From Halovivax limisalsi (GTDB lineage Archaea; Halobacteriota; Halobacteria; Halobacteriales; Natrialbaceae): 64,000 nt of DNA. Below are positions 1-64,000 of this stretch, piece by piece. A program made the position numbers and the translations under genes. Location: positions 868,001-932,000 of the forward strand of contig NZ_CP095757.1 of assembly GCF_023093535.1 (NCBI RefSeq), in the 5' to 3' direction. How positions within the stretch are numbered: position 1 is the first letter of the stretch; each line of letters starts with the position of its first letter. Below the pieces are notes generated by a model. The model saw only the letters and a program-made list of their open reading frames with translations, ran no database searches and was not told where the DNA came from.

Positions 1-172
1 CGAGTCCGGCATGACCTACGTCAACCGGACCCAGAGCGCGACCACCGGCGCGCTCGTCCAGGCCCAGCCCTTCGGCGGCTGGAAGTTCTCCGGGACCACC
101 GGCAAGTTCGCCGGCGGCTACTGGTACCTCCAGCAGTTCATGCGCGAGCAGAGCCGCACGCGCGTCGAATAA
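1..172 (+). CDS. Aldehyde dehydrogenase, probable 1-pyrroline-5-carboxylate dehydrogenase, C-terminal fragment
   Basis: This is the last 56 codons of a gene that begins left of the window; the frame starts at base 2 and stops with TAA at 170-172. The segment has a TGA-V-x2-QPFGGWKFSGT motif followed by a GGxxYLxxF tail. That is the conserved C-terminal end of NAD-dependent aldehyde dehydrogenases of the P5C dehydrogenase type, which oxidise glutamate semialdehyde to glutamate in proline breakdown. The P5C-specific call rests on this short stretch only and is tentative. It fits the hydroxyproline and proline enzymes encoded a few kilobases downstream. Confidence 0.7.
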   Translation, partial: ESGMTYVNRTQSATTGALVQAQPFGGWKFSGTTGKFAGGYWYLQQFMREQSRTRVE

Positions 173-469
173 GCGGCCACACCGGCGCACCCGGTCCCGC
201 CTGGGTAACCGCTCGGCGCTCCTGGTCAATCACACCCGGCTCGCCACGAACGACGCTGGCACCGTCGTGCCCGTTCGTTCCGACGACGCGGCCCGCGTTC
301 CGGTCCGCACCACACCGGCACCCCACTACCCGTTTCGGTCGCGCAGCACCCGTGTTGCTGGCGCGGTATCCGTTCGAGTCGCACTGCACCCGTTTCGACG
401 GCCCGGATGCGACGGGAGCTACCCACAACCGAAGCATTATGGGGGAGCGCCCGCCTCAGTCTGAGGTAC
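173..469. other. Intergenic region with promoter near its right end
   Basis: No credible gene is seen in these 297 bases; the readable frames are rich in arginine, cysteine and serine, unlike haloarchaeal proteins. An AT-richer GCATTATG at about 433-440 lies some 30 bases before the SDR start at 470 and is the best TATA-box candidate. Confidence 0.5.
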
Positions 470-1261
470 ATGAGTCTCCAACTGGACGGAAACGTCGCAC
501 TGGTAACCGCCTCGAGCGGCGGGCTCGGGAAGGCCTCCGCCGAAGTCTTCGCGCGCGAAGACGCGAACGTCGTCGTCAACGGGCGCGATCGGGATGCACT
601 CGACGCGACGGTCGCCGAACTCGACGACCTCGGCGACGGACGCGTCGTCGGCGTGCAGGGCGACCTGACCGAGGCCGACGACATCGAAAACCTGGTCGAG
701 ACGACCCTCGACGAGTTCGGCGGGCTGGACCACCTGGTGACGAGCGCGGGCGGGCCGCCGAGCGGGCCGTTCCTCGAGATGGAGGACGAGGACTGGTACC
801 ACGCGTTCGACCTGCTCGTGATGAGCGTCGTCCGCCTCGTCCGCGAGGCCGCCGACCCGCTCCAGGCCGACGGCGGCGGCACCATCGTCAACATCACCTC
901 CCGGAGCGTCAAGGAGGCGATCGACTCGCTCGTCCTCTCGAACAGCGTGCGGATGAGCGTCATCGGGCTGGAGAAGACCCTCTCCAGCGAACTGGCGCCC
1001 GAGGTGCGCGCGAACGCGGTGCTGCCGGGGCCCCACGAGACGACGCGCATCCAGGACCTCGTCGAGCAGGCCGTCGACCGCGGCGAGTACGACAGCTACG
1101 AGGAGGGCCTCGAGGCCCGCGGCGAGGGCATCCCGCTCGAGCGCATCGGCGAACCCACCGAACTCGGCGAGGTCGTCGCCTTCCTGAGTTCGCCGCGCGC
1201 GAGCTACCTCAACGGCGTGGCCGTCCCGATCGACGGCGGCGCGGGCGCCTCGAACCTGTAA
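470..1261 (+). CDS. SDR-family oxidoreductase lacking the catalytic Tyr/Lys (BKR-like)
   Basis: The 263-residue product has a short-chain dehydrogenase Rossmann fold: the cofactor loop TASSGGLGK at residues 13-21, GD near 64, and a C-terminal LNG-x3-P-x-DGG. At the active site Ser144 is in place, but where YxxxK is expected the protein reads SNSVR (157-161), so Tyr is Ser and Lys is Arg. This matches a known 3-oxoacyl-ACP-reductase-like SDR subgroup without the canonical tetrad. Its substrate is unknown. The ATG at 470 is preferred over an in-frame upstream start at 407, because it begins the typical MSLQLDG N-terminus and lies about 30 bases from the TATA-like box. The next gene starts 4 bases after the stop, so they are probably co-transcribed. 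Confidence 0.85.
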   Translation: MSLQLDGNVALVTASSGGLGKASAEVFAREDANVVVNGRDRDALDATVAELDDLGDGRVVGVQGDLTEADDIENLVETTLDEFGGLDHLVTSAGGPPSGPFLEMEDEDWYHAFDLLVMSVVRLVREAADPLQADGGGTIVNITSRSVKEAIDSLVLSNSVRMSVIGLEKTLSSELAPEVRANAVLPGPHETTRIQDLVEQAVDRGEYDSYEEGLEARGEGIPLERIGEPTELGEVVAFLSSPRASYLNGVAVPIDGGAGASNL

Positions 1262-1265
1262 AGCC

Positions 1266-2450
1266 GTGCCCTCCGCCCTGATCGTCGGCGGCGGCATCGT
1301 CGGCCTCGCCAGCGCGTTCGAACTCGCCGACCGCGGGGCCGACGTGACGCTCCTCGAACGCGGGAGCGTCGGCGCCGAGAACTCGGTCCGGACCGGCGGC
1401 GGGGTCAGGGCACAGTTCGGAACGGCGGTCAACGTTCGCCTCTCGCAGGCGAGTCTCCCGGTCTGGGAGTCCGTCGCCGAGCGCTTCGGCGTCGACCCGG
1501 ACTTCCGCCGGCCGGGGTACCTCTTCCTCGCGCGAGCCGAGGCGACCGCCGGGGCCTTGCGCGAGAACGTCGCGCTCCAGACCGATCTCGGCGTCGAGAG
1601 CGAGTACCTCGAACCGGAAGCCGCCCGCGAGCACTGTCCCGAACTCCGCGCCGAGGACTTCGTCGGCGCCGCGTACTGCCCGACGGACGGCTACCTCGAC
1701 CACCACCGCGCGGTCCAGGGCTACCACGAGGCCGCCCTCGACGCGGGGGTCGAGATCCGCACGGGAACCCCGGTTACAGGCGTCCGCGTGGAGGGCGGCC
1801 GGGTCGACGACGATGACCGACCTGTCGACGGCCGCGTCGTTGGCGTCGACACCCCGACGGCGTCGCTCGACGCCGACGTCGTCGTCAACGCCGCCGGGGC
1901 CTGGGGCGGTCGCGTCGCCGCGATGGCCGGCCTCGACCTCCCGATCGCTCCGAAGCGCCGGCAACTGTTGATCGTCGAGCCCGAGCGGCCGGTCCCCGAC
2001 GACACGGCGTGGACGGCCGATCTCGACGCGGGCGCGCACTTTCGCCCCGACGGTGGCGGGCGCGCGCTGGTCGGCGGCATCGAGGACCCCGACGACGAGC
2101 CGGTCGATCCGGAGCGCTACTCGCGCCGGTACGACGACGCGTGGGCCGAGGCCGTCCGCGAGCGCGCGGCCGCGGTCGCGGGCTACGTCTCGCCGGCCGC
2201 GACGATCCTGGACGGCTGGGCCGGTCTCTACGCCATGACGCCTGACGGACACCCGATCATCGAGGAGACGGTTCCGGGCCTCGTCAACGCGGTCGGCTTC
2301 TCGGGGCACGGTCTGATGCACGCCCCGGCGGTCGGTACCGTCGTGGCGGAGCTGATCCTCGACGGCGCGGCCGAGACCGTCGACGTCTCGGCCCTGACCG
2401 CGGACCGTTTCGACGGCTCGAACCCGCTCGCGGAACGCACCGTCTTCTGA
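1266..2450 (+). CDS. FAD-dependent oxidoreductase, DAO family (sarcosine-oxidase-like)
   Basis: This 394-residue protein begins at a GTG and opens with the FAD-binding motif GGGIVGLASA (residues 8-17), with the ribose-binding glutamate at residue 31. It carries the DAO-family C-terminal motif GWAGLYAMTPD, with HP and GFSGHGLMHAPA after it. Relatives oxidise secondary or N-methylated amino acids (sarcosine, glycine, proline, dimethylglycine). In some archaea a DAO-family subunit is the L-proline dehydrogenase. The substrate here is not determined by the sequence. A close paralogue lies at 5461-6669. It starts 4 bases after the SDR and is probably in the same operon. Confidence 0.85.
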   Translation: MPSALIVGGGIVGLASAFELADRGADVTLLERGSVGAENSVRTGGGVRAQFGTAVNVRLSQASLPVWESVAERFGVDPDFRRPGYLFLARAEATAGALRENVALQTDLGVESEYLEPEAAREHCPELRAEDFVGAAYCPTDGYLDHHRAVQGYHEAALDAGVEIRTGTPVTGVRVEGGRVDDDDRPVDGRVVGVDTPTASLDADVVVNAAGAWGGRVAAMAGLDLPIAPKRRQLLIVEPERPVPDDTAWTADLDAGAHFRPDGGGRALVGGIEDPDDEPVDPERYSRRYDDAWAEAVRERAAAVAGYVSPAATILDGWAGLYAMTPDGHPIIEETVPGLVNAVGFSGHGLMHAPAVGTVVAELILDGAAETVDVSALTADRFDGSNPLAERTVF

Positions 2451-2536
2451 TCCGCGAGCCCGGTCGCCGAACTGAAACGGCGGATCCGTCACAACAACTA
2501 AGAGGTACCCCTCCCTCTTGATCGATATTCGCACCT

Positions 2537-2890
2537 ATGAAAGAGGTATCCTTCGCGGATGCGGAGACGTACGAACCCGACGATGGCTGGCGGCGCGTCT
2601 CGCTCGCCGGCAGCGACAAGTTCACCTTCGAGTGGTTCGAGAAGCCGCCGGGCCACTCTTCGCCCATGCACGACCACGAGAACGAACAGGTCTGCGTCGT
2701 GATCGAGGGCGAAATCACCATCTTCACCGAGGACGGCGAGTCGGCGACGCTCGACGAGCCGTTCGACTCGGCCCACCTCGACGCCTGGGAGGCCCACCGG
2801 GTCGAGAACACCGGCGACGAGCGCGCCGTCGCGATCGACGTCTTCGCGCCCGGGCGCGGCTTCGACTTCTGGACCGATCGCGAGGAATAA
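2537..2890 (+). CDS. Cupin-domain protein
   Basis: The 117-residue product is a single small beta-barrel cupin. Motif 1 is HSSPMHDHENEQVCVVIEGE, with metal-ligand candidates at the two histidines of HDH, the following glutamate and a later histidine in EAHRVEN. Single-domain cupins of this size are metal-binding isomerases, dioxygenases or small-molecule sensors, so the reaction cannot be named. It lies between the DAO oxidoreductase and the convergent hydroxyproline dehydratase genes, which suggests a role with the same substrates. A T-tract follows the stop by about 60 bases. Confidence 0.8.
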   Translation: MKEVSFADAETYEPDDGWRRVSLAGSDKFTFEWFEKPPGHSSPMHDHENEQVCVVIEGEITIFTEDGESATLDEPFDSAHLDAWEAHRVENTGDERAVAIDVFAPGRGFDFWTDREE

Positions 2891-2950
2891 GGTCGACCCC
2901 GCCGATCTAGCGAGATCGGCCGTCGATGCGTGTCGGTCCGTCCGATCCGC

Positions 2951-2956
2951 TTTTTT
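2951..2956 (+). terminator. T-tract terminator after cupin gene
   Basis: A run of six T follows GC-rich sequence about 60 bases after the cupin stop and before the convergent gene end at 3091. Archaeal intrinsic termination needs little more than such a tract. Confidence 0.45.
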
Positions 2957-3090
2957 CGCGCGACCGCCCGCCAGCGTGCCAACCGTCCCGACGGCGTGTC
3001 GACTGTCCCGACAGAGTGACGAGGCACGCGCGGTGTTCCTCGCGGCCACCGACCACCGGCGTACGGTCCGCCTTCGCGGGCGACCGGCCG

Positions 3091-4176
3091 CTACCGCAGG
3101 AGAAACCCCTCACCCAGCGGGTCGTCGGGGTCGATCACGAACTCGCAGCGGCCGGTGAGGTGGGCGCTGCCCGCGACCTCGGGGACGACCGCGTCGAAGG
3201 GGCCGACGGCCGTCTCGCCGCGGAGCCGGCCTGTGAACGCCGAACCGACGATGCTCTCGACGACGAACGGTTCGTCCGGTTCGAGGCGACCGTGGTGGGC
3301 CTCCAGCGCGAGGCGACCGCTGACGCCGGTGCCCGTCGGCGAGCGATCCACTTCGCCGTCGGCGAAGATGCAGACGTTGCGACTGTCGACGCCGTCACGA
3401 TCCGACGGGGCGGTGAAGATCGTCCCGTAGAGGAAGCCGAGGTCGTCGTCTTCCGGGTGCTCGATCTCGATCGCGTCGTTCACCGCCGCCTTGATGGCGG
3501 AGCCGACGCGGATCAGGTCGTCGACGCGCTCGGGTTCGACGGTGAGGCCCGCCTCCGCCGCGGGGAGGTAGGCGTAGAACGCGCCGCCGTAGGCGATCGC
3601 GACCGTCACCTCGCCGACGTCGGGGACCTCGACCGTGAGTTCGGGTTCGAAGACGAAGGCGGGGACGTTCTCGAACGCGACCGAGGCGACGCGCTCGCCG
3701 TCCATCCTCGCGCGGGCGGTCACGAGGCCGGCGGGCGTATCCATCCGGATGGTGGGGTCGCCTGCCGCGCGGTCGTACGCGTCCGGATCGGCCATGCCCG
3801 TCTCGAAGGCGGCCGTCGCGAGCGCGATGATGCCGTGCCCGCACATGGTACTGTAGCCCTCGTTGTGGGTGAAGAGCACGCCGACGTCCGAGTCGGGGCG
3901 CTCGGGTTCGACCGGGATCGCCCCGTACATGTCCGCGTGCCCGCGGGGTTCGTACATCAGCGCCCGCCGGAGGTGGTCGTGGTGCTCGCGGGCGTACCGA
4001 CGCTTTTCGAGGATCGTGTCGCCCTCGATCGCCGGCCAGCCGTCGACGATGATGCGCAGCGGCTCGCCGCCCGTGTGGGAGTCGATCGTCTCGATCGCGG
4101 GCCAGTCGGCCGGCGGCGCCCAGTCGCCCGCAGCGTGCCAGTCCACCGGGCCCGCGTCTGCGGTCTCGTCGCTCAC
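3091..4176 (-). CDS. Proline racemase family, trans-3-hydroxy-L-proline dehydratase type
   Basis: The 361-residue protein belongs to the proline racemase superfamily. It has the first catalytic cysteine in MCGHGIIA (Cys112), the DSHTGGEP substrate loop (residues 32-39), and in the second active-site motif DRSPTGTG a threonine (Thr281) instead of cysteine. In this family Cys/Cys enzymes are racemases or 4-hydroxyproline epimerases, whereas Cys/Thr is typical of trans-3-hydroxy-L-proline dehydratase, which makes pyrroline-2-carboxylate. The GTG start at 4176 is chosen because it overlaps the upstream gene's stop (GTGA) and is preceded by GGAGGGGG. It is translationally coupled to the enolase-superfamily gene. 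Confidence 0.85.
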   Translation of the reverse strand: MSDETADAGPVDWHAAGDWAPPADWPAIETIDSHTGGEPLRIIVDGWPAIEGDTILEKRRYAREHHDHLRRALMYEPRGHADMYGAIPVEPERPDSDVGVLFTHNEGYSTMCGHGIIALATAAFETGMADPDAYDRAAGDPTIRMDTPAGLVTARARMDGERVASVAFENVPAFVFEPELTVEVPDVGEVTVAIAYGGAFYAYLPAAEAGLTVEPERVDDLIRVGSAIKAAVNDAIEIEHPEDDDLGFLYGTIFTAPSDRDGVDSRNVCIFADGEVDRSPTGTGVSGRLALEAHHGRLEPDEPFVVESIVGSAFTGRLRGETAVGPFDAVVPEVAGSAHLTGRCEFVIDPDDPLGEGFLLR

Positions 4177-5285
4177 GCGCCCCCTCCGTAGGTGGCAACC
4201 GGTTCGCCGAGCACGTCCAGGCGGGGTTCGACGCCGAGGCCCGGCTCCGTCGAGGCGCGCATCCGGCCGTCGGCCGTCTCGGGCGCGCCGTCGGCGGTCG
4301 TCACCGTGTTGTAACTCTGAAAGTCGGTACTGGCCAGACGGGCGTCGGCCGGCGTGCTCTGAGCGAGGTGGGCGATGGCGGCCGTCGCGATCTCGCTGCC
4401 CCACGTGTCCTCGACGATCATCGCGAGTTCGAACTGCGAGCAGAGGTCGCGGATCGTCCGCGCGCGCGTCAGCCCGCCCACCTTCGCGATCTTGAGGTTG
4501 ACGACGTCCATCGCGTCGTCCTCGTAGCCCCGGACGACGGCGTCGACGCCGGTCATCACCTCGTCAAGGACGAACGGGTGGTCGGTCTTCCGGCGAACCG
4601 CCCGGCAGGCCTCGTAGCTGTGACAGGGCTGTTCGATGTAGACGTCGACGTCGTCGACCGCCTCGACGAGCCGGACGGCCTCGTGTCGCGTCAGGCCCGT
4701 GTTCGCGTCGGCGTCCAGGACGTGTTCGTCGTCGAGTTCGGCCCGCGTCGCCCGGATTCGCTCGGCGTCGGTCACCGGATCCTCGCCGATCTTCAGCTGG
4801 AAGTTCTCGTAGCCGGCATCGCGGTAGGCGGCGACGCTGTCGGCCATCGCCTCTGGCGTGTCCTGCGAGATCGCCCGGTAGAGCGGGACGTCGTCGCCGA
4901 ACCGCCCGCCGAGCAGCGTCGAGACGGGTGCGTCGGCGGCCTTCCCCGCTAGATCCCAGCAGGCCATGTCGATCACCGACTTGGCGTAGGGATGGCCCCG
5001 GAGTTGCCGGTCGAGGCGTTCTGCCAGCACCGCGGGCTGGGTGGGATCGGAACCCAGCACCGCGGGCGCCAGTTCTTCGATGGCCGCCCGCGCTCCGCGG
5101 GCGTACGCCGGCAGGTACGCGGAGCCGAGCGTCGCGACCTCGCCCCAGCCGGCCGGGCCCGCGTCCGTCTCCAGCCGAACGATCGTCGAGTCGAACGCCT
5201 CGTAGGAGTTGCCGCCCGACCAGTCGTAACTCCCCTCTGCGATCGGGAGATCGACCTGGTAGACCGCTATGCCTGTGATTTCCAT
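4173..5285 (-). CDS. Enolase-superfamily dehydratase/racemase (mandelate racemase/muconate lactonizing type), probable cis-3-hydroxyproline dehydratase or betaine epimerase
   Basis: The 370-residue product has the two-domain enolase-superfamily layout. Visible catalytic elements are Lys165 in QLKIG, metal ligands Asp193 (DADAN), Glu218 (IEQP) and Glu242 (DEV), and Lys265 in LKIAKVGG. An N-terminal SYDWSGG loop resembles, from memory, the cis-3-hydroxy-L-proline dehydratase / proline-betaine 2-epimerase branch. The reaction is proton abstraction from the alpha carbon. Its 4-base overlap with a trans-3-hydroxyproline-dehydratase-like gene supports the hydroxyproline assignment, but the exact substrate is inference. 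The ATG at 5285 starts the normal MEITGI N-terminus; in-frame upstream sequence is non-homologous in character. Confidence 0.8.
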   Translation of the reverse strand: MEITGIAVYQVDLPIAEGSYDWSGGNSYEAFDSTIVRLETDAGPAGWGEVATLGSAYLPAYARGARAAIEELAPAVLGSDPTQPAVLAERLDRQLRGHPYAKSVIDMACWDLAGKAADAPVSTLLGGRFGDDVPLYRAISQDTPEAMADSVAAYRDAGYENFQLKIGEDPVTDAERIRATRAELDDEHVLDADANTGLTRHEAVRLVEAVDDVDVYIEQPCHSYEACRAVRRKTDHPFVLDEVMTGVDAVVRGYEDDAMDVVNLKIAKVGGLTRARTIRDLCSQFELAMIVEDTWGSEIATAAIAHLAQSTPADARLASTDFQSYNTVTTADGAPETADGRMRASTEPGLGVEPRLDVLGEPVATYGGGA

Positions 5286-5460
5286 GGTGCGTGCTATCAG
5301 AGCGATCCCCCGCGCGGGGCTTAAATCTGCCGTCGGGATCGGCGGGCCGGGCTGGACTCGCGGCGTGGCGCGGCGGGATAGCATCGGGACGCAGTGAGGC
5401 CCGCACTCGTCGCATCGGGGCGAGGTATTATGCCCCAGCGGCCCCCTACACTCGCCCGGA

Positions 5461-6669
5461 ATGAACGTCGTCATCGTCGGCGGAGGGATCGTTGGCTGTG
5501 CGAGCGCGTACTACCTGGCCGAGCGGGGGGCCGACGTCACCCTCCTCGAACGCGCGTCGCTCGGCGCGGGGGCGACGGATCGGGCGGCCGGCGGCATCCG
5601 CGCGCAGTTTTCGACCGACGTGGGTATCCGGCTCTCGCAGGCGGCCATCTCGGTCTGGGAGACCTTCGAAGACGAGTTCGGCGTCGACGTCGAGTACCGA
5701 CGGCCCGGCTACCTCTACCTCGCGCGCGAGGAATCGACGGCCGCGCTCTTCGAGGAGACGGTGCCCTTCCAGAACGAGCGGGGCGTCGACAGCCGAATCC
5801 TGGACCCCGCGGACGCGACCGAGTACGTCCCCGGCCTGCGGACCGAGCGGTACGTCGCGACGGCGTACTGCCCGACCGACGGCTTCGCGGACCCGCACCT
5901 GGGATTGCAGGGCTTTTCGATCGCGGCGAACGAGGCCGGCGCCGAGATCGAGACGGGCGTCGCGGTGACCGACCTGCTCGTCGAGGGCGGCGGAACCGGC
6001 GACGGCCCCGCCGAAGATACCGGAGCCGGCGACGGCGACCGACCCGACGGTCGCGTCGTCGGCGTCGAGACGACCGAGGGGCGCTACGACGCCGACGTCG
6101 TCGTCAACGCCGCGGGGTCGTGGTCGCCGAAGATCGCCGCGATGGCCGGCATCGACCTGCCGGTGACGCCCAGGCGTCGCCAGGCGCTGATCGTCGAGCC
6201 GGAATCGCCGGTGCCGGACTCGAACCCGTTCGTGACCGACCTCGACGACGGCTGTTACTTCCGCCCCGAGCGCGACGGCAAGGCGCTCGTGGGCGGTCAC
6301 TTCGGGCAGGACCCGGTGCAGGACCCCGACGCGTACGAGCAATCCCACGACCTCGCCTGGGCCGCGGACGTCGTCGAACACGTCGCAACCGTGGCCGACT
6401 ACTTCGGGCCGGACTCCAAGCTGGTTCGCGGCTGGGCGGGCCTCTACGCGATGACGCCCGATCACCACCCGGTCATCGAGGAGTCGATGCCGGGCCTGCT
6501 CACCGCGACCGGCTTCTCCGGTCACGGATTCATGCTGTCGCCCGCGACGGGCCAGGTCGTCGCGGAACTCGCCCTCGACGGCGAGGCCACGACGGTCGAC
6601 GTCGCGCCGCTCGCGCGCGATCGATTCGAGCGGGACGCGGCGCTCCACGAGACGTACTTCAGCGCCTGA
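5461..6669 (+). CDS. FAD-dependent oxidoreductase, DAO family (paralogue of 1266-2450)
   Basis: The 402-residue protein starts MNVVIVGGGIVG, a classical dinucleotide-binding motif with Glu following strand beta-2. It shares long collinear blocks with the gene at 1266: RAQF near residue 43, YCPTDG in the middle, and GWAGLYAMTPD, HPVIEE and GFSGHGFM near the end. A Gly/Asp/Pro-rich insertion of about 20 residues around position 180 is absent from the paralogue. It probably oxidises an amino or N-methylamino acid and passes electrons to oxygen or the respiratory chain. It is transcribed divergently from the enolase-superfamily gene, so the 175-base gap (5286-5460) should hold both promoters. Confidence 0.85.
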   Translation: MNVVIVGGGIVGCASAYYLAERGADVTLLERASLGAGATDRAAGGIRAQFSTDVGIRLSQAAISVWETFEDEFGVDVEYRRPGYLYLAREESTAALFEETVPFQNERGVDSRILDPADATEYVPGLRTERYVATAYCPTDGFADPHLGLQGFSIAANEAGAEIETGVAVTDLLVEGGGTGDGPAEDTGAGDGDRPDGRVVGVETTEGRYDADVVVNAAGSWSPKIAAMAGIDLPVTPRRRQALIVEPESPVPDSNPFVTDLDDGCYFRPERDGKALVGGHFGQDPVQDPDAYEQSHDLAWAADVVEHVATVADYFGPDSKLVRGWAGLYAMTPDHHPVIEESMPGLLTATGFSGHGFMLSPATGQVVAELALDGEATTVDVAPLARDRFERDAALHETYFSA

Positions 6670-6739
6670 TCGGCGCGGCTGGGCGTCGAGGCCCGAAAAC
6701 GCACCGCAGTCGTCAATCAGTTCTAACGGACGCCGATCG

Positions 6740-7597
6740 TCACCCGGACCGGTTCGCGTCGACGTGCTCGACCAGTTCTTCGGGCGGTTCGGTCCAGTCC
6801 TCGCCCCGGTCCTGGGGTTCGTAGCCCAGGACCTCCTTGGCGTGTTCGATGTCGTACCAGCCGCGTTCGTTCTCGCTCGTTCCGAAGAAGATGTCGAACT
6901 CGACCTCGTCGTCTTCGAGACACAGCTCGAGCATCTGGGCCCAGTCGCGCTCGGAGAGCCACGTCCCCTTCAGGCGCTTGACCTGCTCCTCGTAGGGCTC
7001 GCTGCCCCGCTCCCAGTCGCCGTCCTCGACGCCCTTCTCCGCGTCGCCGTAGGGGTTGTCGTAGGGCGGCTCGCGGATGCTCGCGATGCGAATCGCGTAG
7101 AACCGCTCGGGGTAGTCGTGATTTTCGATGTAGTACCGGCCCCAGTCCTCGCCGAAGGCCTTCGAGGCGCCGTAGTAGGAGTCGGGCCGTTCCGGATCCT
7201 CGTGCGTGACCGTCAGGTCGTAGTCGAGTTCGTAGCACTCGGGCGCGTGATCCTCCTCGTACTTGCCCGCGGCGTGGATCGAGGACGCGAAGATGAACGT
7301 CTCGACGCCCGCATCCGCGGCCGCGTCGAGGACGTTGTGCGTGCCGACGAGGTTGCTCTCGCGCACCTGGTCCCAGGTGCCGTCGGTCAGCGGGTAGGCC
7401 GCCAGGTGGATGACGGCGTCCTGCTCGTCGAACGCCGGCCGGATGGCCTCGTAGTTGGCGACGTCCGCGACGTGGGTCTCGTAGTCGGGATGATCCTCCC
7501 GGTCGAGGTACGTCAGTTCGTACGCCGGGTCGTCCGCGAAGCGGAGCTTGATGCCTTCACCGACTCGACCGTGCGCACCGGTCACGAGCACTCGCAT
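6740..7597 (-). CDS. NAD-dependent epimerase/dehydratase (extended SDR), uronate/hexose-dehydrogenase-like
   Basis: The 285-residue protein has the extended-SDR NAD motif TGAHGRVG (residues 6-13), the VIHLAAYP loop, SSIHAAGKYE with the active-site serine, and YYGASK with the catalytic YxxxK. The architecture resembles uronate dehydrogenases and haloarchaeal NAD-dependent sugar dehydrogenases in this superfamily, which oxidise a sugar to a lactone. The specific sugar cannot be read from sequence. The ATG at 7597 is chosen because the Rossmann strand begins at once; nine in-frame upstream codons are less likely. The gene is divergent from the EamA transporter. Confidence 0.8.
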   Translation of the reverse strand: MRVLVTGAHGRVGEGIKLRFADDPAYELTYLDREDHPDYETHVADVANYEAIRPAFDEQDAVIHLAAYPLTDGTWDQVRESNLVGTHNVLDAAADAGVETFIFASSIHAAGKYEEDHAPECYELDYDLTVTHEDPERPDSYYGASKAFGEDWGRYYIENHDYPERFYAIRIASIREPPYDNPYGDAEKGVEDGDWERGSEPYEEQVKRLKGTWLSERDWAQMLELCLEDDEVEFDIFFGTSENERGWYDIEHAKEVLGYEPQDRGEDWTEPPEELVEHVDANRSG

Positions 7598-7718
7598 GGG
7601 CTCCACTTCGGGTAATCTCGTCATAAGGGTTCGGGTGACGGCGACGCCGAAATCTCCCTCGATCGTGGCGAACGCCGCCGGTGTCGCCCGTCGGGCGACG
7701 ACGGCTGCCGGGGAATCA

Positions 7719-7731
7719 AGGTTTATACACC
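7719..7731 (+). promoter_or_regulatory. Promoter of EamA transporter gene
   Basis: The AT-rich element GGTTTATACAC contains a TATA box (7722-7727). It sits about 25-30 bases before the GTG at 7752, so the transcript is probably leaderless. Confidence 0.6.
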
Positions 7732-7751
7732 CCGTGGCGAAACCCTTCCCC

Positions 7752-8648
7752 GTGCTCCGTCGATACGTCTACGCGCTGGCGCCGCTGGTTGCTGCCGCGC
7801 TGTGGGGCGGGATGTACGTCGTCGCCAAGTGGGGCCTCTCGGTCGTCCCGCCGGTGACGCTCTCGTTCCTCCGGGTGGCGATCGCGAGCGTCGTCCTCCT
7901 GGCGCTCGTCAGAGCGACGAAGCCCGCCCGGTCGTTTTCGCGCGGGGAGTGGTGGCGATTTACCGGCCTGGGAGCCGCGATCGCCGTCACGCTCGCGACG
8001 CAGTTTCTCGGCACGGAGCTGACCAACGCCAGCCAGAGCTCGCTGCTGACGGTGATGACGCCCGTCTTCATCCTGCTGCTCGGCGTCGCCGTCCTCGACG
8101 AGCGGGTGACGCGGGCGAAGGCGACCGGCCTGGTCATCGCCACGGTCGGGACGACGCTCGTCCTCTCCGGGCAGTACGACCTCTCGACGCTCACCGACGG
8201 CAACCTCGTCGGCATCGCCGCGCTGTTCGCCGCGAGCCTCGCGTGGGCGATCTACACCGTCTGGGGCCGCGATCTGGTCCGGCGCTACTCGGCGCTCGAA
8301 ACGGCGACGTACGCGACGGTGACGTCGGTCCCCATGCTGTTCGGCCTCGCGACCGTCGAACTGTGGCTGCGCGGCCCGGTCATCGACGAGGCCGTGACGG
8401 GCTTGCCCTTCCTCTTCGGTCTCGCCTACCTGAGCGTCTTCGCCACGGCGCTCGCGTGGTACCTCTGGTACAAGGGCCTCGAGTACGTCGATTCGAGCAC
8501 CGTCGCGGTATTCTTCTTCGCCCAGCCGGTGGTCGGCTCGGCGCTGGGCGCACTCTTTCTCGGCGAGAACCTGGGCCCGCTGTTCTTCGTCGGGGGCCTC
8601 GTCATGGCCGTCGGCCTCTACGTCGTCAGCGTCCGGACGGAGGTCTGA
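7752..8648 (+). CDS. EamA/DMT-family transporter
   Basis: The 298-residue protein has about ten hydrophobic segments arranged as two EamA repeats, with the repeat hallmark LTVMTPVFILLLG in the first half and AVFFFAQPVVGSALG in the second, and ends right after TM10. This family (YdcZ/RhaT/RarD relatives) usually exports small metabolites or amino acids. The GTG at 7752 is chosen because a TATA box lies one promoter length upstream and the first TM follows directly. The frame continues upstream into the divergent gene's promoter, which is unlikely to be coding. Confidence 0.85.
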   Translation: MLRRYVYALAPLVAAALWGGMYVVAKWGLSVVPPVTLSFLRVAIASVVLLALVRATKPARSFSRGEWWRFTGLGAAIAVTLATQFLGTELTNASQSSLLTVMTPVFILLLGVAVLDERVTRAKATGLVIATVGTTLVLSGQYDLSTLTDGNLVGIAALFAASLAWAIYTVWGRDLVRRYSALETATYATVTSVPMLFGLATVELWLRGPVIDEAVTGLPFLFGLAYLSVFATALAWYLWYKGLEYVDSSTVAVFFFAQPVVGSALGALFLGENLGPLFFVGGLVMAVGLYVVSVRTEV

Positions 8649-8717
8649 CGGGCGGGCGATCGCTCCCGCGAGTACGCGGTGCGCTCGACGGTTCGACGGC
8701 GCTGAGCCGACTCCCCT

Positions 8718-8741
8718 CGATAAATATAGTATTATAGATAC
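8718..8741. promoter_or_regulatory. AT-rich element in the gap before hyuB
   Basis: A 24-base AT-rich stretch (ATAAATATAGTATTATAG core) stands out in GC-rich intergenic DNA about 150 bases before hyuB. It could be a terminator for the EamA gene, a regulator site or a distal promoter. Confidence 0.3.
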
Positions 8742-8857
8742 GAATGGGGCCGTTACTTTCGCGACGCTCTCACCCGTCCGGCGACGGCCCGGCGGAGAAA
8801 ATTACTGACAGTGAACAGGTCGACGACCGCCGATCACGGCTGTGGGGCGACGGTGGA

Positions 8858-8863
8858 TTTAAG
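8858..8863 (+). promoter_or_regulatory. TATA box of hyuB-hyuA operon
   Basis: TTTAAG lies 24-29 bases before the ATG at 8887, the spacing expected for a leaderless haloarchaeal transcript. Confidence 0.5.
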
Positions 8864-8886
8864 CGCCGGCGCTTCGACGCCATCAT

Positions 8887-10710
8887 ATGGTCTCTGCCGG
8901 CGAGTTAGAGATATTCAGACACACGCTCGAAGGCGCCGTCGAAGAGATGGGGGTCACGCTCCAGCGGACGGCGTACTCGACCAACATCAAGATTCGACGC
9001 GATCACACCTGCGCGCTGTTCGACGCCGACCTGCGTCACGTCGCCCAGCACGACGTCGCGCCGCAACACATCGGGTCGCTCGTCTCGGTGGTCCCGCGAA
9101 ACCTGAAAGGTCGCCTCGAGGACCTCGAACCGGGTGACGGCCTGCTGGTCAACGACCCCTACAAGGGCGCGGTCCACCTGCCCGACGTCATGCTCATCTC
9201 GCCGCTCTTTCACGACGGCGAGCTGATCGGCGTCGCCGCCAACTCGGCCCACCACGTCGACATCGGCGGCGGGACGCCGGGCGGCATTCCCACCGACAGC
9301 ACGGACCTCTACGGCGAGGGGATCATCCTCCCGCTGTCGAAGGCCGTCGAGGACTGGGCGTACGACGAGACGGTGCTCGACCTGATCCGGCGCAACGTCC
9401 GCGGCGCGGAGATGCGCCTGGGCGACTACCGCGCCCAGCTCGGCGCGAACCGCATCGGCGAGCAGCGCTATGGCGACCTCCACGACCGCTACGGCACCGA
9501 CACCGTCGAAACGTACCTCGACGAACTGCTCGACGCGACCGAGAAGCGCGTTCGCGCGGCCATCGCCGACCTGCCCGACGGCACCTACGAGGCGAGCGAT
9601 CACATGGACGGCGACGGCGTCGTCGACGAGCCGGTCCGCCTCCAGCTCGCGATCACGGTCGACGACGACGAGTTGACCGTCGACTTCACCGGCACCGCCG
9701 AGCAGAACGAGGGGCCGCTCAACTGCACGCCCGCGATGATCTTCTCCGGGACGATGAGCGTCATCATGTCGCTGCTGGGCGCCGACCTCCCGAAGAACGA
9801 CGGCTTCTACCGCCCGTTCGAGTTCGTCACGCCCGAGGGGACGATGGTCAACCCGAACCCCCAGGCGCCGGTCGCCTCGGGCTGGGAGATCCCCATGCGC
9901 GCGGGCGAACTCGTCACGAAGGCGATGGCGGATGCCCTCCCCGACGAGACGATCGCCGCGACGAAGGGCATCGTCTGCAACATCGCCTACGGCGGCGACG
10001 ACCCCCGCGACGACGGCGAGTACGTCTACTACGAGACGGTCGCCGGCGGCTACGGCGCGCGCAAGGAGAAAGACGGGATGGAGGCCGTCCAGACGCACTT
10101 CCAGAACACCGCCAACAGCCCGATCGAGGAGCTCGAACGCGAGGTGCCGCTGTACGTCCGCCGGTACGAACTCATCCAGGACTCGGCGGGCGCGGGCCGG
10201 ACCCGCGGCGGCCTCGGCGTGCGCCGGGACATGGAGTTCTACGACCACCGGACCCAGTTCTCGATCCTCTCCGATCGCGCGAAATCGGACCCGTGGGGGC
10301 TCTTCGGGGGCGAGAGCGGTCGACGCGCGCACTACGTGATGGACCCCGACACCGACGACGAGCGGGCCGTGAGCTCGAAGTCGACGACGACGCTCGCCCC
10401 GGGCGGCGTCGCCAGCATCCAGACGCCCGGCGGCGGGGGCTACGGCGACCCGCTCGAGCGCGACCCCGAGGCCGTGCTCGAAGACGTCCGCGACGAGAAG
10501 GTCTCGGCCGAGGCGGCCCGCGAACGCTACGGCGTCGTCGTCAGCGACGGCGAGCTCGACCGGGAGGCGACTCAGGACCGTCGGGAGGAGCTGCGGGCGG
10601 CGCGGCCCGATGGTGGGACGGAGGCGGCGAACGCGCCGGATGGAGGGCGCGACGATAGCGGGACGACCCCGCCGGCCGCCGAGCGCGATGCGGAGGTGAG
10701 CGCCGAATGA
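8887..10710 (+). CDS. hyuB: Hydantoinase B / 5-oxoprolinase beta family subunit
   Basis: The 607-residue protein has the canonical HyuB motif VNDPYKGAVHLPD (residues 88-100) and AHHVDIGG (121-128), which carry likely metal or substrate ligands (Asp90, His97, Asp100, His122/123, Asp125). It ends with the family's GGGGYGDPLERDPEAV and YGVVV-x3-GELDREAT motifs plus a variable acidic tail. HyuB acts with ATP-using HyuA to open lactam or hydantoin rings, such as 5-oxoproline or N-methylhydantoin, and related complexes carboxylate ketones. It is translationally coupled to hyuA (ATGA). The substrate is unknown. This is the most conventional of the six HyuB proteins in the window. Confidence 0.9.
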   Translation: MVSAGELEIFRHTLEGAVEEMGVTLQRTAYSTNIKIRRDHTCALFDADLRHVAQHDVAPQHIGSLVSVVPRNLKGRLEDLEPGDGLLVNDPYKGAVHLPDVMLISPLFHDGELIGVAANSAHHVDIGGGTPGGIPTDSTDLYGEGIILPLSKAVEDWAYDETVLDLIRRNVRGAEMRLGDYRAQLGANRIGEQRYGDLHDRYGTDTVETYLDELLDATEKRVRAAIADLPDGTYEASDHMDGDGVVDEPVRLQLAITVDDDELTVDFTGTAEQNEGPLNCTPAMIFSGTMSVIMSLLGADLPKNDGFYRPFEFVTPEGTMVNPNPQAPVASGWEIPMRAGELVTKAMADALPDETIAATKGIVCNIAYGGDDPRDDGEYVYYETVAGGYGARKEKDGMEAVQTHFQNTANSPIEELEREVPLYVRRYELIQDSAGAGRTRGGLGVRRDMEFYDHRTQFSILSDRAKSDPWGLFGGESGRRAHYVMDPDTDDERAVSSKSTTTLAPGGVASIQTPGGGGYGDPLERDPEAVLEDVRDEKVSAEAARERYGVVVSDGELDREATQDRREELRAARPDGGTEAANAPDGGRDDSGTTPPAAERDAEVSAE

Positions 10711-12734
10711 CCGTCCGCATCGGCGTCGACACCGGCGGGACGTTCACCGACGTGGTCTACTACGACGAGGAGACCGGCCGTGTGTCGGTGACCAAGACGC
10801 CGTCGACGCCGCCGGACTTCGACCGCGGCGTGCTCAACGGGATCGACAAGATCCTCGCCGAGACTGACGCGGACCCCGGGTCGGTCTCCTTCCTCAGCCA
10901 CGGGACGACCGTCGGGACGAACGCGGTTCTCGAGGAGGAGATCCCGCCGCTCGGCCTGATCACCAACGAGGGCCTGCGCGACGTCCTCGAGATCGGCGAC
11001 CAGACGCGCCCGGAGCTGTACAACCTCCAGACGGAGAAGCCGCCGGCGCTCGTTCCGCGGCGACACCGAAAGGAGGTGCCCGGACGCCTCGATGCCGACG
11101 GCGATGAGGTGGATCCGCTCGACGAGACCGCGGTCCGCGAGGTCGCGCGCGAACTCGCCGACGCCGAGGTCGAGTCGGTCGTCGTCTCGATGCTGTTTTC
11201 CTACCTGAACCCTGACCACGAGCGCCGCGTGGCCGAGATCGTCACGGAGGAGACGGATCTTTCCTGTACGCGTTCCTCCGCGGTTCACCCGGAGATCCGC
11301 GAGTACGATCGGACGATCACGACGGTCCTGAACGAGGCGGTCAGGACGACCGTCGAGGCGTACTTCGCGCGCCTCGACGCGGGCATCCTCGAACGGGACA
11401 TCGACGTGCCGCTCAACGTCATGCACTCCGGCGGCGGCATCTTCGGCACGACGGGCGCGACCGAGGCCGCGATCCGGACGGTGCTCTCGGGCCCGGCCGC
11501 GGGCGCGGTCGCCACGCGCGACGTCACCGACGCGGAGGGCTTCCCGAACGCGATCGGGATCGACATGGGCGGGACGAGCGCCGACGTCAGCATCGTCCGG
11601 GACGGCGAGATCGTCCGCTCGACGTCGGGCGAGATCAACGACCTGCCGGTCAACACGCCGATGATCGACATCAACACCGTCGGCTCCGGCGGCGGTTCGA
11701 TCGCCTGGCTGGACGCCGGCGGCGGCCTCCACGTCGGCCCCGAGAGCGCGGGCGCCGACCCCGGCCCGATCTGCTACGGTCGCGGCGGCGAGCGGCCGAC
11801 GCTCACCGACGCGAACCTCCTGCTCGGTCGGGTGAGCCCCGAGAACTTCCTGGGCGGCGAGATGGACCTCGCCGTCGAGAAGACCCGCGACATCTTCGAG
11901 TCCGAGATCGCAGACCCCCTGGGCGAGTCGATCGAGGAGGCCGCGCTGTCGGTCGTCCGCGTCGCCAACGCCAGCCTGGCCCGCGAGATCCGCCGCGTGA
12001 CGGTCGAGCGCGGGCACGACCCGGCCGACTTCGCGCTGGTGGCCTTCGGCGGCGCCGGCCCGATGCAGGCGCCCTCGGTCGCCGCGGAGCTGGACGTCGA
12101 GGCGACGATCGTCCCGCGTAACCCGGGCGTCTTCTCCGCGCGCGGGCTATTGCTCGCCGACGTTCGCATGGACGAGTCCCGCTCGGCCCGCGCCGCCGGC
12201 GACGACCCGGCCGCCATCGCCGACGGGTTCGACGAACTCGCCGCGACGCTCCTCGATCGCTTCGCCGAGCAGTCGATCGACCCGGAGACGGTCACGGTCG
12301 AGCGGAGCGTCGACCTGCGCTACGCGGGTCAGTCCTACGAACTCACGGTGGACGCGCCCGACGGCGAGATCGACGCCGCGGCGCTCGAGACCGTTCGTGA
12401 GCGCTTCCACGCGGCCCACGAGCGTCGCTACGGCTACGCGAACCCCGACGAGCCGGTGGAGTTCGTCACCCTCCGGGTCAACGGCGTCGTCCCGACCCCG
12501 CGCTTCGAGGACGCGCTGACCGCGGCCGACGAGGCGGCCGACCGCGAGAGTCGCGCGGTCTACTTCGCGGACTCGGGCTACCGCGAGGCCGGCGTCTACC
12601 GGCGCGAGGCCCTGGCGCCCGGCGCGTCCGTCGACGGGCCGGCGATCCTCGAAGGCGCCGGCTCCACGACGGTGGTCCCGCCGGAGACCACCGCGAGCGT
12701 CACCGAGAACGGTAACGTCGTCATCAGACGGTAG
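10707..12734 (+). CDS. hyuA: Hydantoinase A / 5-oxoprolinase alpha family subunit
   Basis: The 675-residue product begins RIGVDTGGTFTD, the first phosphate loop of the ASKHA-like HyuA N-terminal domain. It then shows SHGTTVGTNAVLE (residues 68-80) and, in the middle, IGIDMGGTSADVSIV and GSGGGSIAWLD. These are the ATP-binding elements of HyuA, which phosphorylates the amide oxygen before ring opening. Its start overlaps the hyuB stop by four bases, so a 1:1 complex is expected. At 675 residues the length is normal for the family. It is one of three HyuA proteins here. Confidence 0.9.
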   Translation: MTVRIGVDTGGTFTDVVYYDEETGRVSVTKTPSTPPDFDRGVLNGIDKILAETDADPGSVSFLSHGTTVGTNAVLEEEIPPLGLITNEGLRDVLEIGDQTRPELYNLQTEKPPALVPRRHRKEVPGRLDADGDEVDPLDETAVREVARELADAEVESVVVSMLFSYLNPDHERRVAEIVTEETDLSCTRSSAVHPEIREYDRTITTVLNEAVRTTVEAYFARLDAGILERDIDVPLNVMHSGGGIFGTTGATEAAIRTVLSGPAAGAVATRDVTDAEGFPNAIGIDMGGTSADVSIVRDGEIVRSTSGEINDLPVNTPMIDINTVGSGGGSIAWLDAGGGLHVGPESAGADPGPICYGRGGERPTLTDANLLLGRVSPENFLGGEMDLAVEKTRDIFESEIADPLGESIEEAALSVVRVANASLAREIRRVTVERGHDPADFALVAFGGAGPMQAPSVAAELDVEATIVPRNPGVFSARGLLLADVRMDESRSARAAGDDPAAIADGFDELAATLLDRFAEQSIDPETVTVERSVDLRYAGQSYELTVDAPDGEIDAAALETVRERFHAAHERRYGYANPDEPVEFVTLRVNGVVPTPRFEDALTAADEAADRESRAVYFADSGYREAGVYRREALAPGASVDGPAILEGAGSTTVVPPETTASVTENGNVVIRR

Positions 12735-12824
12735 GGCCGACCGGGGACCCTGGTCGAGAGCCAGCCGATCTACTTCGTCGCCGATTCGGTGGGCCCGCCA
12801 CCGGCGACGCGTTCCCGACGAACG

Positions 12825-12830
12825 TTTATG
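12825..12830 (+). promoter_or_regulatory. TATA-like box of HpcH/HpaI aldolase gene
   Basis: AACGTTTATGTC lies 24-29 bases before the ATG at 12854. This indicates a separate promoter despite the short distance to hyuA. Confidence 0.5.
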
Positions 12831-12853
12831 TCGCGTCCGTCCGAGAACCCGCC

Positions 12854-13651
12854 ATGGCATTCGATTCGCGGCCGCGATCGCGCGTACTCGACGCGCTCGA
12901 CGGGGAGGAACCGGTCTTCGGGGCGACCGTTCTCACCGCCTCGCCGGCGATGATCGAGGCGCTCGCGTCGGTCGAGCTGGACTACGTCTGGGTCGACTTG
13001 GAACACGCCGGGCCCAGTCCGTACGACACGGAGGCGATCGCGTCGCTCGCCCGCGCGGCCGAGGTGGCCGACGTCGACCTCCTGATCCGGGTTCCGGAGG
13101 CGAGTCGGACGATGATCAATAGCGTCGTCGACGCGGGGGCCGACGTCGTCCTCGTGCCGAAGGTGGACTCGGCCGAGGAGGCGCGGCGGGCCGTCCGGGC
13201 GGCGCGGTTCGAACACGACGGCGAGCCGGGCGATCGGGGCGCCCCGTTGACGCGCAGTTCGGGCTGGACGACCGCCGACGCGGACCTGCCGTCGCGGGCG
13301 GATCGGTCGGTCGGGGTCGGCGTGATGCTCGAGACCGCCGCGGCGGTCGACGCCGCGAGCGAGATCCTCGCGGTTCCGGGCGTCGCGTTCGGCTTCGTCG
13401 GCCCCGGCGACCTCTCGATCTCGGCCGGCCGTCCCCTCGAATCGGACCATCCCGATGTGGGCCCACAGCTCGATCGACTCGAACGCGCGGCTGCGGACGT
13501 CGACGCGGCGCTGGGCCGGATCGCGACCGATCCCGCCGAGATCGCGACCGCGATCGGGTCCGGCTATCGGGTGTTTCGAATCGGCGTGGACACGGTGGCC
13601 GTGGCGTCGACCGTGACCGACCGACTCGCCGAAGCTCGATCTCGGTTCTGA
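12854..13651 (+). CDS. HpcH/HpaI aldolase-family protein
   Basis: The 265-residue protein matches class II pyruvate aldolases of the HpcH/HpaI family. It has WVDLEHAGPS (residues 46-55), VLVPKVDSAEEA near 98 and the FVGPGDLS motif. These motifs hold the metal-binding glutamate/aspartate and the phosphate-type loop. The enzymes cleave 4-hydroxy-2-oxoacids to pyruvate or an aldehyde. A low-complexity charged insertion around residues 118-148 (EHDGEPGDRG...) is unusual relative to the compact bacterial enzymes. It may process the carbon skeleton released upstream, but this is inference from position only. Confidence 0.85.
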   Translation: MAFDSRPRSRVLDALDGEEPVFGATVLTASPAMIEALASVELDYVWVDLEHAGPSPYDTEAIASLARAAEVADVDLLIRVPEASRTMINSVVDAGADVVLVPKVDSAEEARRAVRAARFEHDGEPGDRGAPLTRSSGWTTADADLPSRADRSVGVGVMLETAAAVDAASEILAVPGVAFGFVGPGDLSISAGRPLESDHPDVGPQLDRLERAAADVDAALGRIATDPAEIATAIGSGYRVFRIGVDTVAVASTVTDRLAEARSRF

Positions 13652-13760
13652 CCCGGACCCGCTTAATATTGACAGGGTAACGCCCGTATCTGGGAAGTGT
13701 ACGGTCGCAACCATTCCGTCCGCGATTTTTACCGCGATCAGTCCGTAACGAAAACGGAAA

Positions 13761-13770
13761 CTTATATGAT
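13761..13770 (+). promoter_or_regulatory. Promoter of livKHMGF operon
   Basis: GGAAACTTATATGATAATG contains a strong TATA box (13762-13767). Transcription would start near 13790, ahead of both candidate livK start codons. Confidence 0.6.
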
Positions 13771-13825
13771 AATGTGCTAGGAACAGTGGGCCAACCGTGG
13801 GATGGTACCGCACGGCCGTGGGATT

Positions 13826-15094
13826 ATGACAGACAACGATACCAACGCGAACGGGACGACGAATCGGCGACCGTTTCTAAAGACGATGGCGGCCGGTGGT
13901 GCGACGGCCGCGCTGGCCGGCTGCCTCGACTCGCTGACCGGCGGTGGCGGTGACGGTTCGACCTACGACGTGGGGCTAGTGAACCCGTATACGGGCGACC
14001 TGGCTCCATTCGCGGATCGGAACGACCGGGGCAGCGACCTCGCGCTGAACCAGATCAACGACGAGAAGGTCGCGGGCGGGACGATCAACAAGATCACCGC
14101 GGACTCGGAGACGACGTCGAACGCCGGCGTCAGCGCGGCACAGAAGCTCGTCAACCAGGACGGCGTCGACGTCCTCACCGGGCCCTGTTCGAGCGGCGTC
14201 GCGGTCTCGATCGCGGAGTCGGTGACGATTCCGAACGAGATCACGCACATCATGATCAACTCGACGGCGCCGGGGATCACGAACCTCGAGGACGACGGCT
14301 ACTGCCTCCGGACCTCGCCCTCGGACGCGTTCCAGGGCCAGGCCCTCGCGCAGGTCGTCGCCGACAACGGCCCGAGTTCGGCCTCGGTGATCATGGTCAA
14401 CAACGACTACGGGCAGGGGCTGGCAGACGCCTTCAAGGCCCGATACGAGGAACTCGGCAACACGGTCGAGACGATGGTGCCCGCCGAGCAGGGACGCAGT
14501 TCCTACTCGGCCCAGCTCAACGAGGCGACGAACGCCGAGCCGGAGGCCGTCGTCTTCATCGTCTACCCGCAGTCGTTCATGACGATGATTCGGGAAGCCT
14601 ACGAGATGGGCATCCAGGAGGACTACTCGGTCTTCGGCGCGGAGAGTATGGTCTCCGACGAGGTCGAGAACAACGTCTCCGCCGAAGCGATCAACGGCAT
14701 GAAGGGGACGAACCCGAGCCCGCCGATCGAGAGCGAGGTCTACCAGAACTTCGCCGAGGACTTCCAGAACGAGTACGACCGGCAGCCGACGGTCTGGGCG
14801 GCCTACGCCTACGACGCGTACATGCTGCTCGGGCTCGCGATTCACGCCGCGGGCGAGTACGGGAGTGACGCGGTCAAGGAGCAGATCTACGAGGTCAGCA
14901 AGCCCGACGGCACGGAGGTCTCCTCCATCGCGGAGGGCAAGAGCGAACTCGACGCCGGGAACTCGATCAACTACCAGGGTGCCAGCGGGAACGTCGACCT
15001 GGACGAGAACGGCGACCCGTCGGGGACCTACCAGCACTGGGAGGTCATCGACGGCGCGTTCGAGATGCAGGGCTTCGTCGACACGAGCCAGTAA
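13826..15094 (+). CDS. livK: Branched-chain amino acid ABC transporter substrate-binding lipoprotein
   Basis: The 422-residue protein has a Tat signal (RRPFLK near residue 14) and a lipobox ending LAGC, so it is exported folded and anchored by lipid. The mature part is a periplasmic-binding-protein type I (Liv) fold, with GLVNPYTGDLAPF near its start and VNNDYGQG in the middle. Liv proteins bind amino acids, amides or aromatic acids, so the ligand is open. An in-frame ATG at 13802 is possible, but the MTDNDTN start at 13826 looks more like a haloarchaeal N-terminus. It is first in a five-gene transporter operon. Confidence 0.9.
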   Translation: MTDNDTNANGTTNRRPFLKTMAAGGATAALAGCLDSLTGGGGDGSTYDVGLVNPYTGDLAPFADRNDRGSDLALNQINDEKVAGGTINKITADSETTSNAGVSAAQKLVNQDGVDVLTGPCSSGVAVSIAESVTIPNEITHIMINSTAPGITNLEDDGYCLRTSPSDAFQGQALAQVVADNGPSSASVIMVNNDYGQGLADAFKARYEELGNTVETMVPAEQGRSSYSAQLNEATNAEPEAVVFIVYPQSFMTMIREAYEMGIQEDYSVFGAESMVSDEVENNVSAEAINGMKGTNPSPPIESEVYQNFAEDFQNEYDRQPTVWAAYAYDAYMLLGLAIHAAGEYGSDAVKEQIYEVSKPDGTEVSSIAEGKSELDAGNSINYQGASGNVDLDENGDPSGTYQHWEVIDGAFEMQGFVDTSQ

Positions 15095-15109
15095 GCAGTA
15101 CTCCTATCG

Positions 15110-16006
15110 ATGGCCTTTGAACTTCAACTGGTCGCGAACGGCATCGTATTCGGTAGTATCATCCTTCTCGCCTCGGTGGGCCTCTCGTTACTCTACGGCA
15201 TCGGCAACTTCGCGAACTTCGCCCACGGCGAGTTCCTCACGATCGGCGCGTTCGTCACGTTTGCGGGCTACGTCACGCTCGGGCTGCCGATCTACGTCGC
15301 CGGTCTGCTTGCGTTCGTCGTCGTCGGGATTCTCGGCGTCGTTCTTGACCGCACGCTGATGGCCCAGCACCGCGACTCGACGCCGATCGTCATGCTGATA
15401 CTGACGATCGGGCTCGCGTTGTTCCTGCGGGCGATGATCCGCATCATCTGGGGTGGCAATCAGGAATCGCTCCAGATGCCGCTCGAGCGGGGGACGCAGT
15501 TGCTCGAGGGCGCGACCCTCGGCATCGACTACAGCCTGCGTCTGACCTCGACCGACGTCATCATCGTGGCGCTGGGACTCGCGCTCGCGGCCGCGACGCA
15601 CCTGTTCCTGACGCGGACGCGCATGGGGATCGCGATGCGGGCGACGGCGGACAACAAGTCGCTCGCGAAGGTCGCCGGCATCGACACCGACAACGTCATG
15701 ACGGTCACCTGGGCGCTGTCGGGCGCCCTCGCCGGCGCCGGCGGCATGTTGCTGGCGATGCAGACCGGCGTCCTGTTCCCGCGGATGGGATTCAACATCG
15801 TGCTGGTGGTGTTCGCGGCGGTCATCCTCGGCGGGATCGGCAGCCCGTACGGGGCGATGGTCGGCGCGTACATCATCGGCGTCGCACAAGAGATTAGTAT
15901 TATGATACCTGGCGTCGCGGCGGAGTACCGGTACGCGTTCGCGTTCCTGATCATGGTCGCCGTACTGCTCTACAGACCGCAAGGTATCGCCGGAGGGAGG
16001 TGGTGA
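15110..16006 (+). CDS. livH: Branched-chain amino acid ABC transporter permease LivH
   Basis: The 298-residue inner-membrane permease has about eight hydrophobic segments. Diagnostic LivH features are GLSLLYGIGNFANFAHGEF near residue 25, AMRATADNKSLAKVAGID around 180, and the C-terminal LYRPQGI. It pairs with LivM to form the channel for the compound bound by the preceding lipoprotein. It starts 15 bases after livK and ends 1 base before livM, consistent with one operon. Confidence 0.92.
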   Translation: MAFELQLVANGIVFGSIILLASVGLSLLYGIGNFANFAHGEFLTIGAFVTFAGYVTLGLPIYVAGLLAFVVVGILGVVLDRTLMAQHRDSTPIVMLILTIGLALFLRAMIRIIWGGNQESLQMPLERGTQLLEGATLGIDYSLRLTSTDVIIVALGLALAAATHLFLTRTRMGIAMRATADNKSLAKVAGIDTDNVMTVTWALSGALAGAGGMLLAMQTGVLFPRMGFNIVLVVFAAVILGGIGSPYGAMVGAYIIGVAQEISIMIPGVAAEYRYAFAFLIMVAVLLYRPQGIAGGRW

Positions 16007-16007
16007 G

Positions 16008-16976
16008 ATGGCGCTGAGTGGCACCGCCGCGTTCCTCGTCAGCATGCTGACGCTGGGCGCCATCTACGCCATCCTGGCGATCGGCCTGAACCTCCAGTGG
16101 GGCCAGACCGGCCTGTTCAACATCAGCGTCGCGGCCTTCTGGGGGATCGGCGCCTACACGGCGGCGCTCGTCTCGAAGGCGGGCGACGCCGACACCGCCT
16201 TCGGCTGGGCGCTGCCGTACCTCTGGGTCGACGTCCTCGGATTCCCGATCCCGATCCCGGTCGCGATCCTCGTGGCCGCGCTCGTCTGCGGGGTGGTCGC
16301 CGTCCTCATCGGCATTCCGACGCTGCGGTTGCGCGCGGACTACCTCGCCATCGCGACGCTGGGCCTCGCCGAGACCATCCGCCTGATCTTCCTCAACGAA
16401 GGCTGGTTGACGGGCGGCGGCACGGGGTCGACGGTGAACAACCCCCTGATCGACCTCGAGTACACCAACCTCACGCTCCTGGTGATCACGCTGATCGTCC
16501 TGGGCATCGTCTACTGGTTGGCCGAGAGCGGCGTCCGGAGTCCGTGGGGCCGCGCGCTGGAAGCGATCCGCGACGACGAGGACGTCGCCCAGGCGCTCGG
16601 GAAGAACACGTTCTCGCTGAAGATGCAGGCGTTCGTCATCGGGAGCATGATCATGGGAATCGCCGGGGCGCTGACGGCGCTGCGGCTCAACTACCTCACC
16701 CCGTTCGAGTTCATCCCCGAGTACACGTTCTACATCTGGATCGCCGTCATCGTCGGCGGCAGCGGCTCGAACCGCGGGGCGATCCTCGGCGCGGGATTCC
16801 TGATGCTGCTCCGCGAGGGCCCCCGATTCATCGCCGACGAGGTGCCGTCGATATCGGCCAGCATGGCCGCAGATCTGCGATTCCTGCTGATCGGCGGCCT
16901 GCTGATGCTGATCGTGACCTACAGGCCGCAGGGATTCCTCGGCGACAAGCAACTCATGACGGAGGACACATCATGA
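16008..16976 (+). CDS. livM: Branched-chain amino acid ABC transporter permease LivM
   Basis: The 322-residue membrane protein shows the LivM hallmarks LNLQWGQTGLFNISVAAFWGIGAY (in part) near residue 30, LRLRADYLAIATLGLAE near 108, and PWGRALEAIRDDEDVAQALGKN at the cytoplasmic coupling loop. It is the second half of the Liv channel. Its stop overlaps the start of a 27-codon frame (ATGA), and livG begins 77 bases further on, an unusually long gap for this otherwise packed operon. Confidence 0.92.
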   Translation: MALSGTAAFLVSMLTLGAIYAILAIGLNLQWGQTGLFNISVAAFWGIGAYTAALVSKAGDADTAFGWALPYLWVDVLGFPIPIPVAILVAALVCGVVAVLIGIPTLRLRADYLAIATLGLAETIRLIFLNEGWLTGGGTGSTVNNPLIDLEYTNLTLLVITLIVLGIVYWLAESGVRSPWGRALEAIRDDEDVAQALGKNTFSLKMQAFVIGSMIMGIAGALTALRLNYLTPFEFIPEYTFYIWIAVIVGGSGSNRGAILGAGFLMLLREGPRFIADEVPSISASMAADLRFLLIGGLLMLIVTYRPQGFLGDKQLMTEDTS

Positions 16977-17056
16977 CCGAGCGTCACGCACGACGCGGAC
17001 GGATTGAGAACCGCGACCGTCGATCTCGCCGCCGCGGGGAGGTGACCGGCGCATGA
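16973..17056 (+). CDS. Possible 27-residue basic small protein between livM and livG
   Basis: This short frame starts at an ATG overlapping the livM stop and ends in a TGA overlapping the livG ATG. Both junctions have purine-rich Shine-Dalgarno-like sequences (GGAGGA before it and GGGGAGGTGA inside it ahead of livG). About 11 of its 27 residues are arginine, unlike haloarchaeal proteins, so it may be only a translated spacer that couples livM to livG. There is no homology evidence. Confidence 0.25.
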   Translation: MTERHARRGRIENRDRRSRRRGEVTGA

Positions 17057-18021
17057 GCGACGAACCGCTGCTCGCCGTCGACAACATCGAGAAGCACTTC
17101 GGCGGCATCACCGCCGTCGACGGCGTCGAGTTCGAGATCGAGGAGGGAACGATCGTCGGCCTGATCGGCCCGAACGGCGCCGGCAAGACGACGACGTTCA
17201 AGATGCTCGGCGGCTTCCTCCCGCCGGACGCCGGCGCGGTCCGCTACCGCGGGACCGATCTGCAGGAGATCATGCGACCGAGTCGCGCGGAGAAGACCTA
17301 CCTCGGCGGCTCGGCGGCGCTCGTCGCCGGTCTCGGCGGCCTCGCGCTCGCCGGCCAGTCCGATCCGTCGATGGCCGTCGAGGCGGGCGCGGCCGCCGTC
17401 GGCGCGGGGGCCGGTCTGGGCGCCTATCACGGCCAGAATCTGCTCAAGACGCAGTACCTCGGGCACAAGTACAGCCGGCCGTTCCAGGTCTCGCGCGCTG
17501 GGATGATGCGGACGTTCCAGATCACGCGCGAACTGGAGGGCCTGACCGTCTTCGAGAACCTGCTGCTCTCGCCGAAGGACCAGCCCGGCGAGAACGTCCT
17601 CAAGACCTGGCTGCGCTTCGACAGCGTCGCCGAGACCGAGGCCGCGAATCGCGAGCGCGCCGAGGAGGTCCTCGAGTTGCTCGACTTAGAGCACCTCAGG
17701 GACGAGTACGCGGGCAATCTCAGCGGCGGGCAGCGCAAGCTGCTCGAACTCGGCCGCGTGCTGATGGCCGATCCCGAGCTGATCCTGCTCGACGAACCCG
17801 TCGCCGGCGTCAACCCGACCCTCTCGAAGACGCTGCTCGAACGCATCAGGGAGCTGCGCGACCAGGGCTACACCTTCTGCGTCGTCGAGCACGACATGGA
17901 CGTCATCATGAACCTATCGGAGCGCATCATCGTCATGCACCAGGGCAAGAAGTTGATGGAAGGCACCCCGGACGAGGTACAGGGCGATCAACGAGTCATC
18001 GACGCGTACCTGGGGGGCTGA
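17053..18021 (+). CDS. livG: Branched-chain amino acid ABC transporter ATP-binding protein LivG with internal insertion
   Basis: The 322-residue ATPase has Walker A GPNGAGKTT (residues 39-47), RTFQITRELEGLTVFENLL near 153, signature LSGGQRK, Walker B LILLDEPVAGVNP and the H-loop EHDMDV. LivG proteins are usually about 250-260 residues. The extra length is an insertion at about residues 77-148, between the first beta-domain and the RTFQ helix. It contains a hydrophobic stretch (84-101) and an Ala/Gly-rich segment (110-124). GGGGAGGTGA before the ATG at 17053 is a strong ribosome binding site. Confidence 0.9.
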   Translation: MSDEPLLAVDNIEKHFGGITAVDGVEFEIEEGTIVGLIGPNGAGKTTTFKMLGGFLPPDAGAVRYRGTDLQEIMRPSRAEKTYLGGSAALVAGLGGLALAGQSDPSMAVEAGAAAVGAGAGLGAYHGQNLLKTQYLGHKYSRPFQVSRAGMMRTFQITRELEGLTVFENLLLSPKDQPGENVLKTWLRFDSVAETEAANRERAEEVLELLDLEHLRDEYAGNLSGGQRKLLELGRVLMADPELILLDEPVAGVNPTLSKTLLERIRELRDQGYTFCVVEHDMDVIMNLSERIIVMHQGKKLMEGTPDEVQGDQRVIDAYLGG

Positions 18022-18023
18022 CG

Positions 18024-18728
18024 ATGGCGCTACTCGAAGCGCGGGACGTGGTCTCGGGCTACGGCGACGTCGAGATCCTCCACGGCGTCTCGATCGACGT
18101 CGAGAGCGACGAGATCGTCTCGATCATCGGCCCGAACGGCGCCGGCAAGTCCACCCTGATGAAGACGGTGTTCAGCCTCGTCGACTGCTGGGACGGGTCG
18201 ATCACCTTCCGCGGCGAGGACGTCACCCACGACCAGACGTCGACGCTGGCGCGCAACGGGATGTGCTACGTTCCCCAGACGGAGAACGTCTTCCCGACGC
18301 TGTCGGTCGAGGAGAACCTCCGGATGGGCGGCTACATCCTCGGCGATCCGCCGAAGGAGAACTACGAGCGGATCTACGAGCACTTTCCCATCCTCGCGGA
18401 GCGAAAGTCCCAGCAGGCCGGCTCGATGAGCGGCGGCCAGCAGCAGATGCTCGCGATGGGCCGCGGCCTGATGGTCGATCCCGACCTGATGCTCGTCGAC
18501 GAGCCCAGCGCCGGGCTCGCGCCCGACCTCGTCGACGACATCTTCGAGAAGATCATCGAGATCAACGAGAGCGGGACGGCGATCCTGATGGTCGAACAGA
18601 ACGCGCGCAAGGCCCTGGAGTTCTCCGATCGCGGCTACGTCCTCGAGATGGGCGAGAACCGCTTCGAGGACTCCGGCGACGCCCTGCTCGACGACCCGAA
18701 GGTCGGCGAACTCTACCTCGGCGCCTGA
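18024..18728 (+). CDS. livF: Branched-chain amino acid ABC transporter ATP-binding protein LivF
   Basis: The 234-residue ATPase has Walker A GPNGAGKST (residues 35-43), the Q-loop region PQTENVFPTLSVEENL, signature MSGGQQQMLAMGR and Walker B LMLVDEPSAGLAP. The size and motifs are normal for LivF. It starts 2 bases after livG and closes the operon. A pair of T-rich tracts lies 20-45 bases after its stop. Confidence 0.93.
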   Translation: MALLEARDVVSGYGDVEILHGVSIDVESDEIVSIIGPNGAGKSTLMKTVFSLVDCWDGSITFRGEDVTHDQTSTLARNGMCYVPQTENVFPTLSVEENLRMGGYILGDPPKENYERIYEHFPILAERKSQQAGSMSGGQQQMLAMGRGLMVDPDLMLVDEPSAGLAPDLVDDIFEKIIEINESGTAILMVEQNARKALEFSDRGYVLEMGENRFEDSGDALLDDPKVGELYLGA

Positions 18729-18747
18729 GAGCGCGGTCCGTTCGCGT

Positions 18748-18772
18748 CCGTTTTCCGTTCTGCCGGTTTTCA
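18748..18772 (+). terminator. T-rich terminator after livF
   Basis: Two TTTT tracts separated by a GC-rich segment lie between the livF stop and the convergent gene end at 18770. Confidence 0.4.
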
Positions 18773-19999
18773 GTCCAGTCGATCGGCGAGCGCCGTCCCG
18801 AGTTCGTCGAGCGGAACCGTCGGCGACTCGGGCGGGTCGGGTCGCCCGACGTCCTCCTTGAAGCCGGTGCCGGTGGCGACGAGGACGACGTCGTCCTCCG
18901 CGTCGAGCACGCCGTCGGCGGCGAGGGTGCGCGCGCCCGCCAGCGTGGTCGCCGAGGCCGGTTCGACGCAGGCGCCCGCGCGGGCCGCGAACGCTGCCGT
19001 CGCGGTCCGGATCTCGTCGTCCGTAACGGCGGTGACGCTGCCGCCGGTGTCGCGGGCGGCCGTCAGCGCGCGATTTCCGCTCGGCGGGTCGCCGTTGCCG
19101 ATCGAGTAGGCGATCGTCCCGCCGCCGTCGGTCGGGCTGACGGTCTCCGCGCCGGCCGCGTACGCCTCGGCGATCGGCGCGCTCGGGGCGGCCTGGACGA
19201 AGTGGAGTTCCGGAATCGAGGGCAGGACGCCCGCCGCGTCGAGATCGCGGAGTGCCCTCCAGGCGGCGCTCGCGTGCCCGCCGCTGCTGGCGGGCATCAC
19301 GATCGCGTCGGGTACGTCGGGGGCGAACTCGTCCAGGATTTCGAGGACCGTCGTCGCCTGCCCCGCGACGCGCAGCGGACTGTCGGAGTTGACGAACGAG
19401 ATGCCCAGTTCCGACCCGAGTTCGAGCGAGCGCTCGTAGAGCCGGCCGTAGTCGCCGTCGACGCGGACGACCTCCGGGTCGTACTGGCCGATGAGCCGCA
19501 GGCGCGCCGCGGAGATGTCGGCCGGTACGAGGACGACGCAGGGGACGTCCGCGCTCGCCGCGTGGGCGGCCACGCTCATCGCCATGTTACCGTGCGAGAC
19601 GGTTCCGACGGGCCGGCCGCGTTCGGCGGCGGCCGCGACGCCGACGGCGCTGCCCCGGTCCTTGAAGCTTCCCGTCGGGTTCCGCCCCTCGTCCTTGAGA
19701 TAGGTCGCACAGCCCGCCAGCCCGTCGAGCCGCGGCGTTCTGACGAGCGGCGTCCCGCCGGCTCCGGCACCGATCCCGGTCGGTTGCCGACCGTCGGTCC
19801 CCGCCCGCGTCGATTCCACGGGGGCGTCGACCGGCAGCAGCGATTCGTAGCGCCACATGCCCGGCCCGTCGGGGAGCGCTTTCCAGTCGAACCCCGAGCT
19901 ATCCGGTTCGAACCAGAGCGGTTCCCCGCAGACACAGCGGGCGCGCTCGTCCCGATGGTACGTCTCGCCGCACGCGTAACACGAGAGCGTCTCGGTCAT
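18770..19999 (-). CDS. thrC: Threonine synthase-family PLP enzyme with N-terminal zinc ribbon
   Basis: The 409-residue protein has an N-terminal zinc-ribbon pattern (Cys7, Cys10, Cys22, Cys24) and the PLP-lysine motif PTGSFKDRG (Lys113). It also has SHGNMAMSVAAHAA for substrate binding and ATGTGFKED near the end. This is the domain order of archaeal threonine synthases, which convert O-phosphohomoserine to threonine. Related lyases and deaminases of the same fold are possible, and haloarchaea often carry more than one copy. Its setting among catabolic genes hints at a paralogue with another role. A divergent or bidirectional promoter is not obvious; the gene appears to stand alone. Confidence 0.75.
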   Translation of the reverse strand: MTETLSCYACGETYHRDERARCVCGEPLWFEPDSSGFDWKALPDGPGMWRYESLLPVDAPVESTRAGTDGRQPTGIGAGAGGTPLVRTPRLDGLAGCATYLKDEGRNPTGSFKDRGSAVGVAAAAERGRPVGTVSHGNMAMSVAAHAASADVPCVVLVPADISAARLRLIGQYDPEVVRVDGDYGRLYERSLELGSELGISFVNSDSPLRVAGQATTVLEILDEFAPDVPDAIVMPASSGGHASAAWRALRDLDAAGVLPSIPELHFVQAAPSAPIAEAYAAGAETVSPTDGGGTIAYSIGNGDPPSGNRALTAARDTGGSVTAVTDDEIRTATAAFAARAGACVEPASATTLAGARTLAADGVLDAEDDVVLVATGTGFKEDVGRPDPPESPTVPLDELGTALADRLD

Positions 20000-20059
20000 A
20001 CGAACACGTTACCTGCGGCCGTCGTATGTGTTTGGGTCCGGAGACGGCGAGGACGGGCC

Positions 20060-20923
20060 TTACTGCGTCCCGTCGCGAACCACGTCGGCCGTGAGCGTAC
20101 CGACGCCGTCGACGGCCGCCCGAACCCGGTCGCCGGGCGAGAGCGGGTGCGCGCCGGGCGTGCCGGTGCTGATGACGTCCCCGGGTTCGAGCGTCATCAC
20201 TCGCGAGTGGTAGGCGACGAGTTCGCGCGGCGGGAAGGCCATGTTCGAGACCGAGTTCGAGGCTCTCACCTCGTCGTTCACCACCGTCTCGACGGTCACG
20301 TCGTCCAGATCGATCGGGTCGGTGCGCAGCCACGGTCCGAGCACGAGGAACGTGTCGAAACTCTTCGCGCGCGTCAGGTAGCGCGGATTTCGCTGGAGGA
20401 TGTCCTCCGCGGTCATGTCGATCGCGGGGACGTAGCCCGCGATCACGTCGTCGACCTCGTCCTCGGCGACGTTCCGACAGCGACGGCCGATCACGACCGC
20501 GAGCTCGGCCTCGCCGGTGACGCGCTCGGTCCGGTCGGTCGGCGGGAGCCGGATCGGCCCGCCGGGTCCGGTGAGCGTCGTCCCAGGCTTGCAGAAACTC
20601 GCCGGCTCGTCCGGGTAGGTCGCGTCCAGGTCGTCGGCGTGATCGACGTAGTTGAGCCCGATCCCCCAGAGCGTCCCCGACCCCGAGACCGGCGCCGACA
20701 GCGAGAGCTGATCGGCCGGGATGCGGTCGTGCGGAGCCGCGGTTGGGTCCGGGAGGCCGTCGGCTGCGGCGGCGAGAGCGTCCGTCTCGTCGGAGTGGCG
20801 GGGATCGGCGCTCGAGAGCGGGACGAAGCCCGTCTCGTCGCCGACGTAGTAGGCGCCGTCGGCCGCTCGGGCGAGCCGTCGCACGGAACTCACCACCGCC
20901 TCCGCGTCGGGATCGTTGCCCAT
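20060..20923 (-). CDS. Fumarylacetoacetate hydrolase (FAH)-family protein
   Basis: The 287-residue protein has the FAH fold: GIGLNYVDHADD near residue 90, the metal-binding acidic residues in GEAELAVVIG and DMTAED, KSFDTFLVLGPW, and GDVISTGTP near the end. Members hydrolyse or hydrate 2-oxo-acid intermediates (acylpyruvases, 2-oxopent-4-enoate hydratases, 2-keto-3-deoxy-sugar-acid enzymes). The exact reaction is not determinable. Compared with the shorter FAH protein at 24509 it has an N-terminal domain of about 80 residues. Confidence 0.8.
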   Translation of the reverse strand: MGNDPDAEAVVSSVRRLARAADGAYYVGDETGFVPLSSADPRHSDETDALAAAADGLPDPTAAPHDRIPADQLSLSAPVSGSGTLWGIGLNYVDHADDLDATYPDEPASFCKPGTTLTGPGGPIRLPPTDRTERVTGEAELAVVIGRRCRNVAEDEVDDVIAGYVPAIDMTAEDILQRNPRYLTRAKSFDTFLVLGPWLRTDPIDLDDVTVETVVNDEVRASNSVSNMAFPPRELVAYHSRVMTLEPGDVISTGTPGAHPLSPGDRVRAAVDGVGTLTADVVRDGTQ

Positions 20924-21084
20924 TTCGGTTCGCGGCAGTCGGCGTTCGATCGACGCGTCGGACCGTCGTGACTCGCGTCCATAGCGGTGGTGGGGAAAGC
21001 AGCCGCATTAAGATTGGGGCGAGGTTCCGGCGGCGGCCGGAGAGACGTGCCCGGGGTAGTCGGCCCGGGTCCCGACCGACGTCC

Positions 21085-22068
21085 TCAGAGCTCGACCGTC
21101 GTCCCGACGTCCGCCGCTTCGGCCAGTTCGACGATGTACGCGGCGGTCGCGGCGTCGAAGACCGCCGAGCCGACGCTCTCGACGACGATGATCTCGTCCG
21201 CGTCGTCTCGCCCCGCCGTTCCCTCGAGCGCGTCGGCCAGTGAACCGATCGCGCCATCCGCCAGCTCCGCCGCGATCACGTCCCCCGTGTCGGTGACCTC
21301 CTCCGGGACGTCGGCGAACACCTGACTCGCCCGGTCGAAGGTTCTCGGATCGAGTTCCTGCATCTCGGGGGAGAAGGCGCCGACGGCGACGACGAGCGTC
21401 CCGGGCGCGAGCCAGTCGCCGTCGAGGACCGGCGACTCGGCGGGCGTCGCCGTCACCACGGCGGTGGCGCCCTCGACCGCCGCGCGCGCCGAGTCGACCG
21501 CTTCGACGGGCGCGTCGAGGTCGTCGTCGAGTTCGCTCGCGCAATCGAATCGGGAGTCGCTCGGCGAGTAGACGCGGACGCGCTCGACGTCGGTCGCGGC
21601 CGCGATCGCGCGCGTCTGCCAGCGCGCCTGCGTGCCGGCGCCGACGACGCCGAGGTCGACGGGCTCGGTCGCGAGTTCGCGCGCGGCCAGCCCGCCGATG
21701 CAACCGGTTCGCATCCCGGTGACGTGCGTGCCGTCCATCACCGCTACCGGGAGGCCCGTGTCGGCCTCGTTGACGACGATCTGGGCGGTGATCGTCGGCA
21801 GGTCGCGCGCCGGGTTCCCCTCGAAGAAGCCGACCAGCTTCGTCGCGTAGTAGTCCGAGCCGTGGACGTAGGCTGGCATCGTCAGCCCGGTACCGAGCGC
21901 CTCGTCGGGCCGGTCCGGATCGAGACCCGCTCCCACCGGGAAGTGCGGACGCTCGGGGCGGACGACCTCGCCGCGCCCCTGCTTGATTAGCGCCGTTTCG
22001 ATCACCGACAACAACTCGCCGATATCGAGCAGCGACGCCACCTGCGTCGCGTCGAGTACGCGGACCAT
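21085..22068 (-). CDS. Ornithine cyclodeaminase / mu-crystallin family protein
   Basis: The 327-residue protein has the family's substrate lysine (Lys77 in YYATKLVGFF), the loop VMDGTHVTGMRTG and the nucleotide motif LGVVGAGTQA (residues 139-148). The family includes ornithine cyclodeaminase, alanine dehydrogenase of archaea, and delta-1-pyrroline-2-carboxylate reductase (LhpI type). Because trans- and cis-3-hydroxyproline-dehydratase-like genes lie in the same window, the pyrroline-2-carboxylate reductase role is attractive, though they are 17 kb away. The ATG at 22068 begins the normal VRVLDATQV strand; an upstream in-frame start at 22137 would add an unlikely proline/arginine-rich leader. 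Confidence 0.82.
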   Translation of the reverse strand: MVRVLDATQVASLLDIGELLSVIETALIKQGRGEVVRPERPHFPVGAGLDPDRPDEALGTGLTMPAYVHGSDYYATKLVGFFEGNPARDLPTITAQIVVNEADTGLPVAVMDGTHVTGMRTGCIGGLAARELATEPVDLGVVGAGTQARWQTRAIAAATDVERVRVYSPSDSRFDCASELDDDLDAPVEAVDSARAAVEGATAVVTATPAESPVLDGDWLAPGTLVVAVGAFSPEMQELDPRTFDRASQVFADVPEEVTDTGDVIAAELADGAIGSLADALEGTAGRDDADEIIVVESVGSAVFDAATAAYIVELAEAADVGTTVEL

Positions 22069-22173
22069 TACCCGGGGGAAGGGCGCCGTCCGTGTTAGCT
22101 CTACTCCTCGAGTCGGGGGCGGAATCCTTGCGGCCATCGAAACACCTTACGTCCGAGACCGCCTGGCGCCAGT

Positions 22174-22980
22174 ATGGCTCCCGGAATCGACGCGCGGCTC
22201 GAACGGATCGGCATCGACGACAAGTACGTAAACATCCCGATGGACCACGGCATTACCATCGGCGCGACCGACGGATTGCGCGACATCGAGTCGACCATCG
22301 ACGCGGTGACACGCGCCGGGGCGAACTCGGTCCTGACGCAGAAGGGCCTCGCCCCGCGCGTCCATCCCAACAAGAACGACGCGGGCTACGTCGTCCACTG
22401 CAACGCCTCGACGGTGATCGGCCCGGCGAGCAACGACAAGCGCGTCACCTGCACCGCCGAGGAGGCGCTCCGAGCGGGCGCCGACGCCGTCTCGATCCAC
22501 CTCAACGTCGGCAGCGACTACGAGCCCCGCCAGATCGAACAGCTCTCGGAGCTCGTCGCCGACGCTCACCGCTACGGCCTGCCGGTGCTGGCGATGACCT
22601 ACGCCCGCGGCGCGAACCTCGAGGGCGAGGATCCGGAACACGACGCCGACTACCTCGCCCACGCGGTTCGCCTCGGCGAGGAGCTGGGCGCGGACGTGCT
22701 CAAGACGGCCTACAGTGGCGACGCGGAGAGCTTCGAGCGCGTCGTCGCGGCCACCGGCAAGCCGGTCATTGTCGCCGGCGGCTCGCCGCGCGACGACCGC
22801 GCGATGCTCGAACAGATTCGCGGCGCGATGGACGCCGGGGCGGCCGGCGTCTCGACCGGTCGCTCCGCCTTCCAGCACGACGACCCGGGCGCGTACGTCC
22901 GCGCCGTTTCCGCGATCGTTCACGACGACGTCTCCGTCGAGACGGCGCTTTCCGAACTCGCGGACGGCCGAACGTCCTGA
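22174..22980 (+). CDS. DhnA-type class I aldolase (ADH synthase / FBP aldolase family)
   Basis: The 268-residue TIM-barrel protein has the DhnA-type aldolase signature: MDHGITIG with Asp24, MTYARG with Tyr143 as acid/base, LKTAYSGD with Schiff-base Lys177, and VIVAGGSPR as the phosphate loop. In archaea this family comprises fructose-bisphosphate aldolase and 2-amino-3,7-dideoxy-D-threo-hept-6-ulosonate synthase of the alternative aromatic pathway. Sequence inspection does not separate them. A catabolic aldolase role is possible given the neighbours. It is divergent from the ornithine-cyclodeaminase-family gene with about 100 bases between start codons. Confidence 0.8.
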   Translation: MAPGIDARLERIGIDDKYVNIPMDHGITIGATDGLRDIESTIDAVTRAGANSVLTQKGLAPRVHPNKNDAGYVVHCNASTVIGPASNDKRVTCTAEEALRAGADAVSIHLNVGSDYEPRQIEQLSELVADAHRYGLPVLAMTYARGANLEGEDPEHDADYLAHAVRLGEELGADVLKTAYSGDAESFERVVAATGKPVIVAGGSPRDDRAMLEQIRGAMDAGAAGVSTGRSAFQHDDPGAYVRAVSAIVHDDVSVETALSELADGRTS

Positions 22981-23065
22981 TCACACGCCGCACGGCCTGA
23001 CCCCGACGCCGAACGAACCGATCGCCGCCCGGTTCGGTCGCCGGCCGTACCGATCCGTTCCTCGC

Positions 23066-23926
23066 TCACTCGCGCTGGATGACGAGCACGCCGACGAGCA
23101 CCAGCAGCCCGCCGGCGATCGTCGCCGCGGCCAGCGGTTCGTCGAGCAGGATCACGCCGAGTAGTACCGCCGTCGCCGGTTCCAGACTCGAGATGATGCT
23201 CGCGCGACTCGCGCCGATGTAGGCCAGGCCGGCGAAAAAGGCGCCGATCGGGATCGCCGTCGCCAGCAGGGCGACCGCCGCCAGGATCGTCACCTGGTAG
23301 CCGGTCGTCGGAATTGTCAGCGAATCCGTCGCCAGTCCGAAGACGACGAAACTGACGCCCGCCGACGGCAGGACGTACGCCGTCAGCGTCTGGGCGTCGA
23401 CGTCGTCGAGGGCGACGTGGCTGGTCACGTAGTAGCCCGCGTAGACCAGCGCCGCCGCGAGCACGACCGCGACCCCGCGCGGATCCGCGCCCGCCGGGTC
23501 GACGCCGGAGACCACGGCGACGCCGCCCAGCGCCAGTGCCAGTCCGACGACGGTGTAGCGGGTGATCCGTTCGTCGAGGAAGACGTACGAGAGGACGACC
23601 ACGAGCACCGGATAGGTGTAGATCACCAGGCCGACCAGGCCGGCGGTCATGTACTCCAGCCCGAGGAAGTAGAGGCCGCTCTGGGCGGCGTAGAACCCCG
23701 CGCCCAGCAACACGGCGACGCCGAGCGCCCGCCCGCGGAGGACCCGCAACTTGCCGCTGTAGGCCACGAGCGCCCAGAAGCAGAGCGTCCCGCCGAGAAA
23801 GCGGTAGGTGAGGACCGTCGGGATCGAGAGGCCGGCGGCGGAGGCGTACTTTCCGAGGACGCCGAGCGTGCCGAAGGACGTCGCCGAGAGCACCATCAGC
23901 AGGACGCCCTTCGTATCGCTATCCAT
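23066..23926 (-). CDS. EamA/DMT-family transporter
   Basis: The 286-residue protein has ten hydrophobic segments in two EamA repeats, with GLVGLVIYTYPVLVVVLSYVFLDE closing the first repeat (quoted in part: YTYPVLVVVLSYVF) and SSLEPATAVLLGVILLDEPL the second (EPATAVLLG). These are the standard end-of-repeat motifs of drug/metabolite exporters. The ATG at 23926 (MDSDTKG) precedes TM1 directly and is preferred over the upstream in-frame ATG at 23998. It converges with the DhnA-type aldolase gene. The substrate is unknown. Confidence 0.85.
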   Translation of the reverse strand: MDSDTKGVLLMVLSATSFGTLGVLGKYASAAGLSIPTVLTYRFLGGTLCFWALVAYSGKLRVLRGRALGVAVLLGAGFYAAQSGLYFLGLEYMTAGLVGLVIYTYPVLVVVLSYVFLDERITRYTVVGLALALGGVAVVSGVDPAGADPRGVAVVLAAALVYAGYYVTSHVALDDVDAQTLTAYVLPSAGVSFVVFGLATDSLTIPTTGYQVTILAAVALLATAIPIGAFFAGLAYIGASRASIISSLEPATAVLLGVILLDEPLAAATIAGGLLVLVGVLVIQRE

Positions 23927-24508
23927 GCCACTGGATGCGCGTGACACCCACAAAAAGGTGCGTTCGCCGGAAACACTGCGGGGAATGGCCGCGTCCACGG
24001 TCGGGGTCTGCGTTCCGGAGCAAGCGATCCGACCGCCGGACCGGGCTGACGCGAGTGTCCCGGAGTAGAAAAATACTAATTACTCACGCAGGTGTGCCCC
24101 CATCAGCGGTGAGGGGCCAACTCGGGCCGGACGCGGTCGCGGCCGATCCGGTCGGTAATTCACGCGACGTGATGTGGTTCCGTCCCCGGTTCTCCGATCA
24201 GTTCGTCTCCCCTCCCAAGAGTCACCCGTCGTGGGTCCCCGGTGACTGCGCGGCCAGGACGGACCTCCGCTGCGGTGAGTGAGCAGTTCGGTACGCCGTT
24301 GCAGGCTGGCGGATCGCTAGCACGACGGCCGTATCCACCCCTGGTCGATCCGACGCCACCGTCCTGGCCTCGACGAGTTGTCGTCGGTGTCCCCTCTACG
24401 GACATACCGGGTAATTACTACTGATCTTCCATCCGTCGTTCGCGATCGCGGCGCTGCGACGGTCGAGATTCGAGCGCCTTTTGCTTCGGCCGACACAGAC
24501 GTTCGGTC
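23927..24508. other. Gene-free region with two TAATTACT motifs
   Basis: No supported gene lies in these 582 bases; open frames are short and arginine/serine-rich. AT-rich islands occur at about 24066-24086 and 24408-24422, and both contain TAATTACT (24077-24084, 24412-24419). The second lies about 90 bases before the FAH gene start. They may be regulator sites. Confidence 0.5.
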
Positions 24509-25228
24509 GTGAAACGCGCACGAATCCAGACGCCGACGGGGACGGTTCGCGGCCGGTACGAGGACGGCGTCGTTCACGCGGACGACGGCGCGTATCGCGT
24601 CGGCGTCGACGGCCGGCTCACCTATCCCGCCACGCCGTCGACGATCTACTGCGTCGGCCGCAACTACGCCGAGACGATCGAGCAGATGGACTACGATCGC
24701 CCCGATCAGCCCGCCTTTTTCATCAAACCGCCGGCCGCGCTCGTCGGACCGGAGCGCCCGATCCGCTACCCGGCGTGGACGGACGAACTCACCTACGCCG
24801 GCGAACTCGCCGCGGTGATCGGCGAGCGCTGTCGGGCCGTCGATCCCGCCGACGTTCCGGACGTCGTCGCCGGCTACACCGTTATGAACGACGTCGACGC
24901 GCTCGACCAGCCCGGTCGCACCGCCCGCAAGGCCTTCGAGACGTCGGCCCCGCTCGGCCCCTGGATCGAGACGGACCTCGACCCGCGCGGGATCGAGATG
25001 GAGACCGTCGTCGACGGCGAGGTGCGCCAGTCCGCGACCACGGACCTGATGCTGTTCGACCCGTTCGAGGTGATTGCCTTTCTTTCGGAGCGCGTCACCT
25101 TCCAACCCGGGGACGTGGTGGCGTTTGGGAGTCCGGCCAACCCAGGCACCGTCGAACCCGGCGACGCGATCGCGATCTGGTACGAGGGCGTCGGGACGCT
25201 CCGGAACACGGTCGTCGCCGACGACTGA
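24509..25228 (+). CDS. Fumarylacetoacetate hydrolase (FAH)-family protein, short form
   Basis: The 239-residue product starts at GTG and is a single FAH catalytic domain. It has YCVGRNYAETIEQM near residue 48, acidic metal ligands in AGELAAVIGE and MNDVDALD, KAFETSAPLGPW, and GDVVAFGSPANPG near the end. It is a likely acylpyruvase or 2-oxo-acid hydratase/decarboxylase; the specific substrate is unknown. It is clearly homologous in layout to the gene at 20060 but lacks its N-terminal domain. A T5 tract about 45 bases after the stop may terminate it. Confidence 0.82.
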   Translation: MKRARIQTPTGTVRGRYEDGVVHADDGAYRVGVDGRLTYPATPSTIYCVGRNYAETIEQMDYDRPDQPAFFIKPPAALVGPERPIRYPAWTDELTYAGELAAVIGERCRAVDPADVPDVVAGYTVMNDVDALDQPGRTARKAFETSAPLGPWIETDLDPRGIEMETVVDGEVRQSATTDLMLFDPFEVIAFLSERVTFQPGDVVAFGSPANPGTVEPGDAIAIWYEGVGTLRNTVVADD

Positions 25229-25273
25229 ACGGCGGTCGCCGAACGTTCGCGGGCATCCAGCGAGCGAACGCGC

Positions 25274-25278
25274 CGTTT
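25274..25278 (+). terminator. T-tract after short FAH gene
   Basis: TTTTT follows GC-rich sequence about 45 bases after the stop codon at 25228. Confidence 0.35.
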
Positions 25279-26230
25279 TTCCGTCGCCACCTGATGCGGT
25301 GCGACGCACTCCCTCGCTTCTTCCGTCGAACATTTTCGAGAGATAAGCCTATGATCGGGAGTATCCGGCGGCAGAAGCCCCTATTCCGCAGTCCGGAACT
25401 ACCCGATTTTCGGTCAATTTCGCGGCTGTTCTGGTCGAACCGCCGGTGACACGCCGCTTCACGCGAGCCGAGTCCGTGTGTGGGCCGGCGGATCCCTCGG
25501 TCGATTTCACCGTCGTCGTCGCTTGGCCGGGATGCGCGGCGGCGCCGTGATCGACCCTCGGCTGCAACTGGATGCTCGCCGCGAGCGGCGGCCGTCTTCC
25601 ATTACACGCGTATGTATGTAAATACCAGAGGTTGATTCGTGAAACACCCGCCCGGTTGCCGAACAACTGTTCCCCCTGGCGGAACACGCTGGCGCACGTG
25701 TACGCACGCCGTGGGGTTCGCGAGAAACCGGGTGCCGTCGTCTCAATCGACCATATCCGGCGACCGGGAACTTCGCCCGCCCGCTGCCCGTTCGAGTCAG
25801 ACCGATTCGAACGTCGCGAGACCCGATCGGGGCGACCCGGGCGGCGGTGGCCGTCACGCCTGCTTCCGGCGAGTGATCGGTGCGAACCGGGATCGGCGCT
25901 CGGCTGGCTTCCGTCGCCACACCTGGAGCGTCTCCGCGCCGGTGGGGAGGTTCCCGTTCCTCGCCGCAGAACGACGCGTCGGCTGCGTTGTCGGTTTCGG
26001 CGGTTCCGCGGACGAAACTGGCCCAGATGCGGCATATCTTGCGGGACAGCTGGTATCGGGGATTTCCGGTGTCTACATTCAGTTGCCCGCACCGGGAAAC
26101 GCGGCCCCGCGATTCCCGTTTTCGGAACCATCACGCTGCGGATCGATCGGTCGCCGAGACGGTCCGAGACGCCGATCGAACGGCGCGCAACGGGTTCGCC
26201 GGTAGGCGACGGCTCGAGCCGGAGGCAACG

Positions 26231-26236
26231 TTTAAC
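26231..26236 (+). promoter_or_regulatory. TATA-like box of hyuA-hyuB-DUF3830 operon
   Basis: ACGTTTAACG lies 26-31 bases before the ATG at 26262, which supports that start and a leaderless transcript. Confidence 0.5.
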
Positions 26237-26261
26237 GTGGTTGGGTGTAACTCGCAAACGT

Positions 26262-28403
26262 ATGTCCGCCGACATAGCGACACGGATCGGTGTGGACGTC
26301 GGGGGCACCTTCACCGACACGGTGTTCCTCGACGAATCGACGGGCGAGTTGACCATCGCCAAGTCGTCCTCGACCCCCGCCGACTATTCGCGGGGAATCC
26401 TCGAGTCGATTCGAACGGTGACCGACGACCTCTCGCAGGTGGATTTCTTCAGTCACGGCACCACGGTCGGCGTCAACGCCCTGCTGGAGAACGACCTCTG
26501 CGAGATGGGCCTGCTCACCACGGCCGGTTTCCGGGACGTCCTCGAGATCGGCCGGAGCAACCGGACCAACATGTACGACCCGTTCTACGAGAAGCCGGAC
26601 CCGCTGATCCCGCGGCGGGCGCGCCTCGAGGTCGACGAGCGCGTCGACACGAACGGCGACGTGGTCGAACCGCTCGATCCCGACTCCGTTCGCGAGGCGC
26701 TCGACGGGCTCGTCGATCGGGGCGTCGACGGCGTCTGCGTCGCGCTGCTCAACGCCTACGCGAATCCCGACCACGAACGGCGGATCGGCGAGTTGATCGA
26801 GGCGGAGTATCCGGACCTGTTCTACACGCTCTCGTCGTCCCTCTCGCGCGAGTACCGGGAGTACGAGCGCACCGCGACGGCCGCGATCAACCTCGGGATC
26901 ACGCCGGTGATGGAGGACTACCTCGACACGCTCGAACGCGAGTTCGCGGGGATGGGGTTCGACGACGAACTCTACATCATGCAGTCAAACGGCGGGATCA
27001 TGTCGACAGAGAGCGCGAAGGGTAGCCCCGTCAACACGCTGAAGTCGAGTCTCTCCGGCGGCGTCGCGGGCCTCCTCACGCTCGGCGAGACGATCGGGCG
27101 CGAGAACCTCATCGGCGCCGACATGGGCGGGACGAGCTTCGACATCGAGCTCGTCGTCGACGGCGAGGCCCGGACGCGCTCGTCCTACCAGGTCGAGACG
27201 CCGACCTCGGGCGACGACGGCTATCCCGTCATGACGCCGACGCTCGACGTCCACTCGATCGGGGCCGGCGGCGGCTCGATCGCCTGGGTCGACGACGGCG
27301 GCGGGCTCCACGTCGGGCCGCGCAGCGCCGGCGCGGATCCGGGCCCGATCTGCTACGGCCGCGGCGGCACCGAACCCACCGTTACGGACGCCAACGTCCT
27401 GCTCGGCCGGCTGAACCCGGACCACCTGCTCGGCGGCGACCTCTCGCTCGACCTCGCGCCGACGCGGGGTGCGTTCGACTCGCTCGGCGACAATCTCGAC
27501 ATGGAGCCGCTCGAGGCGGCCGCGGGCATCCTCGAGATCGCGAACACGAACATGGCGCGCTCGATCCGGACGAACGTCCTGCGCAAGGGCATCGACCCGC
27601 GCGAGTTCACGATGGTCGCCTTCGGCGGCGCGGGCCCGACCCACGCGGTCGAGATCGCCGGCCAGATCGACATTCCGGAGGTCCTCGTCCCGAACTCGCC
27701 GGGTAACTTCTCGGCGTGGGGCATCCTCACGACCGACGTCAAACACGACTACGTGCGGACCTACGTCGACCCCGTGGCGGCCGTCGAGCCGTCGACGCTG
27801 GCCGACGCCTTCGCCACCCTGGAAGCCGAGGGGGGCGACCAGCTGGCCGACGAGGGGATCGACCCGTCGGACCGGCGCTTCGTCCGCGCGGTCGACGTCA
27901 GGTACGTCGGCCAGGAGCACACGCTGACCGTGCCGGTGCCGACGGGCGAGCTGTCGGGCGCGGATCTCGACGCGATCACCGAGCGCTTCGACGAGGCCCA
28001 CCAGGAGCAGTACATGCACTCGGCGCCCGAGGAGCCCAAGGAGTTCGTCTCGATCCGCCTGACCGCGTTCGGCTCGATGACGTCGCCCGAACTGCCGTCC
28101 GTCGAGGCGGGCGAGGAGACGCCGCCGGAGGCGGCCTTCGTCGACGAGCGCGACGTCCACTTCGCGGAGACGGGCTTCGTCGAGACCGACATCGTCGACC
28201 GCGACTCGCTGCTGGCGGGCAACCGCCTGGCGGGCCCGGCGATCGTCGAGGAGGACACTTCGACGACGGTCGTCCCGCCGTGGAGTTCGCTCACCGTCGA
28301 CGAGTACGGCCACCTGCGACTGGCGACGGGAGCCGACGCGGACGGATCGGGGGCCGTCGCCATCGAGGAGATCGCCGGCGAGACCGGAGGTGACGGCCGA
28401 TGA
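26262..28403 (+). CDS. hyuA: Hydantoinase A / 5-oxoprolinase alpha family subunit
   Basis: The 713-residue protein starts MSADIATRIGVDVGGTFTD (phosphate loop at residues 8-19), then SHGTTVGVNALLE near 65, IGADMGGTSFDIELV, and GAGGGSIAWVDDGGG. It is the ATP-dependent subunit of a hydantoin- or lactam-opening complex. The ATG at 26262 is chosen because a TATA box lies one promoter length upstream; the frame extends 690 bases further upstream, but with non-haloarchaeal composition. Gene order here is hyuA then hyuB (ATGA overlap), the reverse of the pair at 8887. Confidence 0.9.
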   Translation: MSADIATRIGVDVGGTFTDTVFLDESTGELTIAKSSSTPADYSRGILESIRTVTDDLSQVDFFSHGTTVGVNALLENDLCEMGLLTTAGFRDVLEIGRSNRTNMYDPFYEKPDPLIPRRARLEVDERVDTNGDVVEPLDPDSVREALDGLVDRGVDGVCVALLNAYANPDHERRIGELIEAEYPDLFYTLSSSLSREYREYERTATAAINLGITPVMEDYLDTLEREFAGMGFDDELYIMQSNGGIMSTESAKGSPVNTLKSSLSGGVAGLLTLGETIGRENLIGADMGGTSFDIELVVDGEARTRSSYQVETPTSGDDGYPVMTPTLDVHSIGAGGGSIAWVDDGGGLHVGPRSAGADPGPICYGRGGTEPTVTDANVLLGRLNPDHLLGGDLSLDLAPTRGAFDSLGDNLDMEPLEAAAGILEIANTNMARSIRTNVLRKGIDPREFTMVAFGGAGPTHAVEIAGQIDIPEVLVPNSPGNFSAWGILTTDVKHDYVRTYVDPVAAVEPSTLADAFATLEAEGGDQLADEGIDPSDRRFVRAVDVRYVGQEHTLTVPVPTGELSGADLDAITERFDEAHQEQYMHSAPEEPKEFVSIRLTAFGSMTSPELPSVEAGEETPPEAAFVDERDVHFAETGFVETDIVDRDSLLAGNRLAGPAIVEEDTSTTVVPPWSSLTVDEYGHLRLATGADADGSGAVAIEEIAGETGGDGR

Positions 28404-30241
28404 CCGACGTCGACGCGGTCACGGTCGAGGTGCTTCGCAACGCGCTCGCGAACGCCTGCGAGACGATGAAGGTGACCGTCGAGCGCACGGCCTACAGCTC
28501 CGTCATCACCGAGGTCGTCGACTACAGCGTCGCGATCATCGACCCCGAGGGCAACCTGATCGCGGAGACGGCCGGCCTGCCGGTCTTTCTGGCGACGCTG
28601 TCGCACTCGGTGCTCGAAGTTGACGACGTCATCGGCTACGAGAACCTCGCGGACGGCGACATCGTCTTCTGTAACGACCCCTACTCCGGGGGCTTCTCGC
28701 ACAACCCGGACGTGACCGTGCTGAAACCGGTCTTCGTCGACGGCGAGCTGCTCGCCTTCACCTGCTTCCGCGGGCACGTGCTGGACATGGGCTCGCGAAC
28801 GCCCGGCGGCTGGCTCAACAACTGCGAGAACGTCTACCAGGACGGCGTCTGCTTCCCGCCGGTCAAGCTGTTCACCGCCGGCGAGGAGAACGAGGACATC
28901 AGCCGCACCATCGAGCGCTCGACGCGCTACCCTGAAACCGTCATGGGCGACATCCGCGCGATGGTCTCGGCCGTCCGCGTCGGCGACGACCGACTCAGTC
29001 AGCTGCTCTCGCAGTACGGTCGCGACACCTACGACGCGGCGACCGACCGCATGCTCGAGAACGCGGAGGGCATCGCCCGCGAGGCGGTCCGCGAGCTGCC
29101 CGACGGCACCTACTCGGGAGAGTACGCCGCGGACGGCGACGGCGACGACGACGATCCGATCACCGACGAGATCCGCGTGAAGATGGAGATGACGATCGAC
29201 GGCGACGAGATGACGATCGACTTCGCCGGCAGCGACCCCCAGACCGGCGGGCCAATGAACTGCCCCGGGCCGACGACGGAGTCGGTCGTCCGCATGGGAT
29301 TCAAGGGCCTGACGACGCCGAACGACGCCAACAACGAGGGCTACTTCGAGCCCCTCACCGTCGAGACGCCGAGTGGGTCGGTCGTCGATCCCGAGCCGCC
29401 GGCCTCCTGCGCGCTCAACTGGATCCACGTCGGCGGCATTCCGGACCTGATGCTCAAACTGCTCGAAGAGGAGATTCCCAACGAGGTGACGGCGAGTCAC
29501 TTCGGCACGCCGTGTGCCAACTTCGTCTACGGCGTCGACCCGCGCAGCGAGCGGGGCTACATGCTCGTCGAGGGCGACGCCGGCGGCTGGGGCGCCATGC
29601 CCGACGCGGACGGCCAGAGCGGCCTCTTCACGAAGGAACTGGGCGACACGCGCAACACGCCGATCGAGGTGCTCGAATCGCAGTACCCGCTGCGCGCCGA
29701 GGCGTTCACGCTCGTCCAGGACTCGGGCGGCCCCGGCGAGTACCGCGGCGGACTCGGCGTCCGTCGCTCGTACACGCCGGTCGATCACGACGCCCAGATC
29801 ACGGCCACCTTCGACCGCCAGGAGCGCTCGCCGCCGTGGGGCGTCTGCGGGGGCGAAGAGGCCGGCCGCGTCAACAGCGTCTACGTCGACCGGGCCGACG
29901 GCGACCGCGAGCGCTGGGGCAAGCTCACCGACGTGACCGTCGCCGAGGAAGAGACGATGCACTTCCAGACCGGCGGCGGTGGCGGCTACGGACCGCCATC
30001 CGAGCGCGACCCGGAGCGCGTCCGCGAGGACGTCGTGGACGGCTACGTCTCCCGGGAGCAGGCGGCCGAGCGATACGGCGTCGTGGTGAGCGAGGATGGC
30101 GAGCTGGATCGCGAGGCGACTGCGGACTTGCGCGCCGAACACCGCGAGGCCGACCAACGGGAGGCCTCGGACAGAGCGAGCGGTGATACCGCGAGCCGCG
30201 AGGCCGCAGCGACCACCGGGAGCGAGGGCTCGGAGGACTGA
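28400..30241 (+). CDS. hyuB: Hydantoinase B / 5-oxoprolinase beta family subunit
   Basis: The 613-residue protein has the canonical NDPY motif (CNDPYSGGFSHNPD, residues 91-104) and FRGHVLDMG (Asp129), so it keeps the aspartate that the four minus-strand HyuB proteins lack. Its C-terminus has GGGGYGPPSERDPE and YGVVVSEDGELDREAT. It then continues into a repetitive tail (EADQREASDRASG and more) whose DNA matches the tail of the hyuB at 42350 and the 70-bp tandem array. It overlaps hyuA by ATGA and is followed after 4 bases by the DUF3830 gene. Confidence 0.9.
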   Translation: MTDVDAVTVEVLRNALANACETMKVTVERTAYSSVITEVVDYSVAIIDPEGNLIAETAGLPVFLATLSHSVLEVDDVIGYENLADGDIVFCNDPYSGGFSHNPDVTVLKPVFVDGELLAFTCFRGHVLDMGSRTPGGWLNNCENVYQDGVCFPPVKLFTAGEENEDISRTIERSTRYPETVMGDIRAMVSAVRVGDDRLSQLLSQYGRDTYDAATDRMLENAEGIAREAVRELPDGTYSGEYAADGDGDDDDPITDEIRVKMEMTIDGDEMTIDFAGSDPQTGGPMNCPGPTTESVVRMGFKGLTTPNDANNEGYFEPLTVETPSGSVVDPEPPASCALNWIHVGGIPDLMLKLLEEEIPNEVTASHFGTPCANFVYGVDPRSERGYMLVEGDAGGWGAMPDADGQSGLFTKELGDTRNTPIEVLESQYPLRAEAFTLVQDSGGPGEYRGGLGVRRSYTPVDHDAQITATFDRQERSPPWGVCGGEEAGRVNSVYVDRADGDRERWGKLTDVTVAEEETMHFQTGGGGGYGPPSERDPERVREDVVDGYVSREQAAERYGVVVSEDGELDREATADLRAEHREADQREASDRASGDTASREAAATTGSEGSED

Positions 30242-30245
30242 TCAG

Positions 30246-30707
30246 ATGGTCACGGCACCGCCCGACGACGCGCCGACGCTTTCCCTCGCCTTCGAGGGCG
30301 GCGAGACCGTCCCGGTCGCCCTCCGCGAGGAGCGCGCCCCGGAGACGTGCGCGGCGATCCGCGGGGCGCTGCCGATCGAGGAAACGACCTACCACTCGCG
30401 ATGGTCCGGTCGCGAGGTGAACGTCGGCGTCGAGGTCGATCCGACGATCCCGCCCGAGGACCGGACGGCCCACACCAGCGTGGGCGACGTCGTCTACTGG
30501 CGCGACTGGGACCTGCCCGCCGACGAGGCGCCCGAGGCGATCGCGGTCTACTACGGTCCCGAGACGATGCGCGGCCCGCAGGGCCCGCTGTCGGTGACCC
30601 CGTTCGGCCACGTCCCGCCGGCCCACTGGGAGCCCCTCGAGACCGTCGGCGAGCGGGTCTGGAAGGAGGGCGGCGAGACGCTCAGGCTGGAACTCGACGG
30701 CGAGTAG
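30246..30707 (+). CDS. DUF3830 / cyclophilin-like domain protein
   Basis: The 153-residue protein matches the compact cyclophilin-like beta-barrel family annotated DUF3830, with APETCAAIRGALPIEETTYHSRWSGREV (residues 31-58, only in part diagnostic) and GDVVYWRDWD near 78. The function of the family is not established; members tend to sit beside amidohydrolase or hydantoinase genes. It begins 4 bases after hyuB, so it is almost certainly co-transcribed and may assist or regulate that HyuAB complex. Confidence 0.7.
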   Translation: MVTAPPDDAPTLSLAFEGGETVPVALREERAPETCAAIRGALPIEETTYHSRWSGREVNVGVEVDPTIPPEDRTAHTSVGDVVYWRDWDLPADEAPEAIAVYYGPETMRGPQGPLSVTPFGHVPPAHWEPLETVGERVWKEGGETLRLELDGE

Positions 30708-30752
30708 CTCGCGCCGAGCGGATATTTCTCTGAGAAGGAGCGGGCGTCCGGC

Positions 30753-32543
30753 TTACGACCGCAGCGTCTCGGTCGCCTCGCGGTCGAGTTCGCCCCCCTC
30801 GGTGACGACCACGCCGTAGATCTCCCTGGCGGCTTCGCGCGAGACGTACTCGTCGCGAACGTCGGCCAGGACGGCTTCGGGGTCGCGCTCCATCGGGTCG
30901 CCGTAGCCGCCTCCGCCGCCGGTGCGCACCGAGAGCGTCTCGCCGGGTTCGAAGTCGCCGCGCATCATCCCCGCGTAGCGCTCGCCGTCCTCGGCGTCGA
31001 AGAGGTAGTCGTTGTCGACCAGGATCGAGATGCGATCCCCGTCGGGGTCGTCGGCGTCGACGACGATGGTGTTTCGCGCGCCGGGACCGCCGCCGTCGTG
31101 GCCCCAGCCGGGCGATCGCGAGCGCTGGAGGATCGACAGCGCGCCCGCGGGGTCGGTGAACTCGTAGTCGCGCCGGGTGCCCAGCCCGCCGCGATAGGTC
31201 CCCTCGCCGCCCGAGTCCTGTCGGAGTTCCAGCCGAGTGAACCGGATCGGGGCCTTGTTCTCGAAGACCTCGACGGGGACGTTGCGGACCATCGTCTCGG
31301 AGATGTGCATCAGCGCGCTCTCGCCGTCCTGGCCCCGCGTCGCGCCCCAGCCGACGGCGTCGTTGTTCGCCTCGACGTACATCTCGCCGGTGTCGGGGTG
31401 CTCGCCGTAGATCTGGATGCCGACCGGTTCGCCGCCCGAGGCCGCGGGCACCTCGTCGGGCATTGCTTTCGCGAGCGCCTTGTAGATGACGTCGATGCCC
31501 GTGATGGCCGTCCAGACGGTGAAGGTCGGCGCGGGGTACTGGGCGTTGAAGACGTTGCCCTCGGGCGCGACGATCTCGAGGGGCCGGTACTGGCCCTCGT
31601 TGGAGTCCTCCTCGGGCGTGGTGACCGTCTTGAAACAGAGCTTGCAGATGGTCTCGGTCATCCCGCGCGGGATGTTCAGCGGCTCTTCGACTTCGTCGTC
31701 CGACCCGGAGAGGTCGATCGTGAACTCGTCGCCGTCGATGGTCACCTCGGCCTCGACGTGGATGTGGTCGCCCGGCTCGCGCCCGACGCCGTCGGCGTAG
31801 TCGGAGGCGGTCCAGGTGCCGTCGGGCAACTCGCTGACGGCCGTGCGGGCGGTCTCCTCGCCGTGGTCGATCACGACGTCGATCGCGTGCTCGACCGCGT
31901 CCTCGCCGTAGCGCTCGTAGAGTTCGCGCAGGCGCTTGTTGCCGGTCTCCAGCGAGGAGACCTGGGCGTGGAGGTCGCCGACGACCTTGTCGGGGATGCG
32001 CGAGTTGAAGCGGACCAGGTCGATGATCTCCCGGTTGGGCTCGCCGTCCTCGTAGACCTTCGTCCCGGGGAAGACCAGCCCCTCCTGGTGCATGTCCGTC
32101 GAGTCGAGGACGTAGCCGGGGTCCTTCGCCCCGAGGTCGAGCCAGTGGGCGCGACAGGTGGTGTAGCCGACGATCTCGTCGTCGTAGAACACCGGCGCCA
32201 TCAGGCACATGTCGAGGACGTGCGTCCCGCTCCAGTAGGGGTAGTTGAGCATCAGGACGTCGCCGGGATTCAGGTTCTCCTCGCCGACGTACTCGACGGT
32301 CTTCTCGATCGCGCCGTCGTTCGCGCCCAGGAAGAGTGCCAGTCCCGGCGAGTCCGCGATGAGATTGAGATCGCGGTCGTACATCGAGATGCCGAAGTCG
32401 AGGATCTCGTAGACGACCGTGTTGTACGCCGTGCGGATCAGGGTCCGCTGCATCTCGGCCGCCGCCGAGGTGAGGTAGTTCCTGATCACTTCGATCGTCG
32501 CTGCGTCGAGGTCGGGGGGAGCGGACGAATTATCAGAGTTCAT
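30753..32543 (-). CDS. hyuB: Orphan hydantoinase B-family protein, NYPYW clade
   Basis: The 596-residue protein is full-length HyuB by its N-terminal EVIRNYLTSAAAEMQRTLIRTAYNT region (EMQRTLIRTAYNT, residues 30-42) and the C-terminal GGGGYGDPMERDPEAV and YGVVV. The canonical NDPY is replaced by LNYPYWSGTHVLD (99-111), and the second motif is AHWLDLGAKDPGYVLDSTD. It has no adjacent hyuA; the nearest co-directional gene is dppF, about 290 bases upstream. It may act with a HyuA encoded elsewhere, for example at 47413. It is strongly similar to the three HyuB proteins at 39134, 42350 and 45602. Confidence 0.88.
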   Translation of the reverse strand: MNSDNSSAPPDLDAATIEVIRNYLTSAAAEMQRTLIRTAYNTVVYEILDFGISMYDRDLNLIADSPGLALFLGANDGAIEKTVEYVGEENLNPGDVLMLNYPYWSGTHVLDMCLMAPVFYDDEIVGYTTCRAHWLDLGAKDPGYVLDSTDMHQEGLVFPGTKVYEDGEPNREIIDLVRFNSRIPDKVVGDLHAQVSSLETGNKRLRELYERYGEDAVEHAIDVVIDHGEETARTAVSELPDGTWTASDYADGVGREPGDHIHVEAEVTIDGDEFTIDLSGSDDEVEEPLNIPRGMTETICKLCFKTVTTPEEDSNEGQYRPLEIVAPEGNVFNAQYPAPTFTVWTAITGIDVIYKALAKAMPDEVPAASGGEPVGIQIYGEHPDTGEMYVEANNDAVGWGATRGQDGESALMHISETMVRNVPVEVFENKAPIRFTRLELRQDSGGEGTYRGGLGTRRDYEFTDPAGALSILQRSRSPGWGHDGGGPGARNTIVVDADDPDGDRISILVDNDYLFDAEDGERYAGMMRGDFEPGETLSVRTGGGGGYGDPMERDPEAVLADVRDEYVSREAAREIYGVVVTEGGELDREATETLRS

Positions 32544-32835
32544 GGGTGTTCTCGGACGCCGATCGCGTCACGCACGATCCGGTTCGCGCGACGCCGACGG
32601 CTGGTAATTCCGTGGCTGAAACTTGCCCGCTCGGCTAATCAAATTACTGGTACGGGAGAACCGGTGACACGCCCGCTGCTGTGTTTCGAGAGCACTCAGG
32701 CGGGGCTAGGTGCACGTGAGGCTTGGTGTGAGCGATCGAGGGCCACGCTGGCAATCGTCCTGCTCGATCAGCTGCAGGCGATTTTGGATAGCGGATAAAA
32801 CGGACGTTGCCTCGACCGCCGACCGGGAGTCCGTC
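32544..32835. other. Gap between hyuB and dppF
   Basis: No gene is visible. An AT-rich element TAATCAAATTACTGG at about 32636-32650 lies some 95-105 bases before the hyuB start (minus strand) and may be part of its promoter or a regulator site. Confidence 0.4.
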
Positions 32836-33967
32836 TCAGTCGTCGGCGCCGATGTCGGAGCGCATGCGTTCGCGCTCGGCCGCGTCGGCGTACTGGTCGA
32901 CCTCGTCGGCCTTCTTGCCGGGGTAGAGCAGGCACCGGACCTGCTGGCCGTCGTCCTGTTCGACGAGGCAGGGGTCGACGTTCGGACAGGCGTCGAACGA
33001 CTTGTGACAGCGCGGGTGGAACGAACAGCCCGACGGCGGGTCGATCGGGTCCGGCGGTTCGCCTTCCGTCGTCACCGAGGTGGGTTTCATCGCGAGCTCC
33101 TCGCTCTCGACGACCGGGATCGCCGAGAGCAGCTGTTCGGTGTAGGGGTTCAGCGGGTTCTCGAAGAGCTGCCGACTGGTGCCGACCTCCATGAACTTCC
33201 CGAGGTACATCACGGCGATGCGGTCGGCGATGTTCTTCACCAGACTCAGGTCGTGACTGATGATCACGTAGGTCAGGTCGAGGCGCTCCTGGAGCTCCTC
33301 CAGCAGGGAGATGACCTTCGCCTGGACGGAGACGTCGAGCGCGCTCGTGGGCTCGTCGAGGACGACGAGCTTCGGGTTGAGGATGAGCGCGCGGGCGATG
33401 GCGACGCGCTGTTTCTGTCCGCCGGAGAGCTCGGTGGGATAGCGGTGGATGAACTCCGCCGGCAGGTCGACCAGTTCCAGCATCTCGACGACGCGCTGGC
33501 GGCGTTCCTCGCGGCTGCCGACGCCGTGAATCTTCAGCGGGTCGCCGACGATGTGCTTGACGCGTCGACGCGGGTTGAGCGAGGAGGTGGGGTCCTGGTA
33601 GACGACCTGGAGGTTGCGCCGGATCGACCGCAGCTGGCGGGTGGACATCGACGAGATGTCCGTCCCGTCGAAGACGATCTCGCCCTCCGTGGGCTCCTGC
33701 AGGCGGCTGATGACCTTCCCCAGCGTGGTCTTGCCGCAGCCGCTCTCGCCGACGACGGCGAGGGTCTCGCCGGGTTCGACGTCGAAACTGACGCCGTCGA
33801 CGGCCCGAACCGGCTCGCTCGACCGGCTGAACAGCCCGCCGCCGGTCTGGAAGTGTTTCGTCACGTCCGAGACGGAGAGCAGCGGTTCGGCCTGGGCGTC
33901 AGTCGACGTGGCGCTGGCATCCGTCGCCGCGGTCGATCCGGCCGCGTCGGCCGGCGCTCCGTCGGCG

Positions 33968-33975
<8 letters not shown>
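32836..33975 (-). CDS. dppF: Dipeptide/oligopeptide ABC transporter ATP-binding protein (DppF-like)
   Basis: The protein is about 379 residues, with Walker A GESGCGKTT, signature LSGGQKQR, Walker B LVVLDEPTSALDV, and the C-terminal oligopeptide-transporter domain GCSFHPRCHKSFDACP with its cysteine set. A 30-residue Ala/Ser/Thr-rich leader precedes the first beta-strand. The ATG at 33975 overlaps the dppD stop by 8 bases; an ATG three codons earlier is also possible. It energises peptide or nickel-type import with DppD. It is the last gene of the dppBCDF operon. Confidence 0.9.
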
Positions 33976-35125
<1,150 letters not shown>

Positions 35126-36058
35126 CTACTCCACCTCCACGTCGAACATGTCCCGAAGACCGTCCCCGAGGAAGTTAAACCCGAGGACCGCGAGGAAGAT
35201 CGCCAGTCCCGGGAAGGTCGAGTACCACCAGTAGGTCGGCAGGAAGTTTCGCCCCTCGGCCGTCATCGTCCCCCACTCCGGGACGGGCGGCTGGGCGCCC
35301 AGTCCGAGGAAACCGAGCCCGGCGCCGACGAGGATGGCGTAGCCCATGTCCAGGCTGAACTTGACGCTGATCGGCGCCAGGATGTTGGGGAGGATCTCCC
35401 GGAAGAGGATGCGCGGGATCGACGCTCCCACGCCCCTCGCCGCCTCGATATAGGTTTCTTCCTTGACGGATAACACCTCCCCGTAGGTCAGCCTGGCGTA
35501 CCACGGCCACCAGACCGCCGCGATCGCGATCATGGCGTTCGTCAACCCGGGTTCTAACGCGACGATGACGGTCAGTGCCAGTACGAGCGGCGGTACGGCG
35601 AGGAAGATGTCCGAGACGCGCATGGCCACGGAGCCGAACGGCCCGCCGATATACCCCGCCGCCAGCCCGACCGGGACGCCGATGCCGATGGCGACTCCGG
35701 TGACGAACAGCCCGAGCTGGAGCGAGAGCCGGGTCCCGAAGATGATGCGCGAGAGGATGTCGCGACCCGCCTGGTCGGTCCCGAGCAGGTACTCCGAGGA
35801 CGGCCCCTCCAGCTTGTGTTCGAAGTTCGTTCCCGACCCCTCGCCGTGGCCGGCGTGGCCCGGGTACGGGGCGAGATAGGGTGCGAAGATCGCGACGAAG
35901 ACGAACGCGAAGATGATCCCGAGGCCGAGCAGTGACATCGGATTCTGTCGGAACCGGTAGGCGATCCGGTCGAGGTCCTCGCGGATGCGCCCCGCTCTGG
36001 CGCGCCAGCCGGTGTCGACGTCGGGACTCGCGCCGGCGTCGGGCGTCTCGCCGCTCAT
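35126..36058 (-). CDS. dppC: Dipeptide/oligopeptide ABC transporter permease (DppC-like)
   Basis: The 310-residue permease has an N-terminal cytoplasmic segment, a first TM around residues 42-62 (LGLGIIFAFVFVAIFAPYL), HPLGTDxxGRD-like LLGTDQAGRDILSR, and the EAA loop EAARGVGASIPRILFREILP. About six TMs are seen. It forms the translocation pore with DppB. Its start overlaps the dppB stop by ATGA. Confidence 0.92.
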   Translation of the reverse strand: MSGETPDAGASPDVDTGWRARAGRIREDLDRIAYRFRQNPMSLLGLGIIFAFVFVAIFAPYLAPYPGHAGHGEGSGTNFEHKLEGPSSEYLLGTDQAGRDILSRIIFGTRLSLQLGLFVTGVAIGIGVPVGLAAGYIGGPFGSVAMRVSDIFLAVPPLVLALTVIVALEPGLTNAMIAIAAVWWPWYARLTYGEVLSVKEETYIEAARGVGASIPRILFREILPNILAPISVKFSLDMGYAILVGAGLGFLGLGAQPPVPEWGTMTAEGRNFLPTYWWYSTFPGLAIFLAVLGFNFLGDGLRDMFDVEVE

Positions 36059-37074
36059 GCGTCACCACCCGTCACGCGGACCCGCGGGTCCAGGTAGCCG
36101 TAGAGCACGTCGACGACGAAGTTGACGAGGAGGTAGCCGATCCCGATCACGAGCGTCACGCCCACGACCGCGTTGATGTCGTTCTGGAGGATGGCGGTGA
36201 CGCCGTAGCGGGCCATCCCCGGCCAGCCGAAGACGATCTCGACCAGGAACGCCCCGCCGATGAGGAAGCCGAAATCGAGGCCGGCGATCGTCAGCGTCGA
36301 GGTGGACGCTCGCTTGAGCACGTACTTGTAGACGAGGAGCTTCTCCGGAATGCTGTGGGTCCGGAGCCCCTCGACGTACTCCTTGTTGTACTCCTCGATG
36401 AAACTCGAACGAGTCATACGCGTGATGTCTGCCATGGGTGCGAGTGAGAGCGTCAACGCGGGCAAGAAGATGTGCATGGCCGCGCTCTGGAAGGCGGCGA
36501 AATTCAGCGTCAGCAGCGAATCCAGCAACAACAGTCCGGTGACCTCGTTGTAGGCGACGTCGCCCATACGCCCGGTCGCCGGGAACCAGTTCAGCTGGAA
36601 GGCGAAGAAGAGCTGGAGCAAGATCGCCGCCCAGAACTGGGGCAACGAGACCCCGATGAACGAGATCCCGCGGCTGGCGTTGTCCTGAAACTTGTCTTTG
36701 TTCCGAGCCGAAACGATGCCCAGGGGGATGCCGACGACGATCGCGATCAGCATCGCCACGATGACCAGCTCGAGCGTCGCCGGCAGGAACTCCGCCAGGT
36801 CGGTGGCGACGTCGCGGTTCGTGGTCAGGGCGACGCCCATCTCGCCGCGGAACAGGCCGCCGATGTACTCGCCGTACTGGACCCAGATCGGTTCGTCGAG
36901 GCCCATCTCCCGGCGAAGATTCTGGACGGCCTCCTCCGACGCCCGCGGACCGAGGGCCTGTCGCGCAGGCTGGCCCGGGATCACCCGCGCCAGCACGAAG
37001 ATCAGGATGGACAGTCCGAAGAAGACGGGAACGATCGAAAGGAGCCGTTTCAACAGGTACGTTCTGTACGACAT
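36055..37074 (-). CDS. dppB: Dipeptide/oligopeptide ABC transporter permease (DppB-like)
   Basis: The 339-residue permease begins MSYRTYLLKRLLSIVPVFFG, the usual DppB N-terminus (KRLL-x2-VPVFFG then TM1). It has GEYIGGLFRGEMG in the first external region, and ends with the EAA-type loop and DPRVR. The ATG at 37074 is chosen by this N-terminus; a longer open frame upstream crosses the promoter. It is the first gene of dppBCDF and is divergent from dppA. Confidence 0.9.
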   Translation of the reverse strand: MSYRTYLLKRLLSIVPVFFGLSILIFVLARVIPGQPARQALGPRASEEAVQNLRREMGLDEPIWVQYGEYIGGLFRGEMGVALTTNRDVATDLAEFLPATLELVIVAMLIAIVVGIPLGIVSARNKDKFQDNASRGISFIGVSLPQFWAAILLQLFFAFQLNWFPATGRMGDVAYNEVTGLLLLDSLLTLNFAAFQSAAMHIFLPALTLSLAPMADITRMTRSSFIEEYNKEYVEGLRTHSIPEKLLVYKYVLKRASTSTLTIAGLDFGFLIGGAFLVEIVFGWPGMARYGVTAILQNDINAVVGVTLVIGIGYLLVNFVVDVLYGYLDPRVRVTGGDA

Positions 37075-37170
37075 TATCTCTCGAACATCTGTCGGTGGCG
37101 GCCCAGTGGGTGGTCGATATACGGTTCCCTCCCGTTGCGTGCGAGCATGTGAATGGCAAACCCAGTTCAC

Positions 37171-37180
37171 GATATTAAGC
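37171..37180 (-). promoter_or_regulatory. Promoter of dppBCDF
   Basis: On the minus strand GCTTAATATC is a TATA-like box about 100 bases before the dppB ATG, implying a 5' untranslated region of around 70 bases. Confidence 0.45.
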
Positions 37181-37322
37181 GTTTTCGTTCCGGTGACTGG
37201 TGTCTCTCGCGGCGGCCCCGTTCCGTCGAGAAGCGACACGCAGAAACCGCGTGGCGCGTCGTGTTTCCTTCCAAGACGGAGCGGAGCTGCACTCACCGCG
37301 ACATGTCGTGAAATCGTGGGGT

Positions 37323-37330
37323 ATTCTTAT
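37323..37330 (+). promoter_or_regulatory. TATA-like box of dppA
   Basis: ATTCTTAT lies 26-33 bases before the ATG at 37356, and this choice of start gives a leaderless transcript. Confidence 0.4.
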
Positions 37331-37355
37331 GTCGCGTGCGGAAAGTTGGCATACT

Positions 37356-45601: not shown

Positions 45602-47410
45602 TTACTCCCGCCGCTCGGCGCGCAACTCCTCGGTCGCCTCGCGATCCAGTTCGCCGTCGGCGCTCACGACGACGCCGTAGTCCTCGCGGGCGCCCTCGGG
45701 CGAGACGTAGCCGTCGATGACGTCCTCGCGAACGGCCTCGGGATCCCGGTCGAGCGGGTGCCCGTAGCCCCCTCCGCCGCCGGAGCGGTTCGAGATGGTC
45801 TCGCCGGGTTCGAACTGGCCGCGCATCATGCCGACGAACTTCAGGTTCTCGCCGGCCTCGTCGTAGAGTTCCTCGTTGTCGACCAGCAGCTGGACGCGGT
45901 CCTCCCAGCCGTCCTCGAGGTCGAGGACGACGACGTTCTTCGCGCCGGGCTCGCCGCCCTCGAGGCCCCAGCCCTCGGTTTTCGTCTTCTGGATGATCGA
46001 GAGCCCGCCGCAGGGGGCGGTGAAACGGTAGTCGCGCTTGATGCCGAGCCCGCCGCGGTAGGCGCCGGGCCCGCCCGAGTCCTGGCGCAGCGAGAGCCCG
46101 TCGAACTGGATCGGGGCCTTGTTCTCGAAGACCTCGATCGGGATGTTGCGGACCATCGACTCGGCGATGTGCATCAGCGCGTTCGGCCCGTCGCGGACGT
46201 CGTTGCCGCCCCAGCCGACGCCCTCGTTGAGCGCCTCGACGAACGCGCGGCCCGTCTCCGGGTCCTCGCCGTAGAGCATGATGTCACAGAGGTCGCCGCC
46301 GGAGCTCGCCGAGACCTTCTCGGGGACGGCCTTCGCGAGCGCCTCGTAGATGACGTCGACCGCGAGGAACGCCGTCCACAGGGTGAACGTCGGGGCGGGG
46401 TACTCGGGGTTGAACATGTTGCCCGGCGGGACCTCGAGCGAGAGCGGCTCGTACTGGCCCTCGTTCGAGTCCTCGTCGGGCGTGGTGATGCTCTTGAACG
46501 CCAGCTTCGCGAGCGTCTGGCTCATGCCGAGCGGGACGTTCAGCGGGGCGTCGATCTGGTCGGACGACCCCGAGAGGTCGACCGTGAACTCGTCGCCCTC
46601 GATCGTCACCTCGGCCTCGATCCGCAGCAGGTCGTCCGGATCCGACGTGATGCCGTCGCCGTAGCCGACTGCGCTCCAGCTACCGTCGGGCAGGTCCTCG
46701 ACGGCGTCCCTGGCCGTTCGCTCGCCGTGGTCGATGACCGACTCGATGGCGGTCTCGACGGTGTCGGTGCCGTACTTCTCGTGGAGGCTGCGCAGCCGGT
46801 CGGCGCCGGTCTGCAGCGCGGCGATCTGGGCGTTGAGGTCGCCCAGCGTCTTGTCGGGAATCCGGGAGTTGAAGCGAATGAGGTCCATGATCTCCTCGTC
46901 CGGTTCGCCCTCCTTGTAGACCTTCGTCCCGGGGAAGATGACGCCCTCCTGGTGCATGTCCGTCGAGTCGAGGACGTAGCCCTCGTCCTTCGCGCCCAGG
47001 TCGAGCCAGTGGGCCCGACTCGCGGTGTAGCCGATGAGTTCCTCGTCGAGGAAGACCGGCTTGATCACCAGCACGTCGAGCGTGTGGGTCGAACTCCAGT
47101 AGGGGTAGTTACAGAGGATGATGTCGCCGGGATTCAGGTTCTCCTCGCCCAGGTGCTCGACGGTGCGGCGCAGGCCGTAGTCGTTCGCGCCGAGGAACAT
47201 CGAGAGGCCGGGCGAGTCCGCGACCAGCCGGCGATCGGCGTCGTACATCGAGATCCCGAAGTCGAGGATCTCGTAGATGATCGTGTTGTACGCCGTCCGG
47301 ATGAGCGTGCGCTGCATCTCGGTCGCGGCCGAGGTGAGGTAGTTGCGGATCACTTCGACCGTCGCGCCGTCGATCTCGTCCGCGGGGGTCGGTGCGCTCG
47401 TAGTACTCAT
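45602..47410 (-). CDS. hyuB: Hydantoinase B-family protein, NYPYW clade, paired with hyuA
   Basis: The 602-residue protein has EMQRTLIRTAYNT, the altered motif CNYPYWSSTHTLD, AHWLDLGAKDEGYVLDSTD, and the end GGGGYGHPLDRDPEAV with His in place of Asp. It terminates LRAERRE without the repeat-derived tail. It starts 2 bases after the hyuA at 47413, so this is the only member of its clade with its own hyuA. That makes it the likely reference subunit from which the nearby orphan copies were duplicated. Confidence 0.9.
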   Translation of the reverse strand: MSTTSAPTPADEIDGATVEVIRNYLTSAATEMQRTLIRTAYNTIIYEILDFGISMYDADRRLVADSPGLSMFLGANDYGLRRTVEHLGEENLNPGDIILCNYPYWSSTHTLDVLVIKPVFLDEELIGYTASRAHWLDLGAKDEGYVLDSTDMHQEGVIFPGTKVYKEGEPDEEIMDLIRFNSRIPDKTLGDLNAQIAALQTGADRLRSLHEKYGTDTVETAIESVIDHGERTARDAVEDLPDGSWSAVGYGDGITSDPDDLLRIEAEVTIEGDEFTVDLSGSSDQIDAPLNVPLGMSQTLAKLAFKSITTPDEDSNEGQYEPLSLEVPPGNMFNPEYPAPTFTLWTAFLAVDVIYEALAKAVPEKVSASSGGDLCDIMLYGEDPETGRAFVEALNEGVGWGGNDVRDGPNALMHIAESMVRNIPIEVFENKAPIQFDGLSLRQDSGGPGAYRGGLGIKRDYRFTAPCGGLSIIQKTKTEGWGLEGGEPGAKNVVVLDLEDGWEDRVQLLVDNEELYDEAGENLKFVGMMRGQFEPGETISNRSGGGGGYGHPLDRDPEAVREDVIDGYVSPEGAREDYGVVVSADGELDREATEELRAERRE

Positions 47411-47412
47411 GT

Positions 47413-49452
47413 TCAGTCCTCCTGGCTGATGAGGATGTGGCCGTACTCGTCGATCTCGGCGGTCTGGTCGGAGTGGTAGACGATGGTCGTCGTCGGCTCC
47501 TGGACGATCGCGGGGCCGGGCACCTCGTGACCCGGCTGGAGCTGTGCGCGCTCGTAGACGTCGAAGGTCGTCTTCTCGCGCTCGGCGAAGCAGTAGGCTT
47601 CGCGCGTGTCGACCGGCTCGACCGTCGGGTCGTCCGTCGGCTCCTGGGCCTCGATCGATGGCTTGTCGTTCTCGCCGATGGCGCGGACGCGCAGGTGGAC
47701 GACCTCCGGCGGGTCGTCCATCGTGTGACCGTAGCGGGTCTCGTGGCGCGCCTCGAAGCGCTCCCCTAACTCGTCGAGGCTCTCGACGTCGTTCGCGTCG
47801 ACCTCGACGGTGTGCTCCTGGCCGAGGTAGCGCATCTCGACGAAGCGTTCGAGCGTGCGCTCGTCGCCGGTGAAGCCTTCGTCGCCGAGGGTTTGGGCGC
47901 CCTCTTCCTCGAGATCGGCGAACTGCGCGTCGAACGCCTCGTAGTCGAGTTCGTCGAGGACGGTGATCGACGTCTGGGCCATGTCGTAGACGACGTCGGC
48001 CATCAGCATGCCCCAGGCGGAGAAGACCGATGGCGCCTGCGGGATGAGGACCTCGTCGGCGCCGATCTCGCGGGCCAGCAGCGGGACGAACAGCGAGCCG
48101 GCCCCGCCGTAGGAGACCATCGTGAAGTCCCGCGGGTCCAAGCCCTTCTCGACGGTGATCTCGCGGATCGCGCCGACCGTGTTCGCGAGCGTGACGTCGA
48201 AGACGCCGCGGGCCGCCTCGTCGACGGACATCTCGAGCGGGTCGGCCAGCTTCTCCTCGATGCCCTCGAGGGCGCCGGTCTGGTTCAGGTCCATGTCGCC
48301 GCCGAGGAAGGCGGCCGGGTCCATGTAGCCCAGCGCGACGGCGGCGTCGGTCACCGTCGGCTCGGTGCCGCCGCGACCGTAGCAGATCGGGCCCGGGTCC
48401 GCGCCGGCGCTCTTGGGGCCGACCTTGAGGAACTCGCCGTCGTGCCAGGCGATCGAGCCGCCGCCCGCGCCGATCGTCCGGATGTCGTAGACCGGGATCA
48501 TCATCGGCATGTGCCCGAGCGTCGAGTCGTACTCGACGGCCGGCGCGCCGTTCTCGATGACGCAGGCGTCGAGGCTGGTCCCGCCCATGTCGACCGCGAT
48601 CAGGTTGTCGCGGTCGGTGACGTCGCCGACGTGCGAGGCCCCGATGAGCCCGCCCGCCGGGCCCGAGAGGATCGTGTGGACCGGCGCGGTCGTCGCGTTC
48701 TCGGCGGTCAGCGTCCCGCCGCCCGAGCGCGTGATGAAGAACGAGCCGTCGAAGCCGTCCTCGCGCAGCGCGCCGTCGAGGCGGTCGACGTAGTTCTCGA
48801 AGATCGGCTTGATGTAGGCGTCGAGGACGGCCGTGCTCGTGCGCTCGTACTCGCGGTACTCGCCGGTGATGTCGCTCGACAGCGAGAGGCTGACGTCGGG
48901 GACCTCCTCGCGGATGATCTCGCCGGCCTGGCGCTCGTGCTCGCCGTTGCGATAGGAGTGGAGGAAGCAGATCGCGATCGACTCGACGTCGTGGTCGTCG
49001 ACCAGTTCGCGGGCGGCCTCGCGGACCGCGTCCTCGTCGAGGGGCTCGCTCACGTCACCGTTGGCGTCGATCCGGCCCGGAACGCCGATGCGGCGGCGAC
49101 GGGGCACGATCTGTTCGGGCTTCTTGTACCGGATGTCGTACATCGACTCGCGCTCGACGTTGGTGCGACCGATCTCGAAGACGTCGCGAAAGCCCTCGTT
49201 GGTGACGATGCCCGTTCGGGCGCCCTCTCGTTCGAGGAATGCGTTGATACCGAGGGTCGTCCCGTGGACGAACGCCTCCGTCTCGGCGAGATCGGCGCCG
49301 ACCTTGTCCTTGGCGTTGAGAACGCCCTTCTCCGGCTGGTCGGGTGTCGTCGAGGCCTTCTCGACGTTGATCTCGCCCGTCTCCCGATCGAACATGATCG
49401 AGTCGACGAACGTTCCACCGATGTCTACGGCTAGGCGGTCTTTCGACTCCAT
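47413..49452 (-). CDS. hyuA: Hydantoinase A / 5-oxoprolinase alpha family subunit
   Basis: The 679-residue protein starts MESKDRLAVDIGGTFVDS (phosphate loop at residues 9-15), then HGTTLGINAFLE near 62 and LIAVDMGGTSLDACVI and GAGGGSIAWHDGE in the middle. These are the ATP-site elements of HyuA. The ATG at 49452 directly precedes the first strand and is preferred over an in-frame start 66 bases upstream. It is first in the minus-strand series hyuA-hyuB-M24-hyuB-cupin-hyuB, and may serve several HyuB partners. Confidence 0.9.
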   Translation of the reverse strand: MESKDRLAVDIGGTFVDSIMFDRETGEINVEKASTTPDQPEKGVLNAKDKVGADLAETEAFVHGTTLGINAFLEREGARTGIVTNEGFRDVFEIGRTNVERESMYDIRYKKPEQIVPRRRRIGVPGRIDANGDVSEPLDEDAVREAARELVDDHDVESIAICFLHSYRNGEHERQAGEIIREEVPDVSLSLSSDITGEYREYERTSTAVLDAYIKPIFENYVDRLDGALREDGFDGSFFITRSGGGTLTAENATTAPVHTILSGPAGGLIGASHVGDVTDRDNLIAVDMGGTSLDACVIENGAPAVEYDSTLGHMPMMIPVYDIRTIGAGGGSIAWHDGEFLKVGPKSAGADPGPICYGRGGTEPTVTDAAVALGYMDPAAFLGGDMDLNQTGALEGIEEKLADPLEMSVDEAARGVFDVTLANTVGAIREITVEKGLDPRDFTMVSYGGAGSLFVPLLAREIGADEVLIPQAPSVFSAWGMLMADVVYDMAQTSITVLDELDYEAFDAQFADLEEEGAQTLGDEGFTGDERTLERFVEMRYLGQEHTVEVDANDVESLDELGERFEARHETRYGHTMDDPPEVVHLRVRAIGENDKPSIEAQEPTDDPTVEPVDTREAYCFAEREKTTFDVYERAQLQPGHEVPGPAIVQEPTTTIVYHSDQTAEIDEYGHILISQED

Positions 49453-50310
49453 GGTTATGGATTGCAAACGCAGCGCAAATAGATTGGGGTTCCAGTAACG
49501 AACCGGTACGCCGGGCAACAGGTCGGAGCGCTGTCGGTCGGTTTTCGGCTCGGATCTGACCGGTACGCTGCGCGAGACGAACGGCGAAACGACGGAAGAG
49601 AATTTGAAAAATAATTACTCAAAATTTCGACTCTCCGGCTGACCTGTCCGTGAGCGTGTGACCTACCCGGCGGGTTGGCTGGCAATACACTGTCTGGTGG
49701 TAGTGAACAATTGTCGCCGTGCACGTGCCGGGCAGGCTTCAACCTGCGAGCGGTTCGGCGCCTACTGGTGTGGACGACGGGGCCGCGGACGCGATCCCTC
49801 TTCCCGTGCGGTGCTCGGCGGGGGACTCGCGCGTACGGTCCGGAAAGGCGCCACTCGGCCGTACGTGCGGGCGTACACTTCTCTCGGCCGCTTGAGGGAG
49901 ATCGTCCGGGGTCCCTCGCCCGAACGGCGTCCGAATCGCCGGTTCGAGTCGGGGCACGGCCTATCCGGTCGAGGGCGATATTCTGGTGCAGACCGATGAA
50001 TCGGCCCACATCGGTACGCGCAGCCGAAACGAGCGGTCGGGGTGGAATCGACGCAGGTCGCCGAGGGTGGCAGCAGGGGTCAGCCGCGACGAAGCGATGC
50101 TCGCCAACGGGGACCGTCGGCAACTAACGATCGAATGGTGCGACAAAATTCGAGTAACTATTATTCTTTTGAATCGTGGCCGTGCCGGTCGGGGCTACGT
50201 GTCGTATCCGGGACCGACCGGATCGTGCCGGAGCCGAATCCGGCGTCGATGCGGCGCGACGGTGGAACCGTTTCAGAAAGCCTTTGGATCGGATATGCGA
50301 ACGGTGGCGC
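49453..50310. other. Divergent intergenic region with two AT-rich inverted motifs
   Basis: No gene is supported in 858 bases. Two AT-rich islands resemble each other in inverted orientation: 49610-49627 (AATAATTACTCAAAATTT) and 50146-50170 (its reverse complement resembles AATAATAGTTACTCGAATTT). The first could serve hyuA and the second the CNNM-type gene. The DNA between them has no coding signature. Confidence 0.5.
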
Positions 50311-51357
50311 ATGGAAACGGTCGAGATCGTCGCCCGAATTCTCGCCGGGGTGGGTCTCATCGGGATCAACGCCTACTTCGTCGCCGTCGAGTTCGCGCTA
50401 ACGCGTACGCGACAGTTCCCGGAATCCGAATTCGACGAGCCGCGGCTGCGCCGGGCCTGGAAGATGACCGAGGACCTCGAACTGTACCTGACGACGTGTC
50501 AGATCTGGATCTCCGGGACGTCCATCGCGCTGGGGATCGTCGCGGAACCCGGACTCGCGGCCGTCTTCGAGCCCATCTTCGCGAATACGACGCTCGCTTC
50601 CGCCGGGGCCGGGTCGGTGCTCGCGTTCCTGCTGATCAACCTGATCCACCTGACCCACGGCGAGCAGACGCCGACGTACCTCGGCGTCGAGCGCTCGAAG
50701 CAGGTGGCCCGCTACGCCGGTCCGCTGTACTGGTTCGCCTTCTCCATCAAACCCTTCATCCGCTTCGGCGACTGGGTGGCGAAGGCGACGCTGCGCCTGT
50801 TCGGCGTCGAGATGACGGGCGCCTGGACCGAGTCCGAGGCCGGCGAGGCCGTCATCGAGTCGCGTGCGGACCTGCGAAATCGCCTGGGTGACGTCCTCGA
50901 ACGGGGCGAGATCCCCGAAGACCGGCGCGAGGAGGTGATGGCCGCGCTGGACGTCGGCGACCAGCCCGTTCGCGAGGTCATGGTCCCGCCCGACGAGATC
51001 GTCGCGCTCTCGACGGAGGCAGACTTCGCCGAGAACGCCCGCCGGATGGAAGCGAGCCCGCAGACCCGCTACCCGCTCGTCGGCGATGATCTGACGGACT
51101 TCCGGGGGATCGTCTACCTTCCCAGTTTCACCCGACACCGCGAGGCCTTCGCCGACGGCTCGCTCGACTTCGAGGCGCTGGCCGCGCCGCCGATGACGCT
51201 CTCGCCGGATGCGGACGTCAGCGACGCGATCGACCAGTTCCAGACCGAGGGCCAGGAACTCGCGCTCGTGATCGAGGACGGCGACGTCGTCGGCCTGGTG
51301 ACCGTGACGGACCTCCTCGAGGCGATCATCGGCGACATCGAGGATCCGCTGGACTGA
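50311..51357 (+). CDS. CNNM/CorC-type membrane protein with CBS pair (hemolysin family)
   Basis: The 348-residue protein has an N-terminal CNNM (DUF21) membrane domain of three to four TMs, with NAYFVAVEFAL near residue 20 and LINLIHLTHGEQTPTYLG near 110. A cytoplasmic CBS-domain pair follows, with VREVMVPPDEIVALS as its start and VVGLVTVTDLLEAIIGDIED as its end. Family members are proposed Mg2+ or Co2+ transporters or regulators. The ATG at 50311 precedes TM1; an upstream frame extension is basic and non-homologous in appearance. The C-terminal CorC/HlyC domain is missing or very short, which is common in archaeal members. Confidence 0.85.
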   Translation: METVEIVARILAGVGLIGINAYFVAVEFALTRTRQFPESEFDEPRLRRAWKMTEDLELYLTTCQIWISGTSIALGIVAEPGLAAVFEPIFANTTLASAGAGSVLAFLLINLIHLTHGEQTPTYLGVERSKQVARYAGPLYWFAFSIKPFIRFGDWVAKATLRLFGVEMTGAWTESEAGEAVIESRADLRNRLGDVLERGEIPEDRREEVMAALDVGDQPVREVMVPPDEIVALSTEADFAENARRMEASPQTRYPLVGDDLTDFRGIVYLPSFTRHREAFADGSLDFEALAAPPMTLSPDADVSDAIDQFQTEGQELALVIEDGDVVGLVTVTDLLEAIIGDIEDPLD

Positions 51358-51420
51358 GGGCGTGTTCTCACTCCGCTCGTTCCGGTGGAACTCGACGGTT
51401 CGAACTCAGCTATGTCGATA

Positions 51421-51773
51421 TCACGCTCGCCGAAGCCCGAGACTGTACTCGAGGGCGGTGTCTACTTCCTGAAGCCGGTCGCGCGGGATCGAGCCGACCC
51501 GGTCAGTGATTCGATGCTCGATCGACACCGTTCGAATCTGACTACAGATCGCGACCGAATCTTCTCGGAGTTCGCTTCTGCTTCCGGAAGTAGAACTTCG
51601 AACGGGTAGAGCTCGTCACCGAACGACGTCGTTAGCGGGACGACGATCGTCGTTGGTGCATTTTTGTTCCCGACGTCGTTCTGGACGACGAGATACGGTC
51701 GACTCCCGCGCTGTTCAGACCCGCCTGTCGGATCGAGTTCGACGATGACGATGTCTCCGCGTCGAATAGACAT
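51421..51773 (-). pseudogene. mazF: MazF/PemK-family toxin gene, frameshifted
   Basis: The N-terminal two thirds are a normal MazF: RRGDIVIVELDPTGG, SEQRGSRPYLVVQND with the catalytic arginine, and VVPLTTS with the catalytic threonine. After EANSEK the current frame reads a nonsense tail and stops at 51462. If one G is restored at about 51561 (AAGATTCGG to AAGGATTCGG on the minus strand), the frame continues KDSVAICSQIRTVSIEHRI and ends LEYSLGLRRA at 51421. That is the expected MazF C-terminus. So the gene is either broken by a 1-base deletion or contains a sequence error. It starts 3 bases after the antitoxin gene. Confidence 0.85.
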
Positions 51774-51776
51774 CGA

Positions 51777-52052
51777 TCACGCATCCTCCCACTCCGGTGC
51801 GTCGCCGAGTTCGTCGGTCGCCTCTCGACCGATACCGGACAGTTCCTCGGCGAGTTCGCGATGTTGTGCTGCTCGACGCTGGTACCCTTCTGCGAGTTTC
51901 TCTCGTGACGGCGTCGGTTCGATGACGATCTTGTTCTCGTCCCGACGGACGGTGACGTCGTCACCCCCTCGAATACCGAACTCGTCGCGGAGTTCCTTCG
52001 GAATCGTAACTTGGCCCCGCGATCCGACCGTTCGTTTCTCGATGTCGGCCAT
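51777..52052 (-). CDS. mazE: AbrB/SpoVT (MazE-like) antitoxin
   Basis: The 91-residue protein has an N-terminal AbrB/SpoVT swapped-hairpin DNA-binding domain (TVGSRGQVTIPKELRDEFGI, only in part diagnostic; residues 8-27, followed by GDDVTVRRD). A helical C-terminal region (residues 50-91) would wrap the toxin. Such antitoxins neutralise MazF and repress their own promoter. Direct 11-bp repeats just upstream fit that role. Confidence 0.85.
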   Translation of the reverse strand: MADIEKRTVGSRGQVTIPKELRDEFGIRGGDDVTVRRDENKIVIEPTPSREKLAEGYQRRAAQHRELAEELSGIGREATDELGDAPEWEDA

Positions 52053-52056
52053 ACGT

Positions 52057-52088
52057 ATTCATATCCTATTCATATCCTATTCATACCC
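52057..52088 (-). promoter_or_regulatory. Direct 11-bp repeats upstream of mazE, probable operator/promoter
   Basis: The + strand shows ATTCATATCCT at 52057-52067 and again at 52068-52078, then ATTCATAC at 52079-52086. The 11-bp period places the sites on one DNA face. The block ends 5 bases before the mazE start codon and is AT-rich enough to act as core promoter as well. Confidence 0.65.
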
Positions 52089-52147
52089 AAATGCGTTTCG
52101 GAAGCAACCAGTCGAGCGGGGTGGACGAGATACCGTTGCCGACGGAC

Positions 52148-52492
52148 TCACTCGTCGGTCCGCTTCGCCAGCACCAGCAACGCGACGCTGTCTTCGAGCG
52201 CCTCCGGCGAGACGTCCTGGTTGCCGTCGAAGCGGACGACGTCGCCGGCCTCGATCGCGTGTTCGTCCTCGCCGAGCGTCATCGAGATGCTCCCTTCCAG
52301 CAAGTGACAGACGATCCGGCGGTCGGGGTGCTGGTGGGCCGGCACGGACTCGCCCGCTTCGAGCGTGAGACGGATCGTCATCGGCTCTTCCTCGAAGCAG
52401 TGGGCGTGAGGCGATCCCTCGAGGTCGTCGAGACGGACGCGCTCCGTCGGGGCGACCGGCTGTGTCTCCGCAGCGGAGTCGGATGATGCCAT
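52148..52492 (-). CDS. Cupin-domain protein
   Basis: The 114-residue single cupin has motif 1 PAHQHPDRRIVCHLLEGSI (residues about 50-68) and motif 2 AIEAGDVVRFDGNQD. In the second motif the usual histidine is replaced by asparagine, so metal binding may be altered. The ATG at 52492 (MASSDSA) is chosen as the start of recognisable sequence; the frame extends further upstream with implausible composition. It appears to stand alone beside the mazEF locus. Confidence 0.75.
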   Translation of the reverse strand: MASSDSAAETQPVAPTERVRLDDLEGSPHAHCFEEEPMTIRLTLEAGESVPAHQHPDRRIVCHLLEGSISMTLGEDEHAIEAGDVVRFDGNQDVSPEALEDSVALLVLAKRTDE

Positions 52493-52587
52493 ACGCGGTT
52501 CTGGGACGTCGAGGGGCTTCGGTGGACGGCCGAACTTGTTCGCCTTTCGCTGGCGGTGATCCGGTGGAGCGACCAGCCGGCGGCTCG

Positions 52588-53889
52588 TCACCGGCGCTGT
52601 TCGAAGATCGACAGCAGGATCCAGGCGTAGCCGAGCGAGGCGGCGAAGACGATGGCCGAACCGGTCGCCGTGAGGGCGGCGGGATCGAGGGCCACGATCC
52701 CGTCGAGCGCTGCCGTCGCTTCGAGACCGACCCCGACGGCCTCGATCGCGAACCCGACGGCCAGGCCGACGATGACCAGCAGGGCGTTTCGGTCCCCGAC
52801 GCCGGGCGCCTCGCCGATCGCGGGCGGGTAGAACTGGTAGGTGACGCCGACGATCGTCAGTCCCAGAAATCCGCCGAGGGCGAGCCGGTAGTGGGCCGTC
52901 GCGAGCCCGGGATCGAGGCCGTGGACGCCCATTCCCCACCCGAGTGCGACGACCACCACCCCGAAGAGCGCACCCGCACCGACCCCGGTGAATCCGACGC
53001 GGCGGCGGTCGCTGTTCGCGATCAGTTCGAGGACGACCAGCGCGTAGGCGACGACGGCGACCGCGAGCAGCGTCGCACCGAGGGCGAAGGCGGGTCCGCC
53101 GTAGAAGTCGAACGCGAGGAGGAACGGAGCGGGCGCGCCGGCCGCGAGCGCGGTGGCGACGAGGGAAAATCGGGGCGTGCCGACGAGAAATCGCGGGAGG
53201 AGGCGAAAGCCGACGCCGAACAGCATGAGCACGGCCGCGCCCGCGGCGAGGACGTGCGTCGCCGCTGGGCCGGTTGGCATCGGGGAGAGGGAGGCGGCCC
53301 CGAGCGGGCCGAGTACCACATCGATCGGTGACGGCCGCACGTCAAGTGCTTCCGCGACTGGCAGGAGACTTCCCCAGACCAGGTAGAAGCCGACGAGCGG
53401 GACGACGGCGTTGGCCGCCCGGTCGACGCGGCGTCGCTCCGCGTTCGCCTCCGATGTCCCCGTCTCCGATCCCGTGAGATTGTCTCGGACGGTCCAGGCG
53501 AGCGTGCCGACGAAGACGAGGACGCCGGCGAGCCACGCGAGCGCGCCGACGGTGAGCAGTCCATCCGCGCTCAGGCCGACCGCTTCGGAGCGGCCGACCA
53601 GCGGATCGCCGGGGCCCAGCCGACCGAAAAAGAGCCCCAGGACGCCGACGGTGGCGAACGGGAGGTGCGCGAGCGGCGCCGACGGGAGCGCCAGCTCGCG
53701 GTCGAAGTAGGAGGGGACGAGCGCGTAGGCCTTCCCGAAGACGACCGAGAAGACGAAGCCGTAGAGCCCCGTGACGACCGCGGCGGAGCGACTCGCGCCC
53801 GCGAGGACGGCCGCGTTGAACGCGACGAACCAGACGACGCCCGCAGCGACGAACGCCCGCGACCCGCGCGTCGCGGCCGTCGCGCTCAC
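52588..53889 (-). CDS. Polytopic membrane protein resembling heme-copper oxidase subunit I
   Basis: The 433-residue protein has about twelve hydrophobic segments. Two segments follow a His-x-Leu...Gly...Pro pattern: THVLAAGAAVLMLFGVG followed by RLLPRF, and AHYRLALGGF followed by VTYQFYPP. These resemble the heme-binding helices of cbb3/nitric-oxide-reductase-like subunit I, although the copper-site histidines are not evident. No function is established. The gene at 60586 has a similar layout. The start at 53889 is the first Met before TM1. Confidence 0.6.
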   Translation of the reverse strand: MSATAATRGSRAFVAAGVVWFVAFNAAVLAGASRSAAVVTGLYGFVFSVVFGKAYALVPSYFDRELALPSAPLAHLPFATVGVLGLFFGRLGPGDPLVGRSEAVGLSADGLLTVGALAWLAGVLVFVGTLAWTVRDNLTGSETGTSEANAERRRVDRAANAVVPLVGFYLVWGSLLPVAEALDVRPSPIDVVLGPLGAASLSPMPTGPAATHVLAAGAAVLMLFGVGFRLLPRFLVGTPRFSLVATALAAGAPAPFLLAFDFYGGPAFALGATLLAVAVVAYALVVLELIANSDRRRVGFTGVGAGALFGVVVVALGWGMGVHGLDPGLATAHYRLALGGFLGLTIVGVTYQFYPPAIGEAPGVGDRNALLVIVGLAVGFAIEAVGVGLEATAALDGIVALDPAALTATGSAIVFAASLGYAWILLSIFEQRR

Positions 53890-54200
53890 GGTCGATCACC
53901 GCCGATCGGCACCTCGCCGAGAATCCGCAGATCGACGATCCGGGTCACCATTGACGGTCCTTCACAGTCCAGCCCGTTGAATCCTTCCCGGAACTGATGC
54001 GTTTCCGGCGCCGTTCGTCGGGAGATTGGGCGCTCGACTGGGACCGGTCGATCGGTTGGAACCCGCGCCGAGGGCACGTCGCGGCGTCGCGACCGAGACG
54101 TGCGTCGAGCGGGCGCTGCAGCGTCGATGATGCCGACGACCCGGACGGCCCGGTGCCCGGTCGGCCGGTCCGGACGAACCGTGGGCCGGCTAGCCCGTTA
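53890..54200. other. Gene-free region
   Basis: No convincing gene, promoter or repeat is seen in these 311 bases between two minus-strand genes; the promoter of the gene at 52588 should lie near 53890-53960. Confidence 0.4.
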
Positions 54201-54650
54201 TCACTCCCGGAGCGTCTTTGCCATGCAGGTCGCCGATTGCGGGCACAGCTCCGCGAACTCGGTCGTCTCACGGATGCGCGCCGGGGCGTCCGCCCGATCG
54301 ATCTCGCGGTAGCCCCGGCGGCGGAAGAACGGGGCCGCGGACGTGGTCAGCAGGTACAACCGCGCCACGTCGCTTGCTCGCGCCTCGCCTTCGAGCGCCT
54401 CGCACAGCGCCGTTCCGTAGCCCTCGCCCCGTTTCTCGTCGACGATCGCGACCGACCGTAAGAGTCCGTCGGTGCCGTACGCCTCGAGGCCGCCCGTCCC
54501 GACGCACTCGCCCGCCGCGTAGGCGAGGAAGAACGCCGCCGGGGTCGCCCGGACGTCGGCGGTTGGGAGCCCGCACGCGTCCAGCAGCGAGACGACGCGA
54601 TCGACGGTCGACGCGTCCGCTCGCTCGAGTGTTATCCCGTCGGTTGTCAT
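54201..54650 (-). CDS. arsN2: GNAT N-acetyltransferase, ArsN2-like
   Basis: The 149-residue GNAT protein has LLRSVAIVDEKRGEGYGTAL (acetyl-CoA loop, residues about 65-84), LYLLTTSAAPFFRRRGY and RADAPARIRETTEFAELCP near the end. The last two are the hallmarks of ArsN2-type acetyltransferases found in arsenic resistance loci, where they are thought to detoxify an organoarsenical or related compound. It follows the arsR-arsM group in the same orientation after a gap of 111 bases, which supports the call. Confidence 0.82.
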   Translation of the reverse strand: MTTDGITLERADASTVDRVVSLLDACGLPTADVRATPAAFFLAYAAGECVGTGGLEAYGTDGLLRSVAIVDEKRGEGYGTALCEALEGEARASDVARLYLLTTSAAPFFRRRGYREIDRADAPARIRETTEFAELCPQSATCMAKTLRE

Positions 54651-54761
54651 GGGATCTCGCTGGTGGCGTGTCCCCGGTTCGCTCGACCGGTTACGATGCC
54701 GCCATCCCGGTCTCGACGAGGCCGGCCGCGATGCGGGCGTCGCGCCGGCGAGGCCGGTCGC

Positions 54762-55061
54762 TCAACACGCGCCATCGCAGGGCCTCCGCCTGACCGTGAC
54801 CTCGGCCGCTCCGGGCAGGCCCACAGTGAACCCCCCGCACTCGTAGAAACACCTGGTCAGCCGGTAGGCGCGACGACCGACGGTCACTGCCCCGGCGGCG
54901 CTCACCAGGGCGGCGCCCGCGAGCAGCGGCTCGCTCAGGGTCCACAACAGGAGCAGGGGCGCGATCGTCACGAGGGCCGAGGTCAGGATCAGTCCCTGCC
55001 AGGTGTACGTCGGTTTCGGCTGTCGATTTCGCGGATCGTTCGGTGGCGGTTGTGTGTACAT
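54762..55061 (-). CDS. Small two-TM membrane protein with four C-terminal cysteines
   Basis: The 99-residue protein has a Pro/Asn-rich N-terminus, two hydrophobic segments (about residues 23-41 and 44-62) and a C-terminal tail. The tail carries CFYEC (Cys71, Cys75) and CDGAC at the very end (Cys95, Cys99). It starts 5 bases after the arsM stop, so it is the third gene of the arsR-arsM operon. The cysteines suggest metalloid or metal binding, which is inference. I do not recognise the family. Confidence 0.65.
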   Translation of the reverse strand: MYTQPPPNDPRNRQPKPTYTWQGLILTSALVTIAPLLLLWTLSEPLLAGAALVSAAGAVTVGRRAYRLTRCFYECGGFTVGLPGAAEVTVRRRPCDGAC

Positions 55062-55066
55062 CGTGA

Positions 55067-55933
55067 TCACCGGTTGGTGTCGGCGTTCGAAGTCGGCTGT
55101 CGCCCGCTCGAGGGCGCACTCGGCGGTTTCTCGGCCTCGATCGTCGCGGCGACGAGGTACTCGCTGAGGTCGCGGTCGTCGTCCCACTCGCGGATGAACG
55201 TCGCGCTGTCCGCTTTCGGCTCGATGGAGATGCCGGTGAAGCCGGCCGCCTCGAGCATCGATTCGAGCGATTCGATCGTCGCCGCCCCGCCGACGCACGC
55301 CGCGATCGAGTCCGGATCGGCGCGCAGATCCGCGGGTAGCTCGGCGGTCTGGACGACGTCGGAGATCGCGAGTCGCCCGCCCGGCCGGAGCACGCGATAG
55401 GCCTCCCGGAACACCCGCGCCTTCTCGGCCGAGAGGTTGATCACGCAGTTCGAGAGGATCACGTCGACCGAGGCGTCGGCGACCGGCAGGTGTTCGATCT
55501 CGCCCAGTCGGAACTCGACGGTCGTCGCGTCGTTCGCCGCGCGGTTCTCGCGGGCCTTCTCGACCATCGCCGGCGTCATGTCCACGCCGATGACGCGCCC
55601 GTCGGCCCCGACTTCGCGCGCGGCGAGGAAGCAGTCGAACCCGCCCCCGGACCCGAGGTCGAGGACGGTCTCGCCCGGTTCGAGGCCGGCGATCGCGGTC
55701 GGGTTGCCGCAGCCGAGGCCGAGGTTGGCGTCCCCGTCGACGGCGGCGAGGTCGTCGGCCGCGTAACCGCGACTCGTCGTCCCGCCGACCGCGGGGTCGT
55801 CCGAACAGCCGTCGTCGCAGCAGGCAGCCGACGACTCGGTCGCGATGTCCGCGTATCGCTCGCGCACGGCCCGCCGTCGCTCCGCGGCGTCGAGCGAGTC
55901 GCCGTCTTCGTGGGGCGCGCTCGCGTCAGTCAT
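55067..55933 (-). CDS. arsM: Arsenite S-adenosylmethionine methyltransferase
   Basis: The 288-residue protein has a class I methyltransferase motif VLDLGSGGGFDCFLA (residues 90-104) and GVDMTPAMVEKARE. ArsM-type cysteines are at 38/39/43 (ACCDDGC), 75 (GLGCG), 163 (SNCVINLS) and 213 (AACVGGA); the last two are the arsenite-binding positions in the family. It methylates trivalent arsenic to volatile or organic forms. The ATG at 55933 overlaps the arsR stop by 8 bases. Confidence 0.9.
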   Translation of the reverse strand: MTDASAPHEDGDSLDAAERRRAVRERYADIATESSAACCDDGCSDDPAVGGTTSRGYAADDLAAVDGDANLGLGCGNPTAIAGLEPGETVLDLGSGGGFDCFLAAREVGADGRVIGVDMTPAMVEKARENRAANDATTVEFRLGEIEHLPVADASVDVILSNCVINLSAEKARVFREAYRVLRPGGRLAISDVVQTAELPADLRADPDSIAACVGGAATIESLESMLEAAGFTGISIEPKADSATFIREWDDDRDLSEYLVAATIEAEKPPSAPSSGRQPTSNADTNR

Positions 55934-56339
55934 CCGAACCAGTGCTCCGGTCGGTCGCGCCACTCTCGTCGTCGCCCCCTCTCGTCTCGTCGAGTACGTC
56001 GAGGAGCCGTCGTGCGCGAGGCGTCGCGCTGTAGTATCGCCACCGGCCCTCCTTCCGTCGCTCGACGAGTCCGGCGCTGAAGAGGCGGGAGAGCGCCTGG
56101 CTGACCGCGCCCTGGCTCACGCCGAGGGCCGGCTCGATATCGCAGACGCAGACGTCCCCGGCCGCGGCGATGATCCGCAACGCCTCGTACCGCGTGTCGT
56201 TGCCGAGCGTCGCGAGGAGTTCGACGTCGGTCGCGACCGCCGCCTCCGACAGCGCGTGCGCCGATCCGTCCGTACAGCATCCGTTCCGCTGGCCGTCCCC
56301 GCGCTCCGGGACTCGACCGTCGGTCTGTTGCTCACTCAT
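55926..56339 (-). CDS. arsR: ArsR-family metalloid-responsive repressor
   Basis: The 137-residue winged-helix protein has the metal-binding helix signature DVCVCDIEPALG (Cys64, Cys66) followed by recognition helix SQGAVSQALSRL. It also has a vicinal CC at residues 21-22 that could complete a three-coordinate arsenite site. It represses the operon until arsenite binds. A palindromic AT-rich region directly upstream is the likely operator. Confidence 0.9.
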   Translation of the reverse strand: MSEQQTDGRVPERGDGQRNGCCTDGSAHALSEAAVATDVELLATLGNDTRYEALRIIAAAGDVCVCDIEPALGVSQGAVSQALSRLFSAGLVERRKEGRWRYYSATPRARRLLDVLDETRGGDDESGATDRSTGSDD

Positions 56340-56343
56340 CTTA

Positions 56344-56376
56344 GTACATGCTAATATTAGAGGCCACTAATATAAG
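56344..56376 (-). promoter_or_regulatory. Promoter and candidate ArsR operator
   Basis: CTAATATTAG at 56351-56360 is a perfect 10-bp palindrome, and a second half-site ACTAATATA lies at 56366-56374. On the minus strand CTTATATT (56369-56376) is a TATA-like box 30-37 bases before the arsR ATG, so a bound repressor would cover the transcription start. Confidence 0.65.
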
Positions 56377-56446
56377 TGTTCGGGTGTTCGCCCTCCGATC
56401 GGTTCGTCCGGGTTCGGGGCGGTGGCTGACGGTTCGCGTCCCGCCG

Positions 56447-57445
56447 TCACTCGTCCGGAAGCGCCAGGACGAGGCCCGACCCTTCCCGCTCGAACGTCGT
56501 CCCGAACGGTTCGGAGCGCGACTGCATCCGTTCGCGGCTCCACGCCGCGGCCTCGGGGCCGGCCTCGTGCACCGCGAAATCGTCGATCTCGGTCGGGTGG
56601 AGCCGCAGTTCGGCGGGGCGACCCGCGTCGGCCACCGAGAGGTCGAACAGGAACGAGCGGTCGTTACGCAGCCGCGGATCGACGCGGTAGTCGTCGACGA
56701 AGTCGCCCGCGTCGTAGACGATCGGCGCGCCGTCGCGCACCTCGACGCCGTGGAAGACGTGCGCGCTGTGGCCCCAGACGACGTCGACGCCCGCGTCGAC
56801 GAGCCAGCGGCCGAAGTCGCGGAACGCGTCCGGGGGCGATTCGACCATGTTCGGCCCCCAGTGCAGGGAGGCGATCACCAGGTCGGGATCGCCGGCGCGA
56901 GCCCGCTCGAGCGCCCCGCGAACGGCGTCTCGCGTCTCCTCGCTATCGACGTCGATCTCGACGTGCGCGATCCCCGGAGACGCGGCGTCCGCGGCGTACT
57001 CGGGCGTGTTGTCGGTCATCGCGAAGACGGCGACGCGCAGGTCCTCGAGCTCGACGAACGCCGGTTCGAACGCCGCCTCGCGCGTGCGTCCCGCGCCGGC
57101 GTGGGCGATGTCGGCGTCGTCAAGCGCGTCGAGCGTGTCGCGCAGGGCGACCGCGCCGTAGTCGAGGACGTGATTGTTCGCCAGCGAGCAGCCGTCGACG
57201 CCCGCCGCTTCGAGCGCGGGGACGGCCCACGCCGGATCGGCGCGAAAGTGGAAGGGTCTGTACGTCCGGTCCCACGGCGTTCCCCGCGTCGACAGGGTGC
57301 ACTCGAGGTTGACGAACAGGCCGTCGAGCTCCCGGAGCAATTCGAGCGCGCTACCCCACACCGCCTCCGGCGGGCGCTCCCGCTGGTGTGCGTCGACGAG
57401 GCGGCCGAGCATCACGTCGCCCGCGAGGCCGAGGCGAACCGACAT
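56447..57445 (-). CDS. CapA-family metallophosphatase-like protein
   Basis: The 332-residue protein matches the CapA / PgsA fold: GDVMLGR (residues 9-15), FVNLECTLSTRG, SLANNHVLDYG, ASLHWGPN, and WGHSAHVFHGVE near the end. Members take part in poly-gamma-glutamate capsule or other surface polymer synthesis and resemble calcineurin-like phosphatases. There is no adjacent capsule operon, so a general hydrolase role is equally possible. The ATG at 57445 begins MSVRLGLAGD; a longer upstream frame has unlikely composition. Confidence 0.8.
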   Translation of the reverse strand: MSVRLGLAGDVMLGRLVDAHQRERPPEAVWGSALELLRELDGLFVNLECTLSTRGTPWDRTYRPFHFRADPAWAVPALEAAGVDGCSLANNHVLDYGAVALRDTLDALDDADIAHAGAGRTREAAFEPAFVELEDLRVAVFAMTDNTPEYAADAASPGIAHVEIDVDSEETRDAVRGALERARAGDPDLVIASLHWGPNMVESPPDAFRDFGRWLVDAGVDVVWGHSAHVFHGVEVRDGAPIVYDAGDFVDDYRVDPRLRNDRSFLFDLSVADAGRPAELRLHPTEIDDFAVHEAGPEAAAWSRERMQSRSEPFGTTFEREGSGLVLALPDE

Positions 57446-57582
57446 CAGTCGACCCACACCGTGCGGGGTCAAGAAACGGCCTCCCGGGGGAACGATCTCC
57501 CGGAGGGGTGGTCGATCGAGATCGGCGCTCGGACGGGGGTACTTCGCGCTCGTCGAGCGACGACGAGCACCGGCCGCCGCGC

Positions 57583-57867
57583 TCACTCCAGGTCGTCGAT
57601 GAGCGCCTGGAGTGTGTGGACGTGTTCCTCGAACTGTTCGCGGCCCTCGTCGGTCAGCGCCGCGCTCGTCTGCGGCCGGTCGTCGACGAACGCCTTGGTG
57701 ATCTCGACGGCGCCGGCGTCTTCCATCCGCTGGAGGTGACTGGAGAGGTTTCCCTCGGTCAGGTCGAGCGCCGACGTGAGGTCGGTAAAGCTCGACTCGC
57801 CGTGACGATAGAGATAGGCGAAGATCTGCAGGCGCGTGGGTTGGTGGACGAGTTTGTCGAAGTCCAT
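57583..57867 (-). CDS. Winged-helix transcriptional regulator of the ABC-2 operon
   Basis: The 94-residue protein is a compact winged helix: helix-turn-helix SFTDLTSALDLTEGNLSSHLQRM (residues about 26-48) and a wing ending KAFVDDRPQTSAALTDEG. It resembles the small ArsR/MarR-like archaeal regulators that control neighbouring ABC-2 transporters. It starts 1 base after the membrane-protein gene and is the last gene of the operon. Confidence 0.8.
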   Translation of the reverse strand: MDFDKLVHQPTRLQIFAYLYRHGESSFTDLTSALDLTEGNLSSHLQRMEDAGAVEITKAFVDDRPQTSAALTDEGREQFEEHVHTLQALIDDLE

Positions 57868-57868
57868 C

Positions 57869-58504
57869 TTACGAACTCGAGAGTACCCAGTAGGAAGCGA
57901 CGGCGTACGCCAGGTAGGCGCCGCCGAACGCCGCGTACCCCCACTCGTAGAGCGGTTCGTACGTCGCGACGGTCACCCCGAGTCCGACCATGAGGAGCCC
58001 GCCCGCGTGGAACGCGTAGCGGTCGCGATCCCGGATGTGGTAGGCCTTGAGCGTCTCGCCGGCGACGACGTACCCAGCGCCGAGCTGGACGAGGATTATC
58101 GCGAGCGTGAACGCCGTCTCCTCGAGGTAGGAAAGCTCGGGGAGGAACGATCCGGCGACGGCGGCGATCGGAAACGCCGCGAAATAGACTGCGAGGATCT
58201 GAAACCCCAGGTTCGGCCGGGCGGTCCCGGGTTCGAACGAGTAGCCGTACCGTCGGGAGAGGACGGCGCCGAGGGCGCCGAACAGCCCCAGCCAGACGGC
58301 GGCGAACCACGCCTGTGGCAACCGTTCGAGGACGACGTACTGCGAGAGCGCGCAGGCGACCGCAACGACCACGCCGAAGCCCAGCCATTGCTCGGGTGCG
58401 TTCTCGTAGCGCTCCGCGAGCCCCATCGCCTCCTTGATGCGGTCCAGATCGCGCTGCAGGTCGGCGCGGTCGACCTCGTCGCCCCGATCGACGTTCTCAC
58501 CCAT
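57869..58504 (-). CDS. Six-TM membrane protein in ABC-2 operon
   Basis: The 211-residue protein has an acidic N-terminal helix (DRGDEVDRADLQRDL) and about six hydrophobic segments, ending in an alanine-rich TM. It resembles haloarchaeal integral membrane proteins encoded with ABC-2 transporters and a winged-helix regulator; its role is unknown. The ATG at 58504 overlaps the ATPase stop by 8 bases; an ATG three codons upstream is possible. Confidence 0.7.
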   Translation of the reverse strand: MGENVDRGDEVDRADLQRDLDRIKEAMGLAERYENAPEQWLGFGVVVAVACALSQYVVLERLPQAWFAAVWLGLFGALGAVLSRRYGYSFEPGTARPNLGFQILAVYFAAFPIAAVAGSFLPELSYLEETAFTLAIILVQLGAGYVVAGETLKAYHIRDRDRYAFHAGGLLMVGLGVTVATYEPLYEWGYAAFGGAYLAYAVASYWVLSSS

Positions 58505-59411
58505 CGTCCTCACCCGCGTGGACGAAGTAGTTGAACGCGTCGGTGTAGCTCGGCTCGACCGTCTCGACGGTCACTCCCGAACCGGCCGTCCGGTCGAGGT
58601 CCTCGCACGTGACACCGTCGCGTAGAAAGCCCCGGAGTTCGTCGCCGTGGTGGAACAGCCGCCCGCCCGCGACGTGCGATTCGAGTTCCTCGGCGGACGG
58701 ACCGGCGCCGACGACGCGCACGACCGGCGGCACGGCTTCGAGCAGGTCCGTCGGCGCCCCGACGGCCGTGACCCCGCCGCCGGTGACGAACGCGATCCGG
58801 TCCGCCAGGTCCGCGTCGACGGGGCGGTGACTCGTCGCCACGACCGTCCCGCCCGCCGCGACCCGCTCGCGGATCGCCCGGTGGAACAGCTGGACCGTCG
58901 AGAGGTCGACGCCGGCGGTCGGTTCGTCGAGCAGGTACAGCGGCGCGTCGACCGACAGCGCCAGCGCGAGTTCGAGCTTTCGCTTCATCCCCTCGGAGTA
59001 GTACTTGATCCGCTTTTCGAGGTCCTCAGTGAGACCGAATTTCGCGACGAGGTCGCGCCAGCGGTCCGTAAACGCGGGGTGAAGGCGGGCGTAGAACGCG
59101 GCCGTCTCCCGACCGGAGAGGGTGTCGACGCTTGCCCCGTTCTGTAGGAGCAACGAGAGAGCGTGTCCGCCGTCCTCGGAGACGGGCGTGCCGAAGACGC
59201 GAACCTCGCCGGCGCTCGGCTCGAGGCCCCCCGCCAGACACGAGAGCAACACCGTCTTGCCGGTGCCGTTCGGTCCCATCAACAGCAGGACCTCGTTCTC
59301 GCGGACCGCGAGGTCGACGCCGTCGAGCACCCCGTCCGCGCCGAAGGACTTGCGCACGTTTCGCGCCTCGACGGCGAGCGAGCCACCGTCGCCCCGCGAC
59401 TCGGCGCTCAT
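58497..59411 (-). CDS. ABC-2 type transporter ATP-binding protein
   Basis: The 304-residue ATPase has Walker A GPNGTGKTV (near residue 43), a degenerate signature YSEGMKRKLELA, Walker B LYLLDEPTAGVD and the H-loop ATSHRPVD, followed by a C-terminal domain of about 90 residues. This fits exporters of drugs, lipids or unknown small molecules. It overlaps the permease gene (59408) by 4 bases. Confidence 0.9.
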   Translation of the reverse strand: MSAESRGDGGSLAVEARNVRKSFGADGVLDGVDLAVRENEVLLLMGPNGTGKTVLLSCLAGGLEPSAGEVRVFGTPVSEDGGHALSLLLQNGASVDTLSGRETAAFYARLHPAFTDRWRDLVAKFGLTEDLEKRIKYYSEGMKRKLELALALSVDAPLYLLDEPTAGVDLSTVQLFHRAIRERVAAGGTVVATSHRPVDADLADRIAFVTGGGVTAVGAPTDLLEAVPPVVRVVGAGPSAEELESHVAGGRLFHHGDELRGFLRDGVTCEDLDRTAGSGVTVETVEPSYTDAFNYFVHAGEDDG

Positions 59412-60259
59412 CGGAGTTCACCTCGGTAGAGCGACCGGCGCGTCACCGCGACGGCCGTCGCGAGTCCCACGCCGACGTAGGCGACGAGCAGGCCGACGTA
59501 GCCCGGGCCGGTCGGCGCCGCGGGCGCGGCGAGCCCGGCCGCGGTCCAGTCGGGGACCGAGACGAGGTGGACGACGGCGAGGCGGGTGGCCAGCGCGTTC
59601 GGCACGTAGTTGACGAACTCGGCGTTCGCCGCGACCATTCCCGGCTGGACGCCGTTGTAGCCCGTCAGGAAGAACGCGAGCATGACCAGGCTGATGGTGA
59701 TGATGCTCGCGAACTTCGCGTCGGGGACGACCGAGACGAGGAGGACGGCGAGGCCGGCCGCGAACAGTCCGAGCGAGAGCAACCCGAGCAGCGAGACCGG
59801 AATCGATGCCATCGACCGGAGCTCGTAGCTCGCGCCGGTCGCGGCGCCGACGGCGAGGACGGCGCCGACGGCGGCGAGCGCGAGGACGAACGCGGCGGCG
59901 AACCGTCCGACGAAGTCCGCGCTCGGCGAGACCGGCAGCGCCCGAAACTGCGCGTAGCGCCCGCCCTCGATGTCCGCGACGAGCGACTGCGAGAACGTGT
60001 TGAGGAACACGACGAGCGCGGCGAACCCGCCGTAGGAGATGGCGTTGGTCGCTTTCAGCCTGCCGACCGCCTCCGCCGAGAGCCCGGCCGTGTCGACGAA
60101 CAGGTAGACGGTCAGCAGGTAGAACAGCGCCGGGAATCCGATCGCCCAGAAGATGACGGCCGCGTTCCGGCGGAGCGTCCGCGCGCTCCTGAGCGCGAAC
60201 CCGACGGTCTGATTCAGGAACCGGCCCGGGGCGAACCCGGGCGCCGTATCGGTTTGCAT
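59408..60259 (-). CDS. ABC-2 type transporter permease
   Basis: The 283-residue permease has about six TMs, with a first cytoplasmic region (FALRSARTLRRNAAV) and SLVADIEGGRYAQFRALPVSP in the loop typical of ABC-2 permeases. It is the first gene of the permease-ATPase-membrane protein-regulator operon. Short dyad elements around 60285-60315 (TTTGCAATACAAA) may be the regulator site. Confidence 0.88.
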   Translation of the reverse strand: MQTDTAPGFAPGRFLNQTVGFALRSARTLRRNAAVIFWAIGFPALFYLLTVYLFVDTAGLSAEAVGRLKATNAISYGGFAALVVFLNTFSQSLVADIEGGRYAQFRALPVSPSADFVGRFAAAFVLALAAVGAVLAVGAATGASYELRSMASIPVSLLGLLSLGLFAAGLAVLLVSVVPDAKFASIITISLVMLAFFLTGYNGVQPGMVAANAEFVNYVPNALATRLAVVHLVSVPDWTAAGLAAPAAPTGPGYVGLLVAYVGVGLATAVAVTRRSLYRGELR

Positions 60260-60284
60260 ATCTTCCGATTGGCTCTACTCCCAC

Positions 60285-60315
60285 AAGTATGTTTGCAATA
60301 CAAATCGACTTTGCG
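60285..60315 (-). promoter_or_regulatory. Dyad-containing promoter region of ABC-2 operon
   Basis: TTTG-CAATA-CAAA (about 60293-60305) is an inverted repeat some 35 bases before the permease start, in an AT-rich island. It could bind the operon's winged-helix regulator. Confidence 0.35.
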
Positions 60316-60537
60316 GAGCAAACTCACTCGGCGTGCACCGGGACGGACCGCCCGGATCGCGCGACCGAGCCACGCTGGCGGCGTTTCGGCCACGCCGAGA
60401 CTCCCCGTCGCGTGACGGATCGGGACGGGCAGTCGGGGTGGTCGGGCGGCGTCTGGCGAGGCGGGTTTCCCGCGGAGCCGATGCGCCGGGAACCGCCCGG
60501 ACGTGACGGGTTCGAACCGTCGCCGGGCCGTCGAGGG

Positions 60538-60547
60538 GAATATATTC
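60538..60547 (+). promoter_or_regulatory. TATA-like palindrome GAATATATTC
   Basis: A perfect 10-bp palindrome 39-48 bases before the ATG at 60586 is the likely TATA box of the downstream membrane-protein gene. Confidence 0.5.
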
Positions 60548-60585
60548 GGGGCCAGGGGGAGGTGCGTCGGCGGTCAACCGCATCC

Positions 60586-61950
60586 ATGGCCGCGATTCCG
60601 GGATCCATCGAGACGGGAGCGCAACCGCCGATGACGATCCCGCTTCGACACTTCGTCGTCGCTATCGGCTTCCTGTTACTCGGGGTCCTCGTCGGCGGGA
60701 GCCTCGTCTTCGACGGTGCGGCCGGCCTCGCCACGCTCGCGCACGTCCACCTGTTGCTGGCGGGCTGGATCTGCATCACGATCATGGGGGCGATGACGCA
60801 GTTCGTGCCCGTCTGGTCCGGCGTGACGCTGCACTCGCGCCGGCTGGCGAGCGTTCAGCTGTTCCTCGTCGTGCTGGGGCTATTCGGCTTCGTGGCCGGG
60901 CTCCTCACGGCGTCGTTCGCCTGGCTGGCGCCCTTCGCCGTCCTCATGCTCGCGGGCTTCTGGACGTTCGTCTACAACATCGGTCGGACGATGGCGACGC
61001 TCGACTCGTACGACGTGACCGAGCGACACTTCCTCCTCTCGCTCGGGTTCTTCCTCGCCCTCACCGCGCTCGGCGTCCTCCTCGCGATCGGCTTCAGCCG
61101 GCCCGTCTTCGATGGCCTCCCGATCGACCGCGGCGGGGTCGTGGGCGCCCACGCCACGCTCGCGGTCTTCGGCGCGGTCCTGACGACGGTCTACGGCGCC
61201 CTCTACCAGCTCGGGACGATGTTCACCCAGACCGAACTGCACGGCGTCGATCACCACCTCCGGCGGATCGAGGAGGTCGGTCACCCCGCGGGCGTGGTCC
61301 TGCTCGCGGGCGGACGACTCGTCGACGCGTCGACCGTCGCCATCGTCGGTGCGGTCTTGCTCATCGCCTCGGCGCTGTGCGTCAGCGCGATCCTCGGGCG
61401 AAAACTGTACGAGATGCAGGTCGACTGGACGCCCATGCACACCCGCTACGCGATCGCCGCGCCCGCCCTCGCCGCCTGGGCGCTGCTGTCGATTCCGGCG
61501 TGGACGAGCGAGCCGACGGCAGCCGTCCACCGCTTCGGCGCGGAGGGAACGGCGCACCTCTTGCTCCTCGGCGCCGTCGGCTTCGTCGTCTTCGGGACGC
61601 TATACCACATCATTCCGTTCATCATCTGGGTTCACCGCTACAGCGATCGCCTCGGGCTCGAACCCGTCCCGATGATCGACGACCTCTACGACGACCGCCT
61701 CGCGGCGATCGACGGAACCCTGCTCGCGAGCGGGACGGCCGCGCTGGTCGTCGCCGACCTGGTCGCGCTCCCGGTCGTCGTCGACGCCGCCGGCGGGACC
61801 CTCCTCACCCTCGGCGTCGTCGTCTTCGCCGCGAACATGCTGCTCGTCATCCGCCGGCACAGCCCGCACTCGCTCGGGCGGGTCGTGTTCGGCTCGCTCG
61901 TCGGCGAGCATGACGAACCCGCCGCGGGCGAGGCGACGCCGGAGAACTAG
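60586..61950 (+). CDS. Polytopic membrane protein resembling heme-copper oxidase subunit I
   Basis: The 454-residue protein has about twelve hydrophobic segments. Helices contain AHVHLLLAGW followed by MTQFVPVW, VGAHATLAVFGAVLTTVYG, and AHLLLLGAVGFVVFGTLYHIIP: the His-rich Leu/Gly/Pro pattern of cbb3- and NO-reductase-like subunit I. A complete copper site is not evident, so oxidase activity cannot be claimed. The start at 60586 follows a TATA palindrome; the internal ATG at 60631 is an alternative. It has the same layout as the gene at 52588. Confidence 0.65.
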   Translation: MAAIPGSIETGAQPPMTIPLRHFVVAIGFLLLGVLVGGSLVFDGAAGLATLAHVHLLLAGWICITIMGAMTQFVPVWSGVTLHSRRLASVQLFLVVLGLFGFVAGLLTASFAWLAPFAVLMLAGFWTFVYNIGRTMATLDSYDVTERHFLLSLGFFLALTALGVLLAIGFSRPVFDGLPIDRGGVVGAHATLAVFGAVLTTVYGALYQLGTMFTQTELHGVDHHLRRIEEVGHPAGVVLLAGGRLVDASTVAIVGAVLLIASALCVSAILGRKLYEMQVDWTPMHTRYAIAAPALAAWALLSIPAWTSEPTAAVHRFGAEGTAHLLLLGAVGFVVFGTLYHIIPFIIWVHRYSDRLGLEPVPMIDDLYDDRLAAIDGTLLASGTAALVVADLVALPVVVDAAGGTLLTLGVVVFAANMLLVIRRHSPHSLGRVVFGSLVGEHDEPAAGEATPEN

Positions 61951-61996
61951 TTCGCCGCGAGATATCGGACTCGTCGGGAGACTGTCGACCGTGTCG

Positions 61997-62377
61997 CTAC
62001 GTGCTCGTTGGGTCGAACTCGCCGCGTTTGAGTCCCTCGCGGACGGGGCCGTGTTCCTCGTCCGTCGGCGGCGGCGAGACGACGATGAACGCCTCCAGAC
62101 GCGCGTCGTCGTCCGCCTTGATTCCGCGGTTCGTCTCGGCCTCGACGACGACCACGTCGCCCGGTTCGACGCGGTGTTCGGCCTCGCCGTCTCGGATCAC
62201 ACCGGTTCCCGACCGGACGAAGATGGCGATATCGCTCGCTGGCGCGTGAACCGGGATGAACTGTCCGGGCTCGAAGAAGCCGCAGATGGTCTTCTGCCGA
62301 TCGCTCCGGAACACCTCGACCGCCGAGAACCGGTCGTCGTCGTAGGTTCGCTCGGCGTCGAAGCTCGTCTTGCTCAT
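61997..62377 (-). CDS. Cupin-domain protein
   Basis: The 126-residue single cupin has motif 1 IPVHAPASDIAIFVRSGTG (residues about 41-59) and motif 2 RVEPGDVVVVEAETNRG. The usual motif 1 histidine pair is reduced to one and the motif 2 histidine is replaced, so it may bind a ligand rather than metal. The ATG at 62377 (MSKTSFD) is chosen by the typical N-terminus. The role is unknown. Confidence 0.72.
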   Translation of the reverse strand: MSKTSFDAERTYDDDRFSAVEVFRSDRQKTICGFFEPGQFIPVHAPASDIAIFVRSGTGVIRDGEAEHRVEPGDVVVVEAETNRGIKADDDARLEAFIVVSPPPTDEEHGPVREGLKRGEFDPTST

Positions 62378-62691
62378 CGGTTCCCCTCCGGCCGGCCTGA
62401 TCGAATCGATCGAACGCGGGTCAGAGTGCGTGTCTGCATACGCGTACCGGAACGCGTCCGGCCCTGATGGGCGTTCGGCCGAACGTATCGGGGTACCGGG
62501 GTGAGCGTCCATCATGACCGTCGGTCGACGCCGCGAGTCCGCCCGTTCCGCCGCCGGACGCACGACGACCGTGATGTAGCCCGGAAGACGGCACGGGAAC
62601 CGACCGTCGACGATTGAAGACATTATCTCTTCGAATGGGCGAATTGGTGAGCATAAATACTTATCTGGGTGTAGGGGCGATACACGCGTCG
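62378..62691. other. Divergent intergenic region
   Basis: No gene is supported in these 314 bases. The TATA-like box of the DUF3311 gene is near 62651-62660 (CATAAATAC), and the cupin promoter should lie near 62400. Confidence 0.4.
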
Positions 62692-62940
62692 ATGAAGTCG
62701 ATATCGCGTGCCGAACGGCTCCTGTGGGTGGCGGCCCTGACCGTCATCGTCGCGTTCACCGTACCGTGGTTCCTGTGGGGGTCGGATCGGCTCGTCGCCG
62801 GCCTCCCGCTCTGGCTCTGGTGGTTCGTCGGCTGGATGCTCCTCTCCGCCGGTATCTTCGCCCTGTTCGCCAGGCGAGCCTGGGGACTCGGCATCACCGA
62901 CGGCGTCGGTTCCGATCGACCGGCGGGTGAGCGGCCGTGA
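62692..62940 (+). CDS. DUF3311-like small membrane protein (symporter partner)
   Basis: The 82-residue protein has two TMs (about residues 10-28 and 41-62) separated by a DRLVAGLPLWLWW segment. Its small size and the GTGA overlap with a sodium:solute symporter gene are typical of DUF3311-like accessory subunits of SSS transporters. A TATA-like box lies about 35 bases upstream. Confidence 0.78.
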   Translation: MKSISRAERLLWVAALTVIVAFTVPWFLWGSDRLVAGLPLWLWWFVGWMLLSAGIFALFARRAWGLGITDGVGSDRPAGERP

Positions 62941-64000
62941 CGGTGGCCCTGCAGCTCGGGATCGTCGTCGGCTACCTCTGTCTGGCACTGGGCGTCGGAG
63001 CGATCGCCTACCGCGCCACCGACCGAACTGCCGAGGACTTCTACCTGGCGAGTCGGACCTTCGGCACGGTCGTCCTGCTGTTTACCGTCTTCGCGACGCT
63101 GCTGTCGGCGTTTACCTTCTTCGGCGGGCCGGACACCGCCTTCGCGCGCGGCCCGGAGTGGATCCTGGTCATGGGACTGATGGACGGCATCCTCTTCGCG
63201 CTGTTGTGGTACGTCGTCGGATACAAGCAGTGGTTGCTCGGCCAGCGCCACGGCTACGTCACGCTGGGCGAGATGCTCGGCGACCGCTTCGGCTCGAAGG
63301 GCGTCCGGGGGCTCGTCGCCGCCATCTCGCTGTTCTGGCTGTTCCCGTACGTGATGCTCCAGCAGATCGGGGCCGGCGGCGCGCTGGCGTCGCTGACCGA
63401 CGGCGCGATGACGTTCTGGATGGGCGCGACGCTCATCACGGCCTTTATGATCGCCTACGTCGTGCTCGCGGGGATGCGCGGCATCGCCTGGACCGACACG
63501 CTCCAGGGCGCGTTCATGCTCGTGATGGTCTGGGCCGCACTGCTGTGGGTGCTCGCCAGCGTCGACGGCGGCCTCGCGACGATCAACGCGGGCCTCGAGA
63601 CGAACGCGCCCGGCTACCTCGCACTCGGCAGCGAGTGGTACACGCCCCGGCGGATGCTCACCTTCGCGATCTCGATCGCGTTCGGCGTCGCCATGTTCCC
63701 GCAGGTCAACCAGCGCTTCTTCGCCGCGGCCTCCGAGCGCGTCCTGAAGCGGTCGTTCGCCCTCTGGCCGCTGCTCGTCCTCCTGCTGTTCGTCCCCGCG
63801 TTCCTGCTGGGCGCGTGGGCGGCCGGCCTCGGCCTGGAGGCCGACGTCGCCGCAGGGGAGTCGATCCTCCCGGTCGTCCTCGACGCCTACGCCCCGGGCT
63901 GGTTCGCGGCGCTGGTGATCGCCGGCGCCATCGCGGCGATGATGTCCTCGTCGGACTCGATGCTGCTCTCGGGCTCGTCGTACTTCACGCGGGACATCTA
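62937..64000 (+). CDS. Sodium:solute symporter (SSS family), N-terminal part
   Basis: The gene starts at GTG overlapping the previous stop (GTGA) and runs off the right edge after 354 codons. The sequence has the SSS pattern: EDFYLASRTFG near residue 34, TVFATLLSAFTFFGGP with the sodium-site region, LAGMRGIAWTDTLQGAFM near 180, and AAMMSSSDSMLLSGSSYFTRD (in part MMSSSDSMLLS) at the edge. With the DUF3311 partner it resembles monocarboxylate/pantothenate-type symporters; the substrate is not defined. Confidence 0.88.
   Translation, partial: MTVALQLGIVVGYLCLALGVGAIAYRATDRTAEDFYLASRTFGTVVLLFTVFATLLSAFTFFGGPDTAFARGPEWILVMGLMDGILFALLWYVVGYKQWLLGQRHGYVTLGEMLGDRFGSKGVRGLVAAISLFWLFPYVMLQQIGAGGALASLTDGAMTFWMGATLITAFMIAYVVLAGMRGIAWTDTLQGAFMLVMVWAALLWVLASVDGGLATINAGLETNAPGYLALGSEWYTPRRMLTFAISIAFGVAMFPQVNQRFFAAASERVLKRSFALWPLLVLLLFVPAFLLGAWAAGLGLEADVAAGESILPVVLDAYAPGWFAALVIAGAIAAMMSSSDSMLLSGSSYFTRDI

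What the first reader, a model, noticed from the sequence alone, without database searches (positions are those of the whole stretch)
8887..49452. Six hyuB genes but only three hyuA genes, with a four-member hyuB clade carrying an altered motif
Seen: full-length HyuB proteins are encoded at 8887, 28400, 30753, 39134, 42350 and 45602, while HyuA is at 10707, 26262 and 47413. The first two HyuB proteins keep the family motif NDPY-x4-H. The four minus-strand ones all read NYPYW-x3-H-x2-D and share AHWLDLGAKDxGYVLDSTD, so Asp is replaced by Tyr next to probable metal-site residues. Only one of these four has its own hyuA. Inference: one HyuA may serve several interchangeable HyuB subunits that set substrate range, or the clade catalyses a different reaction.
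Basis: partly seen in the sequence, partly recalled or inferred. Interest (0 to 1): 0.75.

Follow-up and report, generated by a model that had tools for sequence, protein, structure and literature searches.

The report
One HyuA serving four HyuB subunits
A salt-loving archaeon carries a peptide-importer gene cluster in which one ATP-using enzyme subunit is accompanied by four different partner subunits, a layout that also occurs in bacteria and looks like one engine shared by several interchangeable tools.

Summary
The window has six full HyuB and three HyuA genes; the whole genome has seven and four. The fourth HyuA sits beside its own HyuB, so four minus-strand HyuB proteins (B3-B6) share one HyuA (A3). 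They belong to a well-supported clade (62 sequences, haloarchaea and bacteria) in which an Asp found in all 58 other HyuB rows examined (caprolactamase Asp92) is Tyr, Val or Phe. The published metal ligands are intact in 62 of 62, so the change is near, not in, the metal site. New here: the partner HyuA forms a matching clade with its own altered ATP loop (DIGGTFVD in 34 of 37); an Asn-Asp pair is invariant in the clade; a small cupin gene belongs to the haloarchaeal cluster; and the one-A, several-B layout recurs in other haloarchaeal families and, by separate duplications, in bacteria. B3-B6 are under purifying selection. Their differences concentrate in the published substrate pocket under the stricter of two criteria tested, while the B-B contact region stays alike. 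Best reading: one ATP-dependent activating subunit shared by several ring-opening subunits of different substrate range. Sharing is inferred; substrates are unknown.

The parts
47413..49452 (-). A3: HyuA (PF01968), the only HyuA left as partner of the NY-type HyuB proteins; gamma-phosphate loop DIGGTFVD
45602..47410 (-). B6: NY-type HyuB directly downstream of A3
44282..45391 (-). M24 metallopeptidase with creatinase/prolidase N-domain (Xaa-Pro dipeptidase-like)
   Evidence: also in 7 of 12 NY-HyuB loci and in L063
42350..44185 (-). B5: NY-type HyuB
41112..41441 (-). 109-aa single-domain cupin, linked to the cluster in other haloarchaea; not mentioned in the finding
39134..41002 (-). B4: NY-type HyuB
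37200..39026 (+). SBP_bac_5 peptide/nickel-type substrate-binding protein of the importer (divergent from its permease genes; start codon uncertain)
36055..37296 (-). OppB-type permease
35126..36058 (-). OppC-type permease
33968..35125 (-). OppD-type ATPase
32836..33984 (-). OppF-type ATPase
30753..32543 (-). B3: NY-type HyuB, placed after oppF (same in G046)
26262..28403 (+). A2: HyuA next to B2 (longest ORF starts 25572)
28400..30241 (+). B2: HyuB with NDPY motif
8887..10710 (+). B1: HyuB with NDPY motif
10707..12734 (+). A1: HyuA next to B1; followed by an HpcH-family gene and a Liv-type importer

Best explanation
The 30.7-49.5 kb block encodes a variant of the ATP-dependent cyclic-amide hydrolases (HyuA/HyuB, CapAB, 5-oxoprolinase, N-methylhydantoinase). 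An Opp-type importer brings in peptide-like compounds. The single HyuA (A3) activates the ring carbonyl with ATP. The activated intermediate passes to whichever of four HyuB subunits is docked, and there the metal site opens the ring. The four HyuB proteins keep the same assembly surfaces and metal site but have different pockets, so one ATP-using subunit serves several substrates. The M24 peptidase probably cleaves the opened product. Shown here: gene content, clade membership, co-inheritance of A3-type and NY-HyuB, intact metal ligands, purifying selection, pocket-focused divergence under the stricter criterion, recurrence of the layout. Inferred: that A3 binds all four, that the reaction is ring opening, and what the substrates are.
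For: (1) Genome-wide 7 HyuB and 4 HyuA, with three neighbour pairs and A3 left for B3-B6. (2) In 146 genomes of the order, a hand tally of the tables gives a HyuB excess of 2 or more in 4 (G000, G046, G087, G030), each with at least 3 NYPYW copies. (3) The NY-HyuB clade has 62 rows (SH-aLRT 99); the A3-type clade has 37 rows (99), 36 of them within 3 kb of an NY-HyuB, the 37th having a HyuB cut by the contig end. (4) 13 of 36 NY clusters hold 2-4 NY-HyuB with one A3-type HyuA, bacterial MAGs included (Acidimicrobiia, an alphaproteobacterium, and MAGs without a class name). (5) dN/dS 0.17-0.24 for B3-B6 (B4-B6 against two genomes, B3 against one). (6) Metal ligands 62 of 62. (7) 5 of 14 published pocket positions carry a residue conserved within each orthologue group but of at least 3 kinds between groups, against 13 of 539 elsewhere, p=3e-5. 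(8) The B-B contact region is more alike among paralogues of one genome than among orthologues at equal overall identity (0.86 vs 0.72; 0.90 vs 0.83). (9) The B6 model matches caprolactamase subunit B, Z 38.3, rmsd 2.1 over 556 residues. (10) Cluster neighbours: peptide importer and M24 here; Asp/Glu/hydantoin racemase or proline racemase in relatives' clusters L063, L044, L046.
Against: No binding or activity data. With the looser criterion (at least 2 residue kinds) the haloarchaeal pocket enrichment is not significant (5 of 14 vs 99 of 539, p=0.15), and the mean group-specificity of the pocket is not raised (p=0.61). In the bacterial triplets the looser criterion gives p=0.018 and the stricter 0 of 14. 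Pairwise pocket identity is below that of orthologues in one identity band (0.62 vs 0.76) but not in the other (0.67 vs 0.68). The first helix, part of the published A contact, is not more alike among paralogues than orthologues. In bacteria the B-B region shows no lack of group-specific positions (6 of 45, p=0.81). The pairs compared are few and not independent, and p-values are uncorrected. 23 of 36 clusters show only one NY-HyuB (some contigs end soon after it). The NDST-type A-B-B pair shows no pocket enrichment (p=0.19).
Confidence: 0.58

Rival explanations
1. Mixed complex: different HyuB subunits sit together in one fixed assembly (for instance a B-B' core with A3), so the copies are parts of one enzyme and not alternatives.
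For: The published architecture is (AB)2 with HyuB forming the central dimer. In haloarchaea the B-B contact region is more alike among paralogues of one genome (0.86-0.90) than among orthologues at equal divergence (0.72-0.83), and its mean group-specificity is low (p=2e-6). The B genes are inherited together in G046 and, for B4-B6, in G087.
Against: All HyuB copies keep a full metal site. 23 of 36 clusters show one NY-HyuB, and copy number varies from 1 to 4. The strict count of group-specific positions in the B-B region (0 of 45 vs 18 of 508) is not significant (p=0.39), and bacteria show no depletion there.
Confidence: 0.2
2. The NY clade catalyses another reaction of the superfamily, such as ATP-dependent carboxylation.
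For: Acetone and acetophenone carboxylases share the fold. The clade has lost a widely kept Asp and gained an invariant Asn-Asp pair, and its HyuA has an altered ATP loop. A small extra protein (cupin) is linked in haloarchaea.
Against: By sequence both subunits are closest to N-methylhydantoinase and caprolactamase, with the carboxylases scoring lower; by fold caprolactamase is first (Z 38.3) but N-methylhydantoinase and acetophenone carboxylase are tied (33.2, 33.0). Scores are far below NCBIfam's acetophenone carboxylase cut-offs. The cupin has no Cys and is no zinc-finger gamma subunit. Peptidase, racemase and peptide-importer neighbours fit amides.
Confidence: 0.12
3. Redundant or dosage copies: duplicates of one function kept by chance or for expression.
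For: Clustered layout; similar neighbours.
Against: Copies are 61-72% identical, each with orthologues in other families, under purifying selection, with group-specific pocket residues conserved between genomes.
Confidence: 0.07

Closest known systems
ATP-dependent caprolactamase CapAB (Pseudomonas jessenii, PDB 6YRA, PMC8453981: abstract and passages seen)
   Same: Fold (Z 38.3 over 556 residues), metal ligands Asp41/His99/Asp102/His124, and Tyr136 proposed there as acid/base (62 of 62 in the NY clade).
   Different: 27% identity; position 92 is Tyr/Val/Phe, not Asp; no vicinal Cys pair in B3-B6; one A per several B; far below the NCBIfam CapA/CapB cut-offs.
N-methylhydantoinase, HyuA-HyuB fusion (PDB 7HK5, 9H03)
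   Same: Best sequence match for both A3 and B6; same fold.
   Different: A and B parts in one 1288-residue chain, hence 1:1; NDPY motif; DVGGTFTD loop.
Acetone carboxylase and acetophenone carboxylase (5SVB/5M45, 5L9W)
   Same: Same HyuB-like fold and equivalent metal site; acetophenone carboxylase shows that subunit number can vary (two HyuA-like subunits).
   Different: They have a small gamma subunit with four zinc-site Cys and, in Apc, an extra A-type rather than extra B-type subunits.
Two-gene hydAB clusters as described in PMC5214803 (passages seen)
   Same: Same subunit families and gene order A then B.
   Different: That paper states that hydantoinase clusters consist of only two genes; here one A goes with two to four B.

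Membership tests
HyuA/HyuB (hydantoinase/oxoprolinase) superfamily | PF02538 and PF01968 matches above curated cut-off | tested here: met
HyuA/HyuB (hydantoinase/oxoprolinase) superfamily | HyuB fold as in solved members | tested here: met
   AF2 model of B6 only, pLDDT 88.2; Z 29-38 to the family rows listed
[quoted passage not shown]
   62 of 62 NY-HyuB rows
HyuA/HyuB (hydantoinase/oxoprolinase) superfamily | DxGGT phosphate-binding motifs in HyuA | tested here: met
   both motifs in 37 of 37 A3-type rows
HyuA/HyuB (hydantoinase/oxoprolinase) superfamily | Thr in the full P1 motif DxGGTxTD given for CapA | tested here: not met
   Val in 34 of 37 A3-type HyuA; Thr in the 3 basal rows. I do not take this one residue as defining the superfamily, so the system is filed as a variant
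Caprolactamase CapAB (NCBIfam NF050156/NF050157) | score above the equivalog cut-off of 1000 bits | tested here: not met
   247-302 bits for the six HyuB, 530-581 for the three HyuA of the window
Acetophenone carboxylase (NCBIfam ApcA/ApcC/ApcD) | score above equivalog cut-offs of 1250-1500 bits | tested here: not met
   79-349 bits
Acetone/acetophenone carboxylase | small gamma subunit with four zinc-binding Cys | tested here: inconclusive
   the small linked gene that was found is a cupin without Cys; no dedicated search for a gamma subunit in the genome was made
Two-gene hydAB cluster | one hydA and one hydB per cluster | tested here: not met
   one A3 with four HyuB
ATP-dependent cyclic amidohydrolase (function) | ATP-dependent ring opening | not testable with these tools
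   no assay possible

The most novel reading that the evidence does not exclude
A modular enzyme in which one ATP-dependent activating subunit is shared by up to four ring-opening subunits, possibly in mixed B-B' cores. A relocated acidic residue (Asp lost at position 92, invariant Asp gained at 68) marks the subfamily, and the same expansion arose separately in haloarchaea and bacteria. One complex would then accept several cyclic amides, perhaps cyclic dipeptides.
Probability: 0.25. Interest if true: 0.75.

Novelty: new variant of a known kind. Interest (0 to 1): 0.52.

Why it matters
The published description of hydantoinase-type clusters is one hydA with one hydB (PMC5214803 passages). A natural system that keeps the ATP-using half constant and varies the ring-opening half would show which residues set substrate range, and would give a direct experiment: swap HyuB on one HyuA. 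It would also warn that pairing every HyuB with a HyuA in annotation is unsafe.

Tried and rejected
Hidden HyuA genes for B3-B5: rejected, only 4 matches in the genome. Damaged or dying copies: rejected, all four open, dN/dS 0.17-0.24 (B3 only against G046). Loss of the metal site by the Asp-to-Tyr change: rejected, the ligands are other residues. The cupin as a carboxylase gamma subunit: rejected, no Cys and a cupin profile; no cupin match was seen in the bacterial loci (BLAST at 1e-8, ORFs of 90 aa or more). Four of the 16 haloarchaeal genomes with the NYPYW DNA pattern (G067, G093, G107, G137) were dropped because no HyuB was found at the pattern. Cyclic dipeptides as substrate: an idea from the neighbours only; a literature search for diketopiperazine + oxoprolinase + hydrolase found 0 papers, and two others gave nothing decisive. 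Of PMC3852281 only the abstract and outline were seen; of PMC5649159 one passage. Searches for multi-HyuB systems showed none by title and start of abstract (15 of 15 listed, 15 of 312 listed); the library holds only open-licence papers, so this is weak evidence of absence. Rows below the family's own were not interpreted. The +1 HyuB excess in seven genomes (G015, G019, G054, G063, G067, G086, G089) was followed only for G015. Loci L087, L091 and L092 (pattern hits) gave no separate HyuB row and were not followed. Rows dropped: proteins with identical cores were merged, and matches under 350 aligned residues were left out, which removed the cut HyuB of L081. The trees are quick ML trees without bootstrap.
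Full report
WHAT IS THERE. The window lies at 868001-932000 of a single 3.89 Mb contig. It holds six HyuB and three HyuA genes where the finding puts them. The genome has seven PF02538 and four PF01968 matches, all above cut-off. The extra pair lies near 360 kb (L060). B1-A1, A2-B2 and that remote pair are neighbours, so A3 (47413-49452) is the only HyuA left for B3-B6. The organism is taken to be a haloarchaeon from its acidic, GC-rich proteins and from the named nearest relatives of B6, Halorussus and Halorubrum.

THE CLUSTER. Read on the minus strand the order is A3, B6, M24 peptidase, B5, cupin, B4; then the SBP gene on the plus strand; then OppB, C, D, F and B3 on the minus strand. The 109-aa cupin (PF07883, E 5.7e-12) was not in the finding. 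It is present in 10 of the 12 loci with NY-HyuB among the 20 fetched; it was not seen in the bacterial loci. G046, from another family, has the same gene set at 74-89% protein identity, with the B3-opp-SBP block inverted. Other haloarchaeal clusters add an Asp/Glu/hydantoin racemase between B6 and M24 (L063; a same-size gene in L051), a proline racemase (L044, L046) or an ornithine-cyclodeaminase-family gene (L047).

CLADE. In a tree of 120 HyuB (quick ML, SH-aLRT) the rows without Asp at position 92 form one clade of 62 rows (support 99): 29 haloarchaeal (95), 30 bacterial (100) and 3 basal rows from genomes of the class of L064, an Acidimicrobiia MAG. B3, B4, B5 and B6 each have orthologues: B3 in G046; B4 in G046, G087 and, more distantly, G030 and G146; B5 in G046, G087, G030 and G015; B6 in G046, G087 and G030. 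Some inner forks are open. The bacterial multi-HyuB clusters duplicated inside the bacterial branch, so the expansion arose at least twice. A further A-B-B layout with the motif NDST exists in five Acidimicrobiia loci (L082-L085, L090). In a tree of 90 HyuA, A3-type proteins form one clade of 37 (support 99); 36 lie within 3 kb of an NY-HyuB, and the 37th (L081) has a HyuB cut by the contig end.

HOW COMMON. Among 146 genomes of the order, 136 have a HyuB and 141 a HyuA match; 16 carry the NYPYW DNA pattern, and in 12 of these it lies in a HyuB. By hand tally the HyuB excess is 2 or more in four genomes: G000 7/4, G046 5/2, G087 8/6, G030 5/3; it is 1 in seven more, among them G015 (76% complete, 4/3). 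One of the four NY-HyuB of G087 has its own A3-type HyuA elsewhere (L046). Over the NY clusters examined (36, with L062 and L100 of one genome merged; chosen partly by similarity to B6, so not a random sample; some contigs end just after the last HyuB seen, for example L068, L077 and L093) 13 hold two to four NY-HyuB, and none has a second A3-type HyuA. In 18 genomes, those of 18 of the 20 loci, HyuB matches exceed HyuA in 15 and equal them in 3 or more than that only where printed: 9/9, 9/9, 3/3 and 3/3 are the equal ones, so 14 exceed and 4 are equal. In the class of L064, 19 of 247 genomes carry the pattern.

THE ALTERED MOTIF. Published caprolactamase metal ligands are Asp41, His99, Asp102 and His124; alanine mutants are inactive (PMC8453981, abstract and passages; the abstract prints D101A for the third, the text Asp102). 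All four are kept in 62 of 62 NY-HyuB. Position 92 is Asp in 58 of 58 other HyuB rows and in caprolactamase, but Tyr 55, Val 6 or Phe 1 in the clade. It is not in the paper's list of ligands or pocket residues. The clade has Asn67-Asp68 in 62 of 62; in the other 58 rows Asn67 occurs once and Asp68 in at most four. It always has Tyr136, the acid/base proposed in that paper. That Asp68 replaces Asp92 is a guess. The partner HyuA reads DIGGTFVD in 34 of 37, where CapA's published motif is DxGGTxTD; the 3 basal rows read DVGGTFTD. Of 53 other HyuA rows, the N-terminal loop was seen in 22, all reading D[IVT]GGTFTD; in the other 31 the script found only the second phosphate motif, most of them being cut by the locus end.

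FUNCTIONAL DIVERGENCE. dN/dS is 0.17-0.24 for B3-B6. At 5 of 14 mapped pocket positions (62, 336, 339, 365, 411) the four orthologue groups have at least three residue kinds, each conserved within its group (one exception allowed), against 13 of 539 positions elsewhere (Fisher p=3e-5). With at least two kinds it is 5 of 14 against 99 of 539 (p=0.15). Without B3, p=0.0025 and 0.011. In the bacterial triplets: 0 of 14 at three kinds, 5 of 14 vs 62 of 542 at two kinds (p=0.018). In the NDST pair, 3 of 14 vs 55 of 514 (p=0.19). Mean group-specificity of the pocket is not significantly raised (p=0.61), but that of the B-B region (p=2e-6) and of the first helix (p=0.004) is low and that of residues 233-355 high (p=3e-6). 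At matched overall identity, paralogues of one genome are more alike than orthologues in the B-B region (0.86 vs 0.72; 0.90 vs 0.83) and less alike in 233-355 (0.53 vs 0.62; 0.55 vs 0.64); for the pocket the two identity bands disagree (0.67 vs 0.68; 0.62 vs 0.76), and for the first helix there is no gain (0.81 vs 0.80; 0.86 vs 0.90). The strict B-B count (0 of 45 vs 18 of 508) is not significant (p=0.39). The tests were not corrected for number, and the pairs are not independent.

STRUCTURE. The AlphaFold2 model of B6 (27 sequences, pLDDT 88.2, pTM 0.89) matches caprolactamase B (Z 38.3, rmsd 2.1, 556 residues); N-methylhydantoinase (33.2) and acetophenone carboxylase (33.0) are tied, and acetone carboxylase follows (29-30). 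Foldseek puts N-methylhydantoinase first by E-value.

READING. Family knowledge (PMC5214803 and PMC5543143, passages) gives two linked sites: ATP-driven activation in HyuA, then chemistry at the metal in HyuB. With one A3, four intact NY-HyuB with distinct pockets and a peptide importer, the simplest account is one activating subunit shared by several ring-opening subunits. A mixed HyuB core is the main rival. The substrate is open. The window's left part holds a cis-3-hydroxy-L-proline dehydratase (533.9 bits, cut-off 500) and a proline-racemase-family gene below its cut-offs, so proline-related lactams or peptides are plausible, but this is inference.

Noticed in passing
window 41775-42344: Perfect 70-base tandem repeat, 8.1 copies at 100% matches, in the gap between B5 and the cupin gene.
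   Followed up: partly
window 3091-6669: Hydroxyproline-type catabolic genes: cis-3-hydroxy-L-proline dehydratase (4173-5474, above the NCBIfam cut-off), a proline-racemase-family gene (3091-4404) and an FAD amino-acid-oxidase-family gene (5461-6669).
   Followed up: partly
L082, L083, L084, L085, L090: A second, separate A-B-B layout in Acidimicrobiia, with HyuB motif NDST[IC..]GSHLND-like.
   Followed up: partly
G150 (genome of L066, Immundisolibacterales MAG): 35 HyuB and 34 HyuA matches in one 5.1 Mb genome.
   Followed up: no
L048, L049, L050, L051, L052, L054: Single-NY-HyuB clusters in other haloarchaea carry, near A3-B6 and the cupin, a second A2/B2-like pair (38-45% identity); possibly an extra AB pair in place of extra B copies.
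   Followed up: no
PDB 7HK5/9H03 alignment: N-methylhydantoinase shows Gln where the caprolactamase ligand His124 aligns, although the caprolactamase paper calls that His fully conserved in hydantoinases.
   Followed up: no
G012, G039, G101, G042, G139: Genomes of the order with one HyuA match and no HyuB match; the matches of G012, G039 and G101 are weak (best E 1e-34 to 1e-28), and G042 and G139 are incomplete.
   Followed up: no
L100 7724 and 10903 (same contig as L062): Halorussus salinisoli has two further NY-type HyuB reading NYPYR on the contig that holds its A3-type HyuA and NYPYW HyuB.
   Followed up: partly
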